From positions 620,001 to 684,000 of the forward strand of contig NZ_CP058306.1 in assembly GCF_013389595.1 (NCBI RefSeq): a DNA stretch of 64,000 bases, read 5' to 3'. This document shows positions 1 to 64,000 of this stretch, piece after piece. The notes beneath the pieces are model-generated. The model saw nothing but the letters and a program-made list of their open reading frames with translations, was not told the DNA's origin and did not search any database. The position numbers and the translations under genes were made by a program. Numbering within the stretch: position 1 is the first letter of the stretch; every line of letters starts with the position of its first letter. Origin of the DNA: Flavobacterium sp. I3-2. Lineage in GTDB: Bacteria > Bacteroidota > Bacteroidia > Flavobacteriales > Flavobacteriaceae.

Positions 1-430
1 TTGAAATCAAAGTCATTGGTAAAGCAACGGCTTTTGAAATTCCTTCAGGGAAATTTAAACCTAATCTTTTAGGAACCAATTCACCTAAAATCAATGTAAA
101 AAAAGTTAAGATAAACAAAACCAAACCAACGCTCAAAGATGCTGCATAAGGAGCTAAAATTGGAAATTGAATAATATAATCTTTTACAGATGTTGTTATA
201 TTATCGCCAGAATAAATACCTGTTAAAATTCCGATTAAAGTAATTCCAATCTGTACAGTCGAAAAAAAGTTGTTTGGATTATTCGCCAACTCCAAAGCCG
301 CTTTTGCACTTGAACTTCCTTTTTTAGCAGCAATTTCTAATCGATTTTTTCGAGCAGAAACTAACGCCATTTCGGACATAGAAAATATTCCATTTAATAT
401 AATCAAAAAGAAAATAATGAGTAATTCCAA
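1..430 (-). CDS. CNNM/hemolysin-family membrane protein, N-terminal part (runs off window)
   Basis: The minus-strand frame is open from 430 to the window edge and gives 143 residues of a CNNM (DUF21) membrane protein, the family that includes TlyC/CorC-type proteins linked to divalent cation export. It shows a hydrophobic first helix followed by NGIFSMSEMALVSARKNRLE, then two further hydrophobic stretches and the conserved GELVPKRLGL segment. The start is taken as TTG at 430: the frame has no ATG between an upstream stop and this codon, and starting at the next ATG would cut the first membrane helix. The C-terminal CBS and transporter-associated domains expected in the family would lie outside the window. 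Family call is firm; the start codon is an inference. Confidence 0.85.
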   Translation of the reverse strand, partial: MELLIIFFLIILNGIFSMSEMALVSARKNRLEIAAKKGSSSAKAALELANNPNNFFSTVQIGITLIGILTGIYSGDNITTSVKDYIIQFPILAPYAASLSVGLVLFILTFFTLILGELVPKRLGLNFPEGISKAVALPMTLIS

Positions 431-518
431 AGTTTGTTTGTTTAGGTTATTAAAAATACAAAAATCTTATCCTTGAAATTCAAAGATAAGATTAATGCAA
501 TTTTATTTTTTATGATTA

Positions 519-1091
519 TTATAATTTATCAATAATATTACTTAAACGTTCTGTAATTTCGGCAATTGTACCGATACCATCAACAGCATAATATTTATCT
601 TGTGTTTTATAAAACTCGATAAGTGGCGCTGTTTTTTCGTTATATTCTTCGTAACGTGTTCTAATTTTAGCTTCGTCTTGGTCATCTGCTCTTCCTGAAG
701 TTTTACCTCTTTCAAGAATACGAGCTACTAAAATATCGTCATTCGCTTCTAAACCAATCGTTGCTGTTACATCTAAATTAATAGATTTTAAGAAAGCATC
801 TAAAGCATTAGCTTGCGGAATTGTTCTTGGAAAACCATCGAATAAGAAACCAGCCTTATCCATATTTTTTTCAACCTCAGCTTTTAACATATTGATTGTA
901 AGTTCATCCGGAACCAATTCGCCGTTATCCATATAAACACGCGCTTGTTTTCCTAAATCGGTATCATTTTTTAAATTATATCTAAAAACATCACCTGTTG
1001 AGATGTGTGTTAAGTTATATTTTTCCTTTAAAAATTCTGCCTGAGTTCCTTTTCCTGCTCCAGGTTTCCCGAATAAAACAATAGCAATCAT
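519..1091 (-). CDS. adk: Adenylate kinase
   Basis: A 190-residue adenylate kinase, converting AMP + ATP to 2 ADP in the cytoplasm. The P-loop GKPGAGKGT lies at residues 8-16, the AMP-site motif FDGFPRT at 84-90, and the short LID region carries GRADDQ rather than the longer zinc-type LID, as usual in Bacteroidota. The length is typical. It lies 15 bases downstream of hpt on the same strand, so the two are probably cotranscribed as a purine salvage and energy unit. No hairpin is obvious between adk and the next minus-strand gene. Confidence 0.96.
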   Translation of the reverse strand: MIAIVLFGKPGAGKGTQAEFLKEKYNLTHISTGDVFRYNLKNDTDLGKQARVYMDNGELVPDELTINMLKAEVEKNMDKAGFLFDGFPRTIPQANALDAFLKSINLDVTATIGLEANDDILVARILERGKTSGRADDQDEAKIRTRYEEYNEKTAPLIEFYKTQDKYYAVDGIGTIAEITERLSNIIDKL

Positions 1092-1106
1092 AATTAATTT
1101 GTTTCT

Positions 1107-1637
1107 TTATTTGATTTGATAAATAGCTGGTAAATTTCTACCTTGTTTGTTGTAATCTAGACCGTATCCAACAATAAATTTATTGGTAATTTCAAAACCT
1201 ACATAATCCATTTTAATTTGTTTGGTGTAAGCTTCTGGTTTAAAAAACAAAGTAGCAATTCTCAACCCTTTGATTTTATATCTATTAAAAAGTTGTTCTA
1301 AAACTTCAATTGTATTTCCTGTATCTACAATATCTTCAACAATTACAACCGTTTTATCTGTTACATCAACATCTAAACCGATTAGTTGCTTTACTTCGTT
1401 TGTAGATTGTGTTCCTTCGTAAGATGCCATTTTTACAAATGATATTTCACACGGATTTTCATAATACTTCATTAAGTCAGACAAAACCATGAAAGAACCA
1501 TTTAAAACACCTGTAAAAACAGGCGTTTCACCTCCTAAATCTTGCATCATCTGTTTAGCAACAGTTTGTAATCTCGTCTGAATTTCTTCTTCCAAAATAT
1601 AAGGCACGAAAACTTTGTCTAAAATTTGAATTTCCAT
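1107..1637 (-). CDS. hpt: Hypoxanthine phosphoribosyltransferase
   Basis: A 176-residue purine phosphoribosyltransferase that makes IMP or GMP from the free base and PRPP. The PRPP-binding motif VVIVEDIVDTGNT is at about residues 97-109, with the flexible-loop Ser-Tyr (ASYEGTQ) at about 71-77. A longer reading from TTG at 1664 exists, but that TTG is part of a perfect -7 element TATATTTG (1662-1669), so the ATG at 1637 is chosen. The gene precedes adk with a 15-base gap; a purine salvage operon is likely. Confidence 0.93.
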   Translation of the reverse strand: MEIQILDKVFVPYILEEEIQTRLQTVAKQMMQDLGGETPVFTGVLNGSFMVLSDLMKYYENPCEISFVKMASYEGTQSTNEVKQLIGLDVDVTDKTVVIVEDIVDTGNTIEVLEQLFNRYKIKGLRIATLFFKPEAYTKQIKMDYVGFEITNKFIVGYGLDYNKQGRNLPAIYQIK

Positions 1638-1661
1638 ATCATCTAAGATTCTTACGACATG

Positions 1662-1669
1662 CAAATATA
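1662..1669 (-). promoter_or_regulatory. -7 element of the hpt-adk promoter
   Basis: TATATTTG on the minus strand matches the Bacteroidota -7 consensus TAnnTTTG. It ends 24 bases before the chosen hpt ATG. No convincing TTTG -33 element is seen upstream. It decides the hpt start, because a TTG start would sit inside the promoter. Confidence 0.6.
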
Positions 1670-1760
1670 TGAATTTGAATTGAGCTTTTGTTTTGATTTG
1701 TTTAATTTTATGATTTATTATGTTTTATTTGCGATAAATTATTAGTTCAAAAAAAATAAA

Positions 1761-2306
1761 ATGGATTCTTTAAAAATATTATCAAATTTAAAAGTTGACC
1801 TAAGCATCAAAAGTAGAATTTTTGCTAGAAACACTATTTTAGATTCACAAATTAACGCTAAAGAGTTGATTCATTTTATCAAGATTTCTAACGAAAGAAC
1901 TCAAGTTTTATTTATTTGTGTTTTAGATTATATCATTGACGAACATCCCGATTTTTTAGCTAATGATTTAGTCCTTTTTATTAATCTTCAAGAAACTTTT
2001 GCAAACGAAACTTGCAAACGCTGCACAAGTCGAATTATTTTTAATTTACTTAAATACGACGCTACATTATTTTCAAAAAAACAAAAAGATAAATTAATCG
2101 ACATTCATTTTGATTGGTTAATTACAAATTCGTTAGTTGCAACAAGAGTCAATTGTTTAAGCGTTTTATTTGAATTACGAAACGAAACCGATTGGATTAA
2201 ACCTGAACTTGTAGCAATCATTGACCAACAAATGCAATTAAACGAAGCTTCGTTTGTTAGCCGAGCCAAAAAAATAATGAAGAAAATTCATAAAGAAGCT
2301 AAGTAA
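1761..2306 (+). CDS. Conserved helical protein of unknown function (HEAT-like)
   Basis: A 181-residue soluble protein with no signal peptide or membrane segment. It is almost entirely predicted helix with repeating amphipathic segments, suggesting an ARM/HEAT-type fold; the pair Cys-Lys-Arg-Cys is near residues 94-97. I do not recognise a catalytic motif. It lies between the divergent hpt promoter and purK, about 60 bases before purK, in a purine gene neighbourhood. In related genomes a protein of this kind often sits near purB/purK, but a purine role here is only inferred from position. Confidence 0.65.
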   Translation: MDSLKILSNLKVDLSIKSRIFARNTILDSQINAKELIHFIKISNERTQVLFICVLDYIIDEHPDFLANDLVLFINLQETFANETCKRCTSRIIFNLLKYDATLFSKKQKDKLIDIHFDWLITNSLVATRVNCLSVLFELRNETDWIKPELVAIIDQQMQLNEASFVSRAKKIMKKIHKEAK

Positions 2307-2324
2307 TAAGTTCTTGTAAAATTT

Positions 2325-2332
2325 TATCTTTG
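2325..2332 (+). promoter_or_regulatory. -7 element upstream of purK
   Basis: TATCTTTG matches TAnnTTTG exactly and lies 34 bases before the purK ATG, giving purK its own promoter apart from the preceding gene. No TTTG at the expected -33 distance is evident. Confidence 0.55.
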
Positions 2333-2366
2333 CGCTCTAAACAACAACACAATTAAAAATTTAACG

Positions 2367-3521
2367 ATGAGTTTTTTTTCTTCAGATTTTAAATTAGGAA
2401 TTTTAGGTGGCGGTCAACTTGGTAAAATGATGTTGACTGAAACTAGAAAATTCGACATTCAAACTTATGTAGTTGACCCAAGTTCTGAGGCACCTTGCCA
2501 ATTCGGAGCTACAAAATTCTTTCAAGGTTCTTTAAACGATTATCAAACCGTTATCGATTTAGGAAATCAAGTAGATGTTTTAACCATTGAAATTGAAAAT
2601 GTAAATCTTGAAGCTTTAGAAACTTTAGAAGCAGAAGGTAAAAAAGTTTTTCCTTCGCCAAAAACCTTACGTTTGATTTCAAACAAAGGAAATCAGAAAG
2701 ATTTTTACACCCAACATAATATTCCAACAGCACCATACGAACGTTTTTTAACTTTAACGGCTTTAAAAGCGGAAGTTGCAAACGGAAACATTGAAATCCC
2801 TTTTGTTTGGAAAGCAACTGAAGGTGGTTATGACGGAAACGGCGTTAAAGTAGTTCGTAAAATAGAAGATTTAGAAACCCTTCCAGAAACTGAATGTATT
2901 GCAGAAACGATGATTCCGTTTAAAAACGAATTAGCAGTTATTGTAGCTCGTTCGGTATCAGGAGAAATCAAAACGTATCCGGTTGTTGAGATGGAATTTC
3001 ATCCAGAAGCAAATCAAGTAGAATACGTAATTTGTCCGGCTCGTATTGATGAGAAGGTTGCAAACAACGCTCGCGAAATTGCTTTAAAAGTTTCAGAAGC
3101 TTATAATCATGTAGGTTTATTAGCTGTTGAAATGTTTCAAACTCAAAACGATGAGATTTTAGTGAATGAGGTTGCTCCTCGCCCACATAATTCAGGTCAT
3201 TATTCGATTGAAGCGAGTTATACTTCGCAATTTGAACAACACATTCGCGCAATTTTAGATTTACCTTTAGGAAACACCGATAGTAAAGTTGCCGGAATTA
3301 TGGTAAATTTAGTTGGTGAAGAAGGTTATTCTGGACAAGTAGTTTATGAAAACATCGAAAAGATTATGGCAATTGACGGTGTTACTCCTCATATTTACGG
3401 AAAACGCGAAACACGTCCGTTCCGTAAAATGGGTCACGTAACTATTGTAAACGAAAACATGGCTGAAGCTCGTAAAGTTGCACAACAAGTTAAAGAAACG
3501 ATTCGAGTGATTTCGAAATAA
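2367..3521 (+). CDS. purK: 5-(carboxyamino)imidazole ribonucleotide synthase
   Basis: A 384-residue ATP-grasp enzyme that carboxylates AIR to N5-CAIR using ATP and bicarbonate in de novo purine synthesis. The N-terminal nucleotide-binding motif LGILGGGQLGKMM is at about residues 9-21, the ATP-grasp lysine region PFVWKATEGGYDGNGVKV at about 145-162, and the metal/phosphate-binding stretch VNEVAPRPHNSGHYS at about 267-281. The length is typical. Its pathway partner purE follows at 4491, but three small genes lie between the two. Confidence 0.96.
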   Translation: MSFFSSDFKLGILGGGQLGKMMLTETRKFDIQTYVVDPSSEAPCQFGATKFFQGSLNDYQTVIDLGNQVDVLTIEIENVNLEALETLEAEGKKVFPSPKTLRLISNKGNQKDFYTQHNIPTAPYERFLTLTALKAEVANGNIEIPFVWKATEGGYDGNGVKVVRKIEDLETLPETECIAETMIPFKNELAVIVARSVSGEIKTYPVVEMEFHPEANQVEYVICPARIDEKVANNAREIALKVSEAYNHVGLLAVEMFQTQNDEILVNEVAPRPHNSGHYSIEASYTSQFEQHIRAILDLPLGNTDSKVAGIMVNLVGEEGYSGQVVYENIEKIMAIDGVTPHIYGKRETRPFRKMGHVTIVNENMAEARKVAQQVKETIRVISK

Positions 3522-3578
3522 TTTTTTTGTAAATTTGATAATTGGCTGCAAGCTTAAGAAATTATCTATAAATCATTA

Positions 3579-3881
3579 ATGAAAAAATTTAGAAAATCTA
3601 TTTGGGTATTTTTAATTCTTTTTTTTCCTAGCATAATGAAAGCTGAAGGTCAAGATGGAATCGGAAAAATGTTTTCTTTTTTTGATGTATTAATGCAAAT
3701 AGTCAATGGATTTATATTTACTTTTTTTATTGGTTTTATAATAAAGCTTTTATTGAAAAAAATTTGTAGAAATCAAAAACATCAGAATTATATTTCTTTT
3801 AGCATTGCTTTATTAATTGTTATTTTATTACAGATTTGTTACCAAGAAAAATTCACTTATTTAATCTACAATAATTTATAA
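3579..3881 (+). CDS. Small membrane protein of unknown function
   Basis: A 100-residue protein with a basic N-terminus and a hydrophobic segment that looks like a signal peptide or anchor (residues 6-22). Two further hydrophobic helices follow (about 40-60 and 73-90), separated by a short Lys/Arg/Asn-rich loop with a cysteine. I do not recognise a family. It lies 57 bases downstream of purK and just upstream of the toxin-antitoxin remnant, so it may belong to inserted accessory material splitting purK from purE. Confidence 0.5.
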   Translation: MKKFRKSIWVFLILFFPSIMKAEGQDGIGKMFSFFDVLMQIVNGFIFTFFIGFIIKLLLKKICRNQKHQNYISFSIALLIVILLQICYQEKFTYLIYNNL

Positions 3882-3956
3882 TTAGAAAGACAATAAGTAT
3901 TCTATAATAAATCTTCAACCAAACAAAAGCTTGGTGAAAATCAAAATATTCAAATT

Positions 3957-4193
3957 ATGAAAACTGCAGATTTAAAATTAGAAATTATTAGTAAAATAGC
4001 CGAACTTAAAGAAGTTAGAATCATAGAAGAAATTAAGCGTCTTTTAGATTTTGAATTAAGTAAGGATGTTTATAATTTATCATCTGAACAATTAAACGCT
4101 ATTGAAGAATCTCGAAAAGAATATAAAATCGGAGATTGTTTAAATGACGATGAAGCAACTAATGATATTAACCAATGGTTAAGCGAAAAATAA
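3957..4193 (+). CDS. Antitoxin-like protein of a type II toxin-antitoxin pair
   Basis: A 78-residue acidic protein. The N-terminal half (residues 1-34) is a helical segment typical of small Bacteroidota antitoxin or addiction-module components, and the C-terminus ends in an acidic stretch with QWLSEK. The putative ParE/RelE toxin frame starts inside its last codons (ATG at 4175), the usual overlap of antitoxin-toxin pairs. No DNA-binding motif is clear. The assignment rests mainly on size, composition and the toxin-like neighbour. The toxin reading frame is broken, so this antitoxin may be an orphan. Confidence 0.6.
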   Translation: MKTADLKLEIISKIAELKEVRIIEEIKRLLDFELSKDVYNLSSEQLNAIEESRKEYKIGDCLNDDEATNDINQWLSEK

Positions 4194-4472
4194 TTTGGAC
4201 AAAATCTGCAATTTCTAATCGAAAACAAATTCTTGAATATTGATTTCATCGAACATTATCAAAAAAAATACAACAAAAAACTAAATGATTTATTTTCTGA
4301 ACGGATTAAATTAATATCTGTATATCCTGAAATTGGTAGAAAAACAAACGATTCAAATATCCGAGTTACTCCAGTTAAAGATTATTTAATCATGTACGAA
4401 TTCAACTTAACAGAAATAATTATTCACTTAATTTGGGATTCAAGAAGAGACGAATCAAAAATGCATAAATAA
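4175..4472 (+). pseudogene. ParE/RelE-family toxin, frameshifted
   Basis: Two frames together make one ParE-like toxin. From ATG 4175 the first frame encodes 22 residues beginning MVKRKIIWTKSAISN, the usual ParE N-terminus, ending Tyr then TGA at 4241. The adjacent frame, open from about 4233 to 4472, continues with KLNDLFSERIKLISVYPEIG, then RVTPVKDYLIMYEF and IIHLIWDSRRDE, the standard middle and C-terminal ParE motifs. The frames differ by one base near 4235-4245, where the helix-one/helix-two junction should be. Read as it stands, full-length toxin cannot be made. A sequencing error or, less likely, recoding cannot be excluded. Confidence 0.72.
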
Positions 4473-4490
4473 ACAACAACACAACAATAA

Positions 4491-4973
4491 ATGAAAGTAG
4501 CAGTAGTAATGGGAAGTATTTCGGACATGCCGGTTATGCAACAAGCCATCGACGTATTAAAAGAATTCGGAATTGAAACACATGTTGATATTGTTTCAGC
4601 GCACAGAACTCCAGAGAAATTAGTAGATTTTTCTAACAACGCACACAAAAACGGAATCAACGTAATTATCGCGGGTGCCGGTGGAGCTGCACATTTACCA
4701 GGAATGGTAGCTTCTATGAGTCCGCTTCCGGTAATTGGAGTTCCTGTAAAATCATCAAACTCTATTGACGGTTGGGATTCGGTTTTATCTATCTTACAAA
4801 TGCCAGGTGGCGTTCCGGTTGCAACGGTAGCTTTAAACGGAGCAAAAAATGCAGGATTATTAGCAGTACAAATTCTTGCTAGTCAAAATGCAGATTTATT
4901 AGAAAAAATGATTCAATACAAATTAGGTTTAAAAGAAGCGGTTTTAAAAGCTGCTGAAGGTTTAAACAAATAA
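4491..4973 (+). CDS. purE: 5-(carboxyamino)imidazole ribonucleotide mutase
   Basis: A 160-residue class I PurE that converts N5-CAIR to CAIR, the step after PurK. Conserved motifs are GSISDMPVM (residues 8-16), SAHRTPEK (about 38-45), the glycine-rich AGAGGAAHLPGM (about 61-72) and the loop GVPVKSS. The length fits the octameric bacterial enzyme. It starts 18 bases after the broken toxin gene and ends at a strong hairpin terminator, so its transcription probably depends on the purK promoter or on one inside the inserted genes. Confidence 0.96.
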   Translation: MKVAVVMGSISDMPVMQQAIDVLKEFGIETHVDIVSAHRTPEKLVDFSNNAHKNGINVIIAGAGGAAHLPGMVASMSPLPVIGVPVKSSNSIDGWDSVLSILQMPGGVPVATVALNGAKNAGLLAVQILASQNADLLEKMIQYKLGLKEAVLKAAEGLNK

Positions 4974-4987
4974 GATACAACAAGAAA

Positions 4988-5013
4988 AACCAACCCCGAA
5001 AGGTTGGTTTTTT
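4988..5013. terminator. Bidirectional hairpin terminator after purE
   Basis: AACCAACC and GGTTGGTT form a perfect 8-bp stem around a 6-base loop. A T-run follows on the plus strand, and an A-run precedes it to serve the minus strand. It separates the convergent purE and metallophosphoesterase genes. Confidence 0.85.
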
Positions 5014-5038
5014 CACACACACACTTGAATAAAAATTC

Positions 5039-6604
5039 TTATTCAGTAATTTTATATATTGTTTCTCCGAAATGTACTTTTCCGTACATATCTGTCGCTT
5101 TGATTTTTACTTTATATTCACCCACAGGCAAATCTGTAGGGATTTTAGCAGACCATAAATGTGTTGACTTCATCGATTTCGACGGACGACGACCTTCCAT
5201 GGCTTTTTCTGAAACATCCCATTTATAGAAAGTACTTTCGTACGCAGGGTCATCATCATTTGTGTATTTCATTTTTTTCCATTCTCCGTTATTTACACTG
5301 AATAAAACCTCATCGGTTGGCGTTCCCATAAACACATTTGCAAAAACTTCATGACGACTTTTCTTAGCTTTTTTAACAGCCTTTGGCGCAAAAACATTAA
5401 TCTGATAAGCTTCTGGTTTACCAGCAACTTTATAATCTACTTTATAAGTATTTCCATCAAAATGAATAAAAGCATAACCTTTTGGCGTTCCGTCACGCAT
5501 CGTCGAAGCCGGAACTCCTTGCGCATTTTTCTCACCTGAATACCAATCTCCAGAAGTTGTTCCTACATTGTATTCATGATGCGGAGTTGAACGATTAAAT
5601 CCTTTATCTTTTCCGTAAAAAATTTGTTGTTGAATATGCGTATGAGCAGAAAGTGACAAGGTATTTGGAAAATCTTTTAATAAATCAAATAATCTATCTC
5701 TGTCTTCTACACGAAACCATTCTCCATTATTATCTTCTAACGGAATATGATGTGACAGTACAATCAAATGATCTTTTGGGACATGTTTCAAATCATTTTC
5801 AATAAATTTCAACTGGTCTTCTCTTAAACCACCCCAATAACTTTTTCCGTCACGCGGATCTGGATACAAAATATTATCTAAAATAATAAAATGCACTTTT
5901 CCGTAATTGTATGAATAATTAGCAGGTCCAAAATTCTGTTCAAATGATTCATCAGAATGTTCGTCGATTTTAGCATCATAATTCATATCATGATTTCCGA
6001 TTACATTATACCATGGCAAACCAATTTCTTTTATTACATTTTTATATGGTAAATGCAAATCTAAATCATCACCAACCAAATCACCTAAACTGATTCCAAA
6101 AACAGCTTTATTACTATCGATTTCGTTTACAATTCCATCTTTAAAAAATTGAATTTCTTCTAAAGTATAAGCTTGTGGATCACCAAATGCATAAGCTGTG
6201 AATTGGTCTGATTCTGTTTGAGGAATTAAAGCAAAATTGATTTCTTTAGGCAACTTTCCTGTTGGTTCAATAGCTTTGTATTTTGATTTTGGTGAACCAG
6301 AAGGACGATAATTATAATAGAATTTAGGCAAATTATATTCGTCTAGCAAAAACTGATATGCATTTGGCTTAATAACAAATAAAGTTTGTCCATCGGTAAG
6401 CATTATTTCATATTTACCTTTAGCATCCGTCGCCGCAACATCCACACCATTACTTACTAATACATTTGGAATACCGATTTCTTTTGAATCTTTTTTACCA
6501 TTTTTATTGTTGTCATTAAAAACAAAACCTTTAGCTTTTTCTTGGGCATTCAAAACTGAAAAAGACAAAAGGAATGTCGCTAAAACAATTCTTTTAATAT
6601 TCAT
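5039..6604 (-). CDS. Secreted calcineurin-like metallophosphoesterase
   Basis: A 521-residue protein with an N-terminal signal peptide (residues 1-20, ending LNAQ). A small beta-sandwich N-domain follows (about 25-125), with the sequence NNKNGKKDSKE resembling a metallophosphatase N-terminal domain. The phosphoesterase core then shows FGDPQ (140-144), GDLVGDD (174-180), GNHD (203-206), SHH (284-286) and SAHTH (319-323), the order of the metal-binding blocks. A C-terminal beta domain occupies about 395-521. The first block has Asp-Pro-Gln where many relatives have Asp-x-His, as seen in this subfamily. It is transcribed divergently from SusC/SusD, so it may release phosphate from, or process, a ligand of that transporter. 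The substrate is unknown. Confidence 0.88.
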   Translation of the reverse strand: MNIKRIVLATFLLSFSVLNAQEKAKGFVFNDNNKNGKKDSKEIGIPNVLVSNGVDVAATDAKGKYEIMLTDGQTLFVIKPNAYQFLLDEYNLPKFYYNYRPSGSPKSKYKAIEPTGKLPKEINFALIPQTESDQFTAYAFGDPQAYTLEEIQFFKDGIVNEIDSNKAVFGISLGDLVGDDLDLHLPYKNVIKEIGLPWYNVIGNHDMNYDAKIDEHSDESFEQNFGPANYSYNYGKVHFIILDNILYPDPRDGKSYWGGLREDQLKFIENDLKHVPKDHLIVLSHHIPLEDNNGEWFRVEDRDRLFDLLKDFPNTLSLSAHTHIQQQIFYGKDKGFNRSTPHHEYNVGTTSGDWYSGEKNAQGVPASTMRDGTPKGYAFIHFDGNTYKVDYKVAGKPEAYQINVFAPKAVKKAKKSRHEVFANVFMGTPTDEVLFSVNNGEWKKMKYTNDDDPAYESTFYKWDVSEKAMEGRRPSKSMKSTHLWSAKIPTDLPVGEYKVKIKATDMYGKVHFGETIYKITE

Positions 6605-6813
6605 TTTTATTGATTTTTAGTTCTAACAAAACTCCTAAATAATATTCTTTTCGAAAAAAAAGTTAGATTACTAAAACTTTAATAAAATCAGGAAAACTAC
6701 TTGTTTTTCTAATATTCCGATAACCTTTTATTACAATTTTGATAATCCTATTTACACCTTTAAAACAATTTTGTTGATTGAAATTTGTCCCAATAAAAAT
6801 CAAACAACTAACA

Positions 6814-9800
6814 ATGAAAAAAAATTACTGCGATTTAAAAACGCTGATCCGAATTTTTTCTTTAGCGTCGCTCGTATTTTGTAATTCAACAATTACCTAT
6901 GCAAATGAAACAAAATATCATTTTGCTTCGAATGTTAATTCAGAAAAGATTCTAATCACAGGTGTTATTTTAAATGAAAACGGAAAACCATTAGAAGGAG
7001 CTTCTGTTCATATAAAAGGAACAAACATTGGTTCAGAAACAAATGCGCTGGGAGTTTTCTCTCTAGAAAGTTTAGAAAACGATGTTACGCTTGTAGTTAA
7101 TTATTTGGGATATGTAGAATATGAAATGTTTTACACAGGTCAAAAAAACATTGTTATAACCATGCTTCCTGATTTAAATGATCAAATGGAAGAAATGGTA
7201 ATTACAGCTTTAGGTATAAAACGAGAAGAAAAACAATTAGGTTATGCACAACAAAAATTAGGTGCTGATGATTTTACCGATGCAAGATCAAACAATTGGG
7301 TTGATAATATGAAAGGTAAAGTTGCTGGTATGACTTTTACTTCTGCTAGTTCAGGACCTATGAGTTCAACCCAAGTTGTTTTACGTGGAAATCGTTCGAT
7401 TGACGCAAACGCAAACGGCGCTTTAATTGTAGTTGATGGTATTCCAATTAATTCTGGAATGGTTTCTTCGGGAGAATCAAACGGTTATCTATCTTCAGAT
7501 TCACCAGTCGATTTCGGAAATGGAATGTCAGACATCAATCCAGAAGATATCGAATCGGTAACTGTACTTAAAGGTGCTGGAGCAACTGCATTATATGGTT
7601 CTCGTGCAGCAAACGGAGCAATTATGATTACTACTAAATCTGGTAAAAAAGCAAAAGGATTAGGAATTACATATAGCTCAAACGTTTCAGTTGATGTTAT
7701 TCAACGCTGGCCAGATTGGCAAACTCAATATGGTTCAGGAACAGGAAAAGCATTCAATGCTGATGGTGATTTATACTATTCATTTGGTGCAAGTGAAGAT
7801 GGACCTGGAACACAAAGTAATTTAGGATTTGGACCTAAATTTGATGGTCAATATTATTTCCAATACGACCCAGTTACACAAGGTCAAGGCGCTGAAAGAA
7901 CACTTTGGCAAAACTATGACAACGCTCGTAAAGGTTTCTGGAAAACCGGAAATACGGTAACAAACAGCCTTTCTTTTGAAGGTGGTGATGATAAAGGTTC
8001 AATGCGTGCATCGTTAACACATACAAAAAACGAGTGGATTATGCCTAATACTGGATTTGACAGAACTGTAATTTCTACTAAAGGAAATTATCAAATCTCT
8101 AAAAACATTAAGCTTAATTCAACTATCAACTTTTCAAATCGCGGAAGTGACAACTTACCTTTAACCGGTTACAACAACCATTCGATTGCTTATTTTATGA
8201 TTCTTACGAATCCAAATACGAATTTAGATTGGTATAAATATCAGTTATGGAAAGACAATAGTAAAACAGAACAAATTAGTCCATTTAGTTCGTATTTAGA
8301 GAATCCGTATGTGTTAGCTTACGAGGTACTAAACAGCATGAACAACAATACATTAACGGGTAATTTAAGTTTAGATATTGATTTTACTAAAAACTTAAAA
8401 TTAATGGTTCGTTCGGGAATCAATACATCACAAGAAACTCGTGAACAAAAACGTCCGTACGATTTAAATAAATTCGCTCAAGGATACTATTCAAAAAGTA
8501 TGATTCATAGCGAAGAAATTAACACTGATTTCTTACTTACATATAAAGGAAACGAATCTGAAATTTTCAATTATAGCTTATCAGTTGGAGGAAACAACAT
8601 GGTTAATAAATTCCAACAGATGACTTCAAAAGCTAATGGTTTAGTTGTTCCTGGAATTTACAAATTTGCTAATGCCTTAAACACTGTAATTACAAATACT
8701 GACGATGCTTATCAAAAGGTAAACAGTATGTATGCATTAGGTTCATTTTCATATAAAAACCAAATTTTCTTAGATTTAACAGCTCGAAACGATTGGTCTT
8801 CTACTCTACCTGCAAAAAACAATTCGTATTTCTATCCATCGGCCAACTTAAGTGTGATAATGAGTGACATCATAAACATGCCATTATTTATTGACTTTGC
8901 AAAAATTCGTGGTTCTTGGGCACAAGTAGGTAATGATTCAAATCCGTATTTAGTAAGTAAATATTATAATAATAGTGATTTCGCCGCATCGGCAGTTGTA
9001 GATACAAACTTATTTAATTCAGATTTAAAACCAGAATTAACAACATCTTTTGAAGTTGGTGCAGATATGCGTTTTTTACATGACCGCATTGGTTTTGATT
9101 TTTCTTACTATAATACCGTTTCAGAAAATCAAATCATTCGTGTACCTGTAGATTATGCAACCGGATATACAAGTAAATATATTAATGCTGGTAAAGTTTT
9201 AAACCGTGGAATTGAAGTTACTTTACATGCTACTCCATTAAAATCTCCAGACTTTGAATGGAAAACAACATTCACTTATTCTAAAAATCACAACGAAATT
9301 TTAGAATTAGCTGCAGGTGTTGAAGGTGGAGACGAACAAACATTATCATCTTCTGGTACGGTAAGTATCATTGGAAAAGTTGGTGGTTCTACAGGTGATA
9401 TGTATGGTTATGGTTTTGTTAGAAATGACGAAGGAAAAATCATTTATAACGAAACTACAGGCTTACCAGTAAGACCTGACGAAGTTCAAAAAATCGGAAA
9501 TGCTTACGCTGACTGGAAAGGTGGTTGGACAAACAACTTCAAATATAAAAACTTTACATTAGGAGTTACTATTGACGGTTCTTTCGGAGGAACTTTATAT
9601 TCGCAATCGTATCATAAAATGATGGAACACGGAAAACTTAATGGTTCGTTGCCTGGACGTGAAGAAGGATTTATCATTGGAGATGGAGTAATCCAAAATG
9701 CAGATGGTAGCTTCAGTCCAAATACAACAAAAGTGGATGTTCCAGGATATTATTCTGAATATTATCGTCGTGCAAACGTTGAAGCAAATAGTTTTGATGC

Positions 9801-10044
9801 AACTTATGTAAAATTAAGAGAAATTAGTTTTACATATACTTTCCCTAAATCATTCTTAGAAAAAACAAAACTAAAAGGCTTGTCATTAAGTATTTACGGA
9901 AGAAATCTTTACACATGGTCTGACTTCCCAATCTATGACCCAGAAACAGCAGCATTAAATGGTGCAAACATGGTTCCTGGAGTTGAAATGGGACAAATGC
10001 CATCGCCTGCAACTTATGGTTTCAATTTAAAAGTTAGTTTATAA
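6814..10044 (+). CDS. SusC/RagA-family TonB-dependent outer-membrane transporter
   Basis: A 1076-residue SusC-type beta-barrel that imports a ligand captured by its SusD partner, powered by TonB. A signal peptide (about residues 1-30) leads to a carboxypeptidase-like domain (about 40-115, GVILNENGKPLEGASVHIKG). A plug domain follows, with the SusC signature LKGAGATALYGSRAANGAIM (about 265-284), then a large barrel. The reading frame extends upstream to a TTG at 6778, but the ATG at 6814 gives a normal signal peptide and is preferred. Twelve bases separate it from the SusD gene. The substrate is not evident; no glycosidase is adjacent, only a divergent phosphoesterase. Confidence 0.95.
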   Translation: MKKNYCDLKTLIRIFSLASLVFCNSTITYANETKYHFASNVNSEKILITGVILNENGKPLEGASVHIKGTNIGSETNALGVFSLESLENDVTLVVNYLGYVEYEMFYTGQKNIVITMLPDLNDQMEEMVITALGIKREEKQLGYAQQKLGADDFTDARSNNWVDNMKGKVAGMTFTSASSGPMSSTQVVLRGNRSIDANANGALIVVDGIPINSGMVSSGESNGYLSSDSPVDFGNGMSDINPEDIESVTVLKGAGATALYGSRAANGAIMITTKSGKKAKGLGITYSSNVSVDVIQRWPDWQTQYGSGTGKAFNADGDLYYSFGASEDGPGTQSNLGFGPKFDGQYYFQYDPVTQGQGAERTLWQNYDNARKGFWKTGNTVTNSLSFEGGDDKGSMRASLTHTKNEWIMPNTGFDRTVISTKGNYQISKNIKLNSTINFSNRGSDNLPLTGYNNHSIAYFMILTNPNTNLDWYKYQLWKDNSKTEQISPFSSYLENPYVLAYEVLNSMNNNTLTGNLSLDIDFTKNLKLMVRSGINTSQETREQKRPYDLNKFAQGYYSKSMIHSEEINTDFLLTYKGNESEIFNYSLSVGGNNMVNKFQQMTSKANGLVVPGIYKFANALNTVITNTDDAYQKVNSMYALGSFSYKNQIFLDLTARNDWSSTLPAKNNSYFYPSANLSVIMSDIINMPLFIDFAKIRGSWAQVGNDSNPYLVSKYYNNSDFAASAVVDTNLFNSDLKPELTTSFEVGADMRFLHDRIGFDFSYYNTVSENQIIRVPVDYATGYTSKYINAGKVLNRGIEVTLHATPLKSPDFEWKTTFTYSKNHNEILELAAGVEGGDEQTLSSSGTVSIIGKVGGSTGDMYGYGFVRNDEGKIIYNETTGLPVRPDEVQKIGNAYADWKGGWTNNFKYKNFTLGVTIDGSFGGTLYSQSYHKMMEHGKLNGSLPGREEGFIIGDGVIQNADGSFSPNTTKVDVPGYYSEYYRRANVEANSFDATYVKLREISFTYTFPKSFLEKTKLKGLSLSIYGRNLYTWSDFPIYDPETAALNGANMVPGVEMGQMPSPATYGFNLKVSL

Positions 10045-10056
10045 AAATATAATCCA

Positions 10057-11502
10057 ATGAAAAAAATCAAAAATTCAATATTAGCCATCGTAATTGCTTC
10101 GTTAACTTTAAGCAGTTGTACAGATAATTTTGAAGAAATAAATACAGACCCAAATCGTTTAGATGCAATTAGCCCGAGTACTTTATTAAATCCAATTTTA
10201 TACGGAGTTACGAATCATAATTCTTATTCGGCATATTTTTACAGAAATGCATTTTTAATGCAAACTATTGTTCCTTTTCCTTCTGATGTTGAAGAAAGAT
10301 ATGACCGTTATCACGTAACTGAAAATATCGGAACAACGATGTGGAACAATCATTACCGTTGGTTAAAAAATATTGAAGAAATGTTAGTTGCCTCAGAACA
10401 AGCTGCCGACCCAAACTACAAAGCTGTTGCTTTAACTTTAAAAGCTTGGTGCTATGCAAACTTGGTTGACTGTTTTGGAGACATTCCATTTTCTGAAGCT
10501 TCAAAAGGTGAATTAGGAATTACCAATCCGAAATTCGACGACCAACGAGAAATTTATAAAACTATTTTTGAATATCTTGAAGAAGCAAATGCCATTTACG
10601 ATTCGAATAAAAAAAGTAATTACACTGCCGATTTATTATACGCAAACGATTTTACTAAATGGAGAAAACTGACCAATTCAATTCATTTAAGATTGTTATT
10701 ACAAGTTTCGGATGCACAACCTGCAATTTCATTTCAGAAAATCAATACCATGTTAACTGATGCAGCAACCTATCCAATATTTGAAAGCAATGCTGACAAT
10801 GCCATTTTAATAAACACCGGAATTACTCCAAACATAACACCATGGCCTCGTATACAAGATTTTAGAGGTGGAGCAAGAAAACTATCAACTTTCTTTATTG
10901 ACAATTTAGTTGCAATGGACGACCCACGTTTACCACTTTGGGCTACCAAAGCAAAAAAAGACAATGTTGAAATTGGTTATAAAGGAATTCCGAGTGGCTT
11001 TTTTGGAAACGAATCTTTAATCGATTATGCACCATCTGAGCCAAATGATGCGCAAGCAAAAACACCAATGAAAAACTTTATTATGACCTATGCAGAAATA
11101 GAGTTCATTAAAGCCGAATTAATTCAGAAAGGTTTAATCGCTGGTGATGCACAATCTGCTTACGAAAAAGGAATTATTGCTGCTATTGAAACTTGGGGAG
11201 TAAAAGTACCAACAACGTATTTCGAAAATCCTAAGAATAAATTCAATAATACATTAGAGCAAATAATTCTTCACAAATATTTTGCACTGCATTTTACTGA
11301 CAATCAACAATGGAATAATTTCAGACGAACTGGTTATCCATCAATGCCATTGGTCGAAAACATACATAACAACGGAATCATGCCTTCGCGTTATCCGTAT
11401 CCACCAAACATCAAACAACAAAACCGAAATGAATACATCAAAGCGGTTGAAAATATGGGCGGTGACGATATGAACATCAAAATTTGGTGGGACATTAATT
11501 AA
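10057..11502 (+). CDS. SusD/RagB-family surface lipoprotein
   Basis: A 481-residue lipoprotein with lipobox LSSC (Cys21), expected on the cell surface as the ligand-binding lid of the preceding SusC barrel. The mature start DNFEEINTDPNRLDAISPS is typical of the SusD-like family of about 480 residues, and helical TPR-like segments such as NYKAVALTLKAWCYANLVD (about 122-140) and the C-terminal NIKIWWDIN match it. It follows susC by 12 bases and ends at a hairpin terminator, so the two form an operon. Substrate unknown. Confidence 0.94.
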   Translation: MKKIKNSILAIVIASLTLSSCTDNFEEINTDPNRLDAISPSTLLNPILYGVTNHNSYSAYFYRNAFLMQTIVPFPSDVEERYDRYHVTENIGTTMWNNHYRWLKNIEEMLVASEQAADPNYKAVALTLKAWCYANLVDCFGDIPFSEASKGELGITNPKFDDQREIYKTIFEYLEEANAIYDSNKKSNYTADLLYANDFTKWRKLTNSIHLRLLLQVSDAQPAISFQKINTMLTDAATYPIFESNADNAILINTGITPNITPWPRIQDFRGGARKLSTFFIDNLVAMDDPRLPLWATKAKKDNVEIGYKGIPSGFFGNESLIDYAPSEPNDAQAKTPMKNFIMTYAEIEFIKAELIQKGLIAGDAQSAYEKGIIAAIETWGVKVPTTYFENPKNKFNNTLEQIILHKYFALHFTDNQQWNNFRRTGYPSMPLVENIHNNGIMPSRYPYPPNIKQQNRNEYIKAVENMGGDDMNIKIWWDIN

Positions 11503-11512
11503 TAAATTTCAG

Positions 11513-11546
11513 AATAAGTCAACTTTTTAGTTGGCTTATTTTTTTT
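11513..11546 (+). terminator. Hairpin terminator of the SusC/SusD operon
   Basis: AATAAGTCAAC and GTTGGCTTATT form an 11-bp stem with one G-T wobble and a 6-base loop, followed by a T-run. The T-run touches the -7 element of the next gene. Confidence 0.8.
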
Positions 11547-11553
11547 ATCTTTG
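11546..11553 (+). promoter_or_regulatory. -7 element of the 11569 gene
   Basis: TATCTTTG matches TAnnTTTG exactly. It overlaps a TTG that could be misread as a start codon, which is why the ATG at 11569 is chosen for the gene. Confidence 0.6.
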
Positions 11554-11568
11554 AGAAAACAACAAATC

Positions 11569-12063
11569 ATGCTTTTTACAGAAAAACAATATTTTAAACA
11601 AATTTGGTTATGGGCAATTATATTAATTACCACACCAATTTCTATTTTACCAATAGTTAATTCATCAGAAGTAAATCTTGTTTCGTTACTAATTTGTTTG
11701 GTTCCGACCCTATTAATTATTATTTTATTTCTTGTAATGAATTTAAAAACATCCATAAACCAAAAAAGCATTGATATTCAGTTTTTTCCTTTTATCAGAA
11801 AACCAAAATCCTTTTTATGGGATGATATTCAGAAAATTGAATTAAAGAAATACCAACCTTTGGTTGAATATGGTGGTTGGGGAATTCGCGGACTTGGAGA
11901 TGATAAGGCTTACAACATCAAGGGAAATATTGGATTAAAATTGTTTTTAAAAAATGGTAAAAAAGTCATGATTGGAACACAAAATCCAAAAAATTTAAAT
12001 AAAGTAATTGCTGAAATTTGTAAATCGCAAAAAATACCATTTCACAATTCGTTAACGGAATAA
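11569..12063 (+). CDS. Two-helix membrane protein of unknown function (PH-like C-terminus)
   Basis: A 164-residue protein with two hydrophobic helices in the first 70 residues (about 14-32 and 40-62). A cytoplasmic C-terminal part follows, with alternating strands such as SFLWDDIQKIELKKYQPL and GLKLFLKNGKKVMIGTQNP, a pattern resembling bacterial PH-like domains, ending in a helix. I cannot name a function. It has its own -7 element and a strong terminator, so it is probably monocistronic. The ATG at 11569 is preferred over an upstream TTG lying in the promoter. Confidence 0.65.
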   Translation: MLFTEKQYFKQIWLWAIILITTPISILPIVNSSEVNLVSLLICLVPTLLIIILFLVMNLKTSINQKSIDIQFFPFIRKPKSFLWDDIQKIELKKYQPLVEYGGWGIRGLGDDKAYNIKGNIGLKLFLKNGKKVMIGTQNPKNLNKVIAEICKSQKIPFHNSLTE

Positions 12064-12074
12064 TTCGTAATTTT

Positions 12075-12105
12075 AAGCTGTCAAATAAAACCGACAGCTT
12101 TTTTT
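12075..12105 (+). terminator. Hairpin terminator before the M3 peptidase gene
   Basis: AAGCTGTC and GACAGCTT form an 8-bp stem with a 10-base loop, followed by TTTTT. The downstream ATG begins only 12 bases after the stem. Confidence 0.8.
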
Positions 12106-12111
12106 ATTTAT

Positions 12112-14130
12112 ATGGAAAATATTTTATTACAAAAATTCGATACGGCACCTTTTTCTCAAATCAAAAATGAAGATTTTGAGCCCGCTTTTGAACAAGCGAT
12201 TAAAGATGCAAAACAAGAAGTTCAAGATATCATCAACAATTCAGAAGAAGCAACTTTTGAAAATACATTAGAAGCAATGGCATTTTCTGGAATGCAACTA
12301 GATAGAATTTCGAACATTTTCTTCAACTTAAATTCGGCAGAAACTAACGAAGAATTACAAAAAATTGCGCAAGTAGTTGCTCCGAAATTATCTGAATTTG
12401 GAAATGATATCACGTTAAATCCAGATTTATTTAAACGTGTAAAATCCGTTTATGATAAAAAAGAAACATTTAATTTAACAGCAGAACAATTGATGTTGTT
12501 AGAAAAATCGTACAAAGGTTTTGTAAGAAACGGTGCGCTTTTATCAGAATCTGAAAAAGAGCAGCTTCGAACTATTGATGCCGAATTAGCGTTGTTATCA
12601 TTAAAATTCGGTGAAAATGTTTTAGCAGAAACAAACGCATACCAATTACATATCACCAACGAAAATGATTTAGATGGTTTGCCGGAAGACACTAAAATCA
12701 TGGCAAAACAATTGGCAGAATCTGAAAATAAAGAAGGTTGGATTTTCACTTTAGATTTCCCGAGTTATTTACCATTTGTAACTTATGCTAAAAATCGTGA
12801 ATTACGTAAAGAAATTTCGATTGCAGCAGGAAAAAAAGCGTTTCAAGATAATGAGTTCAATAACGAAGCAAACGTTTTACGCATCGTAAATTTACGTCAG
12901 CAACGTGCAAATTTATTAGGATATAAAACACATGCCGATTTTGTTTTGGAAGAACGCATGGCTCAAAATCCTACAAAAGTTTTAGATTTCTTAAACGATT
13001 TATTAGTCAAAGCAAAACCTGCTGCAACTAATGAATTTGAAGAATTAACTGCTTTTGCTAAAAACTTAGATAACATTGAGCAATTAGAAAAATGGGATGG
13101 CGCTTATTATTCTGAAAAATTGAAACAAGAAAAATTCAATTTAGATGATGAAATACTAAAACCTTATTTCAAATTAGAAAATGTTTTAAACGGAGCTTTT
13201 GAAGTTGCAAATAAATTATTCGGAATACGTTTTGAAAAAGTTTCTAACATTGATGTATATCACGAAGATGTAGAAACTTACGAAGTAAAAGACGAGAACA
13301 ACAATTTAGTTGCTTTGTTCTATGCCGATTTCTTCCCACGTAAAGGAAAAAGAAACGGCGCTTGGATGACTTCGTTTAAACCGCAATTTATCAAAGACAG
13401 AATCAACGAACGTCCGCATGTTTCTATTGTTTGTAATTTCACGAAACCAACACCAACCAAACCATCGTTATTAACTTTTAACGAAGTTACTACGTTGTTC
13501 CATGAATTTGGTCATGCGTTACACGGCATGTTGGCAAACACCGTTTATCCAAGCTTATCCGGAACTTCTGTATATTGGGATTTTGTAGAATTACCATCGC
13601 AAGTAATGGAAAATTGGTGTTATGAAAAAGAAGCTTTAGAATTGTTTGCAAAACATTACGAAACAGGTGAAACCATTCCGATGGAATTGATTGAAAAAAT
13701 CAAAGAAAGTGCGAGTTTCTTAGAAGGAATGGCAACCGTTCGTCAATTGAGTTTTGGATTGTTAGATATGGGCTGGCATGCTCAAAACCCTAAAAACATC
13801 ACGAGCTTAAAAGCATTTGAAAACGAACAATTCGAAAGTACCAAGTTATATCCAGATGTTAAAGAAAATGCAATGAGCACAGCTTTCTCACACATTTTTG
13901 CGGGCGGATATTCATCGGGATATTACAGCTACAAATGGGCCGAAGTTTTAGATGCCGATGCGTTTGATTATTTTAAACAAAATGGCATTTTCAACAGAGA
14001 AATTGCAACTAAGTTTAAAGACAACGTACTTTCTCAAGGTGGCACACAACCTCCAATGGAATTATACAAAAAATTCAGAGGACAAGAACCAAAACCTGAA
14101 GCACTTTTAAAACGTGCGGGATTGATATAA
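12112..14130 (+). CDS. dcp: M3-family metallopeptidase (peptidyl-dipeptidase Dcp type)
   Basis: A 672-residue M3 zinc peptidase that removes dipeptides from, or degrades, short oligopeptides, probably in the cytoplasm because no signal peptide is present. The zinc motif HEFGHALH is at about residues 464-471, with the third ligand Glu in the segment WDFVELPSQVMENWCYE about 25 residues later. The C-terminal IFAGGYSSGYYSYKWAEVLD block is also characteristic. Length and motifs match the Dcp/oligopeptidase A group; Dcp is favoured but OpdA-type activity is possible. Confidence 0.92.
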   Translation: MENILLQKFDTAPFSQIKNEDFEPAFEQAIKDAKQEVQDIINNSEEATFENTLEAMAFSGMQLDRISNIFFNLNSAETNEELQKIAQVVAPKLSEFGNDITLNPDLFKRVKSVYDKKETFNLTAEQLMLLEKSYKGFVRNGALLSESEKEQLRTIDAELALLSLKFGENVLAETNAYQLHITNENDLDGLPEDTKIMAKQLAESENKEGWIFTLDFPSYLPFVTYAKNRELRKEISIAAGKKAFQDNEFNNEANVLRIVNLRQQRANLLGYKTHADFVLEERMAQNPTKVLDFLNDLLVKAKPAATNEFEELTAFAKNLDNIEQLEKWDGAYYSEKLKQEKFNLDDEILKPYFKLENVLNGAFEVANKLFGIRFEKVSNIDVYHEDVETYEVKDENNNLVALFYADFFPRKGKRNGAWMTSFKPQFIKDRINERPHVSIVCNFTKPTPTKPSLLTFNEVTTLFHEFGHALHGMLANTVYPSLSGTSVYWDFVELPSQVMENWCYEKEALELFAKHYETGETIPMELIEKIKESASFLEGMATVRQLSFGLLDMGWHAQNPKNITSLKAFENEQFESTKLYPDVKENAMSTAFSHIFAGGYSSGYYSYKWAEVLDADAFDYFKQNGIFNREIATKFKDNVLSQGGTQPPMELYKKFRGQEPKPEALLKRAGLI

Positions 14131-14138
14131 AAACAGAA

Positions 14139-14172
14139 AACGAGTTAACCTAAAAAATTAGCTCGTTTTTTT
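14139..14172 (+). terminator. Hairpin terminator after the M3 peptidase gene
   Basis: AACGAGTTAA pairs with TTAGCTCGTT (one wobble) around a 9-base loop, followed by a T-run. Confidence 0.78.
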
Positions 14173-14199
14173 ATATATTTAAAAAACCAAATTAACATA

Positions 14200-15336
14200 A
14201 TGAAAAAATTCACTTTACTATTTCTATTAACATTTCAATTCGCATGGTCTCATGAAGACCAATTCTTTGCAATTGAAAAAAGCAATATTCACATTACTTT
14301 AAAATTAGATAATGAAAATGAAGAACTAGTTAATTTGTATTCAAATTATGCTGAATATCTTAATAATTATATTTTACGAAATTTTGCATCTGAAAAAGTG
14401 TATATTCGAATGGATTACGATTATATTGTTAATAAATCAAATAATTATATTGTAGGAACTTATACTGATTTCAAAAACATTTTACCTTGTAATTTTAGAT
14501 TATTTTGGAATTCAAAAACGAGATCTGAGAATTGGTATTATCCAATGGATTTCATAAACAATAATAAGGGGAGTACATTAGTAATTAATCAATCTCAATT
14601 TGATGTCGATAAAATCGCAAAAGCAATTACCTATTTAGTTGAATTAAAACCTCAACGTATTTGTGTATTTACAGAAAATCAAATAAAACAAAATTTATGT
14701 TTTAATGGAATTTCTTCTGCAAGTACAGAAGTTTTCACCAATTATGCTTCCTATTATTTAATTAAAGATTTAAATGTAATTGAAACTAAAAACCTAACTA
14801 TCTCAATTAAAAATGGCAAACATAATATTGAAAACGAAGAAATTGAACCAATTTATAACATAAAAAATTTAGATTCAGGTTATTCATTAATATTCATAAA
14901 CAGAGAAGAATTCTATTTCAAAAATAAAAAAAATTCCTTCGATTCAACTTTATACAAATTAAACAAGCCAACTGAATATTTTGGAAGAATACAAGTTTCT
15001 ATAAATAATGAGATTTTAAAAATTGAGAATCTAGAAAATAAATACATTGTACTTGGTTCAGATGAAGACCCAATTACTAGTACAATAGAATTTCAAATTG
15101 AAAAAAACAAACTAAAAAAGATTTCGGAAAAAATAATAAAAAGCAAAACAGAATCGTTTAAAAATAAAACTAACAAAACGAATTATGAAAAAATCTTTAG
15201 AAATCATCGTCAAGTTTTCGGATGTATTAATGCTTCCGTTGATACTTTTTTATTGGATAAACAGTTCGGAATTTTGGAATCCGGTTGCGATTGGATTGCT
15301 TATATTAGCATTAGTACAAAATGTAATTCGCAATAA
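14200..15336 (+). CDS. Secreted protein of unknown function
   Basis: A 378-residue open frame with a signal peptide (about residues 1-17, ending AWSH). The mature part is rich in Asn, Ile, Lys and Tyr, with no cysteine cluster or motif that I recognise. The region NYYILRNFASEKVYIRMDYD-like at about 45-70 and the later beta-rich half suggest an all-soluble periplasmic or surface protein. The last 50 residues overlap a different membrane-protein frame starting at 15185 by 152 bases, and they look less protein-like. The true end may therefore be earlier, lost by a frameshift near 15150-15190. Function unknown. Confidence 0.6.
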   Translation: MKKFTLLFLLTFQFAWSHEDQFFAIEKSNIHITLKLDNENEELVNLYSNYAEYLNNYILRNFASEKVYIRMDYDYIVNKSNNYIVGTYTDFKNILPCNFRLFWNSKTRSENWYYPMDFINNNKGSTLVINQSQFDVDKIAKAITYLVELKPQRICVFTENQIKQNLCFNGISSASTEVFTNYASYYLIKDLNVIETKNLTISIKNGKHNIENEEIEPIYNIKNLDSGYSLIFINREEFYFKNKKNSFDSTLYKLNKPTEYFGRIQVSINNEILKIENLENKYIVLGSDEDPITSTIEFQIEKNKLKKISEKIIKSKTESFKNKTNKTNYEKIFRNHRQVFGCINASVDTFLLDKQFGILESGCDWIAYISISTKCNSQ

Positions 15337-15571
15337 AATACTAGGAATTATATTAGCGACGTTGTTTTCATTTTCATCGATGTTTTTATTTTTCGCTCTT
15401 ATTTCTGAGCTTAACGATTTTGAAACTTTCGATAAAGATGCAACAACAATGGCAGCAGTTATGGGAATCTATTTGATAATCATTTCAATTTGTAGCGGAT
15501 TGATGTATTATAAATATTTGAAATCTCACTTTATATTACACAAGTCTTATTCAATACTTTTTTTAATTTAA
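15185..15571 (+). CDS. Small four-helix membrane protein of unknown function
   Basis: A 128-residue protein with four hydrophobic segments (about residues 13-25, 32-48, 53-72 and 88-108), a short acidic loop NDFETFDKD between helices three and four, and no recognised motif. It starts at an ATG within the end of the previous secreted-protein frame, overlapping it by 152 bases in another frame, and ends before a strong terminator. The hydrophobic pattern makes this the more believable coding frame in the overlap. Translational coupling to the upstream gene is possible. Confidence 0.6.
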   Translation: MKKSLEIIVKFSDVLMLPLILFYWINSSEFWNPVAIGLLILALVQNVIRNKILGIILATLFSFSSMFLFFALISELNDFETFDKDATTMAAVMGIYLIIISICSGLMYYKYLKSHFILHKSYSILFLI

Positions 15572-15599
15572 AGCTAAATCAATTTATAACTATTTTTAA

Positions 15600-15639
15600 A
15601 AAACACCTCAAAAGCTTTGATACTTTTTGGGGTGTTTTG
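15600..15639 (+). terminator. Hairpin terminator after the 15185 gene
   Basis: AAAACACCTCAAAAG pairs imperfectly with CTTTTTGGGGTGTTTT around an 8-base loop, with a short T-run at the end of the stem. Confidence 0.7.
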
Positions 15640-15710
15640 TTACGAGATTGTAATAGCAATAAAAATTTCAATTGGAGTACTAAGACAATCTTTATATTTT
15701 ATTAAAACTA

Positions 15711-15741
15711 AAAAACTGCATTCGATATCGAATGCAGCTTT
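15711..15741 (-). terminator. Palindromic terminator after small secreted gene copy A
   Basis: A 22-base palindrome centred on GATATC (15716-15737; half-site CTGCATTCGAT) is followed on the minus strand by a T-run. The other three copies of the gene end with a similar GATATC or GAAATC hairpin. Confidence 0.75.
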
Positions 15742-15771
15742 AAAAAAAACACTTATGAAAATTATAGAATA

Positions 15772-16326
15772 TTATAAAGGAAGTAAAGTATATGTAATTT
15801 CAGTTGTGATTGTTTTTCCGTATTGGTCTAAGAAAGCCGATGTATTTGCAGCTGGAATTGCATAAACCAAACTATAAACATCCGCTTTTGTAGCTTTAGG
15901 CGAAGCAACAATTTCTTCTGCTGCTGCATGTTTCAGGCTGTTGTCGGTTCTGTTAGAAATTGCAGCTTCGTCATTTCCGCTTGTTTTAGCAACAATCAAA
16001 TCGATATTATTTGTACTTACTGAAGTGTTATCAGCAGTTCCGTTAAATTGAGCTGAAGAAACTTTTGCAGTAACTGCATATTTTCTTGAAGAAAAAATAG
16101 TCATTGTAATTGGAGTTGACTCACTTCCGCTTGCAAATTTTGCTTCGCTATCTAACAATATTGTTGCATTGTCGTTGCTTAAGTTTAAGCTGTAAAATTC
16201 ACCAACATTTACTGATAATTTATTTGTTTTTATTTTGTTGTCATTTTGTGCATTTGCACCGAATCCAAACATTAAAGCGATTGCTAAAATTGATACTGAT
16301 TTGAAGATGTTTCTTGTAGTTTCCAT
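15772..16326 (-). CDS. Small secreted protein, copy A of a four-member family
   Basis: A 184-residue protein with a clear signal peptide: METTRNIFKS start, then the hydrophobic ILAIALMFGFGANAQ ending near residue 27. The mature ~157 residues contain no cysteine and are beta-rich (LSVNVGEFYSLNL, PITMTIFSSRKYAVTAKV), ending TTEITYTLLPL. I do not recognise a family; a beta-sandwich surface or periplasmic subunit is plausible. The protein is identical to copy B (16544-17098) as translated, nearly identical to copy D (43007-43561) and slightly different from copy C (42229-42780). It has its own 129-base leader and terminator, so each copy appears to be a separate transcription unit. Confidence 0.8.
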   Translation of the reverse strand: METTRNIFKSVSILAIALMFGFGANAQNDNKIKTNKLSVNVGEFYSLNLSNDNATILLDSEAKFASGSESTPITMTIFSSRKYAVTAKVSSAQFNGTADNTSVSTNNIDLIVAKTSGNDEAAISNRTDNSLKHAAAEEIVASPKATKADVYSLVYAIPAANTSAFLDQYGKTITTEITYTLLPL

Positions 16327-16455
16327 TTTTGTAGTTTTTTAAAAAGTTATTTTGTTATATTTTTTTGTTTCATTTTGATATGACAAAGTAACAACGGAAT
16401 TCAACTTAGCTTTGTAGTAAGGATTGTCTATCAATTGTAGAAATTGAACTACAAT
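16327..16455 (-). repeat. Conserved 129-base leader of copy A
   Basis: This upstream region recurs at exactly 129 bases before all four copies (17099-17227, 42100-42228, 42878-43006). It begins with the inverted repeat ATTGTAG-N8-CTACAAT (16434-16455). About 20 bases later comes a further CTACAA hexamer, then TTACTTTG, one mismatch from TAnnTTTG, and an A-rich untranslated stretch. It probably carries promoter and regulator site. Confidence 0.75.
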
Positions 16456-16480
16456 GTTTTTTTATTATTTTATTAAAACC

Positions 16481-16516
16481 AAAAAAGCTGAATCCGATAT
16501 CGAACCCAGCCTTTTC
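16481..16516 (-). terminator. Terminator after small secreted gene copy B
   Basis: On the minus strand GCTGGGTTCGAT pairs with ATCGGATTCAGC (all pairs formed with G-U wobbles), followed by TTTTTT. It lies between copies B and A. Confidence 0.75.
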
Positions 16517-16543
16517 CAAAAACACATGATAATTTTTTTAATA

Positions 16544-17098
16544 TTATAGAGGTAATAAAGTATATGTAATTTCAGTTGTGATTGTTTTTCCGTATTGATC
16601 CAAGAAAGCCGAAGTATTTGCAGCTGGAATTGCATAAACCAAACTATAAACATCCGCTTTTGTAGCTTTAGGAGAAGCGACAATTTCTTCTGCTGCTGCA
16701 TGTTTCAGGCTGTTGTCGGTTCTGTTAGAAATTGCAGCTTCGTCATTTCCGCTTGTTTTAGCAACAATCAAATCGATATTATTTGTACTTACTGAAGTGT
16801 TATCAGCAGTTCCGTTAAATTGAGCTGAAGAAACTTTTGCAGTAACTGCATATTTTCTTGAAGAAAAAATAGTCATTGTAATTGGAGTTGACTCACTTCC
16901 GCTTGCAAATTTTGCTTCGCTATCTAACAATATTGTTGCATTGTCGTTGCTTAAGTTTAAGCTGTAAAATTCACCAACATTTACTGATAATTTATTTGTT
17001 TTTATTTTGTTGTCATTTTGTGCATTTGCACCGAATCCAAACATTAAAGCGATTGCTAAAATTGATACTGATTTGAAGATGTTTCTTGTAGTTTCCAT
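16544..17098 (-). CDS. Small secreted protein, copy B of a four-member family
   Basis: A 184-residue secreted protein with the same translation as copy A, 772 bases upstream in the same orientation. The DNA differs from copy A at a few positions, concentrated in the last ~150 coding bases (for example 16595-16614 against 15823-15842). In that stretch B resembles copy D rather than A. A signal peptide ends at about residue 27; the mature protein is cysteine-free and beta-rich. Role unknown. It is transcribed divergently from the WG-like gene at 17301, with a 129-base leader and 73 further bases between them. Confidence 0.8.
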   Translation of the reverse strand: METTRNIFKSVSILAIALMFGFGANAQNDNKIKTNKLSVNVGEFYSLNLSNDNATILLDSEAKFASGSESTPITMTIFSSRKYAVTAKVSSAQFNGTADNTSVSTNNIDLIVAKTSGNDEAAISNRTDNSLKHAAAEEIVASPKATKADVYSLVYAIPAANTSAFLDQYGKTITTEITYTLLPL

Positions 17099-17227
17099 TT
17101 TTGTAGTTTTTTAAAAAGTTATTTTGTTATATTTTTTTGTTTCATTTTGATATGACAAAGTAACAACGGAATTCAACTTAGCTTTGTAGTAAGGATTGTC
17201 TATCAATTGTAGAAATTGAACTACAAT
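17099..17227 (-). repeat. Conserved 129-base leader of copy B
   Basis: It matches the copy A leader over its whole length as far as I can see, including the inverted repeat ATTGTAG-N8-CTACAAT at 17206-17227. Its distal end abuts the divergent intergenic region shared with the right arm. Confidence 0.75.
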
Positions 17228-17300
17228 GTTTTTTTTGTTTTAATGCGAAAAGCTTTAGTTTTACGGCTTTAATAATCAATCCAAATACAGAATTACTTTT

Positions 17301-18254
17301 ATGAAAAAATTGCTTTTATTATTATTTGTTTCTATAAATGCTTTTGCTCAAGAGAAGTACGAGGCTTTTGAATTTGAGGGTAAATTTGGTGTTGTAAATA
17401 CAAATACTTTAGAAGAGTTTGTTATTCCTACATTCGATAGTTATGCACCCGTTTTCGAAGACGATGTTGCTGTTACACAAAAAGCTGAACTGTATCTTTT
17501 TGATAAAATGACAGGCGAACAAAAAAAATTCACATCACATTATGATATATTTTACAGTTCATCTAATGAAAAATATTTTTATTTTAAAGAAGATAAAAAA
17601 GGAGTAGTTGTACCTACAAAAAAATCGAATCAGACAATCAATTTTGACAAAAATTATCAAAGTATTGAAAGTATTTATGGTAATTTATTAGCGAAAAATA
17701 AAGAATCTTATGATGTTTTTTCTAAAGATAATTACGACAAACCTAAATGGGAAAATATTAGAGCTGAAGATATATACAATGATTATTTTTTAAATAAAAA
17801 AACTAAAGAAATACAAAAGATTATTATTCTTTACGGAAAAGAAAATGTGTTGGTATATGACGATTCGTTTGATTTAATTAAAGAATATAAAGAAGCTGTA
17901 ACGAATCAAAAAAAATTATTCGAATTAATTTCTAGCGATTTTGAAGTTCATGACAAAAACTTTATGACAGATGGAAGAGAACGTGATATTAAATCTTGGG
18001 AATTTGTAAATGATAATGACTTTACAATAATCACTTTAAAAGAGAAAAATATATCTTTTAAAATAAAAGGTGATTATGTATTGTCAAACTTAAAAATATA
18101 CTATAGTTACAGAAATGAGAAAGAAATAGAAAATTGGATTTCTTTGATAGATACAACGTCAAAAATGAAAGTTTCTTTTATAATAGATTTTGATAACAAT
18201 AAAATTTTATTACCTAAAAAATATCAAAAATTACTAAATATAAAAATGTTATAA
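17301..18254 (+). CDS. Secreted WG-repeat-like protein 1
   Basis: A 317-residue protein with an 18-residue signal peptide (LLLLFVSINAFAQ). The mature start KFGVVNTNTLEEFVIPTFDS resembles one WG repeat (Lys-x-Gly-Val-Ile-Asn then Pro-x-Phe-Asp), and weaker repeats of about 50-60 residues may follow; the C-terminus IDFDNNKILLPKKYQKL closes with a similar pattern. The first ~30 residues almost match the 41071 protein while the bodies diverge strongly. It lies 8 bases upstream of a related gene at 18263, so they probably form an operon, divergent from copy B. Function unknown; WG assignment is tentative. Confidence 0.72.
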   Translation: MKKLLLLLFVSINAFAQEKYEAFEFEGKFGVVNTNTLEEFVIPTFDSYAPVFEDDVAVTQKAELYLFDKMTGEQKKFTSHYDIFYSSSNEKYFYFKEDKKGVVVPTKKSNQTINFDKNYQSIESIYGNLLAKNKESYDVFSKDNYDKPKWENIRAEDIYNDYFLNKKTKEIQKIIILYGKENVLVYDDSFDLIKEYKEAVTNQKKLFELISSDFEVHDKNFMTDGRERDIKSWEFVNDNDFTIITLKEKNISFKIKGDYVLSNLKIYYSYRNEKEIENWISLIDTTSKMKVSFIIDFDNNKILLPKKYQKLLNIKML

Positions 18255-18262
18255 TTTACTTT

Positions 18263-19195
18263 ATGAAAAAAACATTATTATTCTGTTTGTTGTTTGTATC
18301 TACTTTTATTTACGCACAAAAAAAATATGCTGTATTTGGAATTGACAATAAATTTGGGGTTGTAAATATTCTAACAGGTGACGAATTTATTAAACCAGAA
18401 TTCGTGCAAAATAAAATCTTTTTTCGAGATTTTATTTCTTTTGTAACCAATGATGAATTGATTTTGTTTAATAAAATTGACGGAGAAAAATCGATTTACA
18501 AAAAGACACAAGATGATAGCTTTTATTTAAGAGATTTGGTTTCTAAAATGGGAGAAAGTTCGTTACGACTTCATATTATAGAAGATAATAAAAGTAAAGT
18601 TGTAAATTCTGAGAACGAGAAAATAGTTCTTCCAAAACAATATTTAAAATTAGAAAGTACAAAAGAATTGCTTTTTGGAATTAATGATGATAATACTATC
18701 GATGTTTTTAAATATAAAAATTTGAACGAAATAATTTTAACTATAAAAGCATCTAATTTTATTAATGAAAGAATTTATAAAGCAGGCTCGGAAGATTATA
18801 AACGTTATTATGTTTTTTATACGGATAATGGCATATTTGTGTATAATGATAATTTTGAATTAGCTAAAAGCTATGATAAGAGTGGGAAAAATAACAACGA
18901 AATTTTAAATATTTTAAAAGAAGATTTCGTTACGTCAGAAGTAATAACTCAAGGTATGTATTGGGAAGATTGGTACCTAAAATATTCAAATGAATATACT
19001 ATTTTTGAATTTGAAGGCATGCCTTATTTTAAATTAAAAGGTGATTTTGATTTGATTACTAACGATTGGCGCTTTATAGAAATTAAAGATAAAAAAACAA
19101 ATAAGAAATATTTTTTTTATTTCGATGTTGAAAATAGAAGAATATCGCTTCCTAAAAAAGTACAAAATGAATTTGACCTTCAGTTTTTAAATTAA
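18263..19195 (+). CDS. Secreted WG-repeat-like protein 2
   Basis: A 310-residue protein with a signal peptide (about residues 1-19, ending IYAQ) and the same plan as the 17301 protein: mature start KKYAVFGIDNKFGVVN, a middle block ending in FFYFDVENRRISLPKKVQNE. The signal peptide differs from the other two relatives, so it is the most divergent of the three. The 8-base gap to the upstream gene suggests cotranscription. No counterpart lies beside the right-arm gene at 41071. Function unknown. Confidence 0.7.
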   Translation: MKKTLLFCLLFVSTFIYAQKKYAVFGIDNKFGVVNILTGDEFIKPEFVQNKIFFRDFISFVTNDELILFNKIDGEKSIYKKTQDDSFYLRDLVSKMGESSLRLHIIEDNKSKVVNSENEKIVLPKQYLKLESTKELLFGINDDNTIDVFKYKNLNEIILTIKASNFINERIYKAGSEDYKRYYVFYTDNGIFVYNDNFELAKSYDKSGKNNNEILNILKEDFVTSEVITQGMYWEDWYLKYSNEYTIFEFEGMPYFKLKGDFDLITNDWRFIEIKDKKTNKKYFFYFDVENRRISLPKKVQNEFDLQFLN

Positions 19196-19197
19196 AG

Positions 19198-19228
19198 AAA
19201 ACGCTCAACTGTTAAGTTGAGCGTTTCA
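19198..19228. terminator. Bidirectional terminator between WG-like operon and gcvP
   Basis: AACGCTCAACT and AGTTGAGCGTT form an 11-bp perfect stem with a GTTA loop, flanked by an A-run and T-rich sequence, between convergent genes. Confidence 0.8.
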
Positions 19229-19247
19229 TTTTATAATAAGAAATTAA

Positions 19248-22097
19248 TTAAGCTTCCATGTATGCTTCGATTGGAGCACAAGAACAAACTAAGTTTCTAT
19301 CTCCGAATGCATCATCAATTCTACGAACAGTTGGCCAGAATTTGTTTTCAGAAACATATTCTAATGGATAAGCTGCTTGTTGACGTGAATAAGGTTGTTC
19401 CCAAGTTTCAGCAGTTAACATCGCTAAAGTATGAGGTGCATTTTTTAACACGTTGTTTGTGTCTTCTGCAGTTGCAGCTTCGATTTCTTTACGAATCGAA
19501 AGCATTGCATCACAGAAACGATCTAATTCAGCTAAATCTTCAGATTCAGTTGGTTCAATCATTAAAGTTCCAGCAACAGGGAAAGAAACTGTTGGAGCGT
19601 GGAATCCGTAGTCCATTAAACGCTTCGCAATGTCAGTAACTTCAATTCCGTTAGCTTTGAACATACGACAATCGATGATCATTTCGTGAGCTGCACGTCC
19701 GCGTTCTCCAGAATATAATACTTCGTATCCTTCTTGTAAACGCGCTTTCATATAGTTTGCATTTAAGATAGCAGTTTCTGTAGATTTTCTTAAACCTTCA
19801 GCACCTAACATCGAAATGTAACCGTAAGAAATTAAACATACTAAAGCCGATCCGTAAGGTGCAGCAGAAATAGCTGTAATTGCGTTATCTCCTCCAACTT
19901 TTACAACTGGATTTGTAGGTAAAAACTCAACTAAATGTTTAGCTACACAAATTGGTCCAACACCTGGTCCACCACCTCCGTGAGGAATTGCAAATGTTTT
20001 GTGTAAGTTTAAGTGACAAACGTCAGCTCCAATTGTTGCTGGATTTGTTAATCCAACTTGAGCGTTCATGTTTGCACCATCCATATAAACTTGACCACCA
20101 TTTTCATGGATTAAGTTTGTGATTTCGATAATTGATGATTCGTAAACACCGTGAGTTGATGGGTAAGTAATCATTACACAAGATAAATTATCTTTATGTA
20201 ATTCAGCTTTTGCTCTTAAATCTTCAACATCGATATTACCTTCTTCAGTTGTTTTTGTAACTACTACTTTCATACCAGCCATTGCAGCAGAAGCAGGGTT
20301 TGTTCCGTGTGCAGATGATGGAATTAAAGCAATGTTACGGTGACCTTCTCCACGAGATTCATGGTAAGCGCGAATCACCATTAATCCTGCGTATTCTCCT
20401 TGAGCTCCTGAGTTTGGTTGTAAAGTTGTACCTGCAAAACCAGTGATTACATTTAACTGTTGTTCTAATTTATGTAACATCGTTAAGTAACCTTCTGCCT
20501 GAGAAGCTGGTGCAAAAGGGTGCATGTTTGCCCAGTTTGGTAAACTTAAAGGTAACATTTCTGCAGCAGCATTTAATTTCATTGTACAAGATCCTAAAGA
20601 AATCATAGAATGATTTAAAGCTAAATCTTTACGCTCTAATTTTTTGATATAACGCATCAATTGAGATTCTGATTGATACGTATTGAAAACCTCATGTTCT
20701 AAGAAAGTAGATGTTCTTTCTAAACTTACAGGAACTAAAGCTAAACCAGATAATTCTGTAACTGTTTCAAAAGATTTTCCTGCAACTTCAGCAAAAATAG
20801 CAACTACTTGATTAACATCTTTTAAAGAAGTTGTTTCGTTTACTGTAATTGATACGTGATTTGCATCTGCATAGAAGAAGTTGTATCTGTTTTTCTCAGC
20901 AATTTCTTTAACTTTAGCAGCTTCAGCTTTGACTAAAATCGTATCGAAATATGCATCGTTTGCTTGCTCGAATCCTAATTTAGCTAATTCAGTTTCGATA
21001 GTAACAGCTGTTGCATGAACGTTGTTTGCAATAAAACGTAAACCTTTTGGTCCGTGATAAACGGCGTACATTCCTGCCATAACAGCTAATAAAACTTGAG
21101 CCGTACAAATGTTTGAAGTTGCTTTTTCACGTTTGATGTGTTGCTCACGAGTTTGTAAAGCCATACGTAATGCACGGTTTCCGTTTGTGTCTTGAGAAAT
21201 TCCGATGATACGACCCGGCATTGAACGTTTGTACTCTTCTTTCGTTGCGAAGAAACCAGCGTGTGGTCCACCAAATCCTAATGGAATACCAAAACGTTGT
21301 GTCGTTCCTACAACAACATCAGCGCCCATTTCTCCTGGTGATTTTAAACGAACTAATGATAAAATATCTGCTGCAACTGCAACTTTAATATCTTTCGTTT
21401 TTGCTGTATTGATAAAATCTCCGTAATCATGAACTTGTCCGTATTTACCTGGATATTGTAACATAACTCCAAAGAATTCTTCTGAGAAGTTAAAAGTTTC
21501 GTGATTTCCAACAACTAATTCAACACCGATTGGAGTAGAACGCGTTTGTAAAACAGATAAGGTTTGAGGTAAAACTTCTTCAGAAACGAAGAATTTATTT
21601 GCGTTATTTTTCTTTTGATCTCTAGTTCTTACATCAAACAAAAGAGCCATTGCTTCAGCAGCAGCAGTACTTTCGTCTAATAAAGATGCATTCGCGATTT
21701 CCATTCCAGTTAATTCAATAACTGTAGTTTGGAAATTTAATAAAGCTTCTAAACGACCTTGAGCGATTTCAGCTTGGTAAGGCGTGTAAGCCGTGTACCA
21801 TCCTGGGTTTTCAAAAATATTACGTTGAATAACAGCAGGAACAATCGCTTCGTTGTAACCTAAACCGATCATTGATCTGAATACTTTGTTTTTAGCTCCT
21901 AATTCAGTAATATGGCTCATGTACTCATATTCTGTCATTGCAGGATCTAATTCTAAATCTTTTTGTAAACGGATTTTATCTGGGAAAGTCTCAAATAATA
22001 ATTGGTCCATGTCTTTAACACCAACGGTATTAAACATATGTGGCAAATCGGTCGGTCTTGGTCCGATGTGTCTTAAAGCAAATGCATTTGTTTTCAT
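19248..22097 (-). CDS. gcvP: Glycine dehydrogenase (decarboxylating), P-protein
   Basis: A 949-residue full-length P-protein of the glycine cleavage system, which decarboxylates glycine and passes the aminomethyl group to lipoyl-GcvH. Both halves of the fused form are present. The N-terminal half begins FALRHIGPRPTDL; the C-terminal half carries the PLP-lysine motif LHKTFAIPHGGGGPG (Lys at about residue 698) and the conserved GSCTMKLNAAAEM at about 502-514. The length is standard. The gene stands alone with its own promoter-like TAATTTTG; gcvT and gcvH are not in the window. Confidence 0.97.
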   Translation of the reverse strand: MKTNAFALRHIGPRPTDLPHMFNTVGVKDMDQLLFETFPDKIRLQKDLELDPAMTEYEYMSHITELGAKNKVFRSMIGLGYNEAIVPAVIQRNIFENPGWYTAYTPYQAEIAQGRLEALLNFQTTVIELTGMEIANASLLDESTAAAEAMALLFDVRTRDQKKNNANKFFVSEEVLPQTLSVLQTRSTPIGVELVVGNHETFNFSEEFFGVMLQYPGKYGQVHDYGDFINTAKTKDIKVAVAADILSLVRLKSPGEMGADVVVGTTQRFGIPLGFGGPHAGFFATKEEYKRSMPGRIIGISQDTNGNRALRMALQTREQHIKREKATSNICTAQVLLAVMAGMYAVYHGPKGLRFIANNVHATAVTIETELAKLGFEQANDAYFDTILVKAEAAKVKEIAEKNRYNFFYADANHVSITVNETTSLKDVNQVVAIFAEVAGKSFETVTELSGLALVPVSLERTSTFLEHEVFNTYQSESQLMRYIKKLERKDLALNHSMISLGSCTMKLNAAAEMLPLSLPNWANMHPFAPASQAEGYLTMLHKLEQQLNVITGFAGTTLQPNSGAQGEYAGLMVIRAYHESRGEGHRNIALIPSSAHGTNPASAAMAGMKVVVTKTTEEGNIDVEDLRAKAELHKDNLSCVMITYPSTHGVYESSIIEITNLIHENGGQVYMDGANMNAQVGLTNPATIGADVCHLNLHKTFAIPHGGGGPGVGPICVAKHLVEFLPTNPVVKVGGDNAITAISAAPYGSALVCLISYGYISMLGAEGLRKSTETAILNANYMKARLQEGYEVLYSGERGRAAHEMIIDCRMFKANGIEVTDIAKRLMDYGFHAPTVSFPVAGTLMIEPTESEDLAELDRFCDAMLSIRKEIEAATAEDTNNVLKNAPHTLAMLTAETWEQPYSRQQAAYPLEYVSENKFWPTVRRIDDAFGDRNLVCSCAPIEAYMEA

Positions 22098-22130
22098 CTA
22101 CAATAAAAATAATTTTAGTTGTGTAATTCG

Positions 22131-22138
22131 CAAAATTA
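22131..22138 (-). promoter_or_regulatory. -7 element upstream of gcvP
   Basis: TAATTTTG on the minus strand matches TAnnTTTG and lies 33 bases before the gcvP ATG. No clear -33 TTTG is seen. No glycine riboswitch-like structure is evident in the short leader. Confidence 0.5.
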
Positions 22139-22235
22139 AAACTTTTTATTTGGATATATCTAATTATTTATCATTTAATTGAATGTCTTTTTTGAAATAT
22201 TATAACGATTCAATTTTTTAACTTTTATTATTGTT

Positions 22236-22260
22236 TTTATTTGGACTTTGTCTAAATAAA
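22236..22260. promoter_or_regulatory. Fur-like palindromic operator
   Basis: TTTATTTGGAC and GTCTAAATAAA form an inverted repeat with 10 of 11 positions paired around a TTT centre. It overlaps the -33 element of the TonB receptor promoter, an ideal place for repression. The ATTTAGAC/GTCTAAAT half-sites resemble Fur-type boxes, and the downstream genes look like iron or siderophore uptake genes. The regulator identity is inferred. Confidence 0.6.
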
Positions 22261-22270
22261 TGTAATTTTG
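22240..22270 (+). promoter_or_regulatory. Promoter of the TonB receptor/DUF4374 operon
   Basis: TTTG (22240-22243), a 19-base spacer and TAATTTTG (22263-22270) match both Bacteroidota promoter elements. The TTG inside the -7 element lies in frame with the gene and could be misread as its start. Confidence 0.75.
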
Positions 22271-22285
22271 CCAAAAAAAAATATA

Positions 22286-24733
22286 ATGCAGTTCAAGAGT
22301 TTTTTATTCTTTTTTGTTTTCTTAATTAATTTCAGTGCAATGCACGCGCAATTTAAAGTTTATGGTGTTGCTTATGATGGATCTGGTAATAAATTAACAT
22401 CTGCTGAGGTTTCGATTGTTAATGAAATAGGTTCGAAGTCTGTTTTTAGCGATAATGACGGAAATTATGTCTTTGACAATATTGCAAATGGAAATTATCA
22501 ACTATTTGTTTCTGTTGGTGCTTATCACGAACAAATTCAAATAGAAGTTAAAAACTCAAATCTGCAAAAGGATATCTATTTATTTTCTTACAATAGTGGT
22601 CAGAATTTAGACGATATGCTTATTCATGTTGAATCAATAAAATCTCAATTAGAGAAAGAAGGTTACGCGATGAATGTAATCGAAACAAAAGAAGCAGCGC
22701 TACGTAATATACAAACAAATGAACTTTTAGACCGTTCTGTTGGTGTTCGAGTAAGACAAAATGGAGGATTAGGTGCTGCAGTTAATTATAATTTAAACGG
22801 AATGTCAGGTAATGCTGTTCGTATTTTTATTAACGGATTGCCGATTTCAACTTACGGCTCTTCATTTGATTTAAATAGTATTCCGCCTGCATTAATCGAA
22901 CGTATTGAAGTATATAAAGGTGTTGTTCCAATTCATCTGTCGGACGATATTTTAGGTGGAGCTATTAATATCATCTTAAAGAAAAATTTAAGTAACTCAG
23001 TAAATGCTTCTGTTTCTTATGGTTCGTTCAATACGTTTCAAACGAATTTAAACGGAATGTTTAGAAATCAAAAAACAGGTTTGACTTTTAAAGCTTCGGG
23101 GTTTCATAATTATTCGGATAACGATTATACTATTTGGGGAAAGTTTGCTAGAAATATAGACGCTTTTGGACAATACGAATTTGTAAAAGTTAAACGATTT
23201 AACGATAAATATAAATCGACAGGTGGTAGAGTTGAAGTAGGTTTTACAGACGTTAAATGGGCTGATAGTTTTATGTTAGGATTTAATTCGTCAAAAGCTT
23301 ATAACGAAATTCAGCATGGCCTTTATATGACTATTCCTTATAAAGGAAGATTTACAGAAAGTAATGCGCAAATTTTTAGCTTAGAATACGCAAAGAAAAA
23401 TCTTTTTACTGACGGATTAGATTTTACTTTAAGCGGAATGATTAGTGATAGAAAACAAGTTGTTAATGATACGGTTTCTGATCGTTATAATTGGTATGGC
23501 GATGTTGTAAAAGGTATTTATGGTGAAGTTATTAAAACTGATAAAGGAGCGCAACAAGGTGCACCAACTTTAAATCATATCAATAGAAATATTAAAACAT
23601 TTAGATCAGGTGTAAGTTATGAATTTATTGAAAATCATGCTTTGATGCTTAATCATCATTTGTATGATATTAACAGAACTGATGAAGATCAATTAAAGCC
23701 AATCTCTCAAAGAGTTTACGCGACTGAAAATTTCTTACAAAAAAATATAACTTCATTTGCTTATGATTTTAGAGTTTTTGAAAATAAACTAAAAGGAAAT
23801 ATTTTTACGAAACTCTATTCTCAACGTATCAAGCAAGTAAATCCAACTTCGGTACTTGTTGACGGAAATCCAACAAAAGTTGACAATGTCAAAACAAGTA
23901 ATTTATCAGAAACGGGTTACGGACTAGCAACTTCTTATTTAATTACGCCTTCAATTGTAATTTTGTTTTCAGCAGAAAAGGCATTGAGATTACCATCTGA
24001 GAATGAAATATTTGGTGATCCTTCTGAAAATATGATTTCTAATCTTGGTTTAAAACCAGAGATAAGTAATAATTATAATCTTGGATTTAAATTTGGGTCT
24101 TATCGAATCAATAAACATAAATTTTCGATTTCAGGATCAGGTTTTATCAGAGATACCAAAGATAAAATTATAAGAAAAGTTGATAACAGAATTAATGAAG
24201 CTTTGCAAACGGCACCTTTTACGAACTTAGGAAAATCTAAAAGTATTGGTTTTGAGGCTGAATTAAGTTATAGTTTTAACGAGAGATTGATTTTTAATGG
24301 AAATTTATCTCGTTTCCAGACCTTATCAAATTTAAAATATGACGAAAATGGAAATATTTTCGATAATTATAGAGAACAAGTTCCAAACGAACCCTTTTTC
24401 ACAGCAAATGCATCTTTACAATATCAGTTAAATGATATTTTTATGAAACAAAGCAAGTTGTTTTTGAATTATAACTTTGGTTTTGTTGAATCATTTTATA
24501 CCGTTTGGTCTATGCCTAAAGGAATCTCTAATAGAGATGATATTTTAAAAGAATCAGAAACGCCAAAGCAATTTATTCAAGATTTAGGTTTTAGTTATGT
24601 ATTTCCAAAAAATCAATTTGTAGTAAGTTTTGATGCTAAAAATATTTTCAATAATCAAGCTTACGACAACTTTGCTGTTCAAAAACCAGGAAGAGCTTTT
24701 TACTTAAAAATCAATTATACATTTAATAAATAA
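22286..24733 (+). CDS. TonB-dependent outer-membrane receptor, probable iron/siderophore type
   Basis: An 815-residue receptor. After a signal peptide (ending MHAQ), a carboxypeptidase-like domain occupies about residues 22-100. A plug domain follows (about 115-235, with RIEVYKGVVPIHLSDDILGG), then a beta-barrel ending ...KINYTFNK. The ATG at 22286 is chosen because an upstream TTG lies inside the -7 element. It is followed after 5 bases by a DUF4374 lipoprotein gene, and the promoter carries a Fur-like palindrome. Together these suggest uptake of iron bound to a siderophore or similar ligand; the exact ligand is unknown. It lacks SusC-type signatures. Confidence 0.88.
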   Translation: MQFKSFLFFFVFLINFSAMHAQFKVYGVAYDGSGNKLTSAEVSIVNEIGSKSVFSDNDGNYVFDNIANGNYQLFVSVGAYHEQIQIEVKNSNLQKDIYLFSYNSGQNLDDMLIHVESIKSQLEKEGYAMNVIETKEAALRNIQTNELLDRSVGVRVRQNGGLGAAVNYNLNGMSGNAVRIFINGLPISTYGSSFDLNSIPPALIERIEVYKGVVPIHLSDDILGGAINIILKKNLSNSVNASVSYGSFNTFQTNLNGMFRNQKTGLTFKASGFHNYSDNDYTIWGKFARNIDAFGQYEFVKVKRFNDKYKSTGGRVEVGFTDVKWADSFMLGFNSSKAYNEIQHGLYMTIPYKGRFTESNAQIFSLEYAKKNLFTDGLDFTLSGMISDRKQVVNDTVSDRYNWYGDVVKGIYGEVIKTDKGAQQGAPTLNHINRNIKTFRSGVSYEFIENHALMLNHHLYDINRTDEDQLKPISQRVYATENFLQKNITSFAYDFRVFENKLKGNIFTKLYSQRIKQVNPTSVLVDGNPTKVDNVKTSNLSETGYGLATSYLITPSIVILFSAEKALRLPSENEIFGDPSENMISNLGLKPEISNNYNLGFKFGSYRINKHKFSISGSGFIRDTKDKIIRKVDNRINEALQTAPFTNLGKSKSIGFEAELSYSFNERLIFNGNLSRFQTLSNLKYDENGNIFDNYREQVPNEPFFTANASLQYQLNDIFMKQSKLFLNYNFGFVESFYTVWSMPKGISNRDDILKESETPKQFIQDLGFSYVFPKNQFVVSFDAKNIFNNQAYDNFAVQKPGRAFYLKINYTFNK

Positions 24734-24738
24734 TCAAA

Positions 24739-26070
24739 ATGAAAAACAAATTATTTAAATTCATAACTTTTAGTGTAGTAGCTTCTGCTTTTGTTTTTAC
24801 AAGTTGTTCTAGTGATGATAGTTCACCAACCGATGAAACAAAACCAATAGAACCTCAAGATCGTTGGATAACAGTTGCTGGTGCTAAAATGGGAACTGAT
24901 GGAACTCCAGGTGATGGAAATGGTGGTACTGTAGTTTATGCAGTATCTAAAACTCAAGCAAAAGATCCTGAATTTTCGATTTCAGCTTATGATAATGGTT
25001 TCGCAGTACATTCGCAAAGAACTGCACGTTTACAATCAACTCAAGATGGTAAAGTTTTATTTAATATACAATATACTGGTGTTGACGGAGGTCAGCTAGA
25101 TAAATATAATGTTTTAGGAGGAAATGCTTTTGGATTTATAAAAGGTGCAAATGCTTCTCAATATGTTGGGACTTCACCTCGTTGGGCAAAATTATTTGAC
25201 GGAGATAAAACGGGAATTGCAGTAAATGTAACTACACCAGCTGCTAATAATGCAAATGATACAAGCCTTCCTTTTAAATATTATAGAGGAACAGCAACAG
25301 TATTAGCCTTAGATTTGGAAAATACTTCAATTAAAGGTTACAAAACATACGAACTACCGTTAAGTACACAAGAAGAATTAGAAGGACATCATATTTTTAG
25401 ACTTGATTCTCCTGTTTTAAACAAGGCTGGAAACAAATTGATTATTGGAACTTGGATGAGACAAACCAACCCAACGACTGGACAAAACGGTTTTACAAAT
25501 GGGCGTTTAGGTACAAAATCAATTGTTGTTGATTATCCTTCATTAGAAAATCCAACAATAATTACTTCTGAAGTTGATAATGGAGATACAAGTGGTTACC
25601 GTAGTTTTAACGCATTCGTTGCAGATGACGGAAATATGTATCAGGCAACTCAAAGAGGTACTAAAGGTTCTCATATATTAAAAATTGGACAAAACAATCA
25701 ATATGATAATTCATATGTATTTAGTTTAGATTCAGCTTTAGGAGTAACTGGAACTTATGTTGATTCTTGGAGATATGCTGGTAATGGAATTGCTTATGTA
25801 ATGTACACTTACTCGGGTACAGAACAAGGATTTGTTGCTCGTGTTGATTTAAATGCTAAAACAGCTTCACAAGTAAACTTACCTTACGAAGCAGATTTAA
25901 ATTTTGGACAATATCAAGGATTTGTTGTTGATGGAGACGAAGTTTATATTGCTGTAACACCAGTAGGTAAAGATGGTAATATCTATATTTTAAACAGTAA
26001 AACTGGAGCTGTAACTAAAGGAGCAAAATTAATTAATAAACCAGGTAATCATTATATTGGTGTTTTTTAA
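24739..26070 (+). CDS. DUF4374-like surface lipoprotein, partner of the TonB receptor
   Basis: A 443-residue lipoprotein with lipobox FTSC (Cys23) followed by a Ser/Asp-rich linker, as in surface-exposed lipoproteins. The mature part is beta-rich with repeating strand-turn units such as DDGNMYQATQRGTKGSH and DGDEVYIAVTPVGKDGN, consistent with the beta-propeller fold expected for DUF4374. It begins 5 bases after the TonB receptor gene, so the products probably act together. In Bacteroides thetaiotaomicron the xenosiderophore system pairs a TonB receptor (XusA) with a surface lipoprotein (XusB) that I believe is of this type; homology here is inferred from layout and appearance. Confidence 0.75.
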   Translation: MKNKLFKFITFSVVASAFVFTSCSSDDSSPTDETKPIEPQDRWITVAGAKMGTDGTPGDGNGGTVVYAVSKTQAKDPEFSISAYDNGFAVHSQRTARLQSTQDGKVLFNIQYTGVDGGQLDKYNVLGGNAFGFIKGANASQYVGTSPRWAKLFDGDKTGIAVNVTTPAANNANDTSLPFKYYRGTATVLALDLENTSIKGYKTYELPLSTQEELEGHHIFRLDSPVLNKAGNKLIIGTWMRQTNPTTGQNGFTNGRLGTKSIVVDYPSLENPTIITSEVDNGDTSGYRSFNAFVADDGNMYQATQRGTKGSHILKIGQNNQYDNSYVFSLDSALGVTGTYVDSWRYAGNGIAYVMYTYSGTEQGFVARVDLNAKTASQVNLPYEADLNFGQYQGFVVDGDEVYIAVTPVGKDGNIYILNSKTGAVTKGAKLINKPGNHYIGVF

Positions 26071-26095
26071 TTTTCAAATGTCTTAATTCTTAATT

Positions 26096-26128
26096 TTTGT
26101 TAATTAATTATATTTTATTTAAATTTGT
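26096..26128 (+). promoter_or_regulatory. Promoter of the OmpA-like lipoprotein gene
   Basis: TTTG (26096-26099), a 21-base spacer and TAAATTTG (26121-26128) fit the Bacteroidota consensus, 20 bases before the ATG. It separates this gene from the iron-uptake pair. Confidence 0.7.
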
Positions 26129-26147
26129 ATTTTAAATATAGTTTTTT

Positions 26148-26651
26148 ATGAAAAAGAGAATATTATTAATTGCAATTTTTGCTGGTATTTTAAGTTTTAC
26201 ATCTTGTAAGTCAAAGAAAAATAACAAAGTACAAGAAGAACCTGAAGTAGTTGAAATTGTTGAGAGCGAAGTTGTTACTGAAGTTGTTAAAACCGAAGAA
26301 GGAACAAAATTAATTTTTGCTTCTGATTTACTTTTCGCAACGAACTCTTATACTTTAACTACGCAAGAAGAAGGTGCTTTGAAAGATTTTGTGAAATTGC
26401 TTAATAAGAAAAAGAACAGAGACAAGAAAATTAGAATTGACGGATATACAGACAACACTGGAACAGTTCAGTATAACAATGTTTTGTCTGAAAACAGGGC
26501 TAATTCTGTTATGAAATATCTTGAAGCAGAAGGTATTGAAACTTCAAGAATGTCAACTAAAGGATTTGGGCAATCTAAACCAGTTGCTGATAATAATACA
26601 CCTGAAGGAAGACAAAAAAACAGAAGAGTAGAAATAACAATTTTAGATTAA
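26148..26651 (+). CDS. OmpA-family peptidoglycan-associated lipoprotein
   Basis: A 167-residue lipoprotein with lipobox FTSC (Cys20), then a Lys-rich and Glu/Val-rich linker (about 21-55). An OmpA C-terminal domain (about 60-167) follows, with IRIDGYTDNTG, NNVLSENRANSVMKYL and GFGQSKPVADNNTPEGRQKN-type motifs that bind peptidoglycan. It probably anchors the outer membrane to the wall. It has its own promoter and a very strong terminator, so it is likely monocistronic. Confidence 0.92.
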   Translation: MKKRILLIAIFAGILSFTSCKSKKNNKVQEEPEVVEIVESEVVTEVVKTEEGTKLIFASDLLFATNSYTLTTQEEGALKDFVKLLNKKKNRDKKIRIDGYTDNTGTVQYNNVLSENRANSVMKYLEAEGIETSRMSTKGFGQSKPVADNNTPEGRQKNRRVEITILD

Positions 26652-26670
26652 ATTTCACTTATTATATTAA

Positions 26671-26711
26671 AAAAAGGAAAATTTCATGTTGTATTGAAAT
26701 TTTCCTTTTTT
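26671..26711 (+). terminator. Strong hairpin terminator after the OmpA-like gene
   Basis: AAAAAGGAAAATTTCA and TGAAATTTTCCTTTTT form a perfect 16-bp stem with an 8-base loop, ending in a T-run. Confidence 0.88.
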
Positions 26712-26755
26712 ATTTTTAAGTACTAAATTGAAACAAGACCCGAGAAATTGTTTAT

Positions 26756-26763
26756 TATCTTTG
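26756..26763 (+). promoter_or_regulatory. -7 element upstream of the UbiA-like gene
   Basis: TATCTTTG matches TAnnTTTG, 11 bases before the ATG at 26775. No TTTG -33 element at standard spacing is visible. Confidence 0.5.
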
Positions 26764-26774
26764 ATGATTAAATA

Positions 26775-27590
26775 ATGATTTTGAAACAAATAAAATCCAT
26801 ATTTGATTTTTATATAAATTCTAGTTTACACGTTTCACTAGCAACAGCTTCATTGGTTTTAATGACTTATTATTTTAACAGAATGCAGATAAATTTCAAT
26901 ATATTATTATTTGTTTTCTGCGGAACACTTTTAAGTTATAACACTATTAAATACGGAAGCTATATTCTGAAAAATAAAGTTCTAAAAAAAACATTAAAAC
27001 TAATTGTTGCACTCAGTGTACTCAGTTTTATTTTATGTACTTTTCTTTTTTTTAAATTTAGTTTCGCAGCGCAACTAGCTGTTTTATTTTTTGCATTTCT
27101 AAGTGTTTTATATTTAATTCCATTCGGAAAAAAAAGACAAAATTTAAGAAATTTAGCAGGTATTAAAATCTACATTGTGTCTTTTTGTTGGGCTGGAGTT
27201 ACAACAATGATTCCGTTACTAAATGCTGATTTTCCTTTTGAAAACAACTTCATATTCAAATTTTTACAACGTTTTGTTCTTACCTTAATTCTTATTTTAA
27301 TTTTTGAAATTAATGATTTAAAATATGATGATGTTCGTTTAAAAACGGTTCCGCAAGCAATTGGAGTTAAAAACACCAAAAAGTTTGTTTATTTTTTATC
27401 GATATGTTTTTTTGTTTTAGAATTTTTTAAATCAAATCATTATCAAAATCAGTGGATTGTTAACTTAATACTTATAAACGTAATTTTTATTTTTACCTTT
27501 TTTGCAAATGATAGAAGGTCAAAATATTACACATTATTTTGGGTAGAAAGCATTCCTATTTTATGGTATTTGTTAATTTTAATACTTTAA
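26775..27590 (+). CDS. UbiA-like prenyltransferase-family membrane protein
   Basis: A 271-residue polytopic membrane protein with about eight or nine hydrophobic helices. The segment FEINDLKYDDVRLKTVPQAI (about residues 176-195) matches the second Asp-rich motif of UbiA prenyltransferases. The first motif, normally NDxxDxxxD near residues 55-70, is replaced here by SYNTIKYG, which lacks the aspartates. The protein may therefore be a non-catalytic or altered member of the superfamily. Substrate unknown. The secreted-protein gene at 27601 follows after only 10 bases, so the two may be cotranscribed. Confidence 0.7.
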   Translation: MILKQIKSIFDFYINSSLHVSLATASLVLMTYYFNRMQINFNILLFVFCGTLLSYNTIKYGSYILKNKVLKKTLKLIVALSVLSFILCTFLFFKFSFAAQLAVLFFAFLSVLYLIPFGKKRQNLRNLAGIKIYIVSFCWAGVTTMIPLLNADFPFENNFIFKFLQRFVLTLILILIFEINDLKYDDVRLKTVPQAIGVKNTKKFVYFLSICFFVLEFFKSNHYQNQWIVNLILINVIFIFTFFANDRRSKYYTLFWVESIPILWYLLILIL

Positions 27591-27600
27591 TAAATTTACT

Positions 27601-28578
27601 ATGAACAAATTAAATTTTACAATATTATTTTGCCTGATGTTTATTTCTGTTCATCCTCAGAAGATAAAATTAATAGACTTTTCTGATCGATATTCAGGTG
27701 AACTGACAATAATTTCTGATTCAAATGATAACCAAGAAGAAAATGCTACTTTGCTCATTTATGATAATAAACTAAAGAAAACGGTTCTAGAAACACATGC
27801 TTTTGTATCTGAATATGATTTAGAAGACAAAAAAGTAAAAACCAATGTGTTGGAGTTTCCTTATGGTGAACAAAGTATTTTAATTTATGATGACTTTAAT
27901 TTTGACGGAATAGATGACATTGCAGTACGTGTCGGATATTATAGTTGTTATGGTGGCCCAGCTTACAATGTGTATTTAGCTCATAAAAACACATTTGATT
28001 TTGATGAAGATTTTACAGATTTAGCTCAAAGTTATTGCGGCTTTTTTATTACCGATTCAGAAAAAAAACAAATCTCAACAATGACTAAAAGCGGATGCTG
28101 TTGGCATCAATATAATACTTATAAAGTAGAAAATAACAAACCGGTTTTGATAGAAAGTATTGAAGAATCATATGGAACTTTAGGTTTTTTAGTAGATTAT
28201 ACTCATTCGAAATTAGAAAATGGTAAAATGATAACAAAAAAATATCACACTTTACCTTACGATGCTAATGGGCCGATTTTTGAATTGACTTTTAAAAATG
28301 GAAAACGAATGGTTTTGTATGAATTTATCGACAATGAATTGTTCTATGGATTTCTAAATTCGGATGGAATAATTGAATTATATCATAATAAAGATTTCGT
28401 TTTTAATTCAAACACAAACGAATTAATTTTCAAAAATGGAACGATAACTTACGAGATTTCAGATTCCGGTATCAATGTGATTATGCCGACAAAGACTGTA
28501 AAATTGAATGCTATCGATAAACCTAAAAATAAATTAAACGCCAATTTATTTGATAATATGAGAAATGTTTCAAAATAA
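27601..28578 (+). CDS. Secreted protein with Asp-rich calcium-like loop, unknown function
   Basis: A 325-residue protein with a signal peptide (about residues 1-20, ending VHPQ). At about 97-110 it carries DDFNFDGIDDIAVRVG, an EF-hand or FG-GAP-like Asp loop found in XAC2610-type periplasmic proteins. Cysteines occur in YYSCYGGPAYNVYL and SGCCWHQYNTY (about 113-180), suggesting disulfides. The C-terminal half is beta-rich. I assign no function. It follows the UbiA-like gene by 10 bases. Confidence 0.65.
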   Translation: MNKLNFTILFCLMFISVHPQKIKLIDFSDRYSGELTIISDSNDNQEENATLLIYDNKLKKTVLETHAFVSEYDLEDKKVKTNVLEFPYGEQSILIYDDFNFDGIDDIAVRVGYYSCYGGPAYNVYLAHKNTFDFDEDFTDLAQSYCGFFITDSEKKQISTMTKSGCCWHQYNTYKVENNKPVLIESIEESYGTLGFLVDYTHSKLENGKMITKKYHTLPYDANGPIFELTFKNGKRMVLYEFIDNELFYGFLNSDGIIELYHNKDFVFNSNTNELIFKNGTITYEISDSGINVIMPTKTVKLNAIDKPKNKLNANLFDNMRNVSK

Positions 28579-28652
28579 TTTTCTGTTTATTTTTTGGAAT
28601 GATTTCTCTTTAAATAAAAATCCGTAATTTTATATTTCTTAAATTTTTAGAT

Positions 28653-29069
28653 ATGAAAAAGATTGTTTTAGCCTTATCATTGATTTCTGTTTTGTCAAGT
28701 TGTACATCGACTTCAAACACGACAAGTTCTAATACTATCGTAAACGCAATAAATGTTGCGAATACCGTTGCAGAAATTAGCAACTTGTTAAATACGATGA
28801 ATTTAACTCCTTCGCAAGCTTCTGTAATTGGTACAACATTAAGTAATTACGTTGCACAATACAACAGTTTAGCAGGTTTAAACACTGGTAGTCAGGAATA
28901 TAAGACACAATTAAAGAAATACAAATCAAACGCAATGTCTAGTATTTCTTCTTCTATGAGCGGAAATGAATATAGCCAATTTACAAACGCATTAATTACA
29001 ATTGCAAATTCAGCAAATACAAATTTATCAAACGCAACTATTAACGTTTTATCTAGTTTAGTAAATTAA
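28653..29069 (+). CDS. Small Ser/Thr/Asn-rich lipoprotein
   Basis: A 138-residue lipoprotein with lipobox LSSC (Cys17), followed by a Ser/Thr/Asn-rich linker. Helical, low-complexity segments then follow (NTIVNAINVANTVAEISNLL, NLTPSQASVIGTTLSNYVA). No catalytic motif is visible and I do not recognise a family beyond generic Bacteroidota lipoproteins. It stands alone and ends at a bidirectional terminator. Confidence 0.7.
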   Translation: MKKIVLALSLISVLSSCTSTSNTTSSNTIVNAINVANTVAEISNLLNTMNLTPSQASVIGTTLSNYVAQYNSLAGLNTGSQEYKTQLKKYKSNAMSSISSSMSGNEYSQFTNALITIANSANTNLSNATINVLSSLVN

Positions 29070-29084
29070 ACTTAATTTATATTG

Positions 29085-29117
29085 AAAAAAGACTTCAAAG
29101 ATGAAGTCTTTTTTTTA
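29085..29117. terminator. Bidirectional terminator between convergent genes
   Basis: AAAAAAGACTTCA pairs with TGAAGTCTTTTTT around a 4-base loop. It serves the 28653 gene and, in the other direction, the 29115 gene, whose stop codon touches the T-run. Confidence 0.82.
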
Positions 29118-29522
29118 TGCGTTTTTTTCAAGGATTTGAATTTTATTTTCAATTTCATAAGCTTTTTTAATTTGCGATTTTATTAAAAAGCTACCATATT
29201 CTTTTTGATGTTTTTCAATAGTTCGATTCAAATGAGCTGTGAATAAAACACTATATTCAGATTTAGAATATTTTTCTAAAAGTTGATAACATAATTTGAT
29301 TTCAGAACAGTTTTCTTCAGTTATCTCTGTTTTATGAAGTGACAAAAAAAGCTGATTCAAATAATCTGTTTTTTCTTGTTCTAATAAGTTTATTTTTTCT
29401 TGATATTCTAGAACCGTTCTTTCTTCATTAATTTCTTCCCACGTTGCTTTCTGAATCGCAAAATCAGCAATCTTCATGTCTATTTGTAAAATGTTTAACT
29501 GATGTCTATAATAATTTTTCAT
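29115..29522 (-). CDS. Coiled-coil protein of unknown function
   Basis: A 135-residue soluble, highly charged protein dominated by heptad-like Leu/Ile patterns (YQEKINLLEQEKTDYLNQLF at about 48-67), so a coiled coil is likely. No signal peptide or known domain is seen. An upstream TTG at 29543 is in frame, but it falls in a promoter-like sequence and the ATG at 29522 is preferred. Transcribed away from alkB. Function unknown. Confidence 0.6.
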   Translation of the reverse strand: MKNYYRHQLNILQIDMKIADFAIQKATWEEINEERTVLEYQEKINLLEQEKTDYLNQLFLSLHKTEITEENCSEIKLCYQLLEKYSKSEYSVLFTAHLNRTIEKHQKEYGSFLIKSQIKKAYEIENKIQILEKNA

Positions 29523-29576
29523 ATCTCTATTTCTTTGATGCAAATTTGAAAATCAGATAAGTCAAAACTTGTCGTT

Positions 29577-29606
29577 TTTGAAAAACTTTTAAAATGTTTA
29601 TTTTTG
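29577..29606 (+). promoter_or_regulatory. Promoter of alkB
   Basis: TTTG (29577-29580), an 18-base spacer and TATTTTTG (29599-29606) are a full match to the Bacteroidota promoter, 13 bases before the ATG. No adaptive-response operator could be recognised. Confidence 0.75.
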
Positions 29607-29619
29607 ATAAAAAGAAATT

Positions 29620-30225
29620 ATGGATTTATTTTCAAACCAACCTACCGAACAAAATTTATTACCTTACAATGGCGAAGTTTTTTATCACGGTATTCTATTA
29701 GATACATTAGAATCAGAAAAATTCTATAATGATTTAATGGAAAAAATAGAATGGTATCATGACAGGGCTTTGGTAAATGGTCAAGAAATTGAAACCAAAC
29801 GCAAAGTAGCTTGGTACGGATCTCGCGAATTTTCATACACCTATTCAGGAGTAACTCGAATTGCTGAACCTTGGATTGAAGAACTTTTAGCTTTAAAACA
29901 ATTAATTGAATTATATACCGATGCGATGTATAATTCCTGTTTGTTGAATTTGTATCACAATGGAGAAGAAGGGATGGGTTGGCACAGCGATGGAGAAAAA
30001 GATTTAATCGAGAACGGTTCTATTGCTTGTTTGAGTTTAGGAGCAACCCGAAAATTTGTTTTCAAACACAAACAAACTTCAGAAAAGCGAGAGTTCGATT
30101 TACTAAATGGTTCTTTAATCGAAATGAAAGGCGAAACTCAAAAACATTGGTTACATCAAATTGCAACTACAAAAAAAATAACATCTCCTCGAATCAGTCT
30201 AACTTTCAGACAAATGAAGAAATAA
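29620..30225 (+). CDS. alkB: AlkB-type 2-oxoglutarate/Fe(II)-dependent dioxygenase
   Basis: A 201-residue AlkB-family dioxygenase that repairs alkylated bases by oxidative demethylation. The iron ligands are in GWHSDGE (His at about 121, Asp at about 123) and the distal His in HWLHQI (about 174-177). The 2-oxoglutarate-binding arginines are in SPRISLTFR near the C-terminus. The substrate-lid region YSGVTRIAEPW also fits. Closest in plan to the compact ALKBH2/3-like bacterial form. It has its own strong promoter. Confidence 0.93.
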   Translation: MDLFSNQPTEQNLLPYNGEVFYHGILLDTLESEKFYNDLMEKIEWYHDRALVNGQEIETKRKVAWYGSREFSYTYSGVTRIAEPWIEELLALKQLIELYTDAMYNSCLLNLYHNGEEGMGWHSDGEKDLIENGSIACLSLGATRKFVFKHKQTSEKREFDLLNGSLIEMKGETQKHWLHQIATTKKITSPRISLTFRQMKK

Positions 30226-30245
30226 CTATCCTACTTCTAGTTGTT

Positions 30246-30270
30246 TTTATTTAGACTACGTCTTAATAAT
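30246..30270. promoter_or_regulatory. Fur-like palindrome without an adjacent start
   Basis: TTTATTTAGAC and GTCTTAATAAT around a TAC centre form an inverted repeat (9 of 11 pairs). The left half and the preceding bases (TTGTTTTTATTT) closely match the operator at 22236. It lies 20 bases after alkB and 240 bases before the 30511 gene. Confidence 0.45.
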
Positions 30271-30428
30271 ATTTATTTGTCTTATATTTTTAAAATTTAT
30301 CACTGAATTTTCATCTCTTTTTTTAAGATAATTTTGTAGATTTTTTTTCAACATAGTTCAAAGTTTGTTTGATGTTCAATATTGAACACTTTATATTGTT
30401 TTAATAATAAAAATCAAGTTGTCTTATT

Positions 30429-30447
30429 TTTATTTAATCTAAATAAA
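30429..30447. promoter_or_regulatory. Short perfect palindrome upstream of the T9SS protein gene
   Basis: TTTATTTA and TAAATAAA pair perfectly around ATC, like the outer parts of the Fur-like palindrome but lacking the GAC/GTC core. It lies 63 bases before the ATG at 30511. Given the AT-richness it may be chance. Confidence 0.35.
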
Positions 30448-30510
30448 GATATTTGTATTTGGAAATTATTGATTTCCATTAGAAAAAATGTTTAATTAAA
30501 TTTTATAAAA

Positions 30511-33500
30511 ATGATTAAAAATCGACTTTTAAACAATGAAAATTGTACAAGTATGTTGAGAAAATGGTTAGTACTTACACTCATCTTTTTTACTTCAATT
30601 TACTTTGCACATGCAAATCAACATTTTGATTTATTTAATTCTTCAAAGAAAATTTCATATTCAACAAAACTTAATTCGAATTGTGTTGAACCAACTGCAC
30701 AACCAACCAATTTAGTTTTAACAAAATCTGGAATTATAATTAATGGGACATTTACTGTTTCAAATCCAACTGCAGATAAATATTTGATTTTAAGAAATAT
30801 CGAAGGACAAACTCCAAATGTTCCAGTAAACGGAAATGTATATGCAGTTGGTCAGAACAATGCATTAAACGCATATGTGGTTTCTTATGGTTCAAGTACA
30901 ACTTTTCAAACTCATTACAATCAAGGCGTGAGAGGTAATAATGCATATACATTTACTATTTACGCTGTAAATTCTGAATGTACTGGAGGTCCAATTTATT
31001 TAGTAACAAACCCATTAGTTGATTCAATTACAAACTGCCCTATCACATTAAACAGTATAACAGCAAGTGCAGCGACATCGAATTCATTTACACTGAGTTG
31101 GCCAATTGGAGAAAATGGAAATGCATTACCAATGAATAGAATTCTTGAAGTCGCTACAGATTTGAACTTTACTAATATGGTTTCCAATTCTCCATTCACG
31201 CTTGGAACTGAAGATATTTCTTTAAATATTACAGGACTTAATCCAAATACAAAATATTATTTTAGAGGAAAAAATGCAACTACAATTTGTGAAAGTGATT
31301 ATGCTACAGTAGGAAATATTTTTACTACATGTCTTCCAGCTGGTACTTTTTACGAAACATTTGATCAAGTTACGGGTAATGTTTTGCCAAACTGTTGGTC
31401 AAAAATTACGGTTGGCGATAGTTCTTCTGTTCCGACTGTAAATGTAACATCAACGTATGCAAATTCTGCACCCAACGGTGTTACTTTCTACGGAAATGGC
31501 GCAGATATGACAAACTTAAATAACAAAGCAATATTGGTAAGTCCAGAGCTTTCTAATGTTGGTCAAGGAACACATAGATTAAGATTCAGTGCTAAAATGT
31601 CAAGTTCTGGGGGAACTTATGATTTACAAGTTGTAGCATTGTCATCTAATACTGCTGATACAGAAATTGAACTTATCGGAACAATTACATCATCTGAACT
31701 TACGCCAAGTTATCAAGAATTTTCTGTAAACTTTAACAATTATTCAGGAAATGCAAATTATATCGGAATCAGAAGAATAAACGGAAGTTCTTATTCTTAT
31801 TTATGTGTAGATGATTTGATTTGGGAACCAATACCAACTTGTCCTGAATTACAAAGTGCTGCCGCATCAAATCCTACAATTGATGGAGCTACAGTTTCTT
31901 GGATAGATTCTATGGGAACGCCAACAAATGGATATGAATATTTTATTTCTTTAACCAACAATATGCCTTCAGAAAATGAGATTTTCGAAACTACAACAAA
32001 TTCGACAATACAAGTAAGTGGTTTATCAAACGGAACCTATTATGTTTTTGTAAGAAGAGCATGTTCAAACGATGATAAAAGTCCATGGAAACAAACTACA
32101 TTCTCAACCATTCCAACGGCTCCTGTCCCATGGTTAGAAGAGTTTGGAAATACAACTCCTTCGGGATGGACAATTTCAGGTTGGAGTTTAGGAACTGCTT
32201 CTGGTTATCCAGGTAATCCAGGAATGAATTTACATAAAAACTTATATGGTTCTGGATCTTCTTCTTCAGGAACTTTCACAACTATTCCAGTTGGACCTTT
32301 GAATACAAATAACTATGAATTGTCATTCGATTACAGACAAGGAAGTTACAATTCTCCTTATGCGCCATTAACAACTTGGGGGAATTTTACAATTGAAATC
32401 TCAACTGATTTTGGACAAACTTGGTCTCAAATCGGAATTGTAGAAGATGAGCAAGGAGAAGAAAACGGTACATATATTCATAAAATTTTCTCTTTACAAG
32501 GTTATCAATCTGAATATGTAAAAATTAGAATTTCAGCAACACGTACCGCAGGAGATTATTACTTATCTTTTGATAATTTTCAAATTAAACAACCAGTTGT
32601 ACCAATCGAAAATGTAATTGTAACAACTGAGAATAATATAAATCCAGAAATTTTATCACAAAATGGTACTTTACAATTACTTGCTGCTGTAAATCCAATC
32701 AGCCAAAATCAAGAAGTAACTTGGTCTATTGTTTCTGGTGAAGAGTTTGCAACCATAAATCAAAATGGAGTTGTAACTGCTGTTGCAAATGGCGTTGTAT
32801 TAGTTCGTGCTACTTCGGTTGCTGATCTAACTAAGTTTGATGAAATATCTGTAACAATTGAATTCGAAGAAGATCAAACAGAATATTGTATTCCAACATT
32901 TTTCTATCCGTCTTCTGCAGATGAAATTGTAGTTAATAATATTTCTTTGTCAGGTGAAACACTTACATGGAATGTTAATCCAGTATTATATAACGAAGCT
33001 GGTTATGCAGATTATACAAATTCAGAATCTGTAGATCTTTTAGCTGGAAACCAATATGTTTTAAATTTTCATTCGAACTGGCAAGATCCAAATTATGTAA
33101 ATGTTCGTGCATGGGTTGATTACAACAACAATTTCGTGTTTGACAATGAAGAAGAAATTGGTTATTATAACACAGGAATTACATCAACTGGAGATGGCAG
33201 TTTTGAATTTACAGTTCCTCAGAATACTACACCAGGATTGTATCGTCTACGTGTAATGTTACAATTCCCTAACTCTGCTCCCGATAACCTTCATGCTTGT
33301 GGAACAATTAATTCATACGGAATCGCAATAGATTATAATTTACAAGTAATCGAAAGTAACATCATACAAGATGATTATTGCGAAGTTACTGTTGAGTATG
33401 GTGTAGAACCAATCACTTTGGTTAATTTTTCAGACTTGAATAATTCAACTTCTGCTAATGTTGATGGAACTCCAGCCTACGAAAACTTTACTTCAATGGT

Positions 33501-34083
33501 TGCAAATGTAGTAAAAGAAACAAGCTATAACTTAACGGTTAAAGGAAATACAAATGGAAACTTTGAACATGATATTAGAGTGTTTATTGATTGGAATCAT
33601 GATTTCACTTTTGATATGGAAACAGAGTATTATACGGCATCACTATTACCATCAACAGGTACAGATGAAGTAAATGTGATAATTCCAATTCTTATTCCAG
33701 CAGATGCATTCGTAGGAAATACAAGAATGCGTATTATCAAAGATCAATGGAATATTTACGAAGCTGGTGAATTTAACGCTTGTACTGACGCGTATTATGG
33801 TCAAATTGAAGATTATACGATTCAGATTCAAGATGCAACAGCTAGTGTAAAACCATTTGATAAAACAGCTATCAGTATTTATCCAAATCCTTCAACAGGA
33901 ATATTTAATATTTCTACAGAAATTTTATTGGATCGTATTGAAGTTTATAATGTTGCTGGACAACAAATTTTGACATCTAAAGCAAAAGAAGTTGATTTAA
34001 CAGAAGTTTCTTCTGGAGTTTATTTGTTGAAAATTTTTGCAACTAACGGCACACAAAATGTTTATAAGGTCATAAAAAAATAA
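30511..34083 (+). CDS. Large multidomain secreted protein with T9SS type A sorting domain
   Basis: A 1190-residue secreted protein with a signal peptide in the first ~36 residues. Apparent domains in order: fibronectin III-like (about 175-265), a jelly-roll/choice-of-anchor-like domain (about 275-445), a second FnIII (about 445-540), a second anchor-like domain (about 540-690), and a bacterial Ig group 2-like domain (about 694-785). Two GEVED domains follow (about 790-950 with RAWVDYNNNFVFDNEEE; 954-1105 with RVFIDWNHDFTFD). A C-terminal T9SS sorting domain starts near 1110 (ISIYPNPSTG ... YKVIKK). It should be exported across the outer membrane and attached to the surface. An adhesive or matrix role is likely; no enzyme domain is seen. 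Confidence 0.9.
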   Translation: MIKNRLLNNENCTSMLRKWLVLTLIFFTSIYFAHANQHFDLFNSSKKISYSTKLNSNCVEPTAQPTNLVLTKSGIIINGTFTVSNPTADKYLILRNIEGQTPNVPVNGNVYAVGQNNALNAYVVSYGSSTTFQTHYNQGVRGNNAYTFTIYAVNSECTGGPIYLVTNPLVDSITNCPITLNSITASAATSNSFTLSWPIGENGNALPMNRILEVATDLNFTNMVSNSPFTLGTEDISLNITGLNPNTKYYFRGKNATTICESDYATVGNIFTTCLPAGTFYETFDQVTGNVLPNCWSKITVGDSSSVPTVNVTSTYANSAPNGVTFYGNGADMTNLNNKAILVSPELSNVGQGTHRLRFSAKMSSSGGTYDLQVVALSSNTADTEIELIGTITSSELTPSYQEFSVNFNNYSGNANYIGIRRINGSSYSYLCVDDLIWEPIPTCPELQSAAASNPTIDGATVSWIDSMGTPTNGYEYFISLTNNMPSENEIFETTTNSTIQVSGLSNGTYYVFVRRACSNDDKSPWKQTTFSTIPTAPVPWLEEFGNTTPSGWTISGWSLGTASGYPGNPGMNLHKNLYGSGSSSSGTFTTIPVGPLNTNNYELSFDYRQGSYNSPYAPLTTWGNFTIEISTDFGQTWSQIGIVEDEQGEENGTYIHKIFSLQGYQSEYVKIRISATRTAGDYYLSFDNFQIKQPVVPIENVIVTTENNINPEILSQNGTLQLLAAVNPISQNQEVTWSIVSGEEFATINQNGVVTAVANGVVLVRATSVADLTKFDEISVTIEFEEDQTEYCIPTFFYPSSADEIVVNNISLSGETLTWNVNPVLYNEAGYADYTNSESVDLLAGNQYVLNFHSNWQDPNYVNVRAWVDYNNNFVFDNEEEIGYYNTGITSTGDGSFEFTVPQNTTPGLYRLRVMLQFPNSAPDNLHACGTINSYGIAIDYNLQVIESNIIQDDYCEVTVEYGVEPITLVNFSDLNNSTSANVDGTPAYENFTSMVANVVKETSYNLTVKGNTNGNFEHDIRVFIDWNHDFTFDMETEYYTASLLPSTGTDEVNVIIPILIPADAFVGNTRMRIIKDQWNIYEAGEFNACTDAYYGQIEDYTIQIQDATASVKPFDKTAISIYPNPSTGIFNISTEILLDRIEVYNVAGQQILTSKAKEVDLTEVSSGVYLLKIFATNGTQNVYKVIKK

Positions 34084-34107
34084 TTTTCATTTCTTTTCAC
34101 TTTAGTT

Positions 34108-34140
34108 AAAGGCACTTCATTTTTTTGAAGTGTCTTTTTT
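34108..34140 (+). terminator. Hairpin terminator after the T9SS protein gene
   Basis: AAAGGCACTTCA and TGAAGTGTCTTT form a 12-bp stem with a wobble around a T-rich loop, followed by TTT. Confidence 0.8.
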
Positions 34141-34233
34141 TTATACCTAAATTTTAAATAGCAATTGTTTTAGAATAATATTTGCTTTTTTTCTAGATTC
34201 TAGGTACTTTTATATAACCAAAAACTTATTAAA

Positions 34234-35124
34234 ATGACAATATTAGAACAATTGCAAGAATTTGATAATTTTAGCCTAACAAATTGGAATAAAAAATCAA
34301 ATTCTTTCAAGCAAAATTTCATGGACGAAATTGTTGATTTCGCAAATGATAATGAAGCTGAATTTAAAACTTATGTAAATAATTTAGAACCTGATGATTC
34401 TTCTGTTTTAGAAATTATTTATGAATCGCTATCAAAATATTCCGATTTACATTTCGACTTTTTAAGACAAGAAATGGACCGTTTATTTAATTTATTGATT
34501 AAAGAAAAAGTTGATGAAGACGATTTAGATGTTATTGATGGAATTTGTATTGAAAGATTTTATTTATATGATTATGAAAATTTCAAACTAATTATCGACA
34601 ATTTAATTTCAAAATTATCTCCAGATAATACGAATGATATGAATACTTTTATTATTGAAACAATAGAAGATTACATGATATTTGTTACCGAAGAAAATCA
34701 AAAAACAGACATCGAAAAATGGAAAAAAGACTTATATCAACTTTATGAACGACTTGAGAGAAATGATGAAAAAAAATTGATTAAAGAAATTTTTAATGAA
34801 TACAAAGAAAACCCTGTTTCAAAGTTTTCTAAAATTATTTTAATGTGTGTCCTGTTGGGATATTCCATTTTTTTAATATCCAATTTTAAAGAATCTTTAG
34901 ATTTAAGTTTATTCAATACCAAACGATTCATACTACTTTATTTAGGCAGTGGTTTTGTACTTTCAACTATTTTTGATTTTACTTTTAGAATAATAAAAAA
35001 CATGTTACTTCGTTTAATAATTTCAATTTTAATATTGGGACCAATTGGTTTAAATATCATCTTTTATTTTATTAATAATGAAAAGCTTCTTTTTCTGAAA
35101 GAATGGTTATTTGTTACTTTTTAA
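34234..35124 (+). CDS. Acidic helical protein with C-terminal membrane segments, unknown
   Basis: A 296-residue protein. Residues 1-185 are soluble, strongly acidic and helical (repeated Glu/Asp with Leu/Phe), resembling a repeat-helix domain. The C-terminal third has three or four hydrophobic helices (about 203-217, 230-248, 253-275 and 284-296). No signal peptide is seen, so the acidic part is probably cytoplasmic. I do not recognise the family. It stands alone between two terminated units. Confidence 0.6.
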   Translation: MTILEQLQEFDNFSLTNWNKKSNSFKQNFMDEIVDFANDNEAEFKTYVNNLEPDDSSVLEIIYESLSKYSDLHFDFLRQEMDRLFNLLIKEKVDEDDLDVIDGICIERFYLYDYENFKLIIDNLISKLSPDNTNDMNTFIIETIEDYMIFVTEENQKTDIEKWKKDLYQLYERLERNDEKKLIKEIFNEYKENPVSKFSKIILMCVLLGYSIFLISNFKESLDLSLFNTKRFILLYLGSGFVLSTIFDFTFRIIKNMLLRLIISILILGPIGLNIIFYFINNEKLLFLKEWLFVTF

Positions 35125-35215
35125 TTTTCAAAAAGATGTTTTTTTAAATTTTCAAATTATAAATCATAACTGTACTTTTTAACTCATGTAAATTAGAAAT
35201 ATCTTACAGTTTTTG

Positions 35216-35223
35216 TATTTTTG
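35216..35223 (+). promoter_or_regulatory. -7 element upstream of the leucyl aminopeptidase gene
   Basis: TATTTTTG matches TAnnTTTG, 23 bases before the ATG at 35247. No -33 TTTG at normal spacing is visible. Confidence 0.5.
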
Positions 35224-35246
35224 ATTTTCAGATAAAAAACAACAAA

Positions 35247-36638
35247 ATGTTACAATTAACAAATACATTAAATACAGATGCAGTTGTTTACGTTGTAAAC
35301 GAGCAAACAAGTATCGATTCACAATTTCCACAATATATACAAGAAACTTTCGAAGCATTTAAAACTTCAGATGCTAAAGAAGATTTTATTAAAGTTGGAA
35401 ACAAAAATTATTTCTTCGTAAAAGAAAAACAAGATTTAGAAAAAATGCGCGTTGCCGGATTTGCCATTCGTCAAAAATTAGATAAAAAAGCAACGGCGAT
35501 TACCATTGTTGGAAATGACGAAACTACCTTAGCATTAGCAGAAGGATTGACTTTGTCAAACTACCAATTCTTAAAATATTTTAAAGATGCAGATGAGCGC
35601 GAATATCAGTTAGAAAACATCTTTATTTTAGGAAATGTTGCTCAAGCTTCAATCACCGAAATGAATAACACAATTCAAGCTGTTTTTTGGGCACGAGATA
35701 TGGTAAACGAACCATCTTCTTATTTATCAGCAAATCAACTAGCAAAAGAAATTCAAGAAATTGGAGACGAAGCAGGTTTTTCAGTTGAAGTTTTAGGCAA
35801 GTCAGAAATCCAAAAATTAAAAATGGGTGGATTGTTAGCTGTAAACATGGGTTCGATTGAGCCACCAACATTTACCATTTTAGAACACAAACCATCAAAT
35901 CCAATCAACGAAAAACCAATTGTTTTAGTTGGTAAAGGAGTTGTTTACGATACTGGAGGTTTGTCTTTAAAACCAACTGCTGGTTCAATGGATTTAATGA
36001 AATCTGATATGGGTGGGGCAGCCATGATGGCAGGAACTATTTATGCAGCAGCTTTAAATAAATCTAACGTTCATATTATTGGATTAATTCCAGCAACAGA
36101 TAACCGTCCAGGACAAAATGCGTATGCACCAGGTGATGTTATTACCATGATGGACGGTACTACCGTTGAGGTTTTAAATACTGATGCCGAAGGTCGTATG
36201 ATTTTAGCCGATGCTATTTCGTATGCAGATCGTTTCAATCCAGAATTAATCATCAATGCAGCTACTTTAACTGGAGCAGCTTTAGTTGCCGCAGGTTCTC
36301 GCGCCGCTTGTTTAATGAGCAATGCCGACGAATCGATTAATAAACAAATTCTAGATGCTGGAACAAAAGTGTACGAGCGTATGGTTCAGTTGCCTTTGTG
36401 GGACGATTATAAAGAGCAAATTAAATCGTCTATTGCCGACTTAAAAAATATTGGTGGACGTTTTGCTGGAACCATCACAGCGGGTAAATTCTTAGAACAT
36501 TTCGCAAAACAACCGTTTGTGCATATTGATATTGCTGGTCCAGCTTTCACAGAAGCTCCAGAAAATTACAAAGGTCACGGTGGTACAGGAACAGGAATTC
36601 GTACTTTATCAGAATTTTTCGCAAACTATAAAAAATAA
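35247..36638 (+). CDS. pepA: Leucyl aminopeptidase (M17 family)
   Basis: A 463-residue M17 cytosolic aminopeptidase that cleaves N-terminal residues from peptides. The C-terminal catalytic domain shows the metal/active-site stretch VGKGVVYDTGGLSLKP (about residues 228-243) and the signature NTDAEGRMILADA (about 311-323) with metal-binding Asp and Glu. The N-terminal macro-like domain is present but compact. No signal peptide. Length slightly below the 480-500 residues common in the family. Confidence 0.94.
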   Translation: MLQLTNTLNTDAVVYVVNEQTSIDSQFPQYIQETFEAFKTSDAKEDFIKVGNKNYFFVKEKQDLEKMRVAGFAIRQKLDKKATAITIVGNDETTLALAEGLTLSNYQFLKYFKDADEREYQLENIFILGNVAQASITEMNNTIQAVFWARDMVNEPSSYLSANQLAKEIQEIGDEAGFSVEVLGKSEIQKLKMGGLLAVNMGSIEPPTFTILEHKPSNPINEKPIVLVGKGVVYDTGGLSLKPTAGSMDLMKSDMGGAAMMAGTIYAAALNKSNVHIIGLIPATDNRPGQNAYAPGDVITMMDGTTVEVLNTDAEGRMILADAISYADRFNPELIINAATLTGAALVAAGSRAACLMSNADESINKQILDAGTKVYERMVQLPLWDDYKEQIKSSIADLKNIGGRFAGTITAGKFLEHFAKQPFVHIDIAGPAFTEAPENYKGHGGTGTGIRTLSEFFANYKK

Positions 36639-36643
36639 AAATC

Positions 36644-36678
36644 AAATCCGTTAGCTTCTCAGTTAGCGGATTTTTTTT
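36644..36678 (+). terminator. Hairpin terminator after the leucyl aminopeptidase gene
   Basis: AAATCCGTTAGCT pairs with AGTTAGCGGATTT (with G-U wobbles) around a TCTC loop, followed by a T-run. Confidence 0.78.
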
Positions 36679-36681
36679 ATG

Positions 36682-36786
36682 ATGTTGCGCTCACTTTTGG
36701 CTATTCGCCAACGCTCGCGCCGGGCTTTCCGCTAAATCTTTTTCTTCGCTTCGCTACAAAAAAGGATACCGCTGCAATCCCTAACA
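36682..36786. repeat. GC-rich intergenic repeat-like element
   Basis: About 105 bases, visibly GC-richer than all surrounding DNA, with blocks CAACGCTCGCGCCGGGCTTT and AAAAAAGGATACCGCTGCAA. Partly complementary sides (GCTAAATCTTTTT against AAAAAAGGATACCGC) flank a CTTCGCTTCGCTAC centre, so a hairpin is likely. Very similar short elements recur between genes in many Flavobacterium genomes, as far as I know. No coding frame. Only one copy is visible in this window. Confidence 0.6.
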
Positions 36787-36827
36787 CAAATAATAAAGGT
36801 TTTTATTAATTTATTTGTTTATTTATT

Positions 36828-36835
36828 TATATTTG
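36828..36835 (+). promoter_or_regulatory. -7 element upstream of the 36856 lipoprotein gene
   Basis: TATATTTG matches TAnnTTTG, 20 bases before the ATG. A TTTG at 36814-36817 is too close (10 bases) to be a standard -33 element. Confidence 0.5.
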
Positions 36836-36855
36836 AGTAATTAAACTAAAAAATT

Positions 36856-37323
36856 ATGAAAAAAAATAACCTTCTATTATTTTTTGCTATTTCTGGTTTT
36901 TTTTTCTCTTGTTCAAGTGATGACAATTCGTATCAAGTGAAATTCAACGAAGCAGAATTTACGCAACAGCGCGAATTATGGAAAGAAAATAATCTGTCCA
37001 ATTATTCGTATCAATACGATTATTTTGCATCAAGTGGACCTTTTGAAATAAATGTTCTTGTTGAGAATGGGATTGCAATAGGAGATTCAGATTATGCTGA
37101 TGCTAAAACAATTGATGAAGTTTTTAATAAAATCCAATCAGATTATCAAGATGCTTTAAATCAAGATAAAAATGGAATAAAGGGAGTCCAAATTACTGTG
37201 TCGTATAATAAAGAATTTCATTATCCAGAAAAAATTTATTACTCAACTTCATACAAAGGTGATAGTCCTTTAGGTGGCGCATATTATGAATTAGAAATAA
37301 AAAATTTTACACCAAACAATTAA
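36856..37323 (+). CDS. Lipoprotein, probably DUF6174 family
   Basis: A 155-residue lipoprotein with lipobox FFSC (Cys19) and the usual Ser-Ser-Asp-Asp follow-on. The mature part starts with a helix containing REEL-like REL, WKENNLSNYSYQYDYF, and then strands ending HYPEKIYYSTSYKGDSPLGG. The order 'helix, NYSYxY, strand pair, YP..I..' resembles DUF6174 proteins. Function unknown. Monocistronic between the GC-rich repeat and a bidirectional terminator. Confidence 0.68.
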   Translation: MKKNNLLLFFAISGFFFSCSSDDNSYQVKFNEAEFTQQRELWKENNLSNYSYQYDYFASSGPFEINVLVENGIAIGDSDYADAKTIDEVFNKIQSDYQDALNQDKNGIKGVQITVSYNKEFHYPEKIYYSTSYKGDSPLGGAYYELEIKNFTPNN

Positions 37324-37352
37324 TTTTGAAAATTAAATGCATTTTAATAAAC

Positions 37353-37384
37353 AAAAAAATGAAGCTTTAGAGCTTCATTTTTTA
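37353..37384. terminator. Bidirectional terminator between two lipoprotein genes
   Basis: AAAAAATGAAGCT and AGCTTCATTTTTT form a strong stem with a 4-base loop. It serves both the 36856 gene and the convergent NlpE-like gene. Confidence 0.85.
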
Positions 37385-37387
37385 GGA

Positions 37388-37864
37388 TTATTTTTTCTTG
37401 AAAATGTATTTATCTTTTAATGGACCATCAATAACTTTTCCGTCTTGGTCTAAGAATACCAATTGATTTTCTTCAACTTTAAGTTTCATATCCACTATTT
37501 TTCCTTTTAGGTGAGCGATGGTTCCATCGTGCCACATAATTGTACCTTTGTCCTCAATCGTTTCTTTCTTACCTAAATACGTTTGTTTAATTACAAAAGT
37601 ATTGTCATCATTTAAAGCTAATTCTGTCTGAATTCCTTCGCAATCAGCACAAGGTAAAGTACCAGCGTAAATTCCAGCCCAATCCAATGCAGTTTGTGCA
37701 GTGCTTCCATCAGGTTTTTCTTCTGTTGGTTTAGGAGTTTCCGTTTGCTCAGTTGTAGCAGGTTGGTTTAACGAATCGTTTGTAGATGTATTAGCATCCG
37801 CTTTTTTATCACAAGATGCAAATCCTACAGCAATTACAGCTGCAGCTAAAATCATTTTTTTCAT
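37388..37864 (-). CDS. NlpE-like copper resistance/envelope-stress lipoprotein
   Basis: A 158-residue lipoprotein with lipobox FASC (Cys18), a Thr/Glu/Pro-rich linker (about 20-58) and an NlpE N-terminal-type domain. The domain opens with YAGTLPCADCEGIQTELAL (about 67-85), containing the conserved CxxC, followed by the beta-barrel strands and KDKYIFKKK end. NlpE relatives sense or resist copper and surface stress in the outer membrane; only the N-terminal domain is present here. Monocistronic. Confidence 0.85.
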   Translation of the reverse strand: MKKMILAAAVIAVGFASCDKKADANTSTNDSLNQPATTEQTETPKPTEEKPDGSTAQTALDWAGIYAGTLPCADCEGIQTELALNDDNTFVIKQTYLGKKETIEDKGTIMWHDGTIAHLKGKIVDMKLKVEENQLVFLDQDGKVIDGPLKDKYIFKKK

Positions 37865-37991
37865 TTCTATTCAATTTTATATTTGTATAAAGGTATTAAA
37901 AAAATGAAAAAAAGAAGTTTTTTTTAACCAATTTATACAATTTATCTTTTGTGTTTTAGTTGACATAATAAATTGTAAATTGTAAACAAAA

Positions 37992-39374
37992 ATGCAAACT
38001 CCAAAAGAAATTGTTTTAAAACAAAGATGTTTCTTTTATAACGGAAATACTTTATCTATCTCTTATAGAAAAGAAGCTTTGTTGAAGTTAAAAAAAAGCC
38101 TAGAAAAACATCAAGATGAATTAATTCAAGCCGTTTATAACGATTTTAAAAAATCTGAATACGAAGTTTTGTTAACTGAGTTTGCCATGTTACAATTGGA
38201 GATTAAAAATCATTTAAAAAATTTATATCATTGGGCAAAACCACAAAAGGTAAGAGCTTCAATATTAAATTTTCCATCTTCTGACTTTATTTACAAGCAA
38301 CCTTACGGCGTTGTTCTTATTATTTCACCTTGGAATTATCCACTTTTATTAGCACTTCAACCGATGATTTCAGCAATTGCAGCAGGAAATTGTGTAATTC
38401 TGAAACCTTCTGAAATTTCAGTTCATACTTCCAAAGTTTTACAAAAGATGATTTCCGAAACTTTTCCACAAGAATATATTTCGGTTATTCAAGGTGATGT
38501 TCAAAAAACAACTGAAATTCTCGAAAATAAATTTGATAAAATCTTTTTTACAGGAAGTACTTCGGTTGGGAAAATCATACAACAAAAAGCGGCAGAAACT
38601 TTAACGCCGACTGTTTTAGAATTAGGAGGGAAAAGTCCGTGTGTGATAAATAAATCTGCGAATCTTGAAATTGCTGCGAAACGAATTACTTTCGGAAAAT
38701 TTGTAAATGCTGGGCAAACCTGTATTGCACCAGATTTTATTTGGATTGATGAAACGATTAAAGATAAATTCATAGCCATTTTAAAACAAACCATCATTGA
38801 TTTTTATGGAAACGAAATGCAACCGAATCCTGATTTTCCAAGAATCATTAATCAAAAACAATTTTTGCGTTTAGAGAAATATCTATCTGACGGAAAAATT
38901 TACTTCGGAGGAAAAACAGATGCTGTTGATAATTATATCCAACCCACAATTTTAGATGACATTTCTTTTGATGATGCAATTATGCAAGATGAAATTTTTG
39001 GTCCTATTCTTCCGATTTTGACTTTTAAAAATTTAGCAGAGGTTATCGAACACAATCATCAAAACGAAAAACCTTTGGCGATGTATTTATTTTCAACCAA
39101 CGAATCTGAAATTAAAAAATTTATGACGCAAACACAATTTGGTGGAGGTTGTATTAACGATGTTTTGTCGCATATTATAAATGATAAAGTTCCGTTTGGT
39201 GGTTTTGGTGCAAGCGGATTAGGAAATTATCACGGAAAATTCGGCTTTGATACTTTTGTTCATTTTAAAACGATTGTTCATCGAAAAAACTGGTTCGATT
39301 TTAAGATAAAGTATGCGCCTTATGCAAAAAAAAGCCAAATTATTAAGAAATTCCTATTCCGATTTTTATCTTAA
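37992..39374 (+). CDS. NAD(P)-dependent aldehyde dehydrogenase
   Basis: A 460-residue aldehyde dehydrogenase of the class 3/YwdH-like group. Motifs: PWNYPLLLALQPMISAIAAG (about residues 117-136), the cofactor-binding FTGSTSVGK (about 188-196), the catalytic Glu in LELGGKSP (about 209-216) and the catalytic Cys in NAGQTCIAPDF (about 239-249). It also has a hydrophobic/basic C-terminal tail (YAPYAKKSQIIKKFLF), as in membrane-associated fatty aldehyde dehydrogenases. It oxidises aldehydes to acids; the natural substrate is unknown. Confidence 0.93.
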   Translation: MQTPKEIVLKQRCFFYNGNTLSISYRKEALLKLKKSLEKHQDELIQAVYNDFKKSEYEVLLTEFAMLQLEIKNHLKNLYHWAKPQKVRASILNFPSSDFIYKQPYGVVLIISPWNYPLLLALQPMISAIAAGNCVILKPSEISVHTSKVLQKMISETFPQEYISVIQGDVQKTTEILENKFDKIFFTGSTSVGKIIQQKAAETLTPTVLELGGKSPCVINKSANLEIAAKRITFGKFVNAGQTCIAPDFIWIDETIKDKFIAILKQTIIDFYGNEMQPNPDFPRIINQKQFLRLEKYLSDGKIYFGGKTDAVDNYIQPTILDDISFDDAIMQDEIFGPILPILTFKNLAEVIEHNHQNEKPLAMYLFSTNESEIKKFMTQTQFGGGCINDVLSHIINDKVPFGGFGASGLGNYHGKFGFDTFVHFKTIVHRKNWFDFKIKYAPYAKKSQIIKKFLFRFLS

Positions 39375-39379
39375 AATCG

Positions 39380-39387
39380 TAAATTTG
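39380..39387 (+). promoter_or_regulatory. -7 element upstream of the antiporter gene
   Basis: TAAATTTG matches TAnnTTTG, 15 bases before the ATG, immediately after the aldehyde dehydrogenase stop. Confidence 0.5.
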
Positions 39388-39402
39388 AGCAAATAAAAAT
39401 TT

Positions 39403-40653
39403 ATGGAATTATATTATACGTTTTCAGTTCTAATTGTATTAGCCTCGTTATTTGCGTATTTAAACGTACGCTTTTTAAAACTTCCAGGAACCATCGGTAT
39501 TATGATTATCGCAATGATGGTTTCTGTTGGAATTCGTCTTCTTGGAGACCAATTCTTTCCACAAACTACACAAGAATTTTTTCAGTTAATAAAGGAATTC
39601 GATTTTACCGAAATTTTGATGGGAGCCATGCTTAATTTCTTATTATTTGCCGGAGCCCTCCATGTGAATATTTCAGATTTAAAAGAACATAAATGGCCCA
39701 TTTTTACTTATGCAACCATAAGTGTTGTTTTATCAGCGTTTATTATTTCAGGTATCTTGTTTTATGTTGCACCAATTTTTGGAATTACAATTCCGTTTAT
39801 CTATTGTTTGCTTTTTGGTACTTTGATTTCTCCGACAGACCCAATCGTGGTTTTAGGAATTTTAAAAGAAGCTAAAGTTCCAAAAATGATTGAAACTAAA
39901 ATTACTGGAGAATCATTATTTAATGATGGAGTTGCCGTTGTAATGTTTGCTGTCGTTTTAAAAATGGCTACAGATACTTCATTCGAAGCTACATTTGGTT
40001 CTGTTTCTTGGCTGTTTTTAATTGAAGCTGGTGGAGGAGTACTTTTAGGTGCTTTACTTGGAATTACTGCTTCTCGAGTAATGAAAAAGATTGACGATTA
40101 TAAAGTAACAGTATTAATTACATTAGCAATTGTAATGGGCGGTTTCTTAATCGCATCTGAATTACATTTTTCTTCTCCATTAGCGATGGTAATTGCTGGT
40201 TTAATTATTGGAAATTACGGTAAAAAGCATTCAATGAATGAAACCACACGCGATTATTTAGGTAAGTTTTGGGAATTGATAGATGAAATTTTAAATGCTA
40301 TTTTATTCTTATTTATTGGTTTTGAATTGTTGGTCTTACCAGATTTACAGCATCAATTATTGTTAGGAATTGTTACAATTTTCATTGGATTATTGGCTCG
40401 TACACTTTCTATTTTTATTCCTGCTTCAACAATTTTACGAAAAAACACGTATTCAAGAGGTTCTTTGATTACGATGGTTTGGGGAGGTATTCGCGGTGGA
40501 GTTTCGATTGCATTGGTGATGTCGATACCAAATTCGGCAGGAGAAATTAAAGATGTTTTATTAGAAATTACTTATATTGTGGTCTTATTCTCGATCGTAG
40601 TTCAAGGATTAACGGTTGGAAAAGTGGCAAAAAAAGTATTAAAAGAAGAATAA
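39403..40653 (+). CDS. CPA1-family Na+/H+ antiporter
   Basis: A 416-residue membrane protein with about 11-12 hydrophobic helices. It shows the CPA1 motif LISPTDPIVVLGILKEA (about residues 144-160) and the ion-binding Asn-Asp in GESLFNDGVAVVMF (about 170-183), then the conserved WGGIRGGVSIAL near the C-terminus. It exchanges sodium (or potassium) for protons across the inner membrane. There is no long cytoplasmic C-terminal tail. It has a probable promoter of its own just after the aldehyde dehydrogenase gene. Confidence 0.92.
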   Translation: MELYYTFSVLIVLASLFAYLNVRFLKLPGTIGIMIIAMMVSVGIRLLGDQFFPQTTQEFFQLIKEFDFTEILMGAMLNFLLFAGALHVNISDLKEHKWPIFTYATISVVLSAFIISGILFYVAPIFGITIPFIYCLLFGTLISPTDPIVVLGILKEAKVPKMIETKITGESLFNDGVAVVMFAVVLKMATDTSFEATFGSVSWLFLIEAGGGVLLGALLGITASRVMKKIDDYKVTVLITLAIVMGGFLIASELHFSSPLAMVIAGLIIGNYGKKHSMNETTRDYLGKFWELIDEILNAILFLFIGFELLVLPDLQHQLLLGIVTIFIGLLARTLSIFIPASTILRKNTYSRGSLITMVWGGIRGGVSIALVMSIPNSAGEIKDVLLEITYIVVLFSIVVQGLTVGKVAKKVLKEE

Positions 40654-40657
40654 TTTT

Positions 40658-40685
40658 AAGAGGAATGAAAGTTCCTCTTTTTTTT
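40658..40685 (+). terminator. Hairpin terminator after the antiporter gene
   Basis: AAGAGGAA and TTCCTCTT pair around a 6-base loop, followed by a T-run. An ATG inside the loop (40665) opens the next frame, but it lies in the terminator and is not taken as the start. Confidence 0.78.
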
Positions 40686-40691
40686 ATAATT

Positions 40692-41036
40692 ATGGAGAAA
40701 GAAGTTTATTTAAATGATATCAAGAAATCATTAGAATTAGAAAAAATTGATTTCTTTGACGAGGAAAAGCAAATTATATCAGAAGTTTTTTATCAAAACG
40801 GAGTTGATATAAATTTGTGTGTCAGCTTTTTTAAATTGATTTTACAGACACGAAATTTACTATATAAATACAACTTGCATTTGGTTTATGAACCTTTTAA
40901 TTCTAAAGATACAGAAGATGTAAATTGGCAAAGTTTCAAAATTACGAATGGAGTGCAAACCAAACTCGAAGTATTTTACGATAGCAATTATTCATTCATG
41001 CGAATTGAAGATAATATTTCGGCAATGTATTTTTAA
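40692..41036 (+). CDS. Small soluble protein of unknown function
   Basis: A 114-residue acidic protein without signal peptide or membrane helix; I do not recognise it. The start at 40692 is chosen over the in-frame ATG 27 bases upstream because that one lies inside the preceding terminator. Helix then strand patterns (DEEKQIISEVFYQNG, TKLEVFYDSNYSF) suggest a small alpha/beta fold. It has its own terminator and is convergent with the 41071 gene. Confidence 0.55.
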   Translation: MEKEVYLNDIKKSLELEKIDFFDEEKQIISEVFYQNGVDINLCVSFFKLILQTRNLLYKYNLHLVYEPFNSKDTEDVNWQSFKITNGVQTKLEVFYDSNYSFMRIEDNISAMYF

Positions 41037-41040
41037 ACAA

Positions 41041-41066
41041 AAGCGCTTCCAAATTAGGAAGCGTTT
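41041..41066. terminator. Hairpin terminator between convergent genes
   Basis: CGCTTCC and GGAAGCG form a 7-bp stem with a 6-base loop. A short T-run follows on the plus strand and AAs precede it for the minus strand. Confidence 0.65.
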
Positions 41067-41070
41067 CCGT

Positions 41071-42027
41071 TTATAATTTTTTCATTTTTAATTTAAGTTT
41101 CTTTAGATATTTTTTTGGATAGATAAACGCATTGTTTTTATAATCAATTTTGAATGCATGCAAATTTTTAGTTTCTTTATTATTAAGAACTACCCAATAA
41201 TTTAGACTTTTTGAATCTTTATATATCGAATTAATTGGAAAAAGAATTTCTTCATAAGAACCTGCAATTTCAAATCCAAGATGACCAAAGGTAAACGCTG
41301 TCTTATCTTTTACTTTATTTGATTCCCATCTTATAATTTCGGCACGACCACCAGCACCCCTTTCTAAATTGCTTTCTACAATTGTGAAATGTTTTTTAAT
41401 TAAACTAAAGGCTTCAAAACGGTCAGGTACTTTTGTTTCAATTTCTTTAAGTAAATTATAATCTTCGTCATAAAACAAAACTGTTTCCATACCAAAAAAA
41501 ACATTAACATAGAATTCTATTTGAGTATTAGTATCTAAAATTTTTTGTTCCATGTATCTTTTAGCTGGAATATCTCTAATTTTTAGACGCATGTTATCCT
41601 TATCAAACACATCAATTTTGTTATCATCTGAATAAGCAATGATATAATCGGAAGAATTTTCAAAATTATTATATTCTTTTTCTAACAAAAATTTATCAGC
41701 AAATACAGTTGATGAAATTAATAGACTTTTATTATCTTCTAAAAAATGAAAATATTTGCTTCTGTTTTTTAAATATAAATATTCATCTTTTGTCTTATAA
41801 CTTATACTTTCACCAGTTTCTTTATTAAAAAAATAAAAAATATCTTTATTTACAAAGGCAAGAACATCGGTAAAAATTGGTGCATATTCTTCAAATTTTG
41901 GTTCTAAATATTCTTCTAAGTTTTCTTTATTTACAATTCCGAATTTATTTTCATATTGAAAAGCCTCGTACTTCTCTTGAGCAAAAGCATTTATAGAAAC
42001 AAATAATAATAAAATAAATTTTTTCAT
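41071..42027 (-). CDS. Secreted WG-repeat-like protein 3 (right arm)
   Basis: A 318-residue secreted protein, the right-arm counterpart of the 17301 protein. The signal peptide MKK-x2-LLLFVSINAFAQ and the mature start EKYEAF..KFGIVN are almost the same, but beyond about residue 35 the sequence diverges strongly, with only scattered shared positions. A WG-like segment (KFGIVNKENLEEYLEPKFEE) opens the mature protein. The first ~70 coding bases and the upstream region are nearly identical in DNA to those at 17228-17370, showing that the duplication boundary runs into the gene. Function unknown. Confidence 0.7.
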   Translation of the reverse strand: MKKFILLLFVSINAFAQEKYEAFQYENKFGIVNKENLEEYLEPKFEEYAPIFTDVLAFVNKDIFYFFNKETGESISYKTKDEYLYLKNRSKYFHFLEDNKSLLISSTVFADKFLLEKEYNNFENSSDYIIAYSDDNKIDVFDKDNMRLKIRDIPAKRYMEQKILDTNTQIEFYVNVFFGMETVLFYDEDYNLLKEIETKVPDRFEAFSLIKKHFTIVESNLERGAGGRAEIIRWESNKVKDKTAFTFGHLGFEIAGSYEEILFPINSIYKDSKSLNYWVVLNNKETKNLHAFKIDYKNNAFIYPKKYLKKLKLKMKKL

Positions 42028-42099
42028 AAAAGTAATTCTGTATTATGGATTGATTATTAAAGCCGTAAAATAAAGCTTTTCGCATTAAAACAAAAAAAC

Positions 42100-42228
42100 A
42101 TTGTAGTTCAATTTCTACAATTGATAGATAATCCTTACTACAAAACTAAGTTGAATTCCGTTGTTACTTTGTCATATCAAAATGAAACAAAAAAATATAA
42201 CAAAATAACTTTTTAAAAAACTACAAAA
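42100..42228 (+). repeat. Conserved 129-base leader of copy C
   Basis: Same length and layout as the other three leaders, with the inverted repeat ATTGTAG-N8-CTACAAT at 42100-42121. At least two single-base differences from the others are visible shortly downstream (GATAGATAATCC instead of GATAGACAATCC; CAAAACTAAG instead of CAAAGCTAAG). Confidence 0.75.
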
Positions 42229-42780
42229 ATGGAAACTACAAGAAACTTCTTCAAATCAGTATCAGTTTTAGCAATCGCTTTAATGTTTGGATTCGGTGCA
42301 AATGCACAAGATTCTAAAGTAAAAACAAATAAATTATCAGTAAACGTTGGTGAATTTTACAGTTTGAATTTAAGTAACGATAACGCAACTATTTTATTAG
42401 ATAGCGAAGCAAAATTTGCAAACGGAAGTGAATCAACTCCAATTACAATGACTATTTTCTCTTCAAGAAAATATGCAGTTACAGCAAAAGTTTCTTCAGC
42501 TCAATTTAACGAAACTGCTGATAACACTTCAGTAAGTACAAATAATATCGATTTGATTGTTGCTAAAACAAGCGGAAATGACGAAGCTGCAATTTCTAAC
42601 AGAACCAATAACAGCTTGAAGCATGCAGCAGCAGAAGAAATTGTTGCTTCTCCTAAAGCTACAAAAGCGGATGTTTATAGTTTGGTTTATGCAATTCCAG
42701 CTGCAAATACATCGGCTTTCTTAGACCAATACGGAAAAACAATCACAACAGAAATTACATATACTTTACTTCCTTTATAA
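42229..42780 (+). CDS. Small secreted protein, copy C of a four-member family
   Basis: A 183-residue secreted protein, the most divergent copy: DSKVKT replaces NDNKIKT at the mature start, and Asn replaces Ser in KFANGSES. The DNA has many silent changes in its first half compared with A, B and D, yet its last ~100 coding bases agree with copy A (42709-42729 against 15823-15842). A signal peptide ends near residue 27. Own leader and own hairpin terminator. Mature protein cysteine-free and beta-rich; function unknown. Confidence 0.8.
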   Translation: METTRNFFKSVSVLAIALMFGFGANAQDSKVKTNKLSVNVGEFYSLNLSNDNATILLDSEAKFANGSESTPITMTIFSSRKYAVTAKVSSAQFNETADNTSVSTNNIDLIVAKTSGNDEAAISNRTNNSLKHAAAEEIVASPKATKADVYSLVYAIPAANTSAFLDQYGKTITTEITYTLLPL

Positions 42781-42820
42781 TTGTAAAGTATATTTTATAA
42801 ATCTTTTTCATAGCAAGAAA

Positions 42821-42852
42821 AGGCTGGATTCGAAATCGGATTCAGCTTTTTT
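42821..42852 (+). terminator. Terminator after copy C
   Basis: GCTGGATTCG pairs with CGGATTCAGC around AAAT, with G-U wobbles, followed by TTTTTT. Confidence 0.75.
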
Positions 42853-42877
42853 GGTTTTAATAAAATAATAAAAAAAC

Positions 42878-43006
42878 ATTGTAGTTCAATTTCTACAATT
42901 GATAGACAATCCTTACTACAAAGCTAAGTTGAATTCCGTTGTTACTTTGTCATATCAAAATGAAACAAAAAAATATAACAAAATAACTTTTTAAAAAACT
43001 ACAAAA
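42878..43006 (+). repeat. Conserved 129-base leader of copy D
   Basis: It matches the leaders of A and B apart from orientation, beginning with the inverted repeat ATTGTAG-N8-CTACAAT (42878-42899). It starts 25 bases after the copy C terminator. Confidence 0.75.
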
Positions 43007-43561
43007 ATGGAAACTACAAGAAACATCTTCAAATCAGTATCAATTTTAGCAATCGCTTTAATGTTTGGATTCGGTGCAAATGCACAAAATGACAACAAAA
43101 TAAAAACAAATAAATTATCAGTAAATGTTGGTGAATTTTACAGCTTAAACTTAAGCAACGACAATGCAACAATATTGTTAGATAGCGAAGCAAAATTTGC
43201 AAGCGGAAGTGAGTCAACTCCAATTACAATGACTATTTTTTCTTCAAGAAAATATGCAGTTACTGCAAAAGTTTCTTCAGCTCAATTTAACGGAACTGCT
43301 GATAACACTTCAGTAAGTACAAATAATATCGATTTGATTGTTGCTAAAACAAGCGGAAATGACGAAGCTGCAATTTCTAACAGAACCAATAACAGCTTGA
43401 AACATGCAACAGCAGAAGAAATTGTTGCTTCTCCTAAAGCTACAAAAGCGGATGTTTATAGTTTGGTTTATGCAATTCCGGCTGCGAACACTTCGGCTTT
43501 CTTGGATCAATACGGAAAAACAATCACAACTGAAATTACATATACTTTACTTCCTTTATAA
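43007..43561 (+). CDS. Small secreted protein, copy D of a four-member family
   Basis: A 184-residue protein differing from copies A and B at only a few residues (Asn for Asp in ISNRTNNSLK; Thr for Ala in HATAEE). At DNA level the first half matches A/B, the middle (AACCAATAACAGCTTGAA) matches copy C, and the end (43488-43510) matches copy B. Such a mosaic points to recombination between copies. Signal peptide to about residue 27; the mature protein is beta-rich and without cysteine. Own leader and terminator. Function unknown. Confidence 0.8.
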   Translation: METTRNIFKSVSILAIALMFGFGANAQNDNKIKTNKLSVNVGEFYSLNLSNDNATILLDSEAKFASGSESTPITMTIFSSRKYAVTAKVSSAQFNGTADNTSVSTNNIDLIVAKTSGNDEAAISNRTNNSLKHATAEEIVASPKATKADVYSLVYAIPAANTSAFLDQYGKTITTEITYTLLPL

Positions 43562-43603
43562 TTGTAAAGTATATTTTATAAATCTTTTTCATAGCAAGAA
43601 AAG

Positions 43604-43634
43604 GCTGGGTTCGATATCGGATTCAGCTTTTTTG
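43604..43634 (+). terminator. Terminator after copy D
   Basis: GCTGGGTTCGAT pairs with ATCGGATTCAGC (with wobbles), followed by TTTTTT. The hairpin and 3' region resemble those of copies B and C. Confidence 0.75.
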
Positions 43635-43948
43635 GTTTTAGTTAAGTTTATAAAGAAAAATAATTACAATTTCTCACAACATAAATACATTAATAAATTA
43701 TTTAGTTCATTTTTAACATATAGACATAAATTGAAACAATCGTAAAATAAAAAAACAAAATAAAGTTGAAAAAACATATATCATAAAAAAAATCACAAAT
43801 TATTTATGCAAAATCAAAATTTACCTTCAAATAGAAAAAATAACATTTTAAACACAATAAAAAAAATAATATGCACGCATACAATAAACCGTATATATTA
43901 GTACCTTTATATTTATAAAAAAATAAAACATAATAAAACACACTCAAA
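43635..43948. other. AT-rich intergenic stretch
   Basis: Very AT-rich, mostly A-runs, with no frame longer than a few dozen codons that looks coding. A weak TACCTTTA (one mismatch from TAnnTTTG) at about 43898-43910 could be the -7 element of the KAS III gene. Nothing else is recognised. Confidence 0.5.
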
Positions 43949-45007
43949 ATGGGAAGTAAATTTATCGGTGTTGGTAGTTACATTCCTACACAAACCATTA
44001 CCAATCTTTATTTTAAAGATTATGAATTCTTAAATGAACAAGGAATAGCACTTAAACAAAAAAGTGAATTTATTGCAGAAAAACTTAAGGACATTACAGG
44101 AATTAAAGAACGTAAATATGTTGAAACAGATTTAGTTACTTCAGACATTGGTTTGATTGCTGCACAACGAGCAATTGTTGACGCACAAATTGACCCTGAA
44201 ACTTTAGATTATATCATATTTGCACACAACTTTGGAGATGTAAAATTCGGAACTATTCAATCTGATGCTGTTCCTTCATTGGCAGCACGAGTTAAAAAAA
44301 ATCTTCAAATAAAAAATCCAAAATGCGTAGCATACGATTTACTTTTCGGATGTCCAGGATGGGTCGAAGGTGTTATACAGGCAAATGCTTTTATTAAAGC
44401 AGGAATCGCAAAACGTTGTTTGATTATTGGAGCAGAAACATTGTCAAGAGTAGTTGATTTACATGACCGCGACAGCATGATTTACGCTGATGGTGCTGGA
44501 GCCGCTGTATTGGAAGCTACAACATCTGAATATGGTGTTATTGCTCACGCAACAGAATCTTATACTTTTGAGGAATCTGAATTTATTCATTTTGGAAAGT
44601 CATATAACAACGACCACGACCCAAATATTAGATATATAAAAATGTTTGGTAAAAAAATATATGAATTTGCACTAATTCACGTACCTGCTGCTATGAAAGC
44701 TTGTCTAGAAAAAAGTGGCGTATCGATTCATGACATTAAAAAAATATTGATTCATCAAGCAAATGAAAAGATGGATGAAGCTATAGTTTACCGATTCTAC
44801 AAACTTTTTAATATGGAAGTTCCAGAGCACATCATGCCAATGACCATCGGTAAATTAGGAAATAGTAGTGTTGCAACAATCCCTACTTTACTTGATATTT
44901 TAAGAAACAAAGAAATCGATAATCATCGTATTCATAAAGGTGATTGCGCAATTATTTGTTCGGTCGGTGCCGGAATGAATATCAATGCAATAGTTTACAG
45001 ATATTAA
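43949..45007 (+). CDS. 3-oxoacyl-ACP synthase III-family protein (FabH-like)
   Basis: A 352-residue KAS III-type condensing enzyme. The catalytic Cys is in LLFGCPGWVEG (about residue 135), the His in KILIHQANEKMDEA (about 268) and the Asn in KLGNSSVATIP (about 311), giving the full Cys-His-Asn triad. It has an inserted N-terminal stretch (FKDYEFLNEQG) compared with housekeeping FabH, and many Bacteroidota carry more than one such protein. It probably joins an acyl starter to malonyl-ACP or makes a special acyl product. It lies convergent with lpxD and near the 46220 gene; whether this is the main fabH is uncertain. Confidence 0.87.
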   Translation: MGSKFIGVGSYIPTQTITNLYFKDYEFLNEQGIALKQKSEFIAEKLKDITGIKERKYVETDLVTSDIGLIAAQRAIVDAQIDPETLDYIIFAHNFGDVKFGTIQSDAVPSLAARVKKNLQIKNPKCVAYDLLFGCPGWVEGVIQANAFIKAGIAKRCLIIGAETLSRVVDLHDRDSMIYADGAGAAVLEATTSEYGVIAHATESYTFEESEFIHFGKSYNNDHDPNIRYIKMFGKKIYEFALIHVPAAMKACLEKSGVSIHDIKKILIHQANEKMDEAIVYRFYKLFNMEVPEHIMPMTIGKLGNSSVATIPTLLDILRNKEIDNHRIHKGDCAIICSVGAGMNINAIVYRY

Positions 45008-45009
45008 AA

Positions 45010-45050
45010 AAAAACACTATCAGTTTTAAATATGCTGATAGTGTTTTTTT
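45010..45050. terminator. Bidirectional terminator between KAS III gene and lpxD
   Basis: AAAACACTATCAG and CTGATAGTGTTTT form a 13-bp perfect stem with an 11-base loop, flanked by A- and T-runs, between convergent genes. Confidence 0.85.
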
Positions 45051-46058
45051 TTATATACTACTTCTTTCTTTTGTAATTCGTTTGACAAAAGCCCATTGTT
45101 TTAATGTATCTTTTGCAACTAAAGCAGGATAACCAAGCATTGTAACTCCAGCTGCAACATCTCCTGTTACACCAGAACCTGCACCAATTACAGCCCCATC
45201 TCCAATTACGGTATGGTCTTTTATAGAAGCACTTCCGCCAATTACTACACCATTTCCTAATTTTACTGAACCTGCTAAACCACTGTTTCCAGCCATTATA
45301 CAAAAATTACCTAGAACACTATTATGACCAATTTGAACTAAATTATCTATTTTACATCCCGTTCCAATAACTGTCGAACTAAATTTTCCACGATCTACAC
45401 ACGAATTAGCACCAATCTCAACCCAATCGCCAATCATTACATTACCGATATGTGGAATTTTTACTAATCCAACTTCTGGACAAGGTCTGTATCCAAAACC
45501 ATCAGCACCAATTGTCGCATTTGGATGGAAAATACAATTAGAACCGATAACCGTACGCTCACGAATTACAGATCCTGACCAAAATACATTATTATTACCG
45601 ATTTCACAATCATCTAAAATTGTCACATTCGGATACAGAATCGTATAATCTCCAATAATAGTTCTTGGTCCAACAAAACACCCCGCTCCTATTTTCACAC
45701 CTTTTCCAATAATTGCGCTTGGATCAACTATTGCGGTAACATGTTGTTCATTTTTAACTTCAGCTAAAGGCAATGCATAAATACTTAAAATTTGAGACAT
45801 TGCTAAATCAACATTATCAACTTTGATAAATGCACGTTTTTCTCCTGGCTCAATAGAAACATTTTTATTAACAATAGCAACAGATGCTTTTGAAGTGTGC
45901 CATTTTTTTTCAAATTTTTTATCACGTATAAAAGTAATTTGAGAAGTTAAAGCTGAATCTATATTTTCTGGACCAGTAAGTTTACCAGAATAATATCCTT
46001 CAACATCGCCTTTTAAAAAGGAATTTATTTCAGCGATAGTAAAAGTTTTATCATTCAT
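45051..46058 (-). CDS. lpxD: UDP-3-O-acylglucosamine N-acyltransferase (LpxD)
   Basis: A 335-residue lipid A synthesis enzyme that adds the second hydroxyacyl chain. An N-terminal uridine-binding domain (about 1-105) precedes a left-handed beta-helix of hexapeptide repeats (about 110-310, e.g. VDPSAIIGKGVKIGAGCFVG). The conserved HPNATIGADGFGYRP (about 175-190) holds the catalytic His/Gly region. It lacks a long C-terminal helix. Bacteroidota often encode a second lpxD in the main lipid A operon, so this may be a paralogue. Proximity to a KAS III gene suggests a link to acyl-chain supply. Confidence 0.88.
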   Translation of the reverse strand: MNDKTFTIAEINSFLKGDVEGYYSGKLTGPENIDSALTSQITFIRDKKFEKKWHTSKASVAIVNKNVSIEPGEKRAFIKVDNVDLAMSQILSIYALPLAEVKNEQHVTAIVDPSAIIGKGVKIGAGCFVGPRTIIGDYTILYPNVTILDDCEIGNNNVFWSGSVIRERTVIGSNCIFHPNATIGADGFGYRPCPEVGLVKIPHIGNVMIGDWVEIGANSCVDRGKFSSTVIGTGCKIDNLVQIGHNSVLGNFCIMAGNSGLAGSVKLGNGVVIGGSASIKDHTVIGDGAVIGAGSGVTGDVAAGVTMLGYPALVAKDTLKQWAFVKRITKERSSI

Positions 46059-46095
46059 AATGTGTCTTTTTTAATAATTTATTAATTCTTGCCGT

Positions 46096-46125
46096 CAAAT
46101 GTAATCAAAAATATATAATTTCAAA
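46096..46125 (-). promoter_or_regulatory. Promoter of lpxD
   Basis: On the minus strand TTTG (46122-46125), an 18-base spacer and TACATTTG (46096-46103) match both consensus elements, 37 bases before the lpxD ATG. Confidence 0.72.
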
Positions 46126-46219
46126 GAAAACGCCTAAATAAAAACAATAATATCAATTATTTACAGACAAAAAGAAAACTCAAACATGATTATTATCATT
46201 AATTCTTTATAACAGAATC

Positions 46220-48034
46220 ATGAAATTAGCGACTTTACTAAAACAAAAAAAGATGAGTCGTTATAACACACATAATTTTCACATCCCGGTAATGGGATTA
46301 GCATATACCATTGATTCGCCAATTCGAGTGGCTCATCTTGGTATTTCTTCTGTTATTTCTGTAATGGACGATGAGTTAATTGAACGTATGAATAATTTTT
46401 ATTCTAAAGAATTTAAATTACCATATAAAGAAATTACAAATAAGATAGAAGATTTCAGAGCAAAAAGAATTACTTCTTATCTTGATACAGTTGATACGAT
46501 TGTAAAAAACAAATTTCAGGAAGTAAAAAGAAATCTTTTAGAAAGTAAAAAATCAGTAGAAGATTTTATAAGTTCACTACCTAATGTATCGGATTTAAAA
46601 ACAGAACTTCAACACTATTTAGAAAAGAATCATTCTTTAAATTACTTAAAAAATGTATTGGACGAATATTTTCAACCCGGAAGTATTGATGTCAATATTA
46701 TGACAAAAGTTGACCGTGAACATTATAAAGGCAAAGAAGCGTTACCTAGTATTTATAACGATGCACATGCGGCTTTACGTGGATTTGCAAATAGTAAAGT
46801 AAACGGTTCTGTGGTTTTATCTGCCGGAATGAATCCAAGATTATTTAGCTATTTTGAAGAGTTTGACAGTTTTTATCCGAATGAAAAAAATATGCTAGAA
46901 AAGAAAATTGTTTTAAAAGTTAGTGATTACAGGTCAGCTTTAATTCAAGGACAGCAATTAGCTAAAAAAGGTTTATGGGTGTCTGAATACAGAATCGAAT
47001 CAGGATTAAATTGCGGCGGTCACGCTTTTGCAACTGATGGCCAATTAATGGGAACTATTCTAGAATCATTCAAACAAAAAAAGAATGAATTAATAGAAAC
47101 TACACACCAGTTACTTTGCAAATCTTTAGAAGAAAAAGGAAAACATATTCCTGCGCAACCTTTAAATTTATTAATCACCGCTCAAGGCGGAATTGGAACT
47201 GCCGAAGAACACAATTTTTTATTAAATCATTATCGTTTAAATGCTGCTGGTTGGGGTTCACCATTTTTACTTGTCACCGAAGCAACTTCGACCGATGTAA
47301 ACACGCGAAATTTATTAGCTAAAGCAGAAGAATCTGATTTATATTTAAGCAATATTTCACCACTTGGCGTTCCTTTTAACACTATTCATGGCACCACAAA
47401 CGAATACATCAAACAACAACGAATCATTAAAAACAATCCTGGAAGTGCATGTCCAAGAAAATACTTGGCTTTAGATAAAACTTTTGATATTGAAGGAACT
47501 TGTACAGCTTCTAGAAAACATCAGAAATTGGCATTAGCAAAATTAGAAGAACAAAAAGAACAATTTTCGCAAGATGAATATCAAGAACAGTATGATAAAA
47601 TTGTAGAAAAATCATGTTTATGTATCGGTTTGGCAAATGCATCTCTGCTTGATTTGGGATTAGAAATTAAAGGTGAAGAACAGGGTGTGGTTATTTGCCC
47701 AGGTCCAAACATCGCTTATTTTACTAAAGAAGCAACTTTAAAAGAAATGATTAATCATATTTATGGTAGAATCAATTTAATTGAAACGACCGAAAGACCT
47801 CATTTTTTTATTAAAGAATTAGGCATGTATATTGAGCATTTTAAAAACGTAAAATTAGCTTACGAGGCAGAACCAACTTCTATTAAATTAAAAAAATTGA
47901 ATAAATTAAAAGATAATTTACTGGAAGGAATTACATATTATAAAAATCTATTCACAACAGATCTATCGTTTTTCACAAATGATTCATTAAAAATTCAAAA
48001 TAAATTAAACGATTATCGTTTAGAATTAAACTAA
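46220..48034 (+). CDS. Large conserved protein, nitronate-monooxygenase-like TIM-barrel candidate
   Basis: A 604-residue cytoplasmic protein. Parts resemble FMN-dependent nitronate monooxygenases: NFHIPVMGLAYTIDSPIRVA and LGISSVISVMDD near the start, GLNCGGHAFATDG (about residues 263-275), and LLITAQGGIGTAEEHNFLL (about 317-335) where FMN phosphate binding would be. The C-terminal part carries four spaced cysteines (CPRKYLALD, EGTCTASR, KSCLCIGLANASLLDLGLE at about 415-485) that could hold an iron-sulphur cluster. I cannot name its reaction. ATG 46220 is used; an internal ATG 33 bases later is also possible. It ends with a strong terminator and seems monocistronic. Confidence 0.6.
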   Translation: MKLATLLKQKKMSRYNTHNFHIPVMGLAYTIDSPIRVAHLGISSVISVMDDELIERMNNFYSKEFKLPYKEITNKIEDFRAKRITSYLDTVDTIVKNKFQEVKRNLLESKKSVEDFISSLPNVSDLKTELQHYLEKNHSLNYLKNVLDEYFQPGSIDVNIMTKVDREHYKGKEALPSIYNDAHAALRGFANSKVNGSVVLSAGMNPRLFSYFEEFDSFYPNEKNMLEKKIVLKVSDYRSALIQGQQLAKKGLWVSEYRIESGLNCGGHAFATDGQLMGTILESFKQKKNELIETTHQLLCKSLEEKGKHIPAQPLNLLITAQGGIGTAEEHNFLLNHYRLNAAGWGSPFLLVTEATSTDVNTRNLLAKAEESDLYLSNISPLGVPFNTIHGTTNEYIKQQRIIKNNPGSACPRKYLALDKTFDIEGTCTASRKHQKLALAKLEEQKEQFSQDEYQEQYDKIVEKSCLCIGLANASLLDLGLEIKGEEQGVVICPGPNIAYFTKEATLKEMINHIYGRINLIETTERPHFFIKELGMYIEHFKNVKLAYEAEPTSIKLKKLNKLKDNLLEGITYYKNLFTTDLSFFTNDSLKIQNKLNDYRLELN

Positions 48035-48037
48035 TAA

Positions 48038-48075
48038 AAAAAGCTGCTTTCGAATTAGTACGAAAGCAGCTTTTT
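48038..48075 (+). terminator. Hairpin terminator after the 46220 gene
   Basis: AAAGCTGCTTTCG and CGAAAGCAGCTTT form a perfect 13-bp stem with an 8-base loop, followed by TT. Confidence 0.85.
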
Positions 48076-48107
48076 AACAAACAACAAATAAGTAACATCT
48101 ACTTTAT

Positions 48108-49169
48108 CTAAAGATTCAGAAGTTGTTTACTTTTAGGATAAATTTCTTTATAATAATCTATTAGAATTTGAGCTTCTTCACTCTTATTATTTTTCTTTGT
48201 GTATTTTACCAATTCCAAAAGTAATGATTCGTCTGGTAAAATTTTGTGTCCCAATTTCAAAGATAATTGTTCATATTGTTTTTTTACCAATTCTGGATTT
48301 GATGGTATTTTTTTAACTTGTAATTGCATTCCTTGAAATAACGATGTAAAAGCATCTAAACTTGATGGCCATGGAACAGTACCGTGGTCTTTATCTGGAT
48401 AATATTTCCAGTCTGATAATTCATCGATTTTAGGATTTAAAGTTAAAACTTTTTCACAAAATTCACGGATTGAACCACCGTGATTTAATCTATCTTTTGA
48501 GGCTTCTTGAGACTCAAAGGCTAATGCTACATAAACATTTTTAACCGGAAGTGTATTATTTTCTACAGCTTCTTTCAATCTATCAAAAACAACACGATTA
48601 TCCCACCATAAACTCGGGTCAATTGCAATATAAGCATCAAAACTATTTGGATTAGAAACCCATGTATTTAAAGCAAACAATCCTCCAAATGAATGTCCAT
48701 GTAAAATATTATATCCATTTGTTCTAAAATTTGAATCAATATAAGGTTTTAATTCGTCATTTATAAACGATAAAAATTCTGTTGCTTTTCCTGATGTTGG
48801 AAAATTAGCTTTTTTAGTTGAAGATGTATCAGAAGGAACAGTAGGTGTAAAATCTCTATTTCTGTCAATATTACGAATACCAACTATAATCATTTCTGGA
48901 AAAGCACGATACATGCTACGTGTACCATAAATTTCTAATGCTGTTAACATCGGAAAATTTCTTTCGCCATCCAAAACATAAACTACAGGATAATAAGCTT
49001 TATCGAATTCTGTATTAAAATAATTCTTAGGTAAATGAATATCAATTTCGCGATTTTCTCCAAGAATTTTAGAATCTAGTGAAAATTGTTCAACCTTAAT
49101 AAGTGATTCTTGTGCGTTAATCGAATAGAAATTGATTAAGAAAAAGCAAAGTGAATAAAATAATTTCAT
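48108..49169 (-). CDS. Secreted alpha/beta-hydrolase esterase (esterase D-like)
   Basis: A 353-residue protein with a signal peptide (MKLFYSLCFF start, ending INAQ) and an esterase PF00756-type fold. The nucleophile elbow GHSFGGLFAL is at about residues 157-166, with the acid and His expected in the later YYPDKDHGTVPWPS (about 258-271). SLWWDNRVV is also typical. It resembles siderophore esterases and feruloyl esterase-like hydrolases, so a substrate such as a siderophore ester is possible. The start at 49169 gives a clean signal peptide; an in-frame ATG at 49196 is the alternative. A full promoter lies upstream. Confidence 0.85.
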   Translation of the reverse strand: MKLFYSLCFFLINFYSINAQESLIKVEQFSLDSKILGENREIDIHLPKNYFNTEFDKAYYPVVYVLDGERNFPMLTALEIYGTRSMYRAFPEMIIVGIRNIDRNRDFTPTVPSDTSSTKKANFPTSGKATEFLSFINDELKPYIDSNFRTNGYNILHGHSFGGLFALNTWVSNPNSFDAYIAIDPSLWWDNRVVFDRLKEAVENNTLPVKNVYVALAFESQEASKDRLNHGGSIREFCEKVLTLNPKIDELSDWKYYPDKDHGTVPWPSSLDAFTSLFQGMQLQVKKIPSNPELVKKQYEQLSLKLGHKILPDESLLLELVKYTKKNNKSEEAQILIDYYKEIYPKSKQLLNL

Positions 49170-49224
49170 TGAAATGTGGGTCGTACAATTGCTCATTACA
49201 ATTGAATTAAACAGTAATTTTCGA

Positions 49225-49256
49225 CAAAATTATTTTAAAAATCTTAACTTACCAAA
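49225..49256 (-). promoter_or_regulatory. Promoter of the esterase gene
   Basis: On the minus strand TTTG (49253-49256), a 20-base spacer and TAATTTTG (49225-49232) match both consensus elements. Transcription would start at about 49218, leaving either ATG (49196 or 49169) usable. Confidence 0.75.
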
Positions 49257-49280
49257 TTATTTTGAATCATTCTAAATAAT

Positions 49281-50747
49281 TTAACTTTTTAGTTTTTTCC
49301 ATATTTTTATAACGTTTACATTAAGTTCTGGAACCCAGCCTGTCATAAAAACAATACTCATAAATCCGAACGAAAATAAAATACATCGAACGATAAATCC
49401 GAATTTATTGAAATAATCTAACGGTAGTACAAAGCAAATCCCTAATAAAATAATTGATAAAACAACCGTTTTAAAATAAGTCATTGAAAAAGGAACCATT
49501 TTAAACTTACGATAAATAAAAATCATTTTAATTAGATTAAAAATAAACATTGAAAATAATGATGCATAGGCAACTCCAATAATTCCATAATAAGTTTGAG
49601 TAAGAATTAAGAAATTTAATCCGATGTTTAAAATAGCTAACGATAAAATGGCAATTAAATTAAATTTATAAAATTTAGAATATGCAATGATTTCTGTATT
49701 AAATCCGGTTGCCATATTTAAGATAACGTTTAATCCTAAAATATACAAAATTGGAATTGTTGGTGCTAATTTTTGAGCTGTAGGAAGCAATGCAATAAAA
49801 TCTGAAATTCCTAAAAGCAAACATCCAAACATTAAAATTCCAATAAAATATAAATTCTTAGCAACTTCTGCATATTTGAGATTTAAGATTTTAAAATCGT
49901 TATTTTTTAAAGCTTCAGAAATAATCGGACTATAAAGCGCAAAAACTCCAGTTGCTGGAATCATCAAAGCGTTTGCTAAATTTACACCGATATTAAAATC
50001 TCCATTTGCTTCGTTAGAAATAAATTCGGGAATCATAATCGAATCGATACGAAAAGCAAAAAAAGAACCTAAACTTGCACAAAAAGCATATAAACTGTAT
50101 TTATAATATTCCTTTTTTGAAATTTCTTGAAACAAATCTTGATAATTAAAACTAAAAACAGGCTTAAAAATGCGAAGCAAATACCAAGCAATTGCGATAA
50201 AAATAATTAAAAAAGAAAACGTATAAATTCTTAAAGCTTGATGATATGAAAAAGAAAAATAAAGCACCAAAATAAAGGCTAAAGGCAAGGTTATTTTTGG
50301 AATTATTTTTTCAAAAAAAGTAGGCACTGCTATTTTTTGTAAATTATAAGCTTGCCGTTTCATCAAATCAACAAAGGCTAAAAAAACAGCAATGATAAAT
50401 CCGTAAATATAATATTCGGTGTTTTTAGTAACTTCTAGAAAATAAAAAATGCTAACAAAAAAAGTACAGAATAAAATCATAAAAACAATAGAAACTACAC
50501 TGTACGAGAATAATTTGCGCTGTAAAAAAGCATTTAACTGTGGCTGAAAATTTAACAATGCAGTTGAAGCACCAAAAACCATAATCGGATATAAAATTTG
50601 AGCAAACCCGTCGATAAACCTTACAATTCCGAGAAATTCTTTATCATTCGGATAAATAAACAAAGTCGAAATCATTCCAATAGCAACTCCAATGTAGTTG
50701 ATTATTGAGAATAATAAGGCTTGTTTACTCGAAAATTTAGAATCCAT
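49281..50747 (-). CDS. Polysaccharide flippase-like membrane protein (Wzx/MVF type)
   Basis: A 488-residue protein with about 14 hydrophobic helices and no signal peptide, in the oligosaccharide flippase (MATE/MOP) superfamily. The pattern SSKQALLFSIINYIGVAIGM at the N-terminus and regularly spaced helices fit flippases that move lipid-linked sugars or O-antigen units across the inner membrane. Divergent from a methyltransferase-glycosyltransferase pair, which supports a surface-polysaccharide role. Its exact cargo is unknown. A -7 element lies just upstream. Confidence 0.8.
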   Translation of the reverse strand: MDSKFSSKQALLFSIINYIGVAIGMISTLFIYPNDKEFLGIVRFIDGFAQILYPIMVFGASTALLNFQPQLNAFLQRKLFSYSVVSIVFMILFCTFFVSIFYFLEVTKNTEYYIYGFIIAVFLAFVDLMKRQAYNLQKIAVPTFFEKIIPKITLPLAFILVLYFSFSYHQALRIYTFSFLIIFIAIAWYLLRIFKPVFSFNYQDLFQEISKKEYYKYSLYAFCASLGSFFAFRIDSIMIPEFISNEANGDFNIGVNLANALMIPATGVFALYSPIISEALKNNDFKILNLKYAEVAKNLYFIGILMFGCLLLGISDFIALLPTAQKLAPTIPILYILGLNVILNMATGFNTEIIAYSKFYKFNLIAILSLAILNIGLNFLILTQTYYGIIGVAYASLFSMFIFNLIKMIFIYRKFKMVPFSMTYFKTVVLSIILLGICFVLPLDYFNKFGFIVRCILFSFGFMSIVFMTGWVPELNVNVIKIWKKLKS

Positions 50748-50762
50748 TTGTGGTAATTTTTA

Positions 50763-50770
50763 CAAATATA
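50763..50770 (-). promoter_or_regulatory. -7 element of the flippase gene
   Basis: TATATTTG on the minus strand matches TAnnTTTG, 15 bases before the flippase ATG. No clear -33 element. Confidence 0.55.
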
Positions 50771-50823
50771 ATCGTAATATTGATATTCTTTTTGAAAAGT
50801 GAAAAGATATATAGTTTTAAAAG

Positions 50824-51345
50824 ATGTACGAAAAAACATATCCGAAAGAAAGATTCGAAAAAACCTTGAATTTCTTAAATAAACACTTAAAAAAATCTGA
50901 GGATATTTTGGATTTAGGTGTAGAAAATCCGCTTTCGAAGTTGATGAAAACTGAAGGTTTTAAAGTTCAAAACACCAAAGGTGAAGATATTGATTTGAAT
51001 TATGAATCGCTTGACAATAACAAATACAACGTGTTAACAGCTTTTGAAATATTTGAACATTTATTGAATCCGTTTACTGTTTTACAACATTGTAAAGCTG
51101 ATAAGATTTTTATTTCGGTTCCGTTGCGCTTGTGGTTTTCGCCTGCTTACAGAAGCAAAACCGATATGTGGGACAGACATTATCACGAATTTGAAGATTG
51201 GCAATTGGATTGGTTATTAGAAAAAGCTGGTTTTAAAATCATCGATTCAATCAAATGGGCGCATCCAGTAAAAAAAATTGGAATTCGTCCGATTTTAAGA
51301 AAATTTACACCACGTTATTATTTAGTTTACGCAGAACGCATCTAA
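50824..51345 (+). CDS. Class I SAM-dependent methyltransferase-like protein
   Basis: A 173-residue small methyltransferase-type fold: the motif I-like DILDLGVENPLSK (about residues 24-36) stands where DxGxGxG normally binds SAM, and AFEIFEHLLNPFTVL (about 74-88) matches the 'E-H-L-x-x-P' acceptor block. Motif I lacks the usual glycines (Gly-Val-Glu-Asn), so SAM binding is weaker to predict. A C-terminal basic tail is present. One base separates it from the glycosyltransferase gene, so they form an operon. Probably modifies a surface sugar or lipid; substrate unknown. Confidence 0.75.
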   Translation: MYEKTYPKERFEKTLNFLNKHLKKSEDILDLGVENPLSKLMKTEGFKVQNTKGEDIDLNYESLDNNKYNVLTAFEIFEHLLNPFTVLQHCKADKIFISVPLRLWFSPAYRSKTDMWDRHYHEFEDWQLDWLLEKAGFKIIDSIKWAHPVKKIGIRPILRKFTPRYYLVYAERI

Positions 51346-51346
51346 G

Positions 51347-52198
51347 ATGAATTATTACATAATTATTCCAGCTTACAACGAAGAAAAATTTATCGAAGTT
51401 ACGTTGCAATCCATTTTGAATCAGACTTTACTTCCCAAAAAAGTAATCGTAGTTAATGATAATTCAACCGATAAAACATCTGAAATTATTTCTGAATTTG
51501 AATCAAAATATGGAATTTTCAAACAAGTTTTAAAAGTCTCAGAAAACATTCATTTACCAGGAAGTAAAGTAATTCAGGCATTTGAAAAAGGTTTAGAAGT
51601 TTTGGATGATGATTATGATTTTATTGTAAAGCTTGATGCCGATTTGATTTTACCAAATAACTATTTTGAAGAAATCGCAAAAACATTTCAATCTGATAAT
51701 AAAATTGGAATGGTTGGCGGATTTGCTTATATCGAAAAAAACAACGAATGGATTTTAGAAAACTTAACCGATAAAGACCATATTCGAGGAGCATTTAAGG
51801 CTTACCGAAAAGATTGTTTTAAACAAATTGGTGGTCTAAAAACTGCAATGGGTTGGGATACGGTCGATGAACTTTTATGTAGATTTTACGGTTGGAAAAT
51901 AAAAACAATTGCTGAACTAAAGGTTAAACATTTAAAACCAACTGGCGCTAATTACAATAAAACTGCACGTTACAAACAAGGTGAAGCTTTTTATACGTTA
52001 GGATACGGATTTACAATAACCGCAATTGCAGGTTTAAAATTAGCTTTGCGTAAAAAGAAACCTTTGTTATTTATCGATTACATCAACGGTTTTAGAAAAG
52101 CAAAAAAAGAAAACAAACCTTTATTGGTAACCACAGAACAAGCAAAATTCATCAGAAATTACCGTTGGAAAAAAATTAAAGAAAAAGTCTTTGGTTAG
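51347..52198 (+). CDS. Family 2 glycosyltransferase
   Basis: A 283-residue GT2 enzyme with a GT-A fold: the N-terminal IIIPAYNEEKFIE (about residues 5-17), the nucleotide-binding NDNSTDKT (about 39-46), the DxD-like motif KLDADLIL (about 97-104) and the later Trp-Asp of AMGWDTVDEL. It transfers a sugar from a nucleotide donor to a lipid or polysaccharide acceptor on the cytoplasmic face. Operon with the methyltransferase gene; near the flippase and MlaE/F genes, consistent with envelope building. Confidence 0.9.
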   Translation: MNYYIIIPAYNEEKFIEVTLQSILNQTLLPKKVIVVNDNSTDKTSEIISEFESKYGIFKQVLKVSENIHLPGSKVIQAFEKGLEVLDDDYDFIVKLDADLILPNNYFEEIAKTFQSDNKIGMVGGFAYIEKNNEWILENLTDKDHIRGAFKAYRKDCFKQIGGLKTAMGWDTVDELLCRFYGWKIKTIAELKVKHLKPTGANYNKTARYKQGEAFYTLGYGFTITAIAGLKLALRKKKPLLFIDYINGFRKAKKENKPLLVTTEQAKFIRNYRWKKIKEKVFG

Positions 52199-52262
52199 TT
52201 TTTGGTTTAATAAACAAGAAACTCATTTGAAATTGGTAAATTAGCGAAATATTTTATTCCGT

Positions 52263-53003
52263 ATGATAAACATGTTAAAAAGTATAGGTAAATACTTCAT
52301 AATGTTGGCTGATATGTTCAAGAGTCCAACAAAATGGAGAATTATGAAAACATTAATTTTCAAAGAAATAGATGAACTTATCATCGGGTCTTTAGGAATT
52401 GTTTGTTTTCTATCGTTCTTCATTGGTGCCGTTGTTACCATACAAACCGCTTTAAACTTAAACAATCCGCTTATTCCCAAATATTTAATTGGTTTTACAG
52501 CAAGACAATCTATTATTTTAGAGTTCTCGCCTACTTTTATTTCCATAATTATGGCCGGAAGAATGGGTTCTTATATCACTTCAAGTATTGGAACCATGCG
52601 TGTAACTGAGCAAATTGACGCACTTGAAGTAATGGGAATTAATTCATTGAACTACTTAGTTTTCCCTAAATTAATTGCTTCAATAACTTATCCGTTCATT
52701 ATTGCAATTAGTATGTTTATTGGAATTTTTGGAGGATACATTGCTGGTGTTTTTGCAGGATATTTATCAAGTGAAGAATTTATTTATGGTTTACAAGATT
52801 CTTTTACACCATATCATATCGTTTATGCTTTTATTAAAACAGCTGTATTTGGATTTTTATTAGCAACCATTCCATCTTATTTTGGATATTATATGCAAGG
52901 TGGTGCACTTGAAGTAGGTAAAGCAAGTACAAAATCATTCGTTTGGACGAGTGTTGCCATCATTTTAGTGAACTATATATTAACTCAAATTTTATTAAGC
53001 TAA
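52263..53003 (+). CDS. mlaE: MlaE-type phospholipid transporter permease
   Basis: A 246-residue ABC permease of the MlaE family with about five to six membrane helices. The hallmark IIMAGRMGSYITSSIGTMRV and TEQIDALEVMGINSLNYLV (about residues 96-135) are conserved. With MlaF it moves phospholipids between the membranes, preserving outer-membrane asymmetry. The stop overlaps the mlaF start by one base (TAATG at 53001-53005), showing tight coupling. No MlaD-type substrate-binding gene follows here; it may be elsewhere. Confidence 0.93.
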   Translation: MINMLKSIGKYFIMLADMFKSPTKWRIMKTLIFKEIDELIIGSLGIVCFLSFFIGAVVTIQTALNLNNPLIPKYLIGFTARQSIILEFSPTFISIIMAGRMGSYITSSIGTMRVTEQIDALEVMGINSLNYLVFPKLIASITYPFIIAISMFIGIFGGYIAGVFAGYLSSEEFIYGLQDSFTPYHIVYAFIKTAVFGFLLATIPSYFGYYMQGGALEVGKASTKSFVWTSVAIILVNYILTQILLS

Positions 53004-53770
53004 TGATTGAGGTAAAAGATATTAGAAAATCGTTTGACGGAAAAGAAGTTTTAAAAGGAATTTCTACTGTTTACGAAAAAGGAAAAACCAACTTAATCAT
53101 TGGGCAATCAGGTTCGGGAAAAACCGTAATGCTGAAAACACTTTTAGGAGTTCACACACCAAATAGTGGTCAAATTTTATTTGACGGTCAAGATTACGCT
53201 ACGTTAGATATAATGCAAAAACGTGAAATCAGAACACAAATTGGAATGGTTTTTCAAGGTTCAGCTTTGTTTGATTCGATGAATGTGGAAGAAAATATTG
53301 CGTTTCCTTTAAAAATGTTCACTCAAAAAACAGACAAAGAAATCAAAGAACGCGCTCAAGAAGTTATTGAACGTGTGAATTTAAAAGATGCAAATTTAAA
53401 AATGCCATCTGAAATTTCTGGAGGAATGCAAAAGCGTGTTGCTATTGCTCGTGCTATTGTAAATAATCCGAAATATTTATTTTGTGATGAACCAAACTCA
53501 GGATTAGACCCAAAAACATCAATTGTAATTGATGAATTAATTCAAGAAATCACACACGAATATCAAATGACGACCGTAATTAACACACACGATATGAACT
53601 CGGTTTTACAAATTGGAGAACATATTGTTTTCTTAAAAGACGGAAAATTAGCTTGGACTGGAACTAATAAAGAAATTATGCACACAGAAAATCCAGATAT
53701 TATTGACTTTGTATATTCATCAGACTTATTAAAAGAGATTCGTAATTTCCACAATAAGAATAAAGTATAA
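53003..53770 (+). CDS. mlaF: MlaF-type ABC transporter ATP-binding protein
   Basis: A 255-residue ABC ATPase: Walker A GQSGSGKT (residues 34-41), Q-loop VFQGSALFDS (about 84-93), signature SGGMQKR, Walker B YLFCDEPNSGLDP and the switch His in TVINTHDMNS. It powers MlaE. A longer frame opens at 52943, but ATG 53003, overlapping the mlaE stop, gives the standard N-terminus. The operon ends at a palindromic terminator. Confidence 0.95.
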   Translation: MIEVKDIRKSFDGKEVLKGISTVYEKGKTNLIIGQSGSGKTVMLKTLLGVHTPNSGQILFDGQDYATLDIMQKREIRTQIGMVFQGSALFDSMNVEENIAFPLKMFTQKTDKEIKERAQEVIERVNLKDANLKMPSEISGGMQKRVAIARAIVNNPKYLFCDEPNSGLDPKTSIVIDELIQEITHEYQMTTVINTHDMNSVLQIGEHIVFLKDGKLAWTGTNKEIMHTENPDIIDFVYSSDLLKEIRNFHNKNKV

Positions 53771-53776
53771 AACAAG

Positions 53777-53804
53777 AAACGCTTCGATATCGAAGCGTTT
53801 TTTA
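53777..53804. terminator. Perfect palindromic terminator after mlaF
   Basis: AAACGCTTCGAT and ATCGAAGCGTTT form a 24-base perfect palindrome centred on GATATC, with a T-run on the plus side. It lies between convergent mlaF and manC. Confidence 0.85.
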
Positions 53805-53819
53805 TTTTATAAATAGATT

Positions 53820-54881
53820 TTACTTTGCGTTTATCTTAGCAACAATCTGCTTAATATCTTGTTCTTTCTTTTTCGGATAAATCAATAAAACATCGTCTTC
53901 ATCTACAATGATGTAATCATTTAAACCATCGATAACCACTTTTTTTCCGGCGTTGGTTCTGATGATATTATTCGAAGCATTTTCAATAACTATCGTAGCA
54001 TTTACAACTGCATTTTCATTGGTATCTTTCGGTAACTTATCATAAAGTGAACCCCAAGTTCCTAAATCATTCCAATCAAAAGTTGCAGGCAAAACAAATA
54101 CGTTTTGAGCATTTTCCATTACCGCATAATCAATCGAAATATTATCCGATTTACCGTAATTATCAGCCACAAAATCAGCTTCATCTTCTGTATTTAATTT
54201 ATCAAAACCATCGTTAAATAAATGATACATTGCTGGCTGAAATTTCTCAAAAGCATTTAAAATCGACGAAACACTCCAAATAAAAATTCCTGAATTCCAT
54301 AAGAAATTTCTACTCTGAATGAATTTTTTAGCGGTAACATAATCTGGTTTTTCACGGAATTGCACCACTTTTTTAACCTGACGCGAATCTAACTTATCAA
54401 ACTCGATATAACCGTAACCGGTATTTGGAAATGTTGGTAAAATACCTAAAGTCATCAACACATTATCATGCTCACAAATGTCAAACGAACGTTGTAAGTT
54501 AGCTACAAATTGTACCTCATCTTCAATCCAATGGTCAGACGGCGCAACAATCATCAACGCATTCGGATTCATTTTTTTAATTTTCATCGATGCATATAAA
54601 ATACAAGGAGCCGTGTTTCGCATTTCTGGTTCTAAAACAATTTGCTCGCTATTAATCATCGGCAATTGTTCTTGAACTATTTCAGCATATTTATCGTTGG
54701 TTAAAATCAATATATTTTCTTTTGGAATCAATTGACTCAAACGTGTAAATGTTTTTTGTATCAAAGTTTCTCCCGTTCCTAACATATCGTGAAATTGTTT
54801 AGGAAACTCAGGTGTACTTACTGGCCAAAAGCGTGAACCTACACCGCCTGCCATTATAATTGCGTAATAATTTTCGTTCAT
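53820..54881 (-). CDS. manC: Mannose-1-phosphate guanylyltransferase
   Basis: A 353-residue nucleotidyltransferase that makes GDP-mannose from mannose-1-phosphate and GTP. The N-terminal signature MAGGVGSRFWPVS (about residues 10-22) and the sugar-binding FPKQF follow the family; the central FREKPDYVTAKKFI and FDWNDLGTWGSL blocks also match. The C-terminal isomerase domain of bifunctional forms is absent. It lies last in a tight minus-strand group with a SprT-like gene (4 bases apart). It supplies GDP-mannose or GDP-sugars for surface polysaccharides. Confidence 0.92.
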   Translation of the reverse strand: MNENYYAIIMAGGVGSRFWPVSTPEFPKQFHDMLGTGETLIQKTFTRLSQLIPKENILILTNDKYAEIVQEQLPMINSEQIVLEPEMRNTAPCILYASMKIKKMNPNALMIVAPSDHWIEDEVQFVANLQRSFDICEHDNVLMTLGILPTFPNTGYGYIEFDKLDSRQVKKVVQFREKPDYVTAKKFIQSRNFLWNSGIFIWSVSSILNAFEKFQPAMYHLFNDGFDKLNTEDEADFVADNYGKSDNISIDYAVMENAQNVFVLPATFDWNDLGTWGSLYDKLPKDTNENAVVNATIVIENASNNIIRTNAGKKVVIDGLNDYIIVDEDDVLLIYPKKKEQDIKQIVAKINAK

Positions 54882-54885
54882 TAGA

Positions 54886-55488
54886 TTAACTAATTTTCAG
54901 CAGCTCAACTTCTGCATTAGGTTTAAACAAATAAGTTTTTCCGGTTTTTACTTCCATACATTCAAAAAGTTTTACACGTAAATGACCTTTCTTAAAAACT
55001 CTTCCAGACGGAATTCTAAAAAAACATCCCAAAGGTAAGTCATTTATAAAATAGTTTTCGTTAGGAGCATCATAACGTTTTAAAGCCATCGAAAGCATCG
55101 CATCGGTGTCACTACTTGCTGTAGGATTTCGGAAATGTTTAGCGATTAAAGGTAAAACTTCATTCGGAAAAATATTCGGATTTATAAACGGAATCATCAA
55201 TAATTGAAACGAATGTTTCCATTCTATTCCGTGCGGTTTGATGTTTCGACCGTATTTTTTAAAAGCTACTAAATGAGCAATTTCGTGTATTAAGGTAATT
55301 AAAAAACGGTATTTATTTAAATTTGAATTTACTGTAATCGCATGTGAACCATCGGGATTTTTACGATAATCTCCATGACGAGTTACGCGTTCATTAACCA
55401 CTTTTAAATGAACTTGATTATTTTTTATCAATTCAAAAACTGGCACGACCGCATGTTCGGGTAAATATTTTTGTAAAACCGTTTGCAA
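54886..55488 (-). CDS. SprT-like zinc metalloprotease-domain protein
   Basis: A 200-residue SprT-like protein. The zinc-binding HEIAHLVAFKKYG (about residues 68-80; HExxH) is followed by a third His in PHGIEWKHSF (about 87-96). The C-terminal part has strands typical of SprT relatives, but without a clear four-Cys zinc ribbon. Related eukaryotic SPRTN proteins clear DNA-protein crosslinks; the bacterial role is unsettled. Located between manC and an SDR gene, with gaps of 4 and 2 bases, so probably cotranscribed. Confidence 0.85.
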   Translation of the reverse strand: MQTVLQKYLPEHAVVPVFELIKNNQVHLKVVNERVTRHGDYRKNPDGSHAITVNSNLNKYRFLITLIHEIAHLVAFKKYGRNIKPHGIEWKHSFQLLMIPFINPNIFPNEVLPLIAKHFRNPTASSDTDAMLSMALKRYDAPNENYFINDLPLGCFFRIPSGRVFKKGHLRVKLFECMEVKTGKTYLFKPNAEVELLKIS

Positions 55489-55490
55489 AT

Positions 55491-56168
55491 TTATGGTGTT
55501 GATGATGATACTTCTAAAACTTTTCCGTTGAAATATTTATTCCCGTTCAATGCAAAATCAGCAATATAATTTGCCATACCTTCCGGATTAATTGGTGCTT
55601 GATAACCAGGAAAAGCTTCTTGTAACATTTCAGTTTGCACGGCTCCTAAAGCCAAAACATTAAAAGCTACACCTTGCACTTTATATTCTTCGGCCAAGAG
55701 CTCAGAAAGCGTAATTACAGCTCCTTTACTTGAACTATAAGCTGCTAATCCAGGGAATTTTAAACTTCCTTGAATACCGCCCATACTACTAATAGTAACC
55801 ACATGGCTTCCGTTTGGCATAAAAGGTAAAACGGTACGATTTAAAGCTGCTACGCCAAAAACATTAACTTTGTAAACGTATTCAAATTCTTCTGAAGAAA
55901 TCTCTGCAAATGGTTTATTTACGATAGCCCCCGCATTGTGAATTAGAATATCAATTTTTTTGAAATTGATTTGAATTTCATTTTTTACTTTTTCTAAATC
56001 TGACGCTTTAGATAAGTCAGCAGAAATATAAGTTACATTTGATAATAAACTTAATTCATCTGCAATTTTTCTTGAAACTGCTAAAATACGATTTCCTTCG
56101 TGTGCTAATTTTTTAACCAATTCCAATCCAATACCTCGGCTAGTCCCGGTTATCAATATATTTTTCAT
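55491..56168 (-). CDS. Short-chain dehydrogenase/reductase
   Basis: A 225-residue classical SDR. NAD(P) binding TGTSRGIGLELV (about residues 7-18), NAG motif IHNAGAIV (about 76-83), catalytic Ser in VTISSMGG and Tyr-x3-Lys in YSSSKGA (about 145-151). Shorter than the usual 240-250 residues. Substrate unknown. It overlaps the M28 peptidase gene by 4 bases and precedes the SprT-like gene by 2, so the four minus-strand genes are an operon. Confidence 0.92.
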   Translation of the reverse strand: MKNILITGTSRGIGLELVKKLAHEGNRILAVSRKIADELSLLSNVTYISADLSKASDLEKVKNEIQINFKKIDILIHNAGAIVNKPFAEISSEEFEYVYKVNVFGVAALNRTVLPFMPNGSHVVTISSMGGIQGSLKFPGLAAYSSSKGAVITLSELLAEEYKVQGVAFNVLALGAVQTEMLQEAFPGYQAPINPEGMANYIADFALNGNKYFNGKVLEVSSSTP

Positions 56169-57106
56169 TCTTCGTTTAATTTTATTTCTTGCGATGTTGC
56201 ATTAACCATCTTGGTAACAATTGGTAATAATTTATTTGACAATTCGGTCATGTGCTTGGTATCCATAACTTCAAATTCATCCTTTACATGATGATAATAT
56301 TTAAAATTATCAAAATCGAACGTACAAATGGTTTGCGAAGGTACGTTAAACTCCGTGTAAAATGGAAAATTGTCAGACGCCATAAACAAACGATATTGGA
56401 ATTCTTGAGGTAAATATCCTACGAAATTACTTCCTGCATATTCGTTCATTTTCTGAGCCATATTCGATTTCTTAAAACCAGTAATAAAAACTTCGTAATC
56501 TTTATTCATCGGAACTCCTAACATTTCGAAATTCAACATCAAATACAAATTAAAGTTCTCTTTTTTTAATTTTTCAGCTAATGAATAAGCGCCAAGTAAA
56601 CCTTTTTCTTCGGCAGAGAAATAAACAACCAAAATACTACGTTTGTTCGATTTAGTTTCTGCAAAGTATTTAGCAACTTCAGATACCATCGTAGTTCCAG
56701 AAGCATTATCGTTTGCACCATTTGCAATATCATCTCCATCAACAGCAGCGATTCTACCAATATGGTCGTAATGTGCACCAAGAATAACAAATTCGTTTTT
56801 TAATTCTGAGTCATTTCCTTCAATCAAACCAACTACATTATAGGCTACAGGTTTAAAGTTTGATAAGGTATCAAAGTAGGTTTTAAAATAAGGCTTTATT
56901 CCAACTTCTTTAAACTGATTTTCCAGATAATTAGCAGCTAATTCAATTCCTTTTGAGCCAGAATCACGTCCTTCTAATTCGTCTGAAGTTAAATATTTTA
57001 AAGTTTTGATTATATTTTCTTCTTTAATTTGATACGTTTGATTAGTTTGCGCAAACGAACTCAATCCAACTAAAGCAAGTAAAAACACTAAAGATATATT
57101 TTTCAT
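56165..57106 (-). CDS. Secreted M28-family metallopeptidase
   Basis: A 313-residue exported M28 aminopeptidase-type enzyme. Signal peptide (MKNISLVFLL start, ending SSFAQ at about 20). Zinc ligands: HYDHIGR (112-118), ANDNASGT (131-138), the Glu-Glu of SAEEKGLLGA (about 164-173), and later Asp and His. Cleaves N-terminal residues of peptides outside the cytoplasm. ATG 57106 is chosen because the longer frame starts inside the upstream terminator. First gene of the M28-SDR-SprT-manC group. Confidence 0.92.
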   Translation of the reverse strand: MKNISLVFLLALVGLSSFAQTNQTYQIKEENIIKTLKYLTSDELEGRDSGSKGIELAANYLENQFKEVGIKPYFKTYFDTLSNFKPVAYNVVGLIEGNDSELKNEFVILGAHYDHIGRIAAVDGDDIANGANDNASGTTMVSEVAKYFAETKSNKRSILVVYFSAEEKGLLGAYSLAEKLKKENFNLYLMLNFEMLGVPMNKDYEVFITGFKKSNMAQKMNEYAGSNFVGYLPQEFQYRLFMASDNFPFYTEFNVPSQTICTFDFDNFKYYHHVKDEFEVMDTKHMTELSNKLLPIVTKMVNATSQEIKLNEE

Positions 57107-57134
57107 AATTGCATGATTTGAAAACAAAAATACA

Positions 57135-57171
57135 AAAAAAAGCCCGTCTTGAAGTAACAAAACGGGCTTTT
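57135..57171 (-). terminator. Hairpin terminator after the PDH E2 gene
   Basis: On the minus strand AAAAGCCCGT and ACGGGCTTTT form a 10-bp stem followed by a T-run, between the E2 gene and the M28 gene. Confidence 0.82.
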
Positions 57172-57193
57172 GAGATTTATTCAAAAATATTGA

Positions 57194-58795
57194 CTAAGCC
57201 AGCATGGTAACTGGATTTTCAATAAAATGTTTCAATGTTTGTAAGAATTCTGCCCCTGTAGCACCATCAACCGTTCTGTGGTCGCAAGCTAAAGTAACTT
57301 TCATTGTATTACCTACAACAATTTGTCCGTTTTTAACTACTGGTTTTTCGATAATAGCACCAACAGATAAAATAGCAGAATTTGGTTGGTTGATGATTGA
57401 AGTAAACTCTTCAATTCCGAACATCCCTAAGTTAGAAACCGTAAATGTTGAACCTTCCATTTCTTTAGGTTGTAATTTTTTATTACGTGCTTTTCCTGCT
57501 AAATCTTTAATTGATGTACCAATTTGAGATAAACTCAACAAATCTGTATGATTAACCACAGGAACTACTAATCCGTCTTCAACAGCAACTGCAACACCAA
57601 CATTCACATGATGATTAATAATTGTAGCTTCTTCAGTCCAAGATGAATTTACTTGTGGATGTTTTTTCAATGCCATTGCACATGCTTTCACAACCATATC
57701 ATTGAAAGACACTTTCGTTTCTGGCAACGAATTAATTAACTTACGAGATTCCATAGCGTTATCCATGTTAATTTCGATAGTTAAATAATAATGCGGCGCT
57801 GTGAATTTAGATTCAGCTAAACGACGCGCAATTGTTTTACGCATTTGAGAGTTCTTGATTGCTTCAGCGTTCATTTCTCCAGCAGGAACAAATGTTTGAA
57901 CCGTAGCTTTTGGAGCAGAAACAGTTGTAGCAACTGCTGCTTGTGGTGTAAAGTTTTCCACATCGCTTTTTACGATACGTCCGTTTTCACCAGAACCCGC
58001 AACTTTAGAAATATCAATTCCTTTATCTTGTGCAATTTTTTTAGCCAAAGGCGAAGCTAAAACTCTACCGTTTGCATTAGAAACAACTTGAGTTGTAACT
58101 TCTTTAACTTCAGATTTAATTTCTTGTTTTGGAGCTTCGACAGTTTTAGAAACTTCAGGAGCTTTTCCGCCGTTAGCAACAATAGCAGAAACATCAGTTC
58201 CTTCTGGACCTAAAATTGCTAAAACACTATCAACTGGTGCTGTTTGTCCTTCTTGAATTCCGATATACAACAAAGTTCCTTCGTTAAACGACTCGAACTC
58301 CATAGTAGCTTTATCCGTTTCAATTTCAGCAAGAATATCACCTTCAGAAATTTTATCTCCAACTTTTTTCAACCAAGTTGCAACTGTTCCTTCCGTCATC
58401 GTATCACTTAAACGAGGCATAGTTACTACTTTTACACCAGCAGGTATTTCAGTAGTTTTAGCTTCTGCTTTTACTTCTTGAACTGGAGCAGAAGTTTCCA
58501 CATTTTTTTCAGCAACCGGAGCAGAAGCACCATTTAATAAAGCTGAAATATCTTCACCTTCATTACCAATAATAGCCAATACGCTATCAACTGGAGCTGT
58601 TTCACCTTCGTGGATTCCAATATGTAATAAAACACCGTTATGAAATGATTCAAATTCCATCGTCGCTTTATCCGTTTCAATTTCTGCTAAAATATCTCCT
58701 TCAGAAATTTTATCTCCAACTTTTTTAAGCCAAGTTGCAACGGTACCTTCAGTCATGGTATCGCTTAAACGTGGCATTGTAATAATTTCTGCCAT
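57194..58795 (-). CDS. Pyruvate dehydrogenase E2, dihydrolipoamide acetyltransferase
   Basis: A 533-residue E2 with two tandem lipoyl domains (lipoyl lysines in ETDKATMEF at about residues 43 and 162). They are joined by Ala/Pro/Val-rich linkers to a peripheral-subunit-binding domain (about 245-280) and a catalytic core (about 305-533). The catalytic core ends with the CDHRTVDGATGA active site (His at about 506, Asp at about 510). It transfers acetyl groups to CoA in the PDH complex. It follows pdhA by 3 bases. The two lipoyl domains are almost identical over about 50 residues, a sign of internal duplication. Confidence 0.95.
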   Translation of the reverse strand: MAEIITMPRLSDTMTEGTVATWLKKVGDKISEGDILAEIETDKATMEFESFHNGVLLHIGIHEGETAPVDSVLAIIGNEGEDISALLNGASAPVAEKNVETSAPVQEVKAEAKTTEIPAGVKVVTMPRLSDTMTEGTVATWLKKVGDKISEGDILAEIETDKATMEFESFNEGTLLYIGIQEGQTAPVDSVLAILGPEGTDVSAIVANGGKAPEVSKTVEAPKQEIKSEVKEVTTQVVSNANGRVLASPLAKKIAQDKGIDISKVAGSGENGRIVKSDVENFTPQAAVATTVSAPKATVQTFVPAGEMNAEAIKNSQMRKTIARRLAESKFTAPHYYLTIEINMDNAMESRKLINSLPETKVSFNDMVVKACAMALKKHPQVNSSWTEEATIINHHVNVGVAVAVEDGLVVPVVNHTDLLSLSQIGTSIKDLAGKARNKKLQPKEMEGSTFTVSNLGMFGIEEFTSIINQPNSAILSVGAIIEKPVVKNGQIVVGNTMKVTLACDHRTVDGATGAEFLQTLKHFIENPVTMLA

Positions 58796-58798
58796 TTT

Positions 58799-59797
58799 TT
58801 ATAATTTATGAGGTATAAATGGATAATTTTCTTGGTCGTAAACCACATCGTACATAACATTTAATTCTGGATATGGAGAATCTTCTGCAAAACGCTCACA
58901 TTCCGAAACTAAATCTTTCACACGTTGGTCAATAACTTCAATCTCTTCGTCAGTTGCCCAGTTATTTTCTTTGATTACATCTAATACTTGTGTAATCGGG
59001 TCGATTTTTTTGTATTCTTCAACCTCTTCTTTTGTACGATAATGTTGCGCGTCAGACATTGAATGCCCGCGGTAACGGTACGTTTTCATTTCTAAGAAAG
59101 TTGGTCCTTCTCCACGACGTGCTCTTTCCATTGCATCGAACATCGCTTCAGCAACTTTCACAGGATTCATCGCATCAACAGCAAATGAAGGCATTTCGTA
59201 TCCTAGACCTAATTTCCAAACATCAGAATGATTCGCTGTTCTTTCTACAGAAGTTCCCATTGCGTACCCGTTATTTTCACAGATAAAAACAACTGGTAAT
59301 TTCCATAACATCGCCATATTAAAAGCTTCGTGTAATGAACCTTGACGAGCAGCTCCATCTCCAAAATAAGTTAATGAAACTCCGCCTGTACCTTTATATT
59401 GTTCTGCGAAAGCCATTCCAGCTCCAACAGGAATTTGTGCACCTACAATTCCGTGACCACCGTAAAAACCATGTTCTTTAGAAAAGATATGCATAGAACC
59501 TCCTAAACCTTGAGAAGTTCCGGTTGCTTTACCTAAAAGTTCAGCCATTACACGTCTAGGATCAACTCCCATTCCGATTGGTTGCACGTGATTACGGTAA
59601 GCTGTAATCATTTTATCTTTAGACAAGTCCATTGCATGTAATGCACCAGCAAGGATCGCTTCTTGTCCATTATATAAGTGTAAAAATCCTCTTACTTTTT
59701 GTTGAATATATAAAGCAGCAAGTTTATCTTCAAACTTTCTCCAAAATTGCATGTCTTCATACCATTTTAGATATACTTCTTTTGTAATTTCTTTCAT
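58799..59797 (-). CDS. pdhA: Pyruvate dehydrogenase E1 component alpha subunit
   Basis: A 332-residue E1alpha. The thiamine diphosphate motif runs from GDGAARQGS to VVFICENN (about residues 146-176), with the active-site loop TYRYRGHSMSDAQHYRT after it (about 238-255). It decarboxylates pyruvate with E1beta, which is not in this operon, a common separation in Bacteroidota. First gene of the pdhA-E2 operon with a -7 element TATTTTTG upstream. Confidence 0.96.
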   Translation of the reverse strand: MKEITKEVYLKWYEDMQFWRKFEDKLAALYIQQKVRGFLHLYNGQEAILAGALHAMDLSKDKMITAYRNHVQPIGMGVDPRRVMAELLGKATGTSQGLGGSMHIFSKEHGFYGGHGIVGAQIPVGAGMAFAEQYKGTGGVSLTYFGDGAARQGSLHEAFNMAMLWKLPVVFICENNGYAMGTSVERTANHSDVWKLGLGYEMPSFAVDAMNPVKVAEAMFDAMERARRGEGPTFLEMKTYRYRGHSMSDAQHYRTKEEVEEYKKIDPITQVLDVIKENNWATDEEIEVIDQRVKDLVSECERFAEDSPYPELNVMYDVVYDQENYPFIPHKL

Positions 59798-60080
59798 AAA
59801 ATATGCTTTATAGTTAAGCTAGGCTAAATTCATTAATAGTGTAAACGCAAAAATAAGACTTAGAATGTAGAATATAAAATATTTAAACCAATTTTTATCA
59901 GATAAACAATTTATTAACTCTAAATTCAAAACTAATCAAGTATTCTAAAAGTTTTGGATATTTAAACCAACAAAAAAAACACTAATTTGTTTTAGTTTTA
60001 TAATTTTCATTAACTTTCAAAAATACGTAATTAAAAAACAAAAAAGCTGATCAATTAAAAAATATTATTTTAGGGATAAA
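59798..60080. other. Intergenic region upstream of pdhA
   Basis: AT-rich, no coding frame. A pdhA -7 element is present at 59848-59855; the rest, towards the tRNA terminator, shows nothing recognisable. Confidence 0.5.
59848..59855 (-). promoter_or_regulatory. -7 element upstream of pdhA
   Basis: TATTTTTG on the minus strand matches TAnnTTTG, about 50 bases before the pdhA ATG. No -33 TTTG at usual spacing. Confidence 0.5.
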
Positions 60081-60081
60081 T

Positions 60082-60110
60082 AAAAAAACCTCTCCATTTC
60101 TGAAGAGGTT
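60082..60110 (-). terminator. Terminator after tRNA-Leu
   Basis: AACCTCT and AGAGGTT form a 7-bp stem around a 10-base loop, followed on the minus strand by a T-run, just after the tRNA 3' end. Confidence 0.7.
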
Positions 60111-60116
60111 TTGAAG

Positions 60117-60198
60117 TGCGGGTAAAAGGACTCGAACCTTCACACCTTGCGGCACCAGATCCTAAGTCTGGCGTGTCTACCAATTTCACCATACCCGC
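60117..60198 (-). tRNA. tRNA-Leu(UAG)
   Basis: An 82-base tRNA: acceptor stem GCGGGTA paired with TACCCGC, D-arm GGTGAAATTGGTAGACACG, anticodon loop CTTAGGA with anticodon TAG, and long variable arm TGCCGCAAGGTG, typical of class II tRNAs; T-arm GGTTCGAGTCC and discriminator A. CCA is not encoded. A -7 element lies 57 bases upstream. Confidence 0.96.
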
Positions 60199-60254
60199 TT
60201 ATGGCTTAGAAACATTGACTTCACAAAAGCTACCGTTGTTTCTTTAAGACGTTG

Positions 60255-60284
60255 CAAATATACGAATGGTTTTTTATCCTGCAA
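60255..60284 (-). promoter_or_regulatory. Promoter of tRNA-Leu
   Basis: On the minus strand TTG (60282-60284), a 19-base spacer and TATATTTG (60255-60262) fit the Bacteroidota promoter. Confidence 0.65.
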
Positions 60285-60309
60285 GAAAAAATATTATTTT
60301 TTTTATAAT

Positions 60310-60317
60310 TATATTTG
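60310..60317 (+). promoter_or_regulatory. -7 element of the M20 dipeptidase gene
   Basis: TATATTTG matches TAnnTTTG, 31 bases before the ATG at 60349; back to back with the tRNA promoter. Confidence 0.55.
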
Positions 60318-60348
60318 TAAAACTTAACCTTTCATACAAAATCAAACC

Positions 60349-61737
60349 ATGGAACACATTAAGAATTACATCGACAAAAACAAGGAACGTTTTATAAATG
60401 AACTAATTGACCTTTTAAAAATTCCATCTGTTAGTGCAGACAGTGCGTTTTCTCAAGATGTTTTAAACACTGCAGAAAAAGTAAAATATTTTTTAGAAAA
60501 AGCAGGATGTGATAAAGTTGAAATTTGCGAAACACCAGGATACCCGATTGTTTATGGCGAAAAAATCTTTGATTCTTCATTACCTACAGTTTTAGTTTAC
60601 GGACATTACGACGTTCAACCAGCAGATCCAATCGAATTATGGGATTCACCTCCGTTTGAACCAATCATTAAAACCACTTCTATTCATCCAGAAGGAGCTA
60701 TTTTTGCTCGCGGAGCTTGTGATGACAAAGGTCAGATGTTTATGCATGTTAAAGCTTTAGAATTAATGATGCAAACAAATACACTTCCTTGCAATGTAAA
60801 ATTCATGATTGAAGGTGAAGAAGAAGTAGGCTCTGCATCTTTAGCTTGGTTTGTAGAAAGAAATCAAGAAAAACTTAAAAACGATGTAATCTTAATTTCT
60901 GACACAGGAATGATTTCAAATACACAACCTTCTATTACCACTGGTTTAAGAGGATTGAGTTATGTTGAAGTAGAAGTTACTGGTCCAAACAGAGATTTAC
61001 ATTCAGGTTTATATGGCGGTGCTGTTGCCAATCCAATTAACATTTTATCTAAAATGATTGCACAGCTACATGATGAAAACAATCACATTACCATTCCTGG
61101 ATTCTATGATAAAGTTGAAGAACTTTCTCGTGAAGAAAGAGACGAAATGGGAAAACGTCCATTCTCATTAGAAGATTATAAAAATGCTTTAGACATTGAA
61201 GATATTTATGGTGAAACAGGTTATACTACAAACGAAAGAAATTCTATACGTCCTACTTTAGATGTAAATGGAATTTGGGGTGGATACACTGGCGAAGGTG
61301 CAAAAACAGTTATCGCTTCAAAGGCTTATGCTAAAATTTCGATGCGTTTAGTTCCAAATCAAGATTGGGAAGAAATCACAACTTTATTTAAAAACTATTT
61401 CGAAAGTATTGCGCCAAAATCTGTAAAAGTTAAAGTAACCCCACATCATGGCGGTCAAGGATATGTAACACCAATCGATTCTATTGGATATCAAGCTGCT
61501 TCTAAAGCTTATACCGATACTTTTGGAGTTACTCCAATTCCAGTTCGTTCAGGAGGCTCTATTCCAATTGTAGCTTTATTTGAAAAAGAATTAAAATCAA
61601 AAACAATCATGATGGGATTCGGATTAGACTCTGATGCGATTCATTCACCAAACGAACATTTTGGCGTATTTAATTACTTAAAAGGAATCGAAACCATTCC
61701 TTTGTTTTTTAAATATTTTACAGAATTATCTAAATAA
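60349..61737 (+). CDS. M20-family dipeptidase
   Basis: A 462-residue M20 metallopeptidase of the CNDP/carnosinase-like group. Metal ligands: His86 and Asp88 in VYGHYDVQP, bridging Asp125 in GACDDKGQ, the catalytic Glu pair in EGEEEVGSA (about 155-163), plus later Asp in LISDTGM and the C-terminal His in AIHSPNEHF. A lid/dimerisation domain sits in the middle (about 200-385). Cytoplasmic, hydrolyses dipeptides. Monocistronic between its own -7 element and a strong terminator. Confidence 0.93.
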   Translation: MEHIKNYIDKNKERFINELIDLLKIPSVSADSAFSQDVLNTAEKVKYFLEKAGCDKVEICETPGYPIVYGEKIFDSSLPTVLVYGHYDVQPADPIELWDSPPFEPIIKTTSIHPEGAIFARGACDDKGQMFMHVKALELMMQTNTLPCNVKFMIEGEEEVGSASLAWFVERNQEKLKNDVILISDTGMISNTQPSITTGLRGLSYVEVEVTGPNRDLHSGLYGGAVANPINILSKMIAQLHDENNHITIPGFYDKVEELSREERDEMGKRPFSLEDYKNALDIEDIYGETGYTTNERNSIRPTLDVNGIWGGYTGEGAKTVIASKAYAKISMRLVPNQDWEEITTLFKNYFESIAPKSVKVKVTPHHGGQGYVTPIDSIGYQAASKAYTDTFGVTPIPVRSGGSIPIVALFEKELKSKTIMMGFGLDSDAIHSPNEHFGVFNYLKGIETIPLFFKYFTELSK

Positions 61738-61740
61738 CAA

Positions 61741-61774
61741 AAAAAACGATGAAAATATTTTTCATCGTTTTTTT
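61741..61774 (+). terminator. Hairpin terminator after the dipeptidase gene
   Basis: AACGATGAAAA and TTTTCATCGTT form an 11-bp perfect stem around a 3-base centre, followed by a T-run. Confidence 0.85.
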
Positions 61775-61791
61775 ATCTCCAATCGCAAAAT

Positions 61792-61823
61792 AAAAAGAGC
61801 CAGGATTTACATCCCGGCTTTTT
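61792..61823 (-). terminator. Terminator of the 61829 T9SS protein gene
   Basis: On the minus strand AAAGCCGGGAT pairs with ATCCTGGCTCTTT (with a wobble) around GTAA, followed by TTTTT. Confidence 0.75.
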
Positions 61824-61828
61824 CATTA

Positions 61829-64000
61829 TTACTTTTTAATTACTTTAATAAATTGTGTTTTTGTATCCGTTTTTAACTGGATCATGTAAGTTCCAGAAGC
61901 CAAACCAGATAAATCAATTTGAATATTTTGTTCATTAGTATTTAGAGCTTTAACTCGTTTTCCTAATAAATCGAAAACTTCGACCGATCTAATAGATTCA
62001 ACATAATTGATATTTAAAACATCATTTACTGGGTTTGGATAATATTTCAATCCTTCTTTATCAAATTCATCGTTAGATAAATAAACTTGGACAGTTACTG
62101 CAAATGGATAACTTGGACATCCATTAGAACCAATAATTACCGCATAATAAGCAGTTCCATTTACCAAAGGCGTATAAGATGGTAGTGCGTTTACTCCATT
62201 TTGAGAATCATTGATACTAGCATACCATACAACATTCGATTGATTAAGTACCAAATTAGCAATTGTTGAACCTTCAACATAAGATTGAGAAGCTACACCA
62301 GTTGGCGGATTTGGAACTGCACCAATATTAACTTGAACCATCGCTCTAGCAGAAACACAACCATATTGAACTCTTTCAACATAATATGTACCTTGAACCA
62401 AAGGTGTTGTTTGTGCTAATTCAAAATCACTAGATGGAGATAAATACCATTTATATGATGTTTCAGCAGGTGTCGAAATGTATAAATCTGAAATCGTACC
62501 ACCTCCACAAACTGTGAATGCTGAAATTTGAGGAGCCGAAATCGAAATCACTCTTACAGCAACCGCTCTTTTCTCAGATGAACATCCATTCATAGTTTGA
62601 GCTACATAATATGTTCCGTTTGATAATTGAGTTGAAGGCGACAATGCATTAGTTGATGTTGCAGAAGAATACCAAAGTATTTGTGCACCTGCAGTTCCTT
62701 GAGCTATTAAATTAGCAACTGTTCCACTTCCACAGAAGTTTTGAGCGCCCGCAATTGGTTTATTCAATGACTCATTTTGAGTTATTTGGAAAGGAACTCT
62801 CTGAGATTCACAAGTACCGAAACTTTGAGTTACATAATAAGTTCCAGTAACAACTGGTACATTATTTCCAATTGGAGTTGTTGCAGTTTGCGAAACATAC
62901 CATTTTACAGTTGTACCGGTTTGATTATTAATTGATAAATTTCCGAAAGTATAACTTCCGCACAAACTGATTGTTTGAGAAACAAGATTTGGAGGAGTTG
63001 TATTAATAACAACTGGCACCATTACTCTATGAGAAGTTGTAACTCCATCAGTTTGAACAACATAATAATTACCAGTTACTAGTGGCGTATTTAAAGGTAA
63101 AGGTGTCGTACTAGTTTCAGTTGCATACCAAATAACAGTTGCACCAGAAACTGAAGTAACCGGAATATCTCCAATAGTACCACTATCACAGAAGTTTTGA
63201 CCTGAAGGCACTACTGGCATTGCAATTCGCTGTAAAACTGTAACATCAACAATCAAATATGCATCACTTTGACAGTTTATCGTTTGCGTAACATAGTAAA
63301 CTCCACTTGACTGAAGCACTGTTGAAGCTGGAACTTCAGTAGTCAATGTTGGATCTAAATAGTATCTAAGATTTACTCCATTAATTACAAGTTGAGCCAA
63401 AGTATCATCTGAAACCAATGTTTGCGCACCATCTCCAGTAGGTTCTGGTGTATCACAGAATACATAAGTAGTTGTTACTGTACTCCAATCACTATATAAA
63501 TCACCACATTTTTTTCTTACATAGAAATCATAAGTTGTACCAGGAGTTAAATTTTCTAATGTATAAGGTTTTGTAACATTAAGAATCGTTGTACCTGTTC
63601 CTTGAGTAAAACCAGTTACACCATATTCTAATTCAAATCCTGAATTTCCTTGTCCATCCCAATCTAACACTACGTACTCATATCCAATATCCAAGAAATT
63701 AACATTTGTTGGTTGGATACATGGGAATGTAATATTTACTAATAAATCTACTGTTACTCCCCAAGAACCCGAATAACATGAATTAGGTATAGCTTGACCT
63801 GAATCAGCAGTTCCAATTCTCATTCTATAAGCTCCAGTTAGATAACCTAAATCATCTGGAATAGTAAAAGAAACATCTAATGTTGTTGGATTATCATTTA
63901 AAGATTCTCCTTGATAAATCAATTCTACATTATTTTCAAAAACTCCGTTATTATTTAAATCAACCCAAATATTAGTATTATATGTAAAACCAGTATTAAA
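61829..64000 (-). CDS. Large secreted protein with tandem Ig-like domains and T9SS type A domain, C-terminal part (runs off window)
   Basis: The frame is open to the window end; 723 residues are visible. The visible N-side holds a GEVED-like domain (IWVDLNNNGVFENN, then MRIGTADSGQAI with cysteines) and an FnIII-like domain (GYEYVVLDWDGQGNSGFELE). Five or six Ig-like repeats of about 75-80 residues follow, each with the pattern 'FCGSGTVANL ... GAQILWYSS ... LSNGTYYVAQT'. The T9SS sorting domain ends the protein (YYPNPVNDVLNI ... FIKVIKK). It should be secreted and attached to the surface; likely adhesive. An internal TTG at 63922 could be mistaken for its start, but coding continues upstream. 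Confidence 0.9.
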   Translation of the reverse strand, partial: FNTGFTYNTNIWVDLNNNGVFENNVELIYQGESLNDNPTTLDVSFTIPDDLGYLTGAYRMRIGTADSGQAIPNSCYSGSWGVTVDLLVNITFPCIQPTNVNFLDIGYEYVVLDWDGQGNSGFELEYGVTGFTQGTGTTILNVTKPYTLENLTPGTTYDFYVRKKCGDLYSDWSTVTTTYVFCDTPEPTGDGAQTLVSDDTLAQLVINGVNLRYYLDPTLTTEVPASTVLQSSGVYYVTQTINCQSDAYLIVDVTVLQRIAMPVVPSGQNFCDSGTIGDIPVTSVSGATVIWYATETSTTPLPLNTPLVTGNYYVVQTDGVTTSHRVMVPVVINTTPPNLVSQTISLCGSYTFGNLSINNQTGTTVKWYVSQTATTPIGNNVPVVTGTYYVTQSFGTCESQRVPFQITQNESLNKPIAGAQNFCGSGTVANLIAQGTAGAQILWYSSATSTNALSPSTQLSNGTYYVAQTMNGCSSEKRAVAVRVISISAPQISAFTVCGGGTISDLYISTPAETSYKWYLSPSSDFELAQTTPLVQGTYYVERVQYGCVSARAMVQVNIGAVPNPPTGVASQSYVEGSTIANLVLNQSNVVWYASINDSQNGVNALPSYTPLVNGTAYYAVIIGSNGCPSYPFAVTVQVYLSNDEFDKEGLKYYPNPVNDVLNINYVESIRSVEVFDLLGKRVKALNTNEQNIQIDLSGLASGTYMIQLKTDTKTQFIKVIKK

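Follow-up and report, generated by a model that had tools for sequence, protein, structure and literature searches.

A ~24.6-kb derived inversion in the chromosome of Flavobacterium sp. I3-2, possibly formed by the splitting of a tandem array with pilin-like genes

The invertible promoters and invertons of Bacteroidota are marked by short repeats, by a promoter within the inverting segment and by a site-specific recombinase. For Salmonella, a report on inverted cassettes gives inversion in 5 of 59 recombinants (PMC8262849). A study on hpn and hpn-2 of Helicobacter proposes that an inversion created the paralog (PMC4671568). The locus analysed here lies in a 64,000-nt stretch of the Flavobacterium sp. 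I3-2 chromosome, called the window, and consists of a segment of ~24.6 kb between two mirrored arms. The comparison with relatives supports this segment as a derived chromosomal inversion, a lineage event, and it looks like an ordinary rearrangement at repeats rather than a gene switch. We give a probability of roughly 0.55 to the reading that the inversion split a tandem array of units, so that the inverted arms would be mainly its product, with later exchange between the copies. The features of the locus are as follows.

15185..15571, plus strand, left-flank gene, 128 aa; breakpoint 1 at ~15521
15522..15740, spacer from the left flank to pil1, containing the pil1 terminator-like hairpin
15712-15741, terminator-like hairpin of pil1, in the spacer next to the left flank
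15772-17370, left arm, 1599 nt, mirrored counterpart of the right arm
15772..16326, minus strand, pil1, outer left-arm gene, for a secreted pilin-like protein of 184 aa
16435..16454, 20-nt palindrome TTGTAG-N8-CTACAA in the pil1 leader
16481..16516, minus strand, terminator-like hairpin after pil2
16544..17098, minus strand, pil2, inner left-arm gene, for the same 184-aa protein as pil1
17207..17226, further copy of this palindrome, located between pil2 and WG-like gene 1
17301..18254, plus strand, WG-like gene 1, 317 aa
18263..19195, plus strand, WG-like gene 2, 310 aa
19248..41036, the inverted segment, which runs from gcvP to a 123-aa gene that follows the Na+/H+ exchanger gene
41037..41070, spacer with a terminator-like hairpin at 41044-41063
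41071..42027, minus strand, WG-like gene 3, 318 aa
41958-43561, right arm, mirrored counterpart of the left arm
42101..42120, the same palindrome between WG-like gene 3 and pil3
42229..42780, plus strand, pil3, 183 aa, the copy that diverges most, at 93.8-94.9% DNA identity to the other three
42817..42852, plus strand, terminator-like hairpin after pil3
42879..42898, the same palindrome in the pil4 leader
43007..43561, plus strand, pil4, outer right-arm gene, 184 aa
43598..43633, plus strand, terminator-like hairpin after pil4, just beyond the arm
43949..45007, plus strand, right-flank gene, ketoacyl-ACP synthase III-like

The two mirrored arms of ~1.6 kb described in the initial annotation were found at these positions, each holding two tandem genes for secreted proteins of ~184 aa and the beginning of one divergent gene. 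The left arm matched the right at 95% identity over positions 1-1598 of its 1599 nt. Inverted match blocks between the arms were 98% identical over 746 nt and over 699 nt, 94-95% over 466-472 nt and 97% over 224-226 nt, and a register alignment of 15772-17383 with 41945-43561 had 84 differences in 1622 columns, 15 of them gap columns. Two inverted matches were exact, one of 553 bp (15946-16498 with 42835-43387) and one of 518 bp (16718-17235 with 42870-43387). Arm-to-arm pairs aside, the longest exact inverted repeats in the window were 24 and 22 bp, both local palindromes. The homology reached inwards to ~17383/41945, with background level beyond, and outward of the last stop codons the hairpins were nearly the sole match. 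By eye, a second hairpin was also seen at ~15600-15640; it was absent from the output of the terminator scan. In a relaxed scan for the palindrome with at most one mismatch, the control gave 32 hits and the real sequence 16 per strand; since the controls exceeded the real sequence, only the four exact palindromes and two with nearly the same core were considered.

That the near-identical stretches are good substrates for recombination, as had been proposed, is borne out by the 553 bp of perfect inverted identity. When the differences between the arms were shuffled, the longest identical run was at most 246, and none of 20,000 shuffles reached 553. Among the four pilin-like genes of the arms (93.8-98.6% DNA identity), all 25 variable columns in the first ~380 nt single out pil3, and downstream of this the pattern is mosaic, with pil3 equal to pil4 at 3 sites and pil2 equal to pil4 at 3 sites. 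The polarity of the 27 sites specific to pil3 was not used, because 15 were mixed, gapped or matching neither and the rest were split, 7 fitting pil3 as ancestral and 5 fitting the other copies. At the level of sequence, the perfect tract and the mosaic sites show apparent later exchange between the copies, in agreement with the arm-to-arm recombination first suggested for the locus, and such exchange could flip the segment again.

Besides the pair of WG-like genes known from the initial annotation, a third lies at 18263-19195. None of the three copies matched a Pfam family at E<=0.001, and the WG-repeat assignment was rejected; the label denotes a resemblance. The near-identity of WG-like genes 1 and 3 is confined to about the first 83 nt, and overall they are 35% identical, whereas gene 3 shares 89% identity with its metagenomic relative P0022, encoded on a public contig of 8717 bases; on these values the units seem to predate the inversion. 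Paenimyroides tangerinum has only a decayed remnant of a gene 2 ortholog, located at a contig end, and no ortholog of gene 3 (protein search) or gene 1 (DNA search) was found there, the join of gcvP to the right flank being an assembly gap.

Gene order was compared with relatives, as the initial annotation had called for. From a larger genus 398 genomes were drawn, of which 268 were scored, with one candidate per genome, and 130 were unscored; the seven closest relatives were those among the 268 with gcvP DNA identity of at least 81%. The markers were, in order, M3 peptidase, the exchanger and/or aldehyde dehydrogenase, pepA, gcvP and lpxD. The marker genes of 19248..41036 run in the opposite direction in P. 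tangerinum and in six of the seven relatives; the window orientation is that of one assembly. Five of the six (G022, G027, G107, G198 and G286) carry the markers on one contig in the order and orientation of P. tangerinum; in the sixth (G230) both junctions concur, spread over two contigs, and the seventh (G196) is rearranged. Genes were re-read at both junctions in G027, G107, G230 and G286 and on the gcvP-lpxD side in G198 and G022. In P. tangerinum, contig C21 corresponds to window 8001-14175 and 15139-15522 on the plus strand, followed by 5 unmatched bases, then by 41066-35228 and, further along, 27599-18629, both on the minus strand. The content of the segment varies by species: it is ~17 kb in P. 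tangerinum, and pepA and gcvP are 48-57 kb apart in G198 and G022. GC skew gave no clear signal as a mark of inversion. The inversion proposed from the arms is thus supported as an event of this lineage, with its left breakpoint at the arm.

The left breakpoint was narrowed to ~10 bp where the left-flank gene ends; the P. tangerinum DNA match stops at 15522. This gene is 80% identical to its P. tangerinum ortholog over residues 1-115 and diverges after residue ~112, with a tail of 16 residues versus 7, and its terminator differs too. A hairpin homologous to that at 41044-41063 follows the left-flank gene in P. tangerinum and lies at the opposite end of the segment in the window. The 128-aa gene is missing in the outgroups whose left junction was read, so the ancestral tail was judged on P. 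tangerinum alone. An arm at the left junction is absent in P. tangerinum and in the four relatives read there, and the outer flanks of the two arms have no homology apart from the hairpins. The right breakpoint was placed by the flanking genes only. There, the right-flank gene of P. tangerinum likewise adjoins the 3' end of a pilin-like gene. This end matches the left-arm 3' ends over 104-109 bp and the right-arm ones over 36-53 bp, a difference that a simple split leaves unexplained.

In the preferred reading, the ancestral order would have been left flank, Na+/H+ exchanger through to gcvP, WG-like and pilin-like genes, and right flank, with a tandem array of units, each a WG-like gene followed by two pilin-like genes, probably beside gcvP. 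With one break where the left-flank gene ends (3') and another separating two array units, one unit would have travelled to the left junction while the other stayed at the right one. Such a split would have changed direct repeats into inverted repeats and separated the left-flank gene from its own terminator. Exchange, presumably RecA-dependent, would afterwards have held the genes at 94-99% identity, and could in principle re-invert the segment today. The inversion would probably switch no gene, since leader and hairpin stay with every pilin-like gene and the regions upstream of the WG genes are alike. A relative with an intact tandem array was not seen among those compared.

The order of events implied by the initial annotation, with the arms existing before the flip, is possible but distinctly less probable than the split. 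In this case a unit of WG gene 3 and two pilin-like genes would first have been inserted at the left junction as an inverted copy; homologous recombination between the two inverted copies would then have flipped the segment. This would reach the same end state over substrates that are good, with signs of recent exchange, and inversion through inverted gene copies is documented (PMC8262849). However, it takes two events, copy-insertion and flip, instead of one and is less parsimonious, and it meets a left junction that carries no arm in the relatives re-read and outer flanks that do not match beyond the hairpins. Rather unlikely is the view of the duplicated units as a live recombination hub, in which the two arms go on exchanging sequence and the 24.6-kb segment flips to and fro in the population; a single culture would then contain both orientations, and each turn would homogenise or shuffle the pilin sequence. 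Duplicative inversion, in which staggered breaks or template switching copied one unit while the inversion formed, would account for the inverted copies at both segment ends and has the geometry proposed for hpn/hpn-2 (PMC4671568). It is improbable, because the contrast between WG genes 1 and 3 and the far more similar pilin-like genes argues against a common birth of both units in a recent inversion, unless the WG genes escaped conversion.

The chance is slimmer again that the segment was joined the wrong way round across the 1.6-kb repeats during assembly. The analysis covered one assembly of the strain, and contigs of P. tangerinum end in these same genes, but the genome is a single contig, long reads would easily span 1.6-kb arms that differ by 5%, and a locus flipped back would retain the left-junction arm that relatives lack and so would still be rearranged. 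A regulated invertible switch turning the pilin-like or WG genes on and off is the least credible of all. Phase variation typically targets genes of this secreted, pilin-like kind. Nevertheless, all four here have a leader with the same palindrome and a terminator-like hairpin that stay with the gene in either orientation, on which ground the switch was rejected. The swap of WG-gene promoters that had been predicted is likewise unlikely: upstream of these genes, 198 of 200 aligned bases are the same (99% identity, 3 gap columns), and WG genes 1 and 3 lie wholly within the segment. A change of promoter-gene pairing is accordingly not supported by these sequences. Promoter-like matches numbered 14 and 26, versus 9.2 (sd 3.3) and 18.2 (sd 4.7) in shuffles. 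Of the 103 ORFs listed for the window, 33 were scanned with Pfam, and none of these gave a recombinase domain.

Three further tandem copies of the secreted-protein family were found at 1996-1998 kb of the chromosome. They belong to an operon at 1990-1998 kb in which homologs of the arm genes accompany a chaperone-like protein and a 926-aa protein placed like an usher; some relatives of the chaperone-like protein are named PapD or fimbrial biogenesis chaperone in their source. By sequence, the arm genes are homologous to the putative pilin genes of this chaperone-usher-like operon. Neither Pfam nor NCBIfam gave a family at cut-off for the chaperone-like, usher-like and pilin-like proteins tested, and none of these matched a solved structure by sequence below E 0.05. 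The 33 chaperone-like proteins gave weak matches only, such as 2 to the WxL-interacting-protein domain and 4 PG_0320-like. One alignment (A1, 23 rows) held 17 of 20 proteins plus the window, operon and P. tangerinum proteins, leaving out P0001, P0004, P0020 and matches at 25-32% identity; the other (A2) held the query and 32 of 120 listed chaperone-like proteins. Judged by title and the start of the abstract, a literature search on chaperone-usher pili of Flavobacterium gave nothing specific. The extra pilin-like genes in the arms may be co-regulated with this chaperone-usher-like operon of Flavobacteriaceae.

The locus reveals no new genetic switch. In this bacterial example, sequence shows which way an inversion went, one of its breakpoints and where the inverted repeats probably came from. 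The example suggests that inverted repeats at the ends of an inversion may arise when a tandem array is split, and not only cause the inversion. Compared with known systems, the operon at 1990-1998 kb resembles chaperone-usher pilus operons in gene order and in some source names, but differs in that its structural proteins match no family model at cut-off. Like the invertons of the same phylum, the segment is flanked by inverted repeats; unlike them, it has repeats of 1.6 kb, no recombinase in the ORFs scanned and no apparent reoriented promoter. With the tuf genes and inverted kan cassettes of Salmonella (PMC8262849), it shares near-identical inverted genes within a single chromosome that conversion homogenises and whose recombination can end in inversion; here, however, the repeats are tandem pairs of secreted-protein genes, and the inversion is a difference between species, seen in assemblies. 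As with hpn/hpn-2 (PMC4671568), the orientation of a cluster decides whether the paralogs are neighbours or flank it on opposite strands; there the inversion is proposed to have given rise to the paralog, whereas the divergence of the WG genes here suggests older units.

In the window, two mirrored arms enclose a segment of about 24.6 kb, and the arrangement is as follows:
15185..15571 (+), left-flank gene, 128 aa
15772-17370, left arm, with the secreted pilin-like genes pil1 (outer) and pil2 (inner)
17301-18254 (+), WG-like gene 1
18263-19195 (+), WG-like gene 2
41071-42027 (-), WG-like gene 3
41958-43561, right arm, with the secreted pilin-like genes pil3 (inner) and pil4 (outer)
43949..45007 (+), right-flank gene, ketoacyl-ACP synthase III-like

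The mirrored arms described in the initial annotation were confirmed, as the left arm matched the right arm over its full length at 95% identity. An inverted-repeat search of the window recovered the arms in pieces that were 98% identical (746 nt and 699 nt), 94-95% identical (466-472 nt) and 97% identical (224-226 nt). The two longest perfect inverted matches linking the arms measured 553 bp and 518 bp, and other perfect inverted repeats in the window reached up to 24 bp. Read from its inner end outwards, each arm opens with the 5' part of a divergent WG-like gene, followed by a leader of ~200 nt and a gene for a ~184-aa secreted protein; after a terminator-like hairpin, leader and gene occur a second time, and a further hairpin stands directly outside. 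The window covers 620,001-684,000 of a single contig of 3,549,933 bases. Apart from the arms, two direct 240-nt copies (79% identical, starts 357 nt apart) were found at 58184-58780 within ORF 57194-58795.

When a species-level genome collection was scanned for the secreted protein, the two loci found were in Paenimyroides tangerinum, each at the end of a contig. Among 398 genomes drawn from the genus, G331 was the only one outside the window's own genome with a match at E<=1e-20 (56% identity). In P. tangerinum contig C21, the left flank (window 8001-14175 and 15139-15522) was followed by 5 unmatched bases and then by window 41066 running backwards to 35228; farther along, 27599 ran backwards to 18629, the queries having left out window 27601-31999. 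The segment is therefore inverted in the window relative to P. tangerinum, where no arm is present at the junction of left flank and segment. With a total length of ~17 kb in that species, the segment differs in content from that of the window. On the gcvP side, C21 ends 316 bases beyond the last match, beside what is left of a degenerate WG-like gene 2. The right flank is carried by contig C61, whose terminal sequence is the 3' end of a pilin-like gene together with its hairpin. Since both contigs end there, the join of gcvP and right flank is an assembly gap.

The ancestral state was read from the seven genomes with gcvP at >=81% DNA identity among 268 scored of the 398 drawn. In five of them (G022, G027, G107, G198 and G286), the M3 peptidase, exchanger and/or aldehyde dehydrogenase, pepA, gcvP and lpxD genes were on one contig in the order and orientation of P. 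tangerinum. Both junctions of G230 agreed as well, on separate contigs, and G196 was rearranged and uninformative. On re-reading of the junctions, the M3 peptidase gene was seen to face the exchanger gene in four genomes (G286, G107, G230 and G027), and gcvP to face lpxD in six (G286, G107, G198, G022, G230 and G027). These ten junction stretches contained no pilin-like or WG-like match (tblastn, E<=1e-3). Because the relatives share the arrangement of P. tangerinum, the window genome carries the derived orientation. The proposed inversion, for which comparison of gene order in close relatives had been suggested as a check, was thus supported as a lineage event, the opposite order being found in P. 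tangerinum and six of the seven relatives.

The left breakpoint lies within the left-flank gene, which matches P. tangerinum to residue ~112 (about 15521) and continues with a different tail of 16 residues. In P. tangerinum this gene has a 7-residue tail, and a hairpin stands between it and a converging gene. The counterpart of that hairpin in the window is at the other end of the segment, at 41044-41063, between a 123-aa gene and WG-like gene 3. Another hairpin now follows the left-flank gene at about 15600-15640 (seen by eye; the terminator scan did not report it). Because the outgroups read at the junction lack the left-flank gene, it is gene order, and not the tail itself, that gives the direction of the tail change. 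Window 14176-15138 (most of the 378-aa ORF 14200-15336) had no match in P. tangerinum, where 7 bases separate the two flanking DNA matches; this is another minor difference next to the breakpoint.

Over their full length, WG-like genes 1 and 3 share 35% identity, although they are nearly identical in about the first 83 nt and in the ~200 nt upstream; gene 3 is 89% identical to its metagenomic relative P0022, and more distant homologs (34%) occur elsewhere in G107 and G198. Given 35% against 89%, the two WG-pil-pil units seem to predate the inversion. The arms would be most simply explained by an ancestral tandem array, [WG-pil-pil][WG-pil-pil], next to gcvP, which was divided by an inversion that had one of its ends inside the array. 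Insertion of a unit copy followed by recombination flipping the segment, or a duplicative inversion, would produce the same end state, and we keep both as rivals. The pilin-like 3' end that adjoins the right flank in P. tangerinum matched left-arm ends over 104-109 bp and right-arm ends over 36-53 bp, which fits the array split poorly; conversion or array turnover could explain these lengths.

The secreted-protein family has three additional tandem members at 1996-1998 kb (72-74% identical), in an apparent operon:
L026:4757-12409 (G000:C1:1990756-1998408, the window's own genome), chaperone-usher-like operon that encodes an usher-like protein of 926 aa and has two tandem pilin-like genes of identical sequence (546/546 bases)

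The operon comprises two identical 181-aa genes, a 232-aa version with a glycine/asparagine-rich insert, two 171-aa proteins, a 263-aa chaperone-like protein and 346-aa and 926-aa proteins, and is adjoined by an AraC-type regulator. A similar operon is present in P. tangerinum. Among relatives of the 263-aa protein, some carry the source name PapD or fimbrial biogenesis chaperone, and others are annotated as hypothetical. The structural proteins of the operon stayed below cut-off with the Pfam and NCBIfam models, and a few of 33 chaperone-like proteins matched WxL-interacting-protein or PG_0320-like domains weakly; the term pilin-like for the arm genes is therefore inferred from gene context. 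Pilin-like proteins of both species (L021:696-1571 in P. tangerinum; L026:10445-11143) carry long GN-rich low-complexity inserts of differing length between signal peptide and conserved domain. Upstream of a P. tangerinum pilin-like gene, L044:5633-6060 holds 4.3 copies of a 99-bp tandem repeat near a gene reading by eye like an IS3-type transposase. Similar sequence occurs at L042:269-432 and L026:12556-12803, and in both species related repeats separate the AraC-type gene from the first pilin-like gene.

All four arm leaders contain an exact 20-nt palindrome, TTGTAG-N8-CTACAA, and nearly the same core recurs twice with one mismatch:
16435, 17207, 42101 and 42879 (window), exact copies upstream of the arm pilin-like genes
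G000:C1:1997834, one mismatch, inside the pilus-like operon
G000:C1:2510162 (L060:2663), one mismatch, about 190 nt before a second AraC-type regulator gene

The second regulator is 31% identical to the operon-adjacent one. An autoregulated pilus regulon sharing this palindrome is possible. That it is an operator common to the arm genes and the operon is a guess, because the relaxed pattern was not enriched over its control.

Aligned in register, the arms differed at 84 of 1622 columns; their longest identical run was 553, a length reached in 0 of 20,000 shuffles of the differences (maximum 246). In the first ~380 nt of the four pil copies, all 25 variable columns (3 gaps) separated pil3; beyond this, patterns were mixed, pil3 agreeing with pil4 at 3 sites and pil2 with pil4 at 3 sites. 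The pil1, pil2 and pil4 genes were mutually 98.0-98.6% identical, and pil3 was 93.8-94.9% identical to the others. Unlike the genes, the leaders grouped by register (inner pair 198/200 plus 3 gap columns; outer pair 195/204 plus 22 gap columns; remaining pairs 82-87%). This is the mosaic expected of gene conversion.

It had also been suggested that inversion would swap the bodies of the WG-like genes between the two promoter contexts. Such a switch appears unlikely, since pil1-pil4 each retain a leader with palindrome and a hairpin in either orientation, the upstream regions of WG-like genes 1 and 3 are alike, and no recombinase was found among 33 window ORFs scanned with Pfam. Occasional flipping of the segment is plausible by analogy, because inversion accompanies some recombination between inverted repeats in Salmonella: it did so in 5 of 59 clones with inverted cassettes (PMC8262849), and the authors of that study cite inversion in up to a quarter of events for the tuf genes. 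The inversion is a well-resolved example of a type of rearrangement that is already known.
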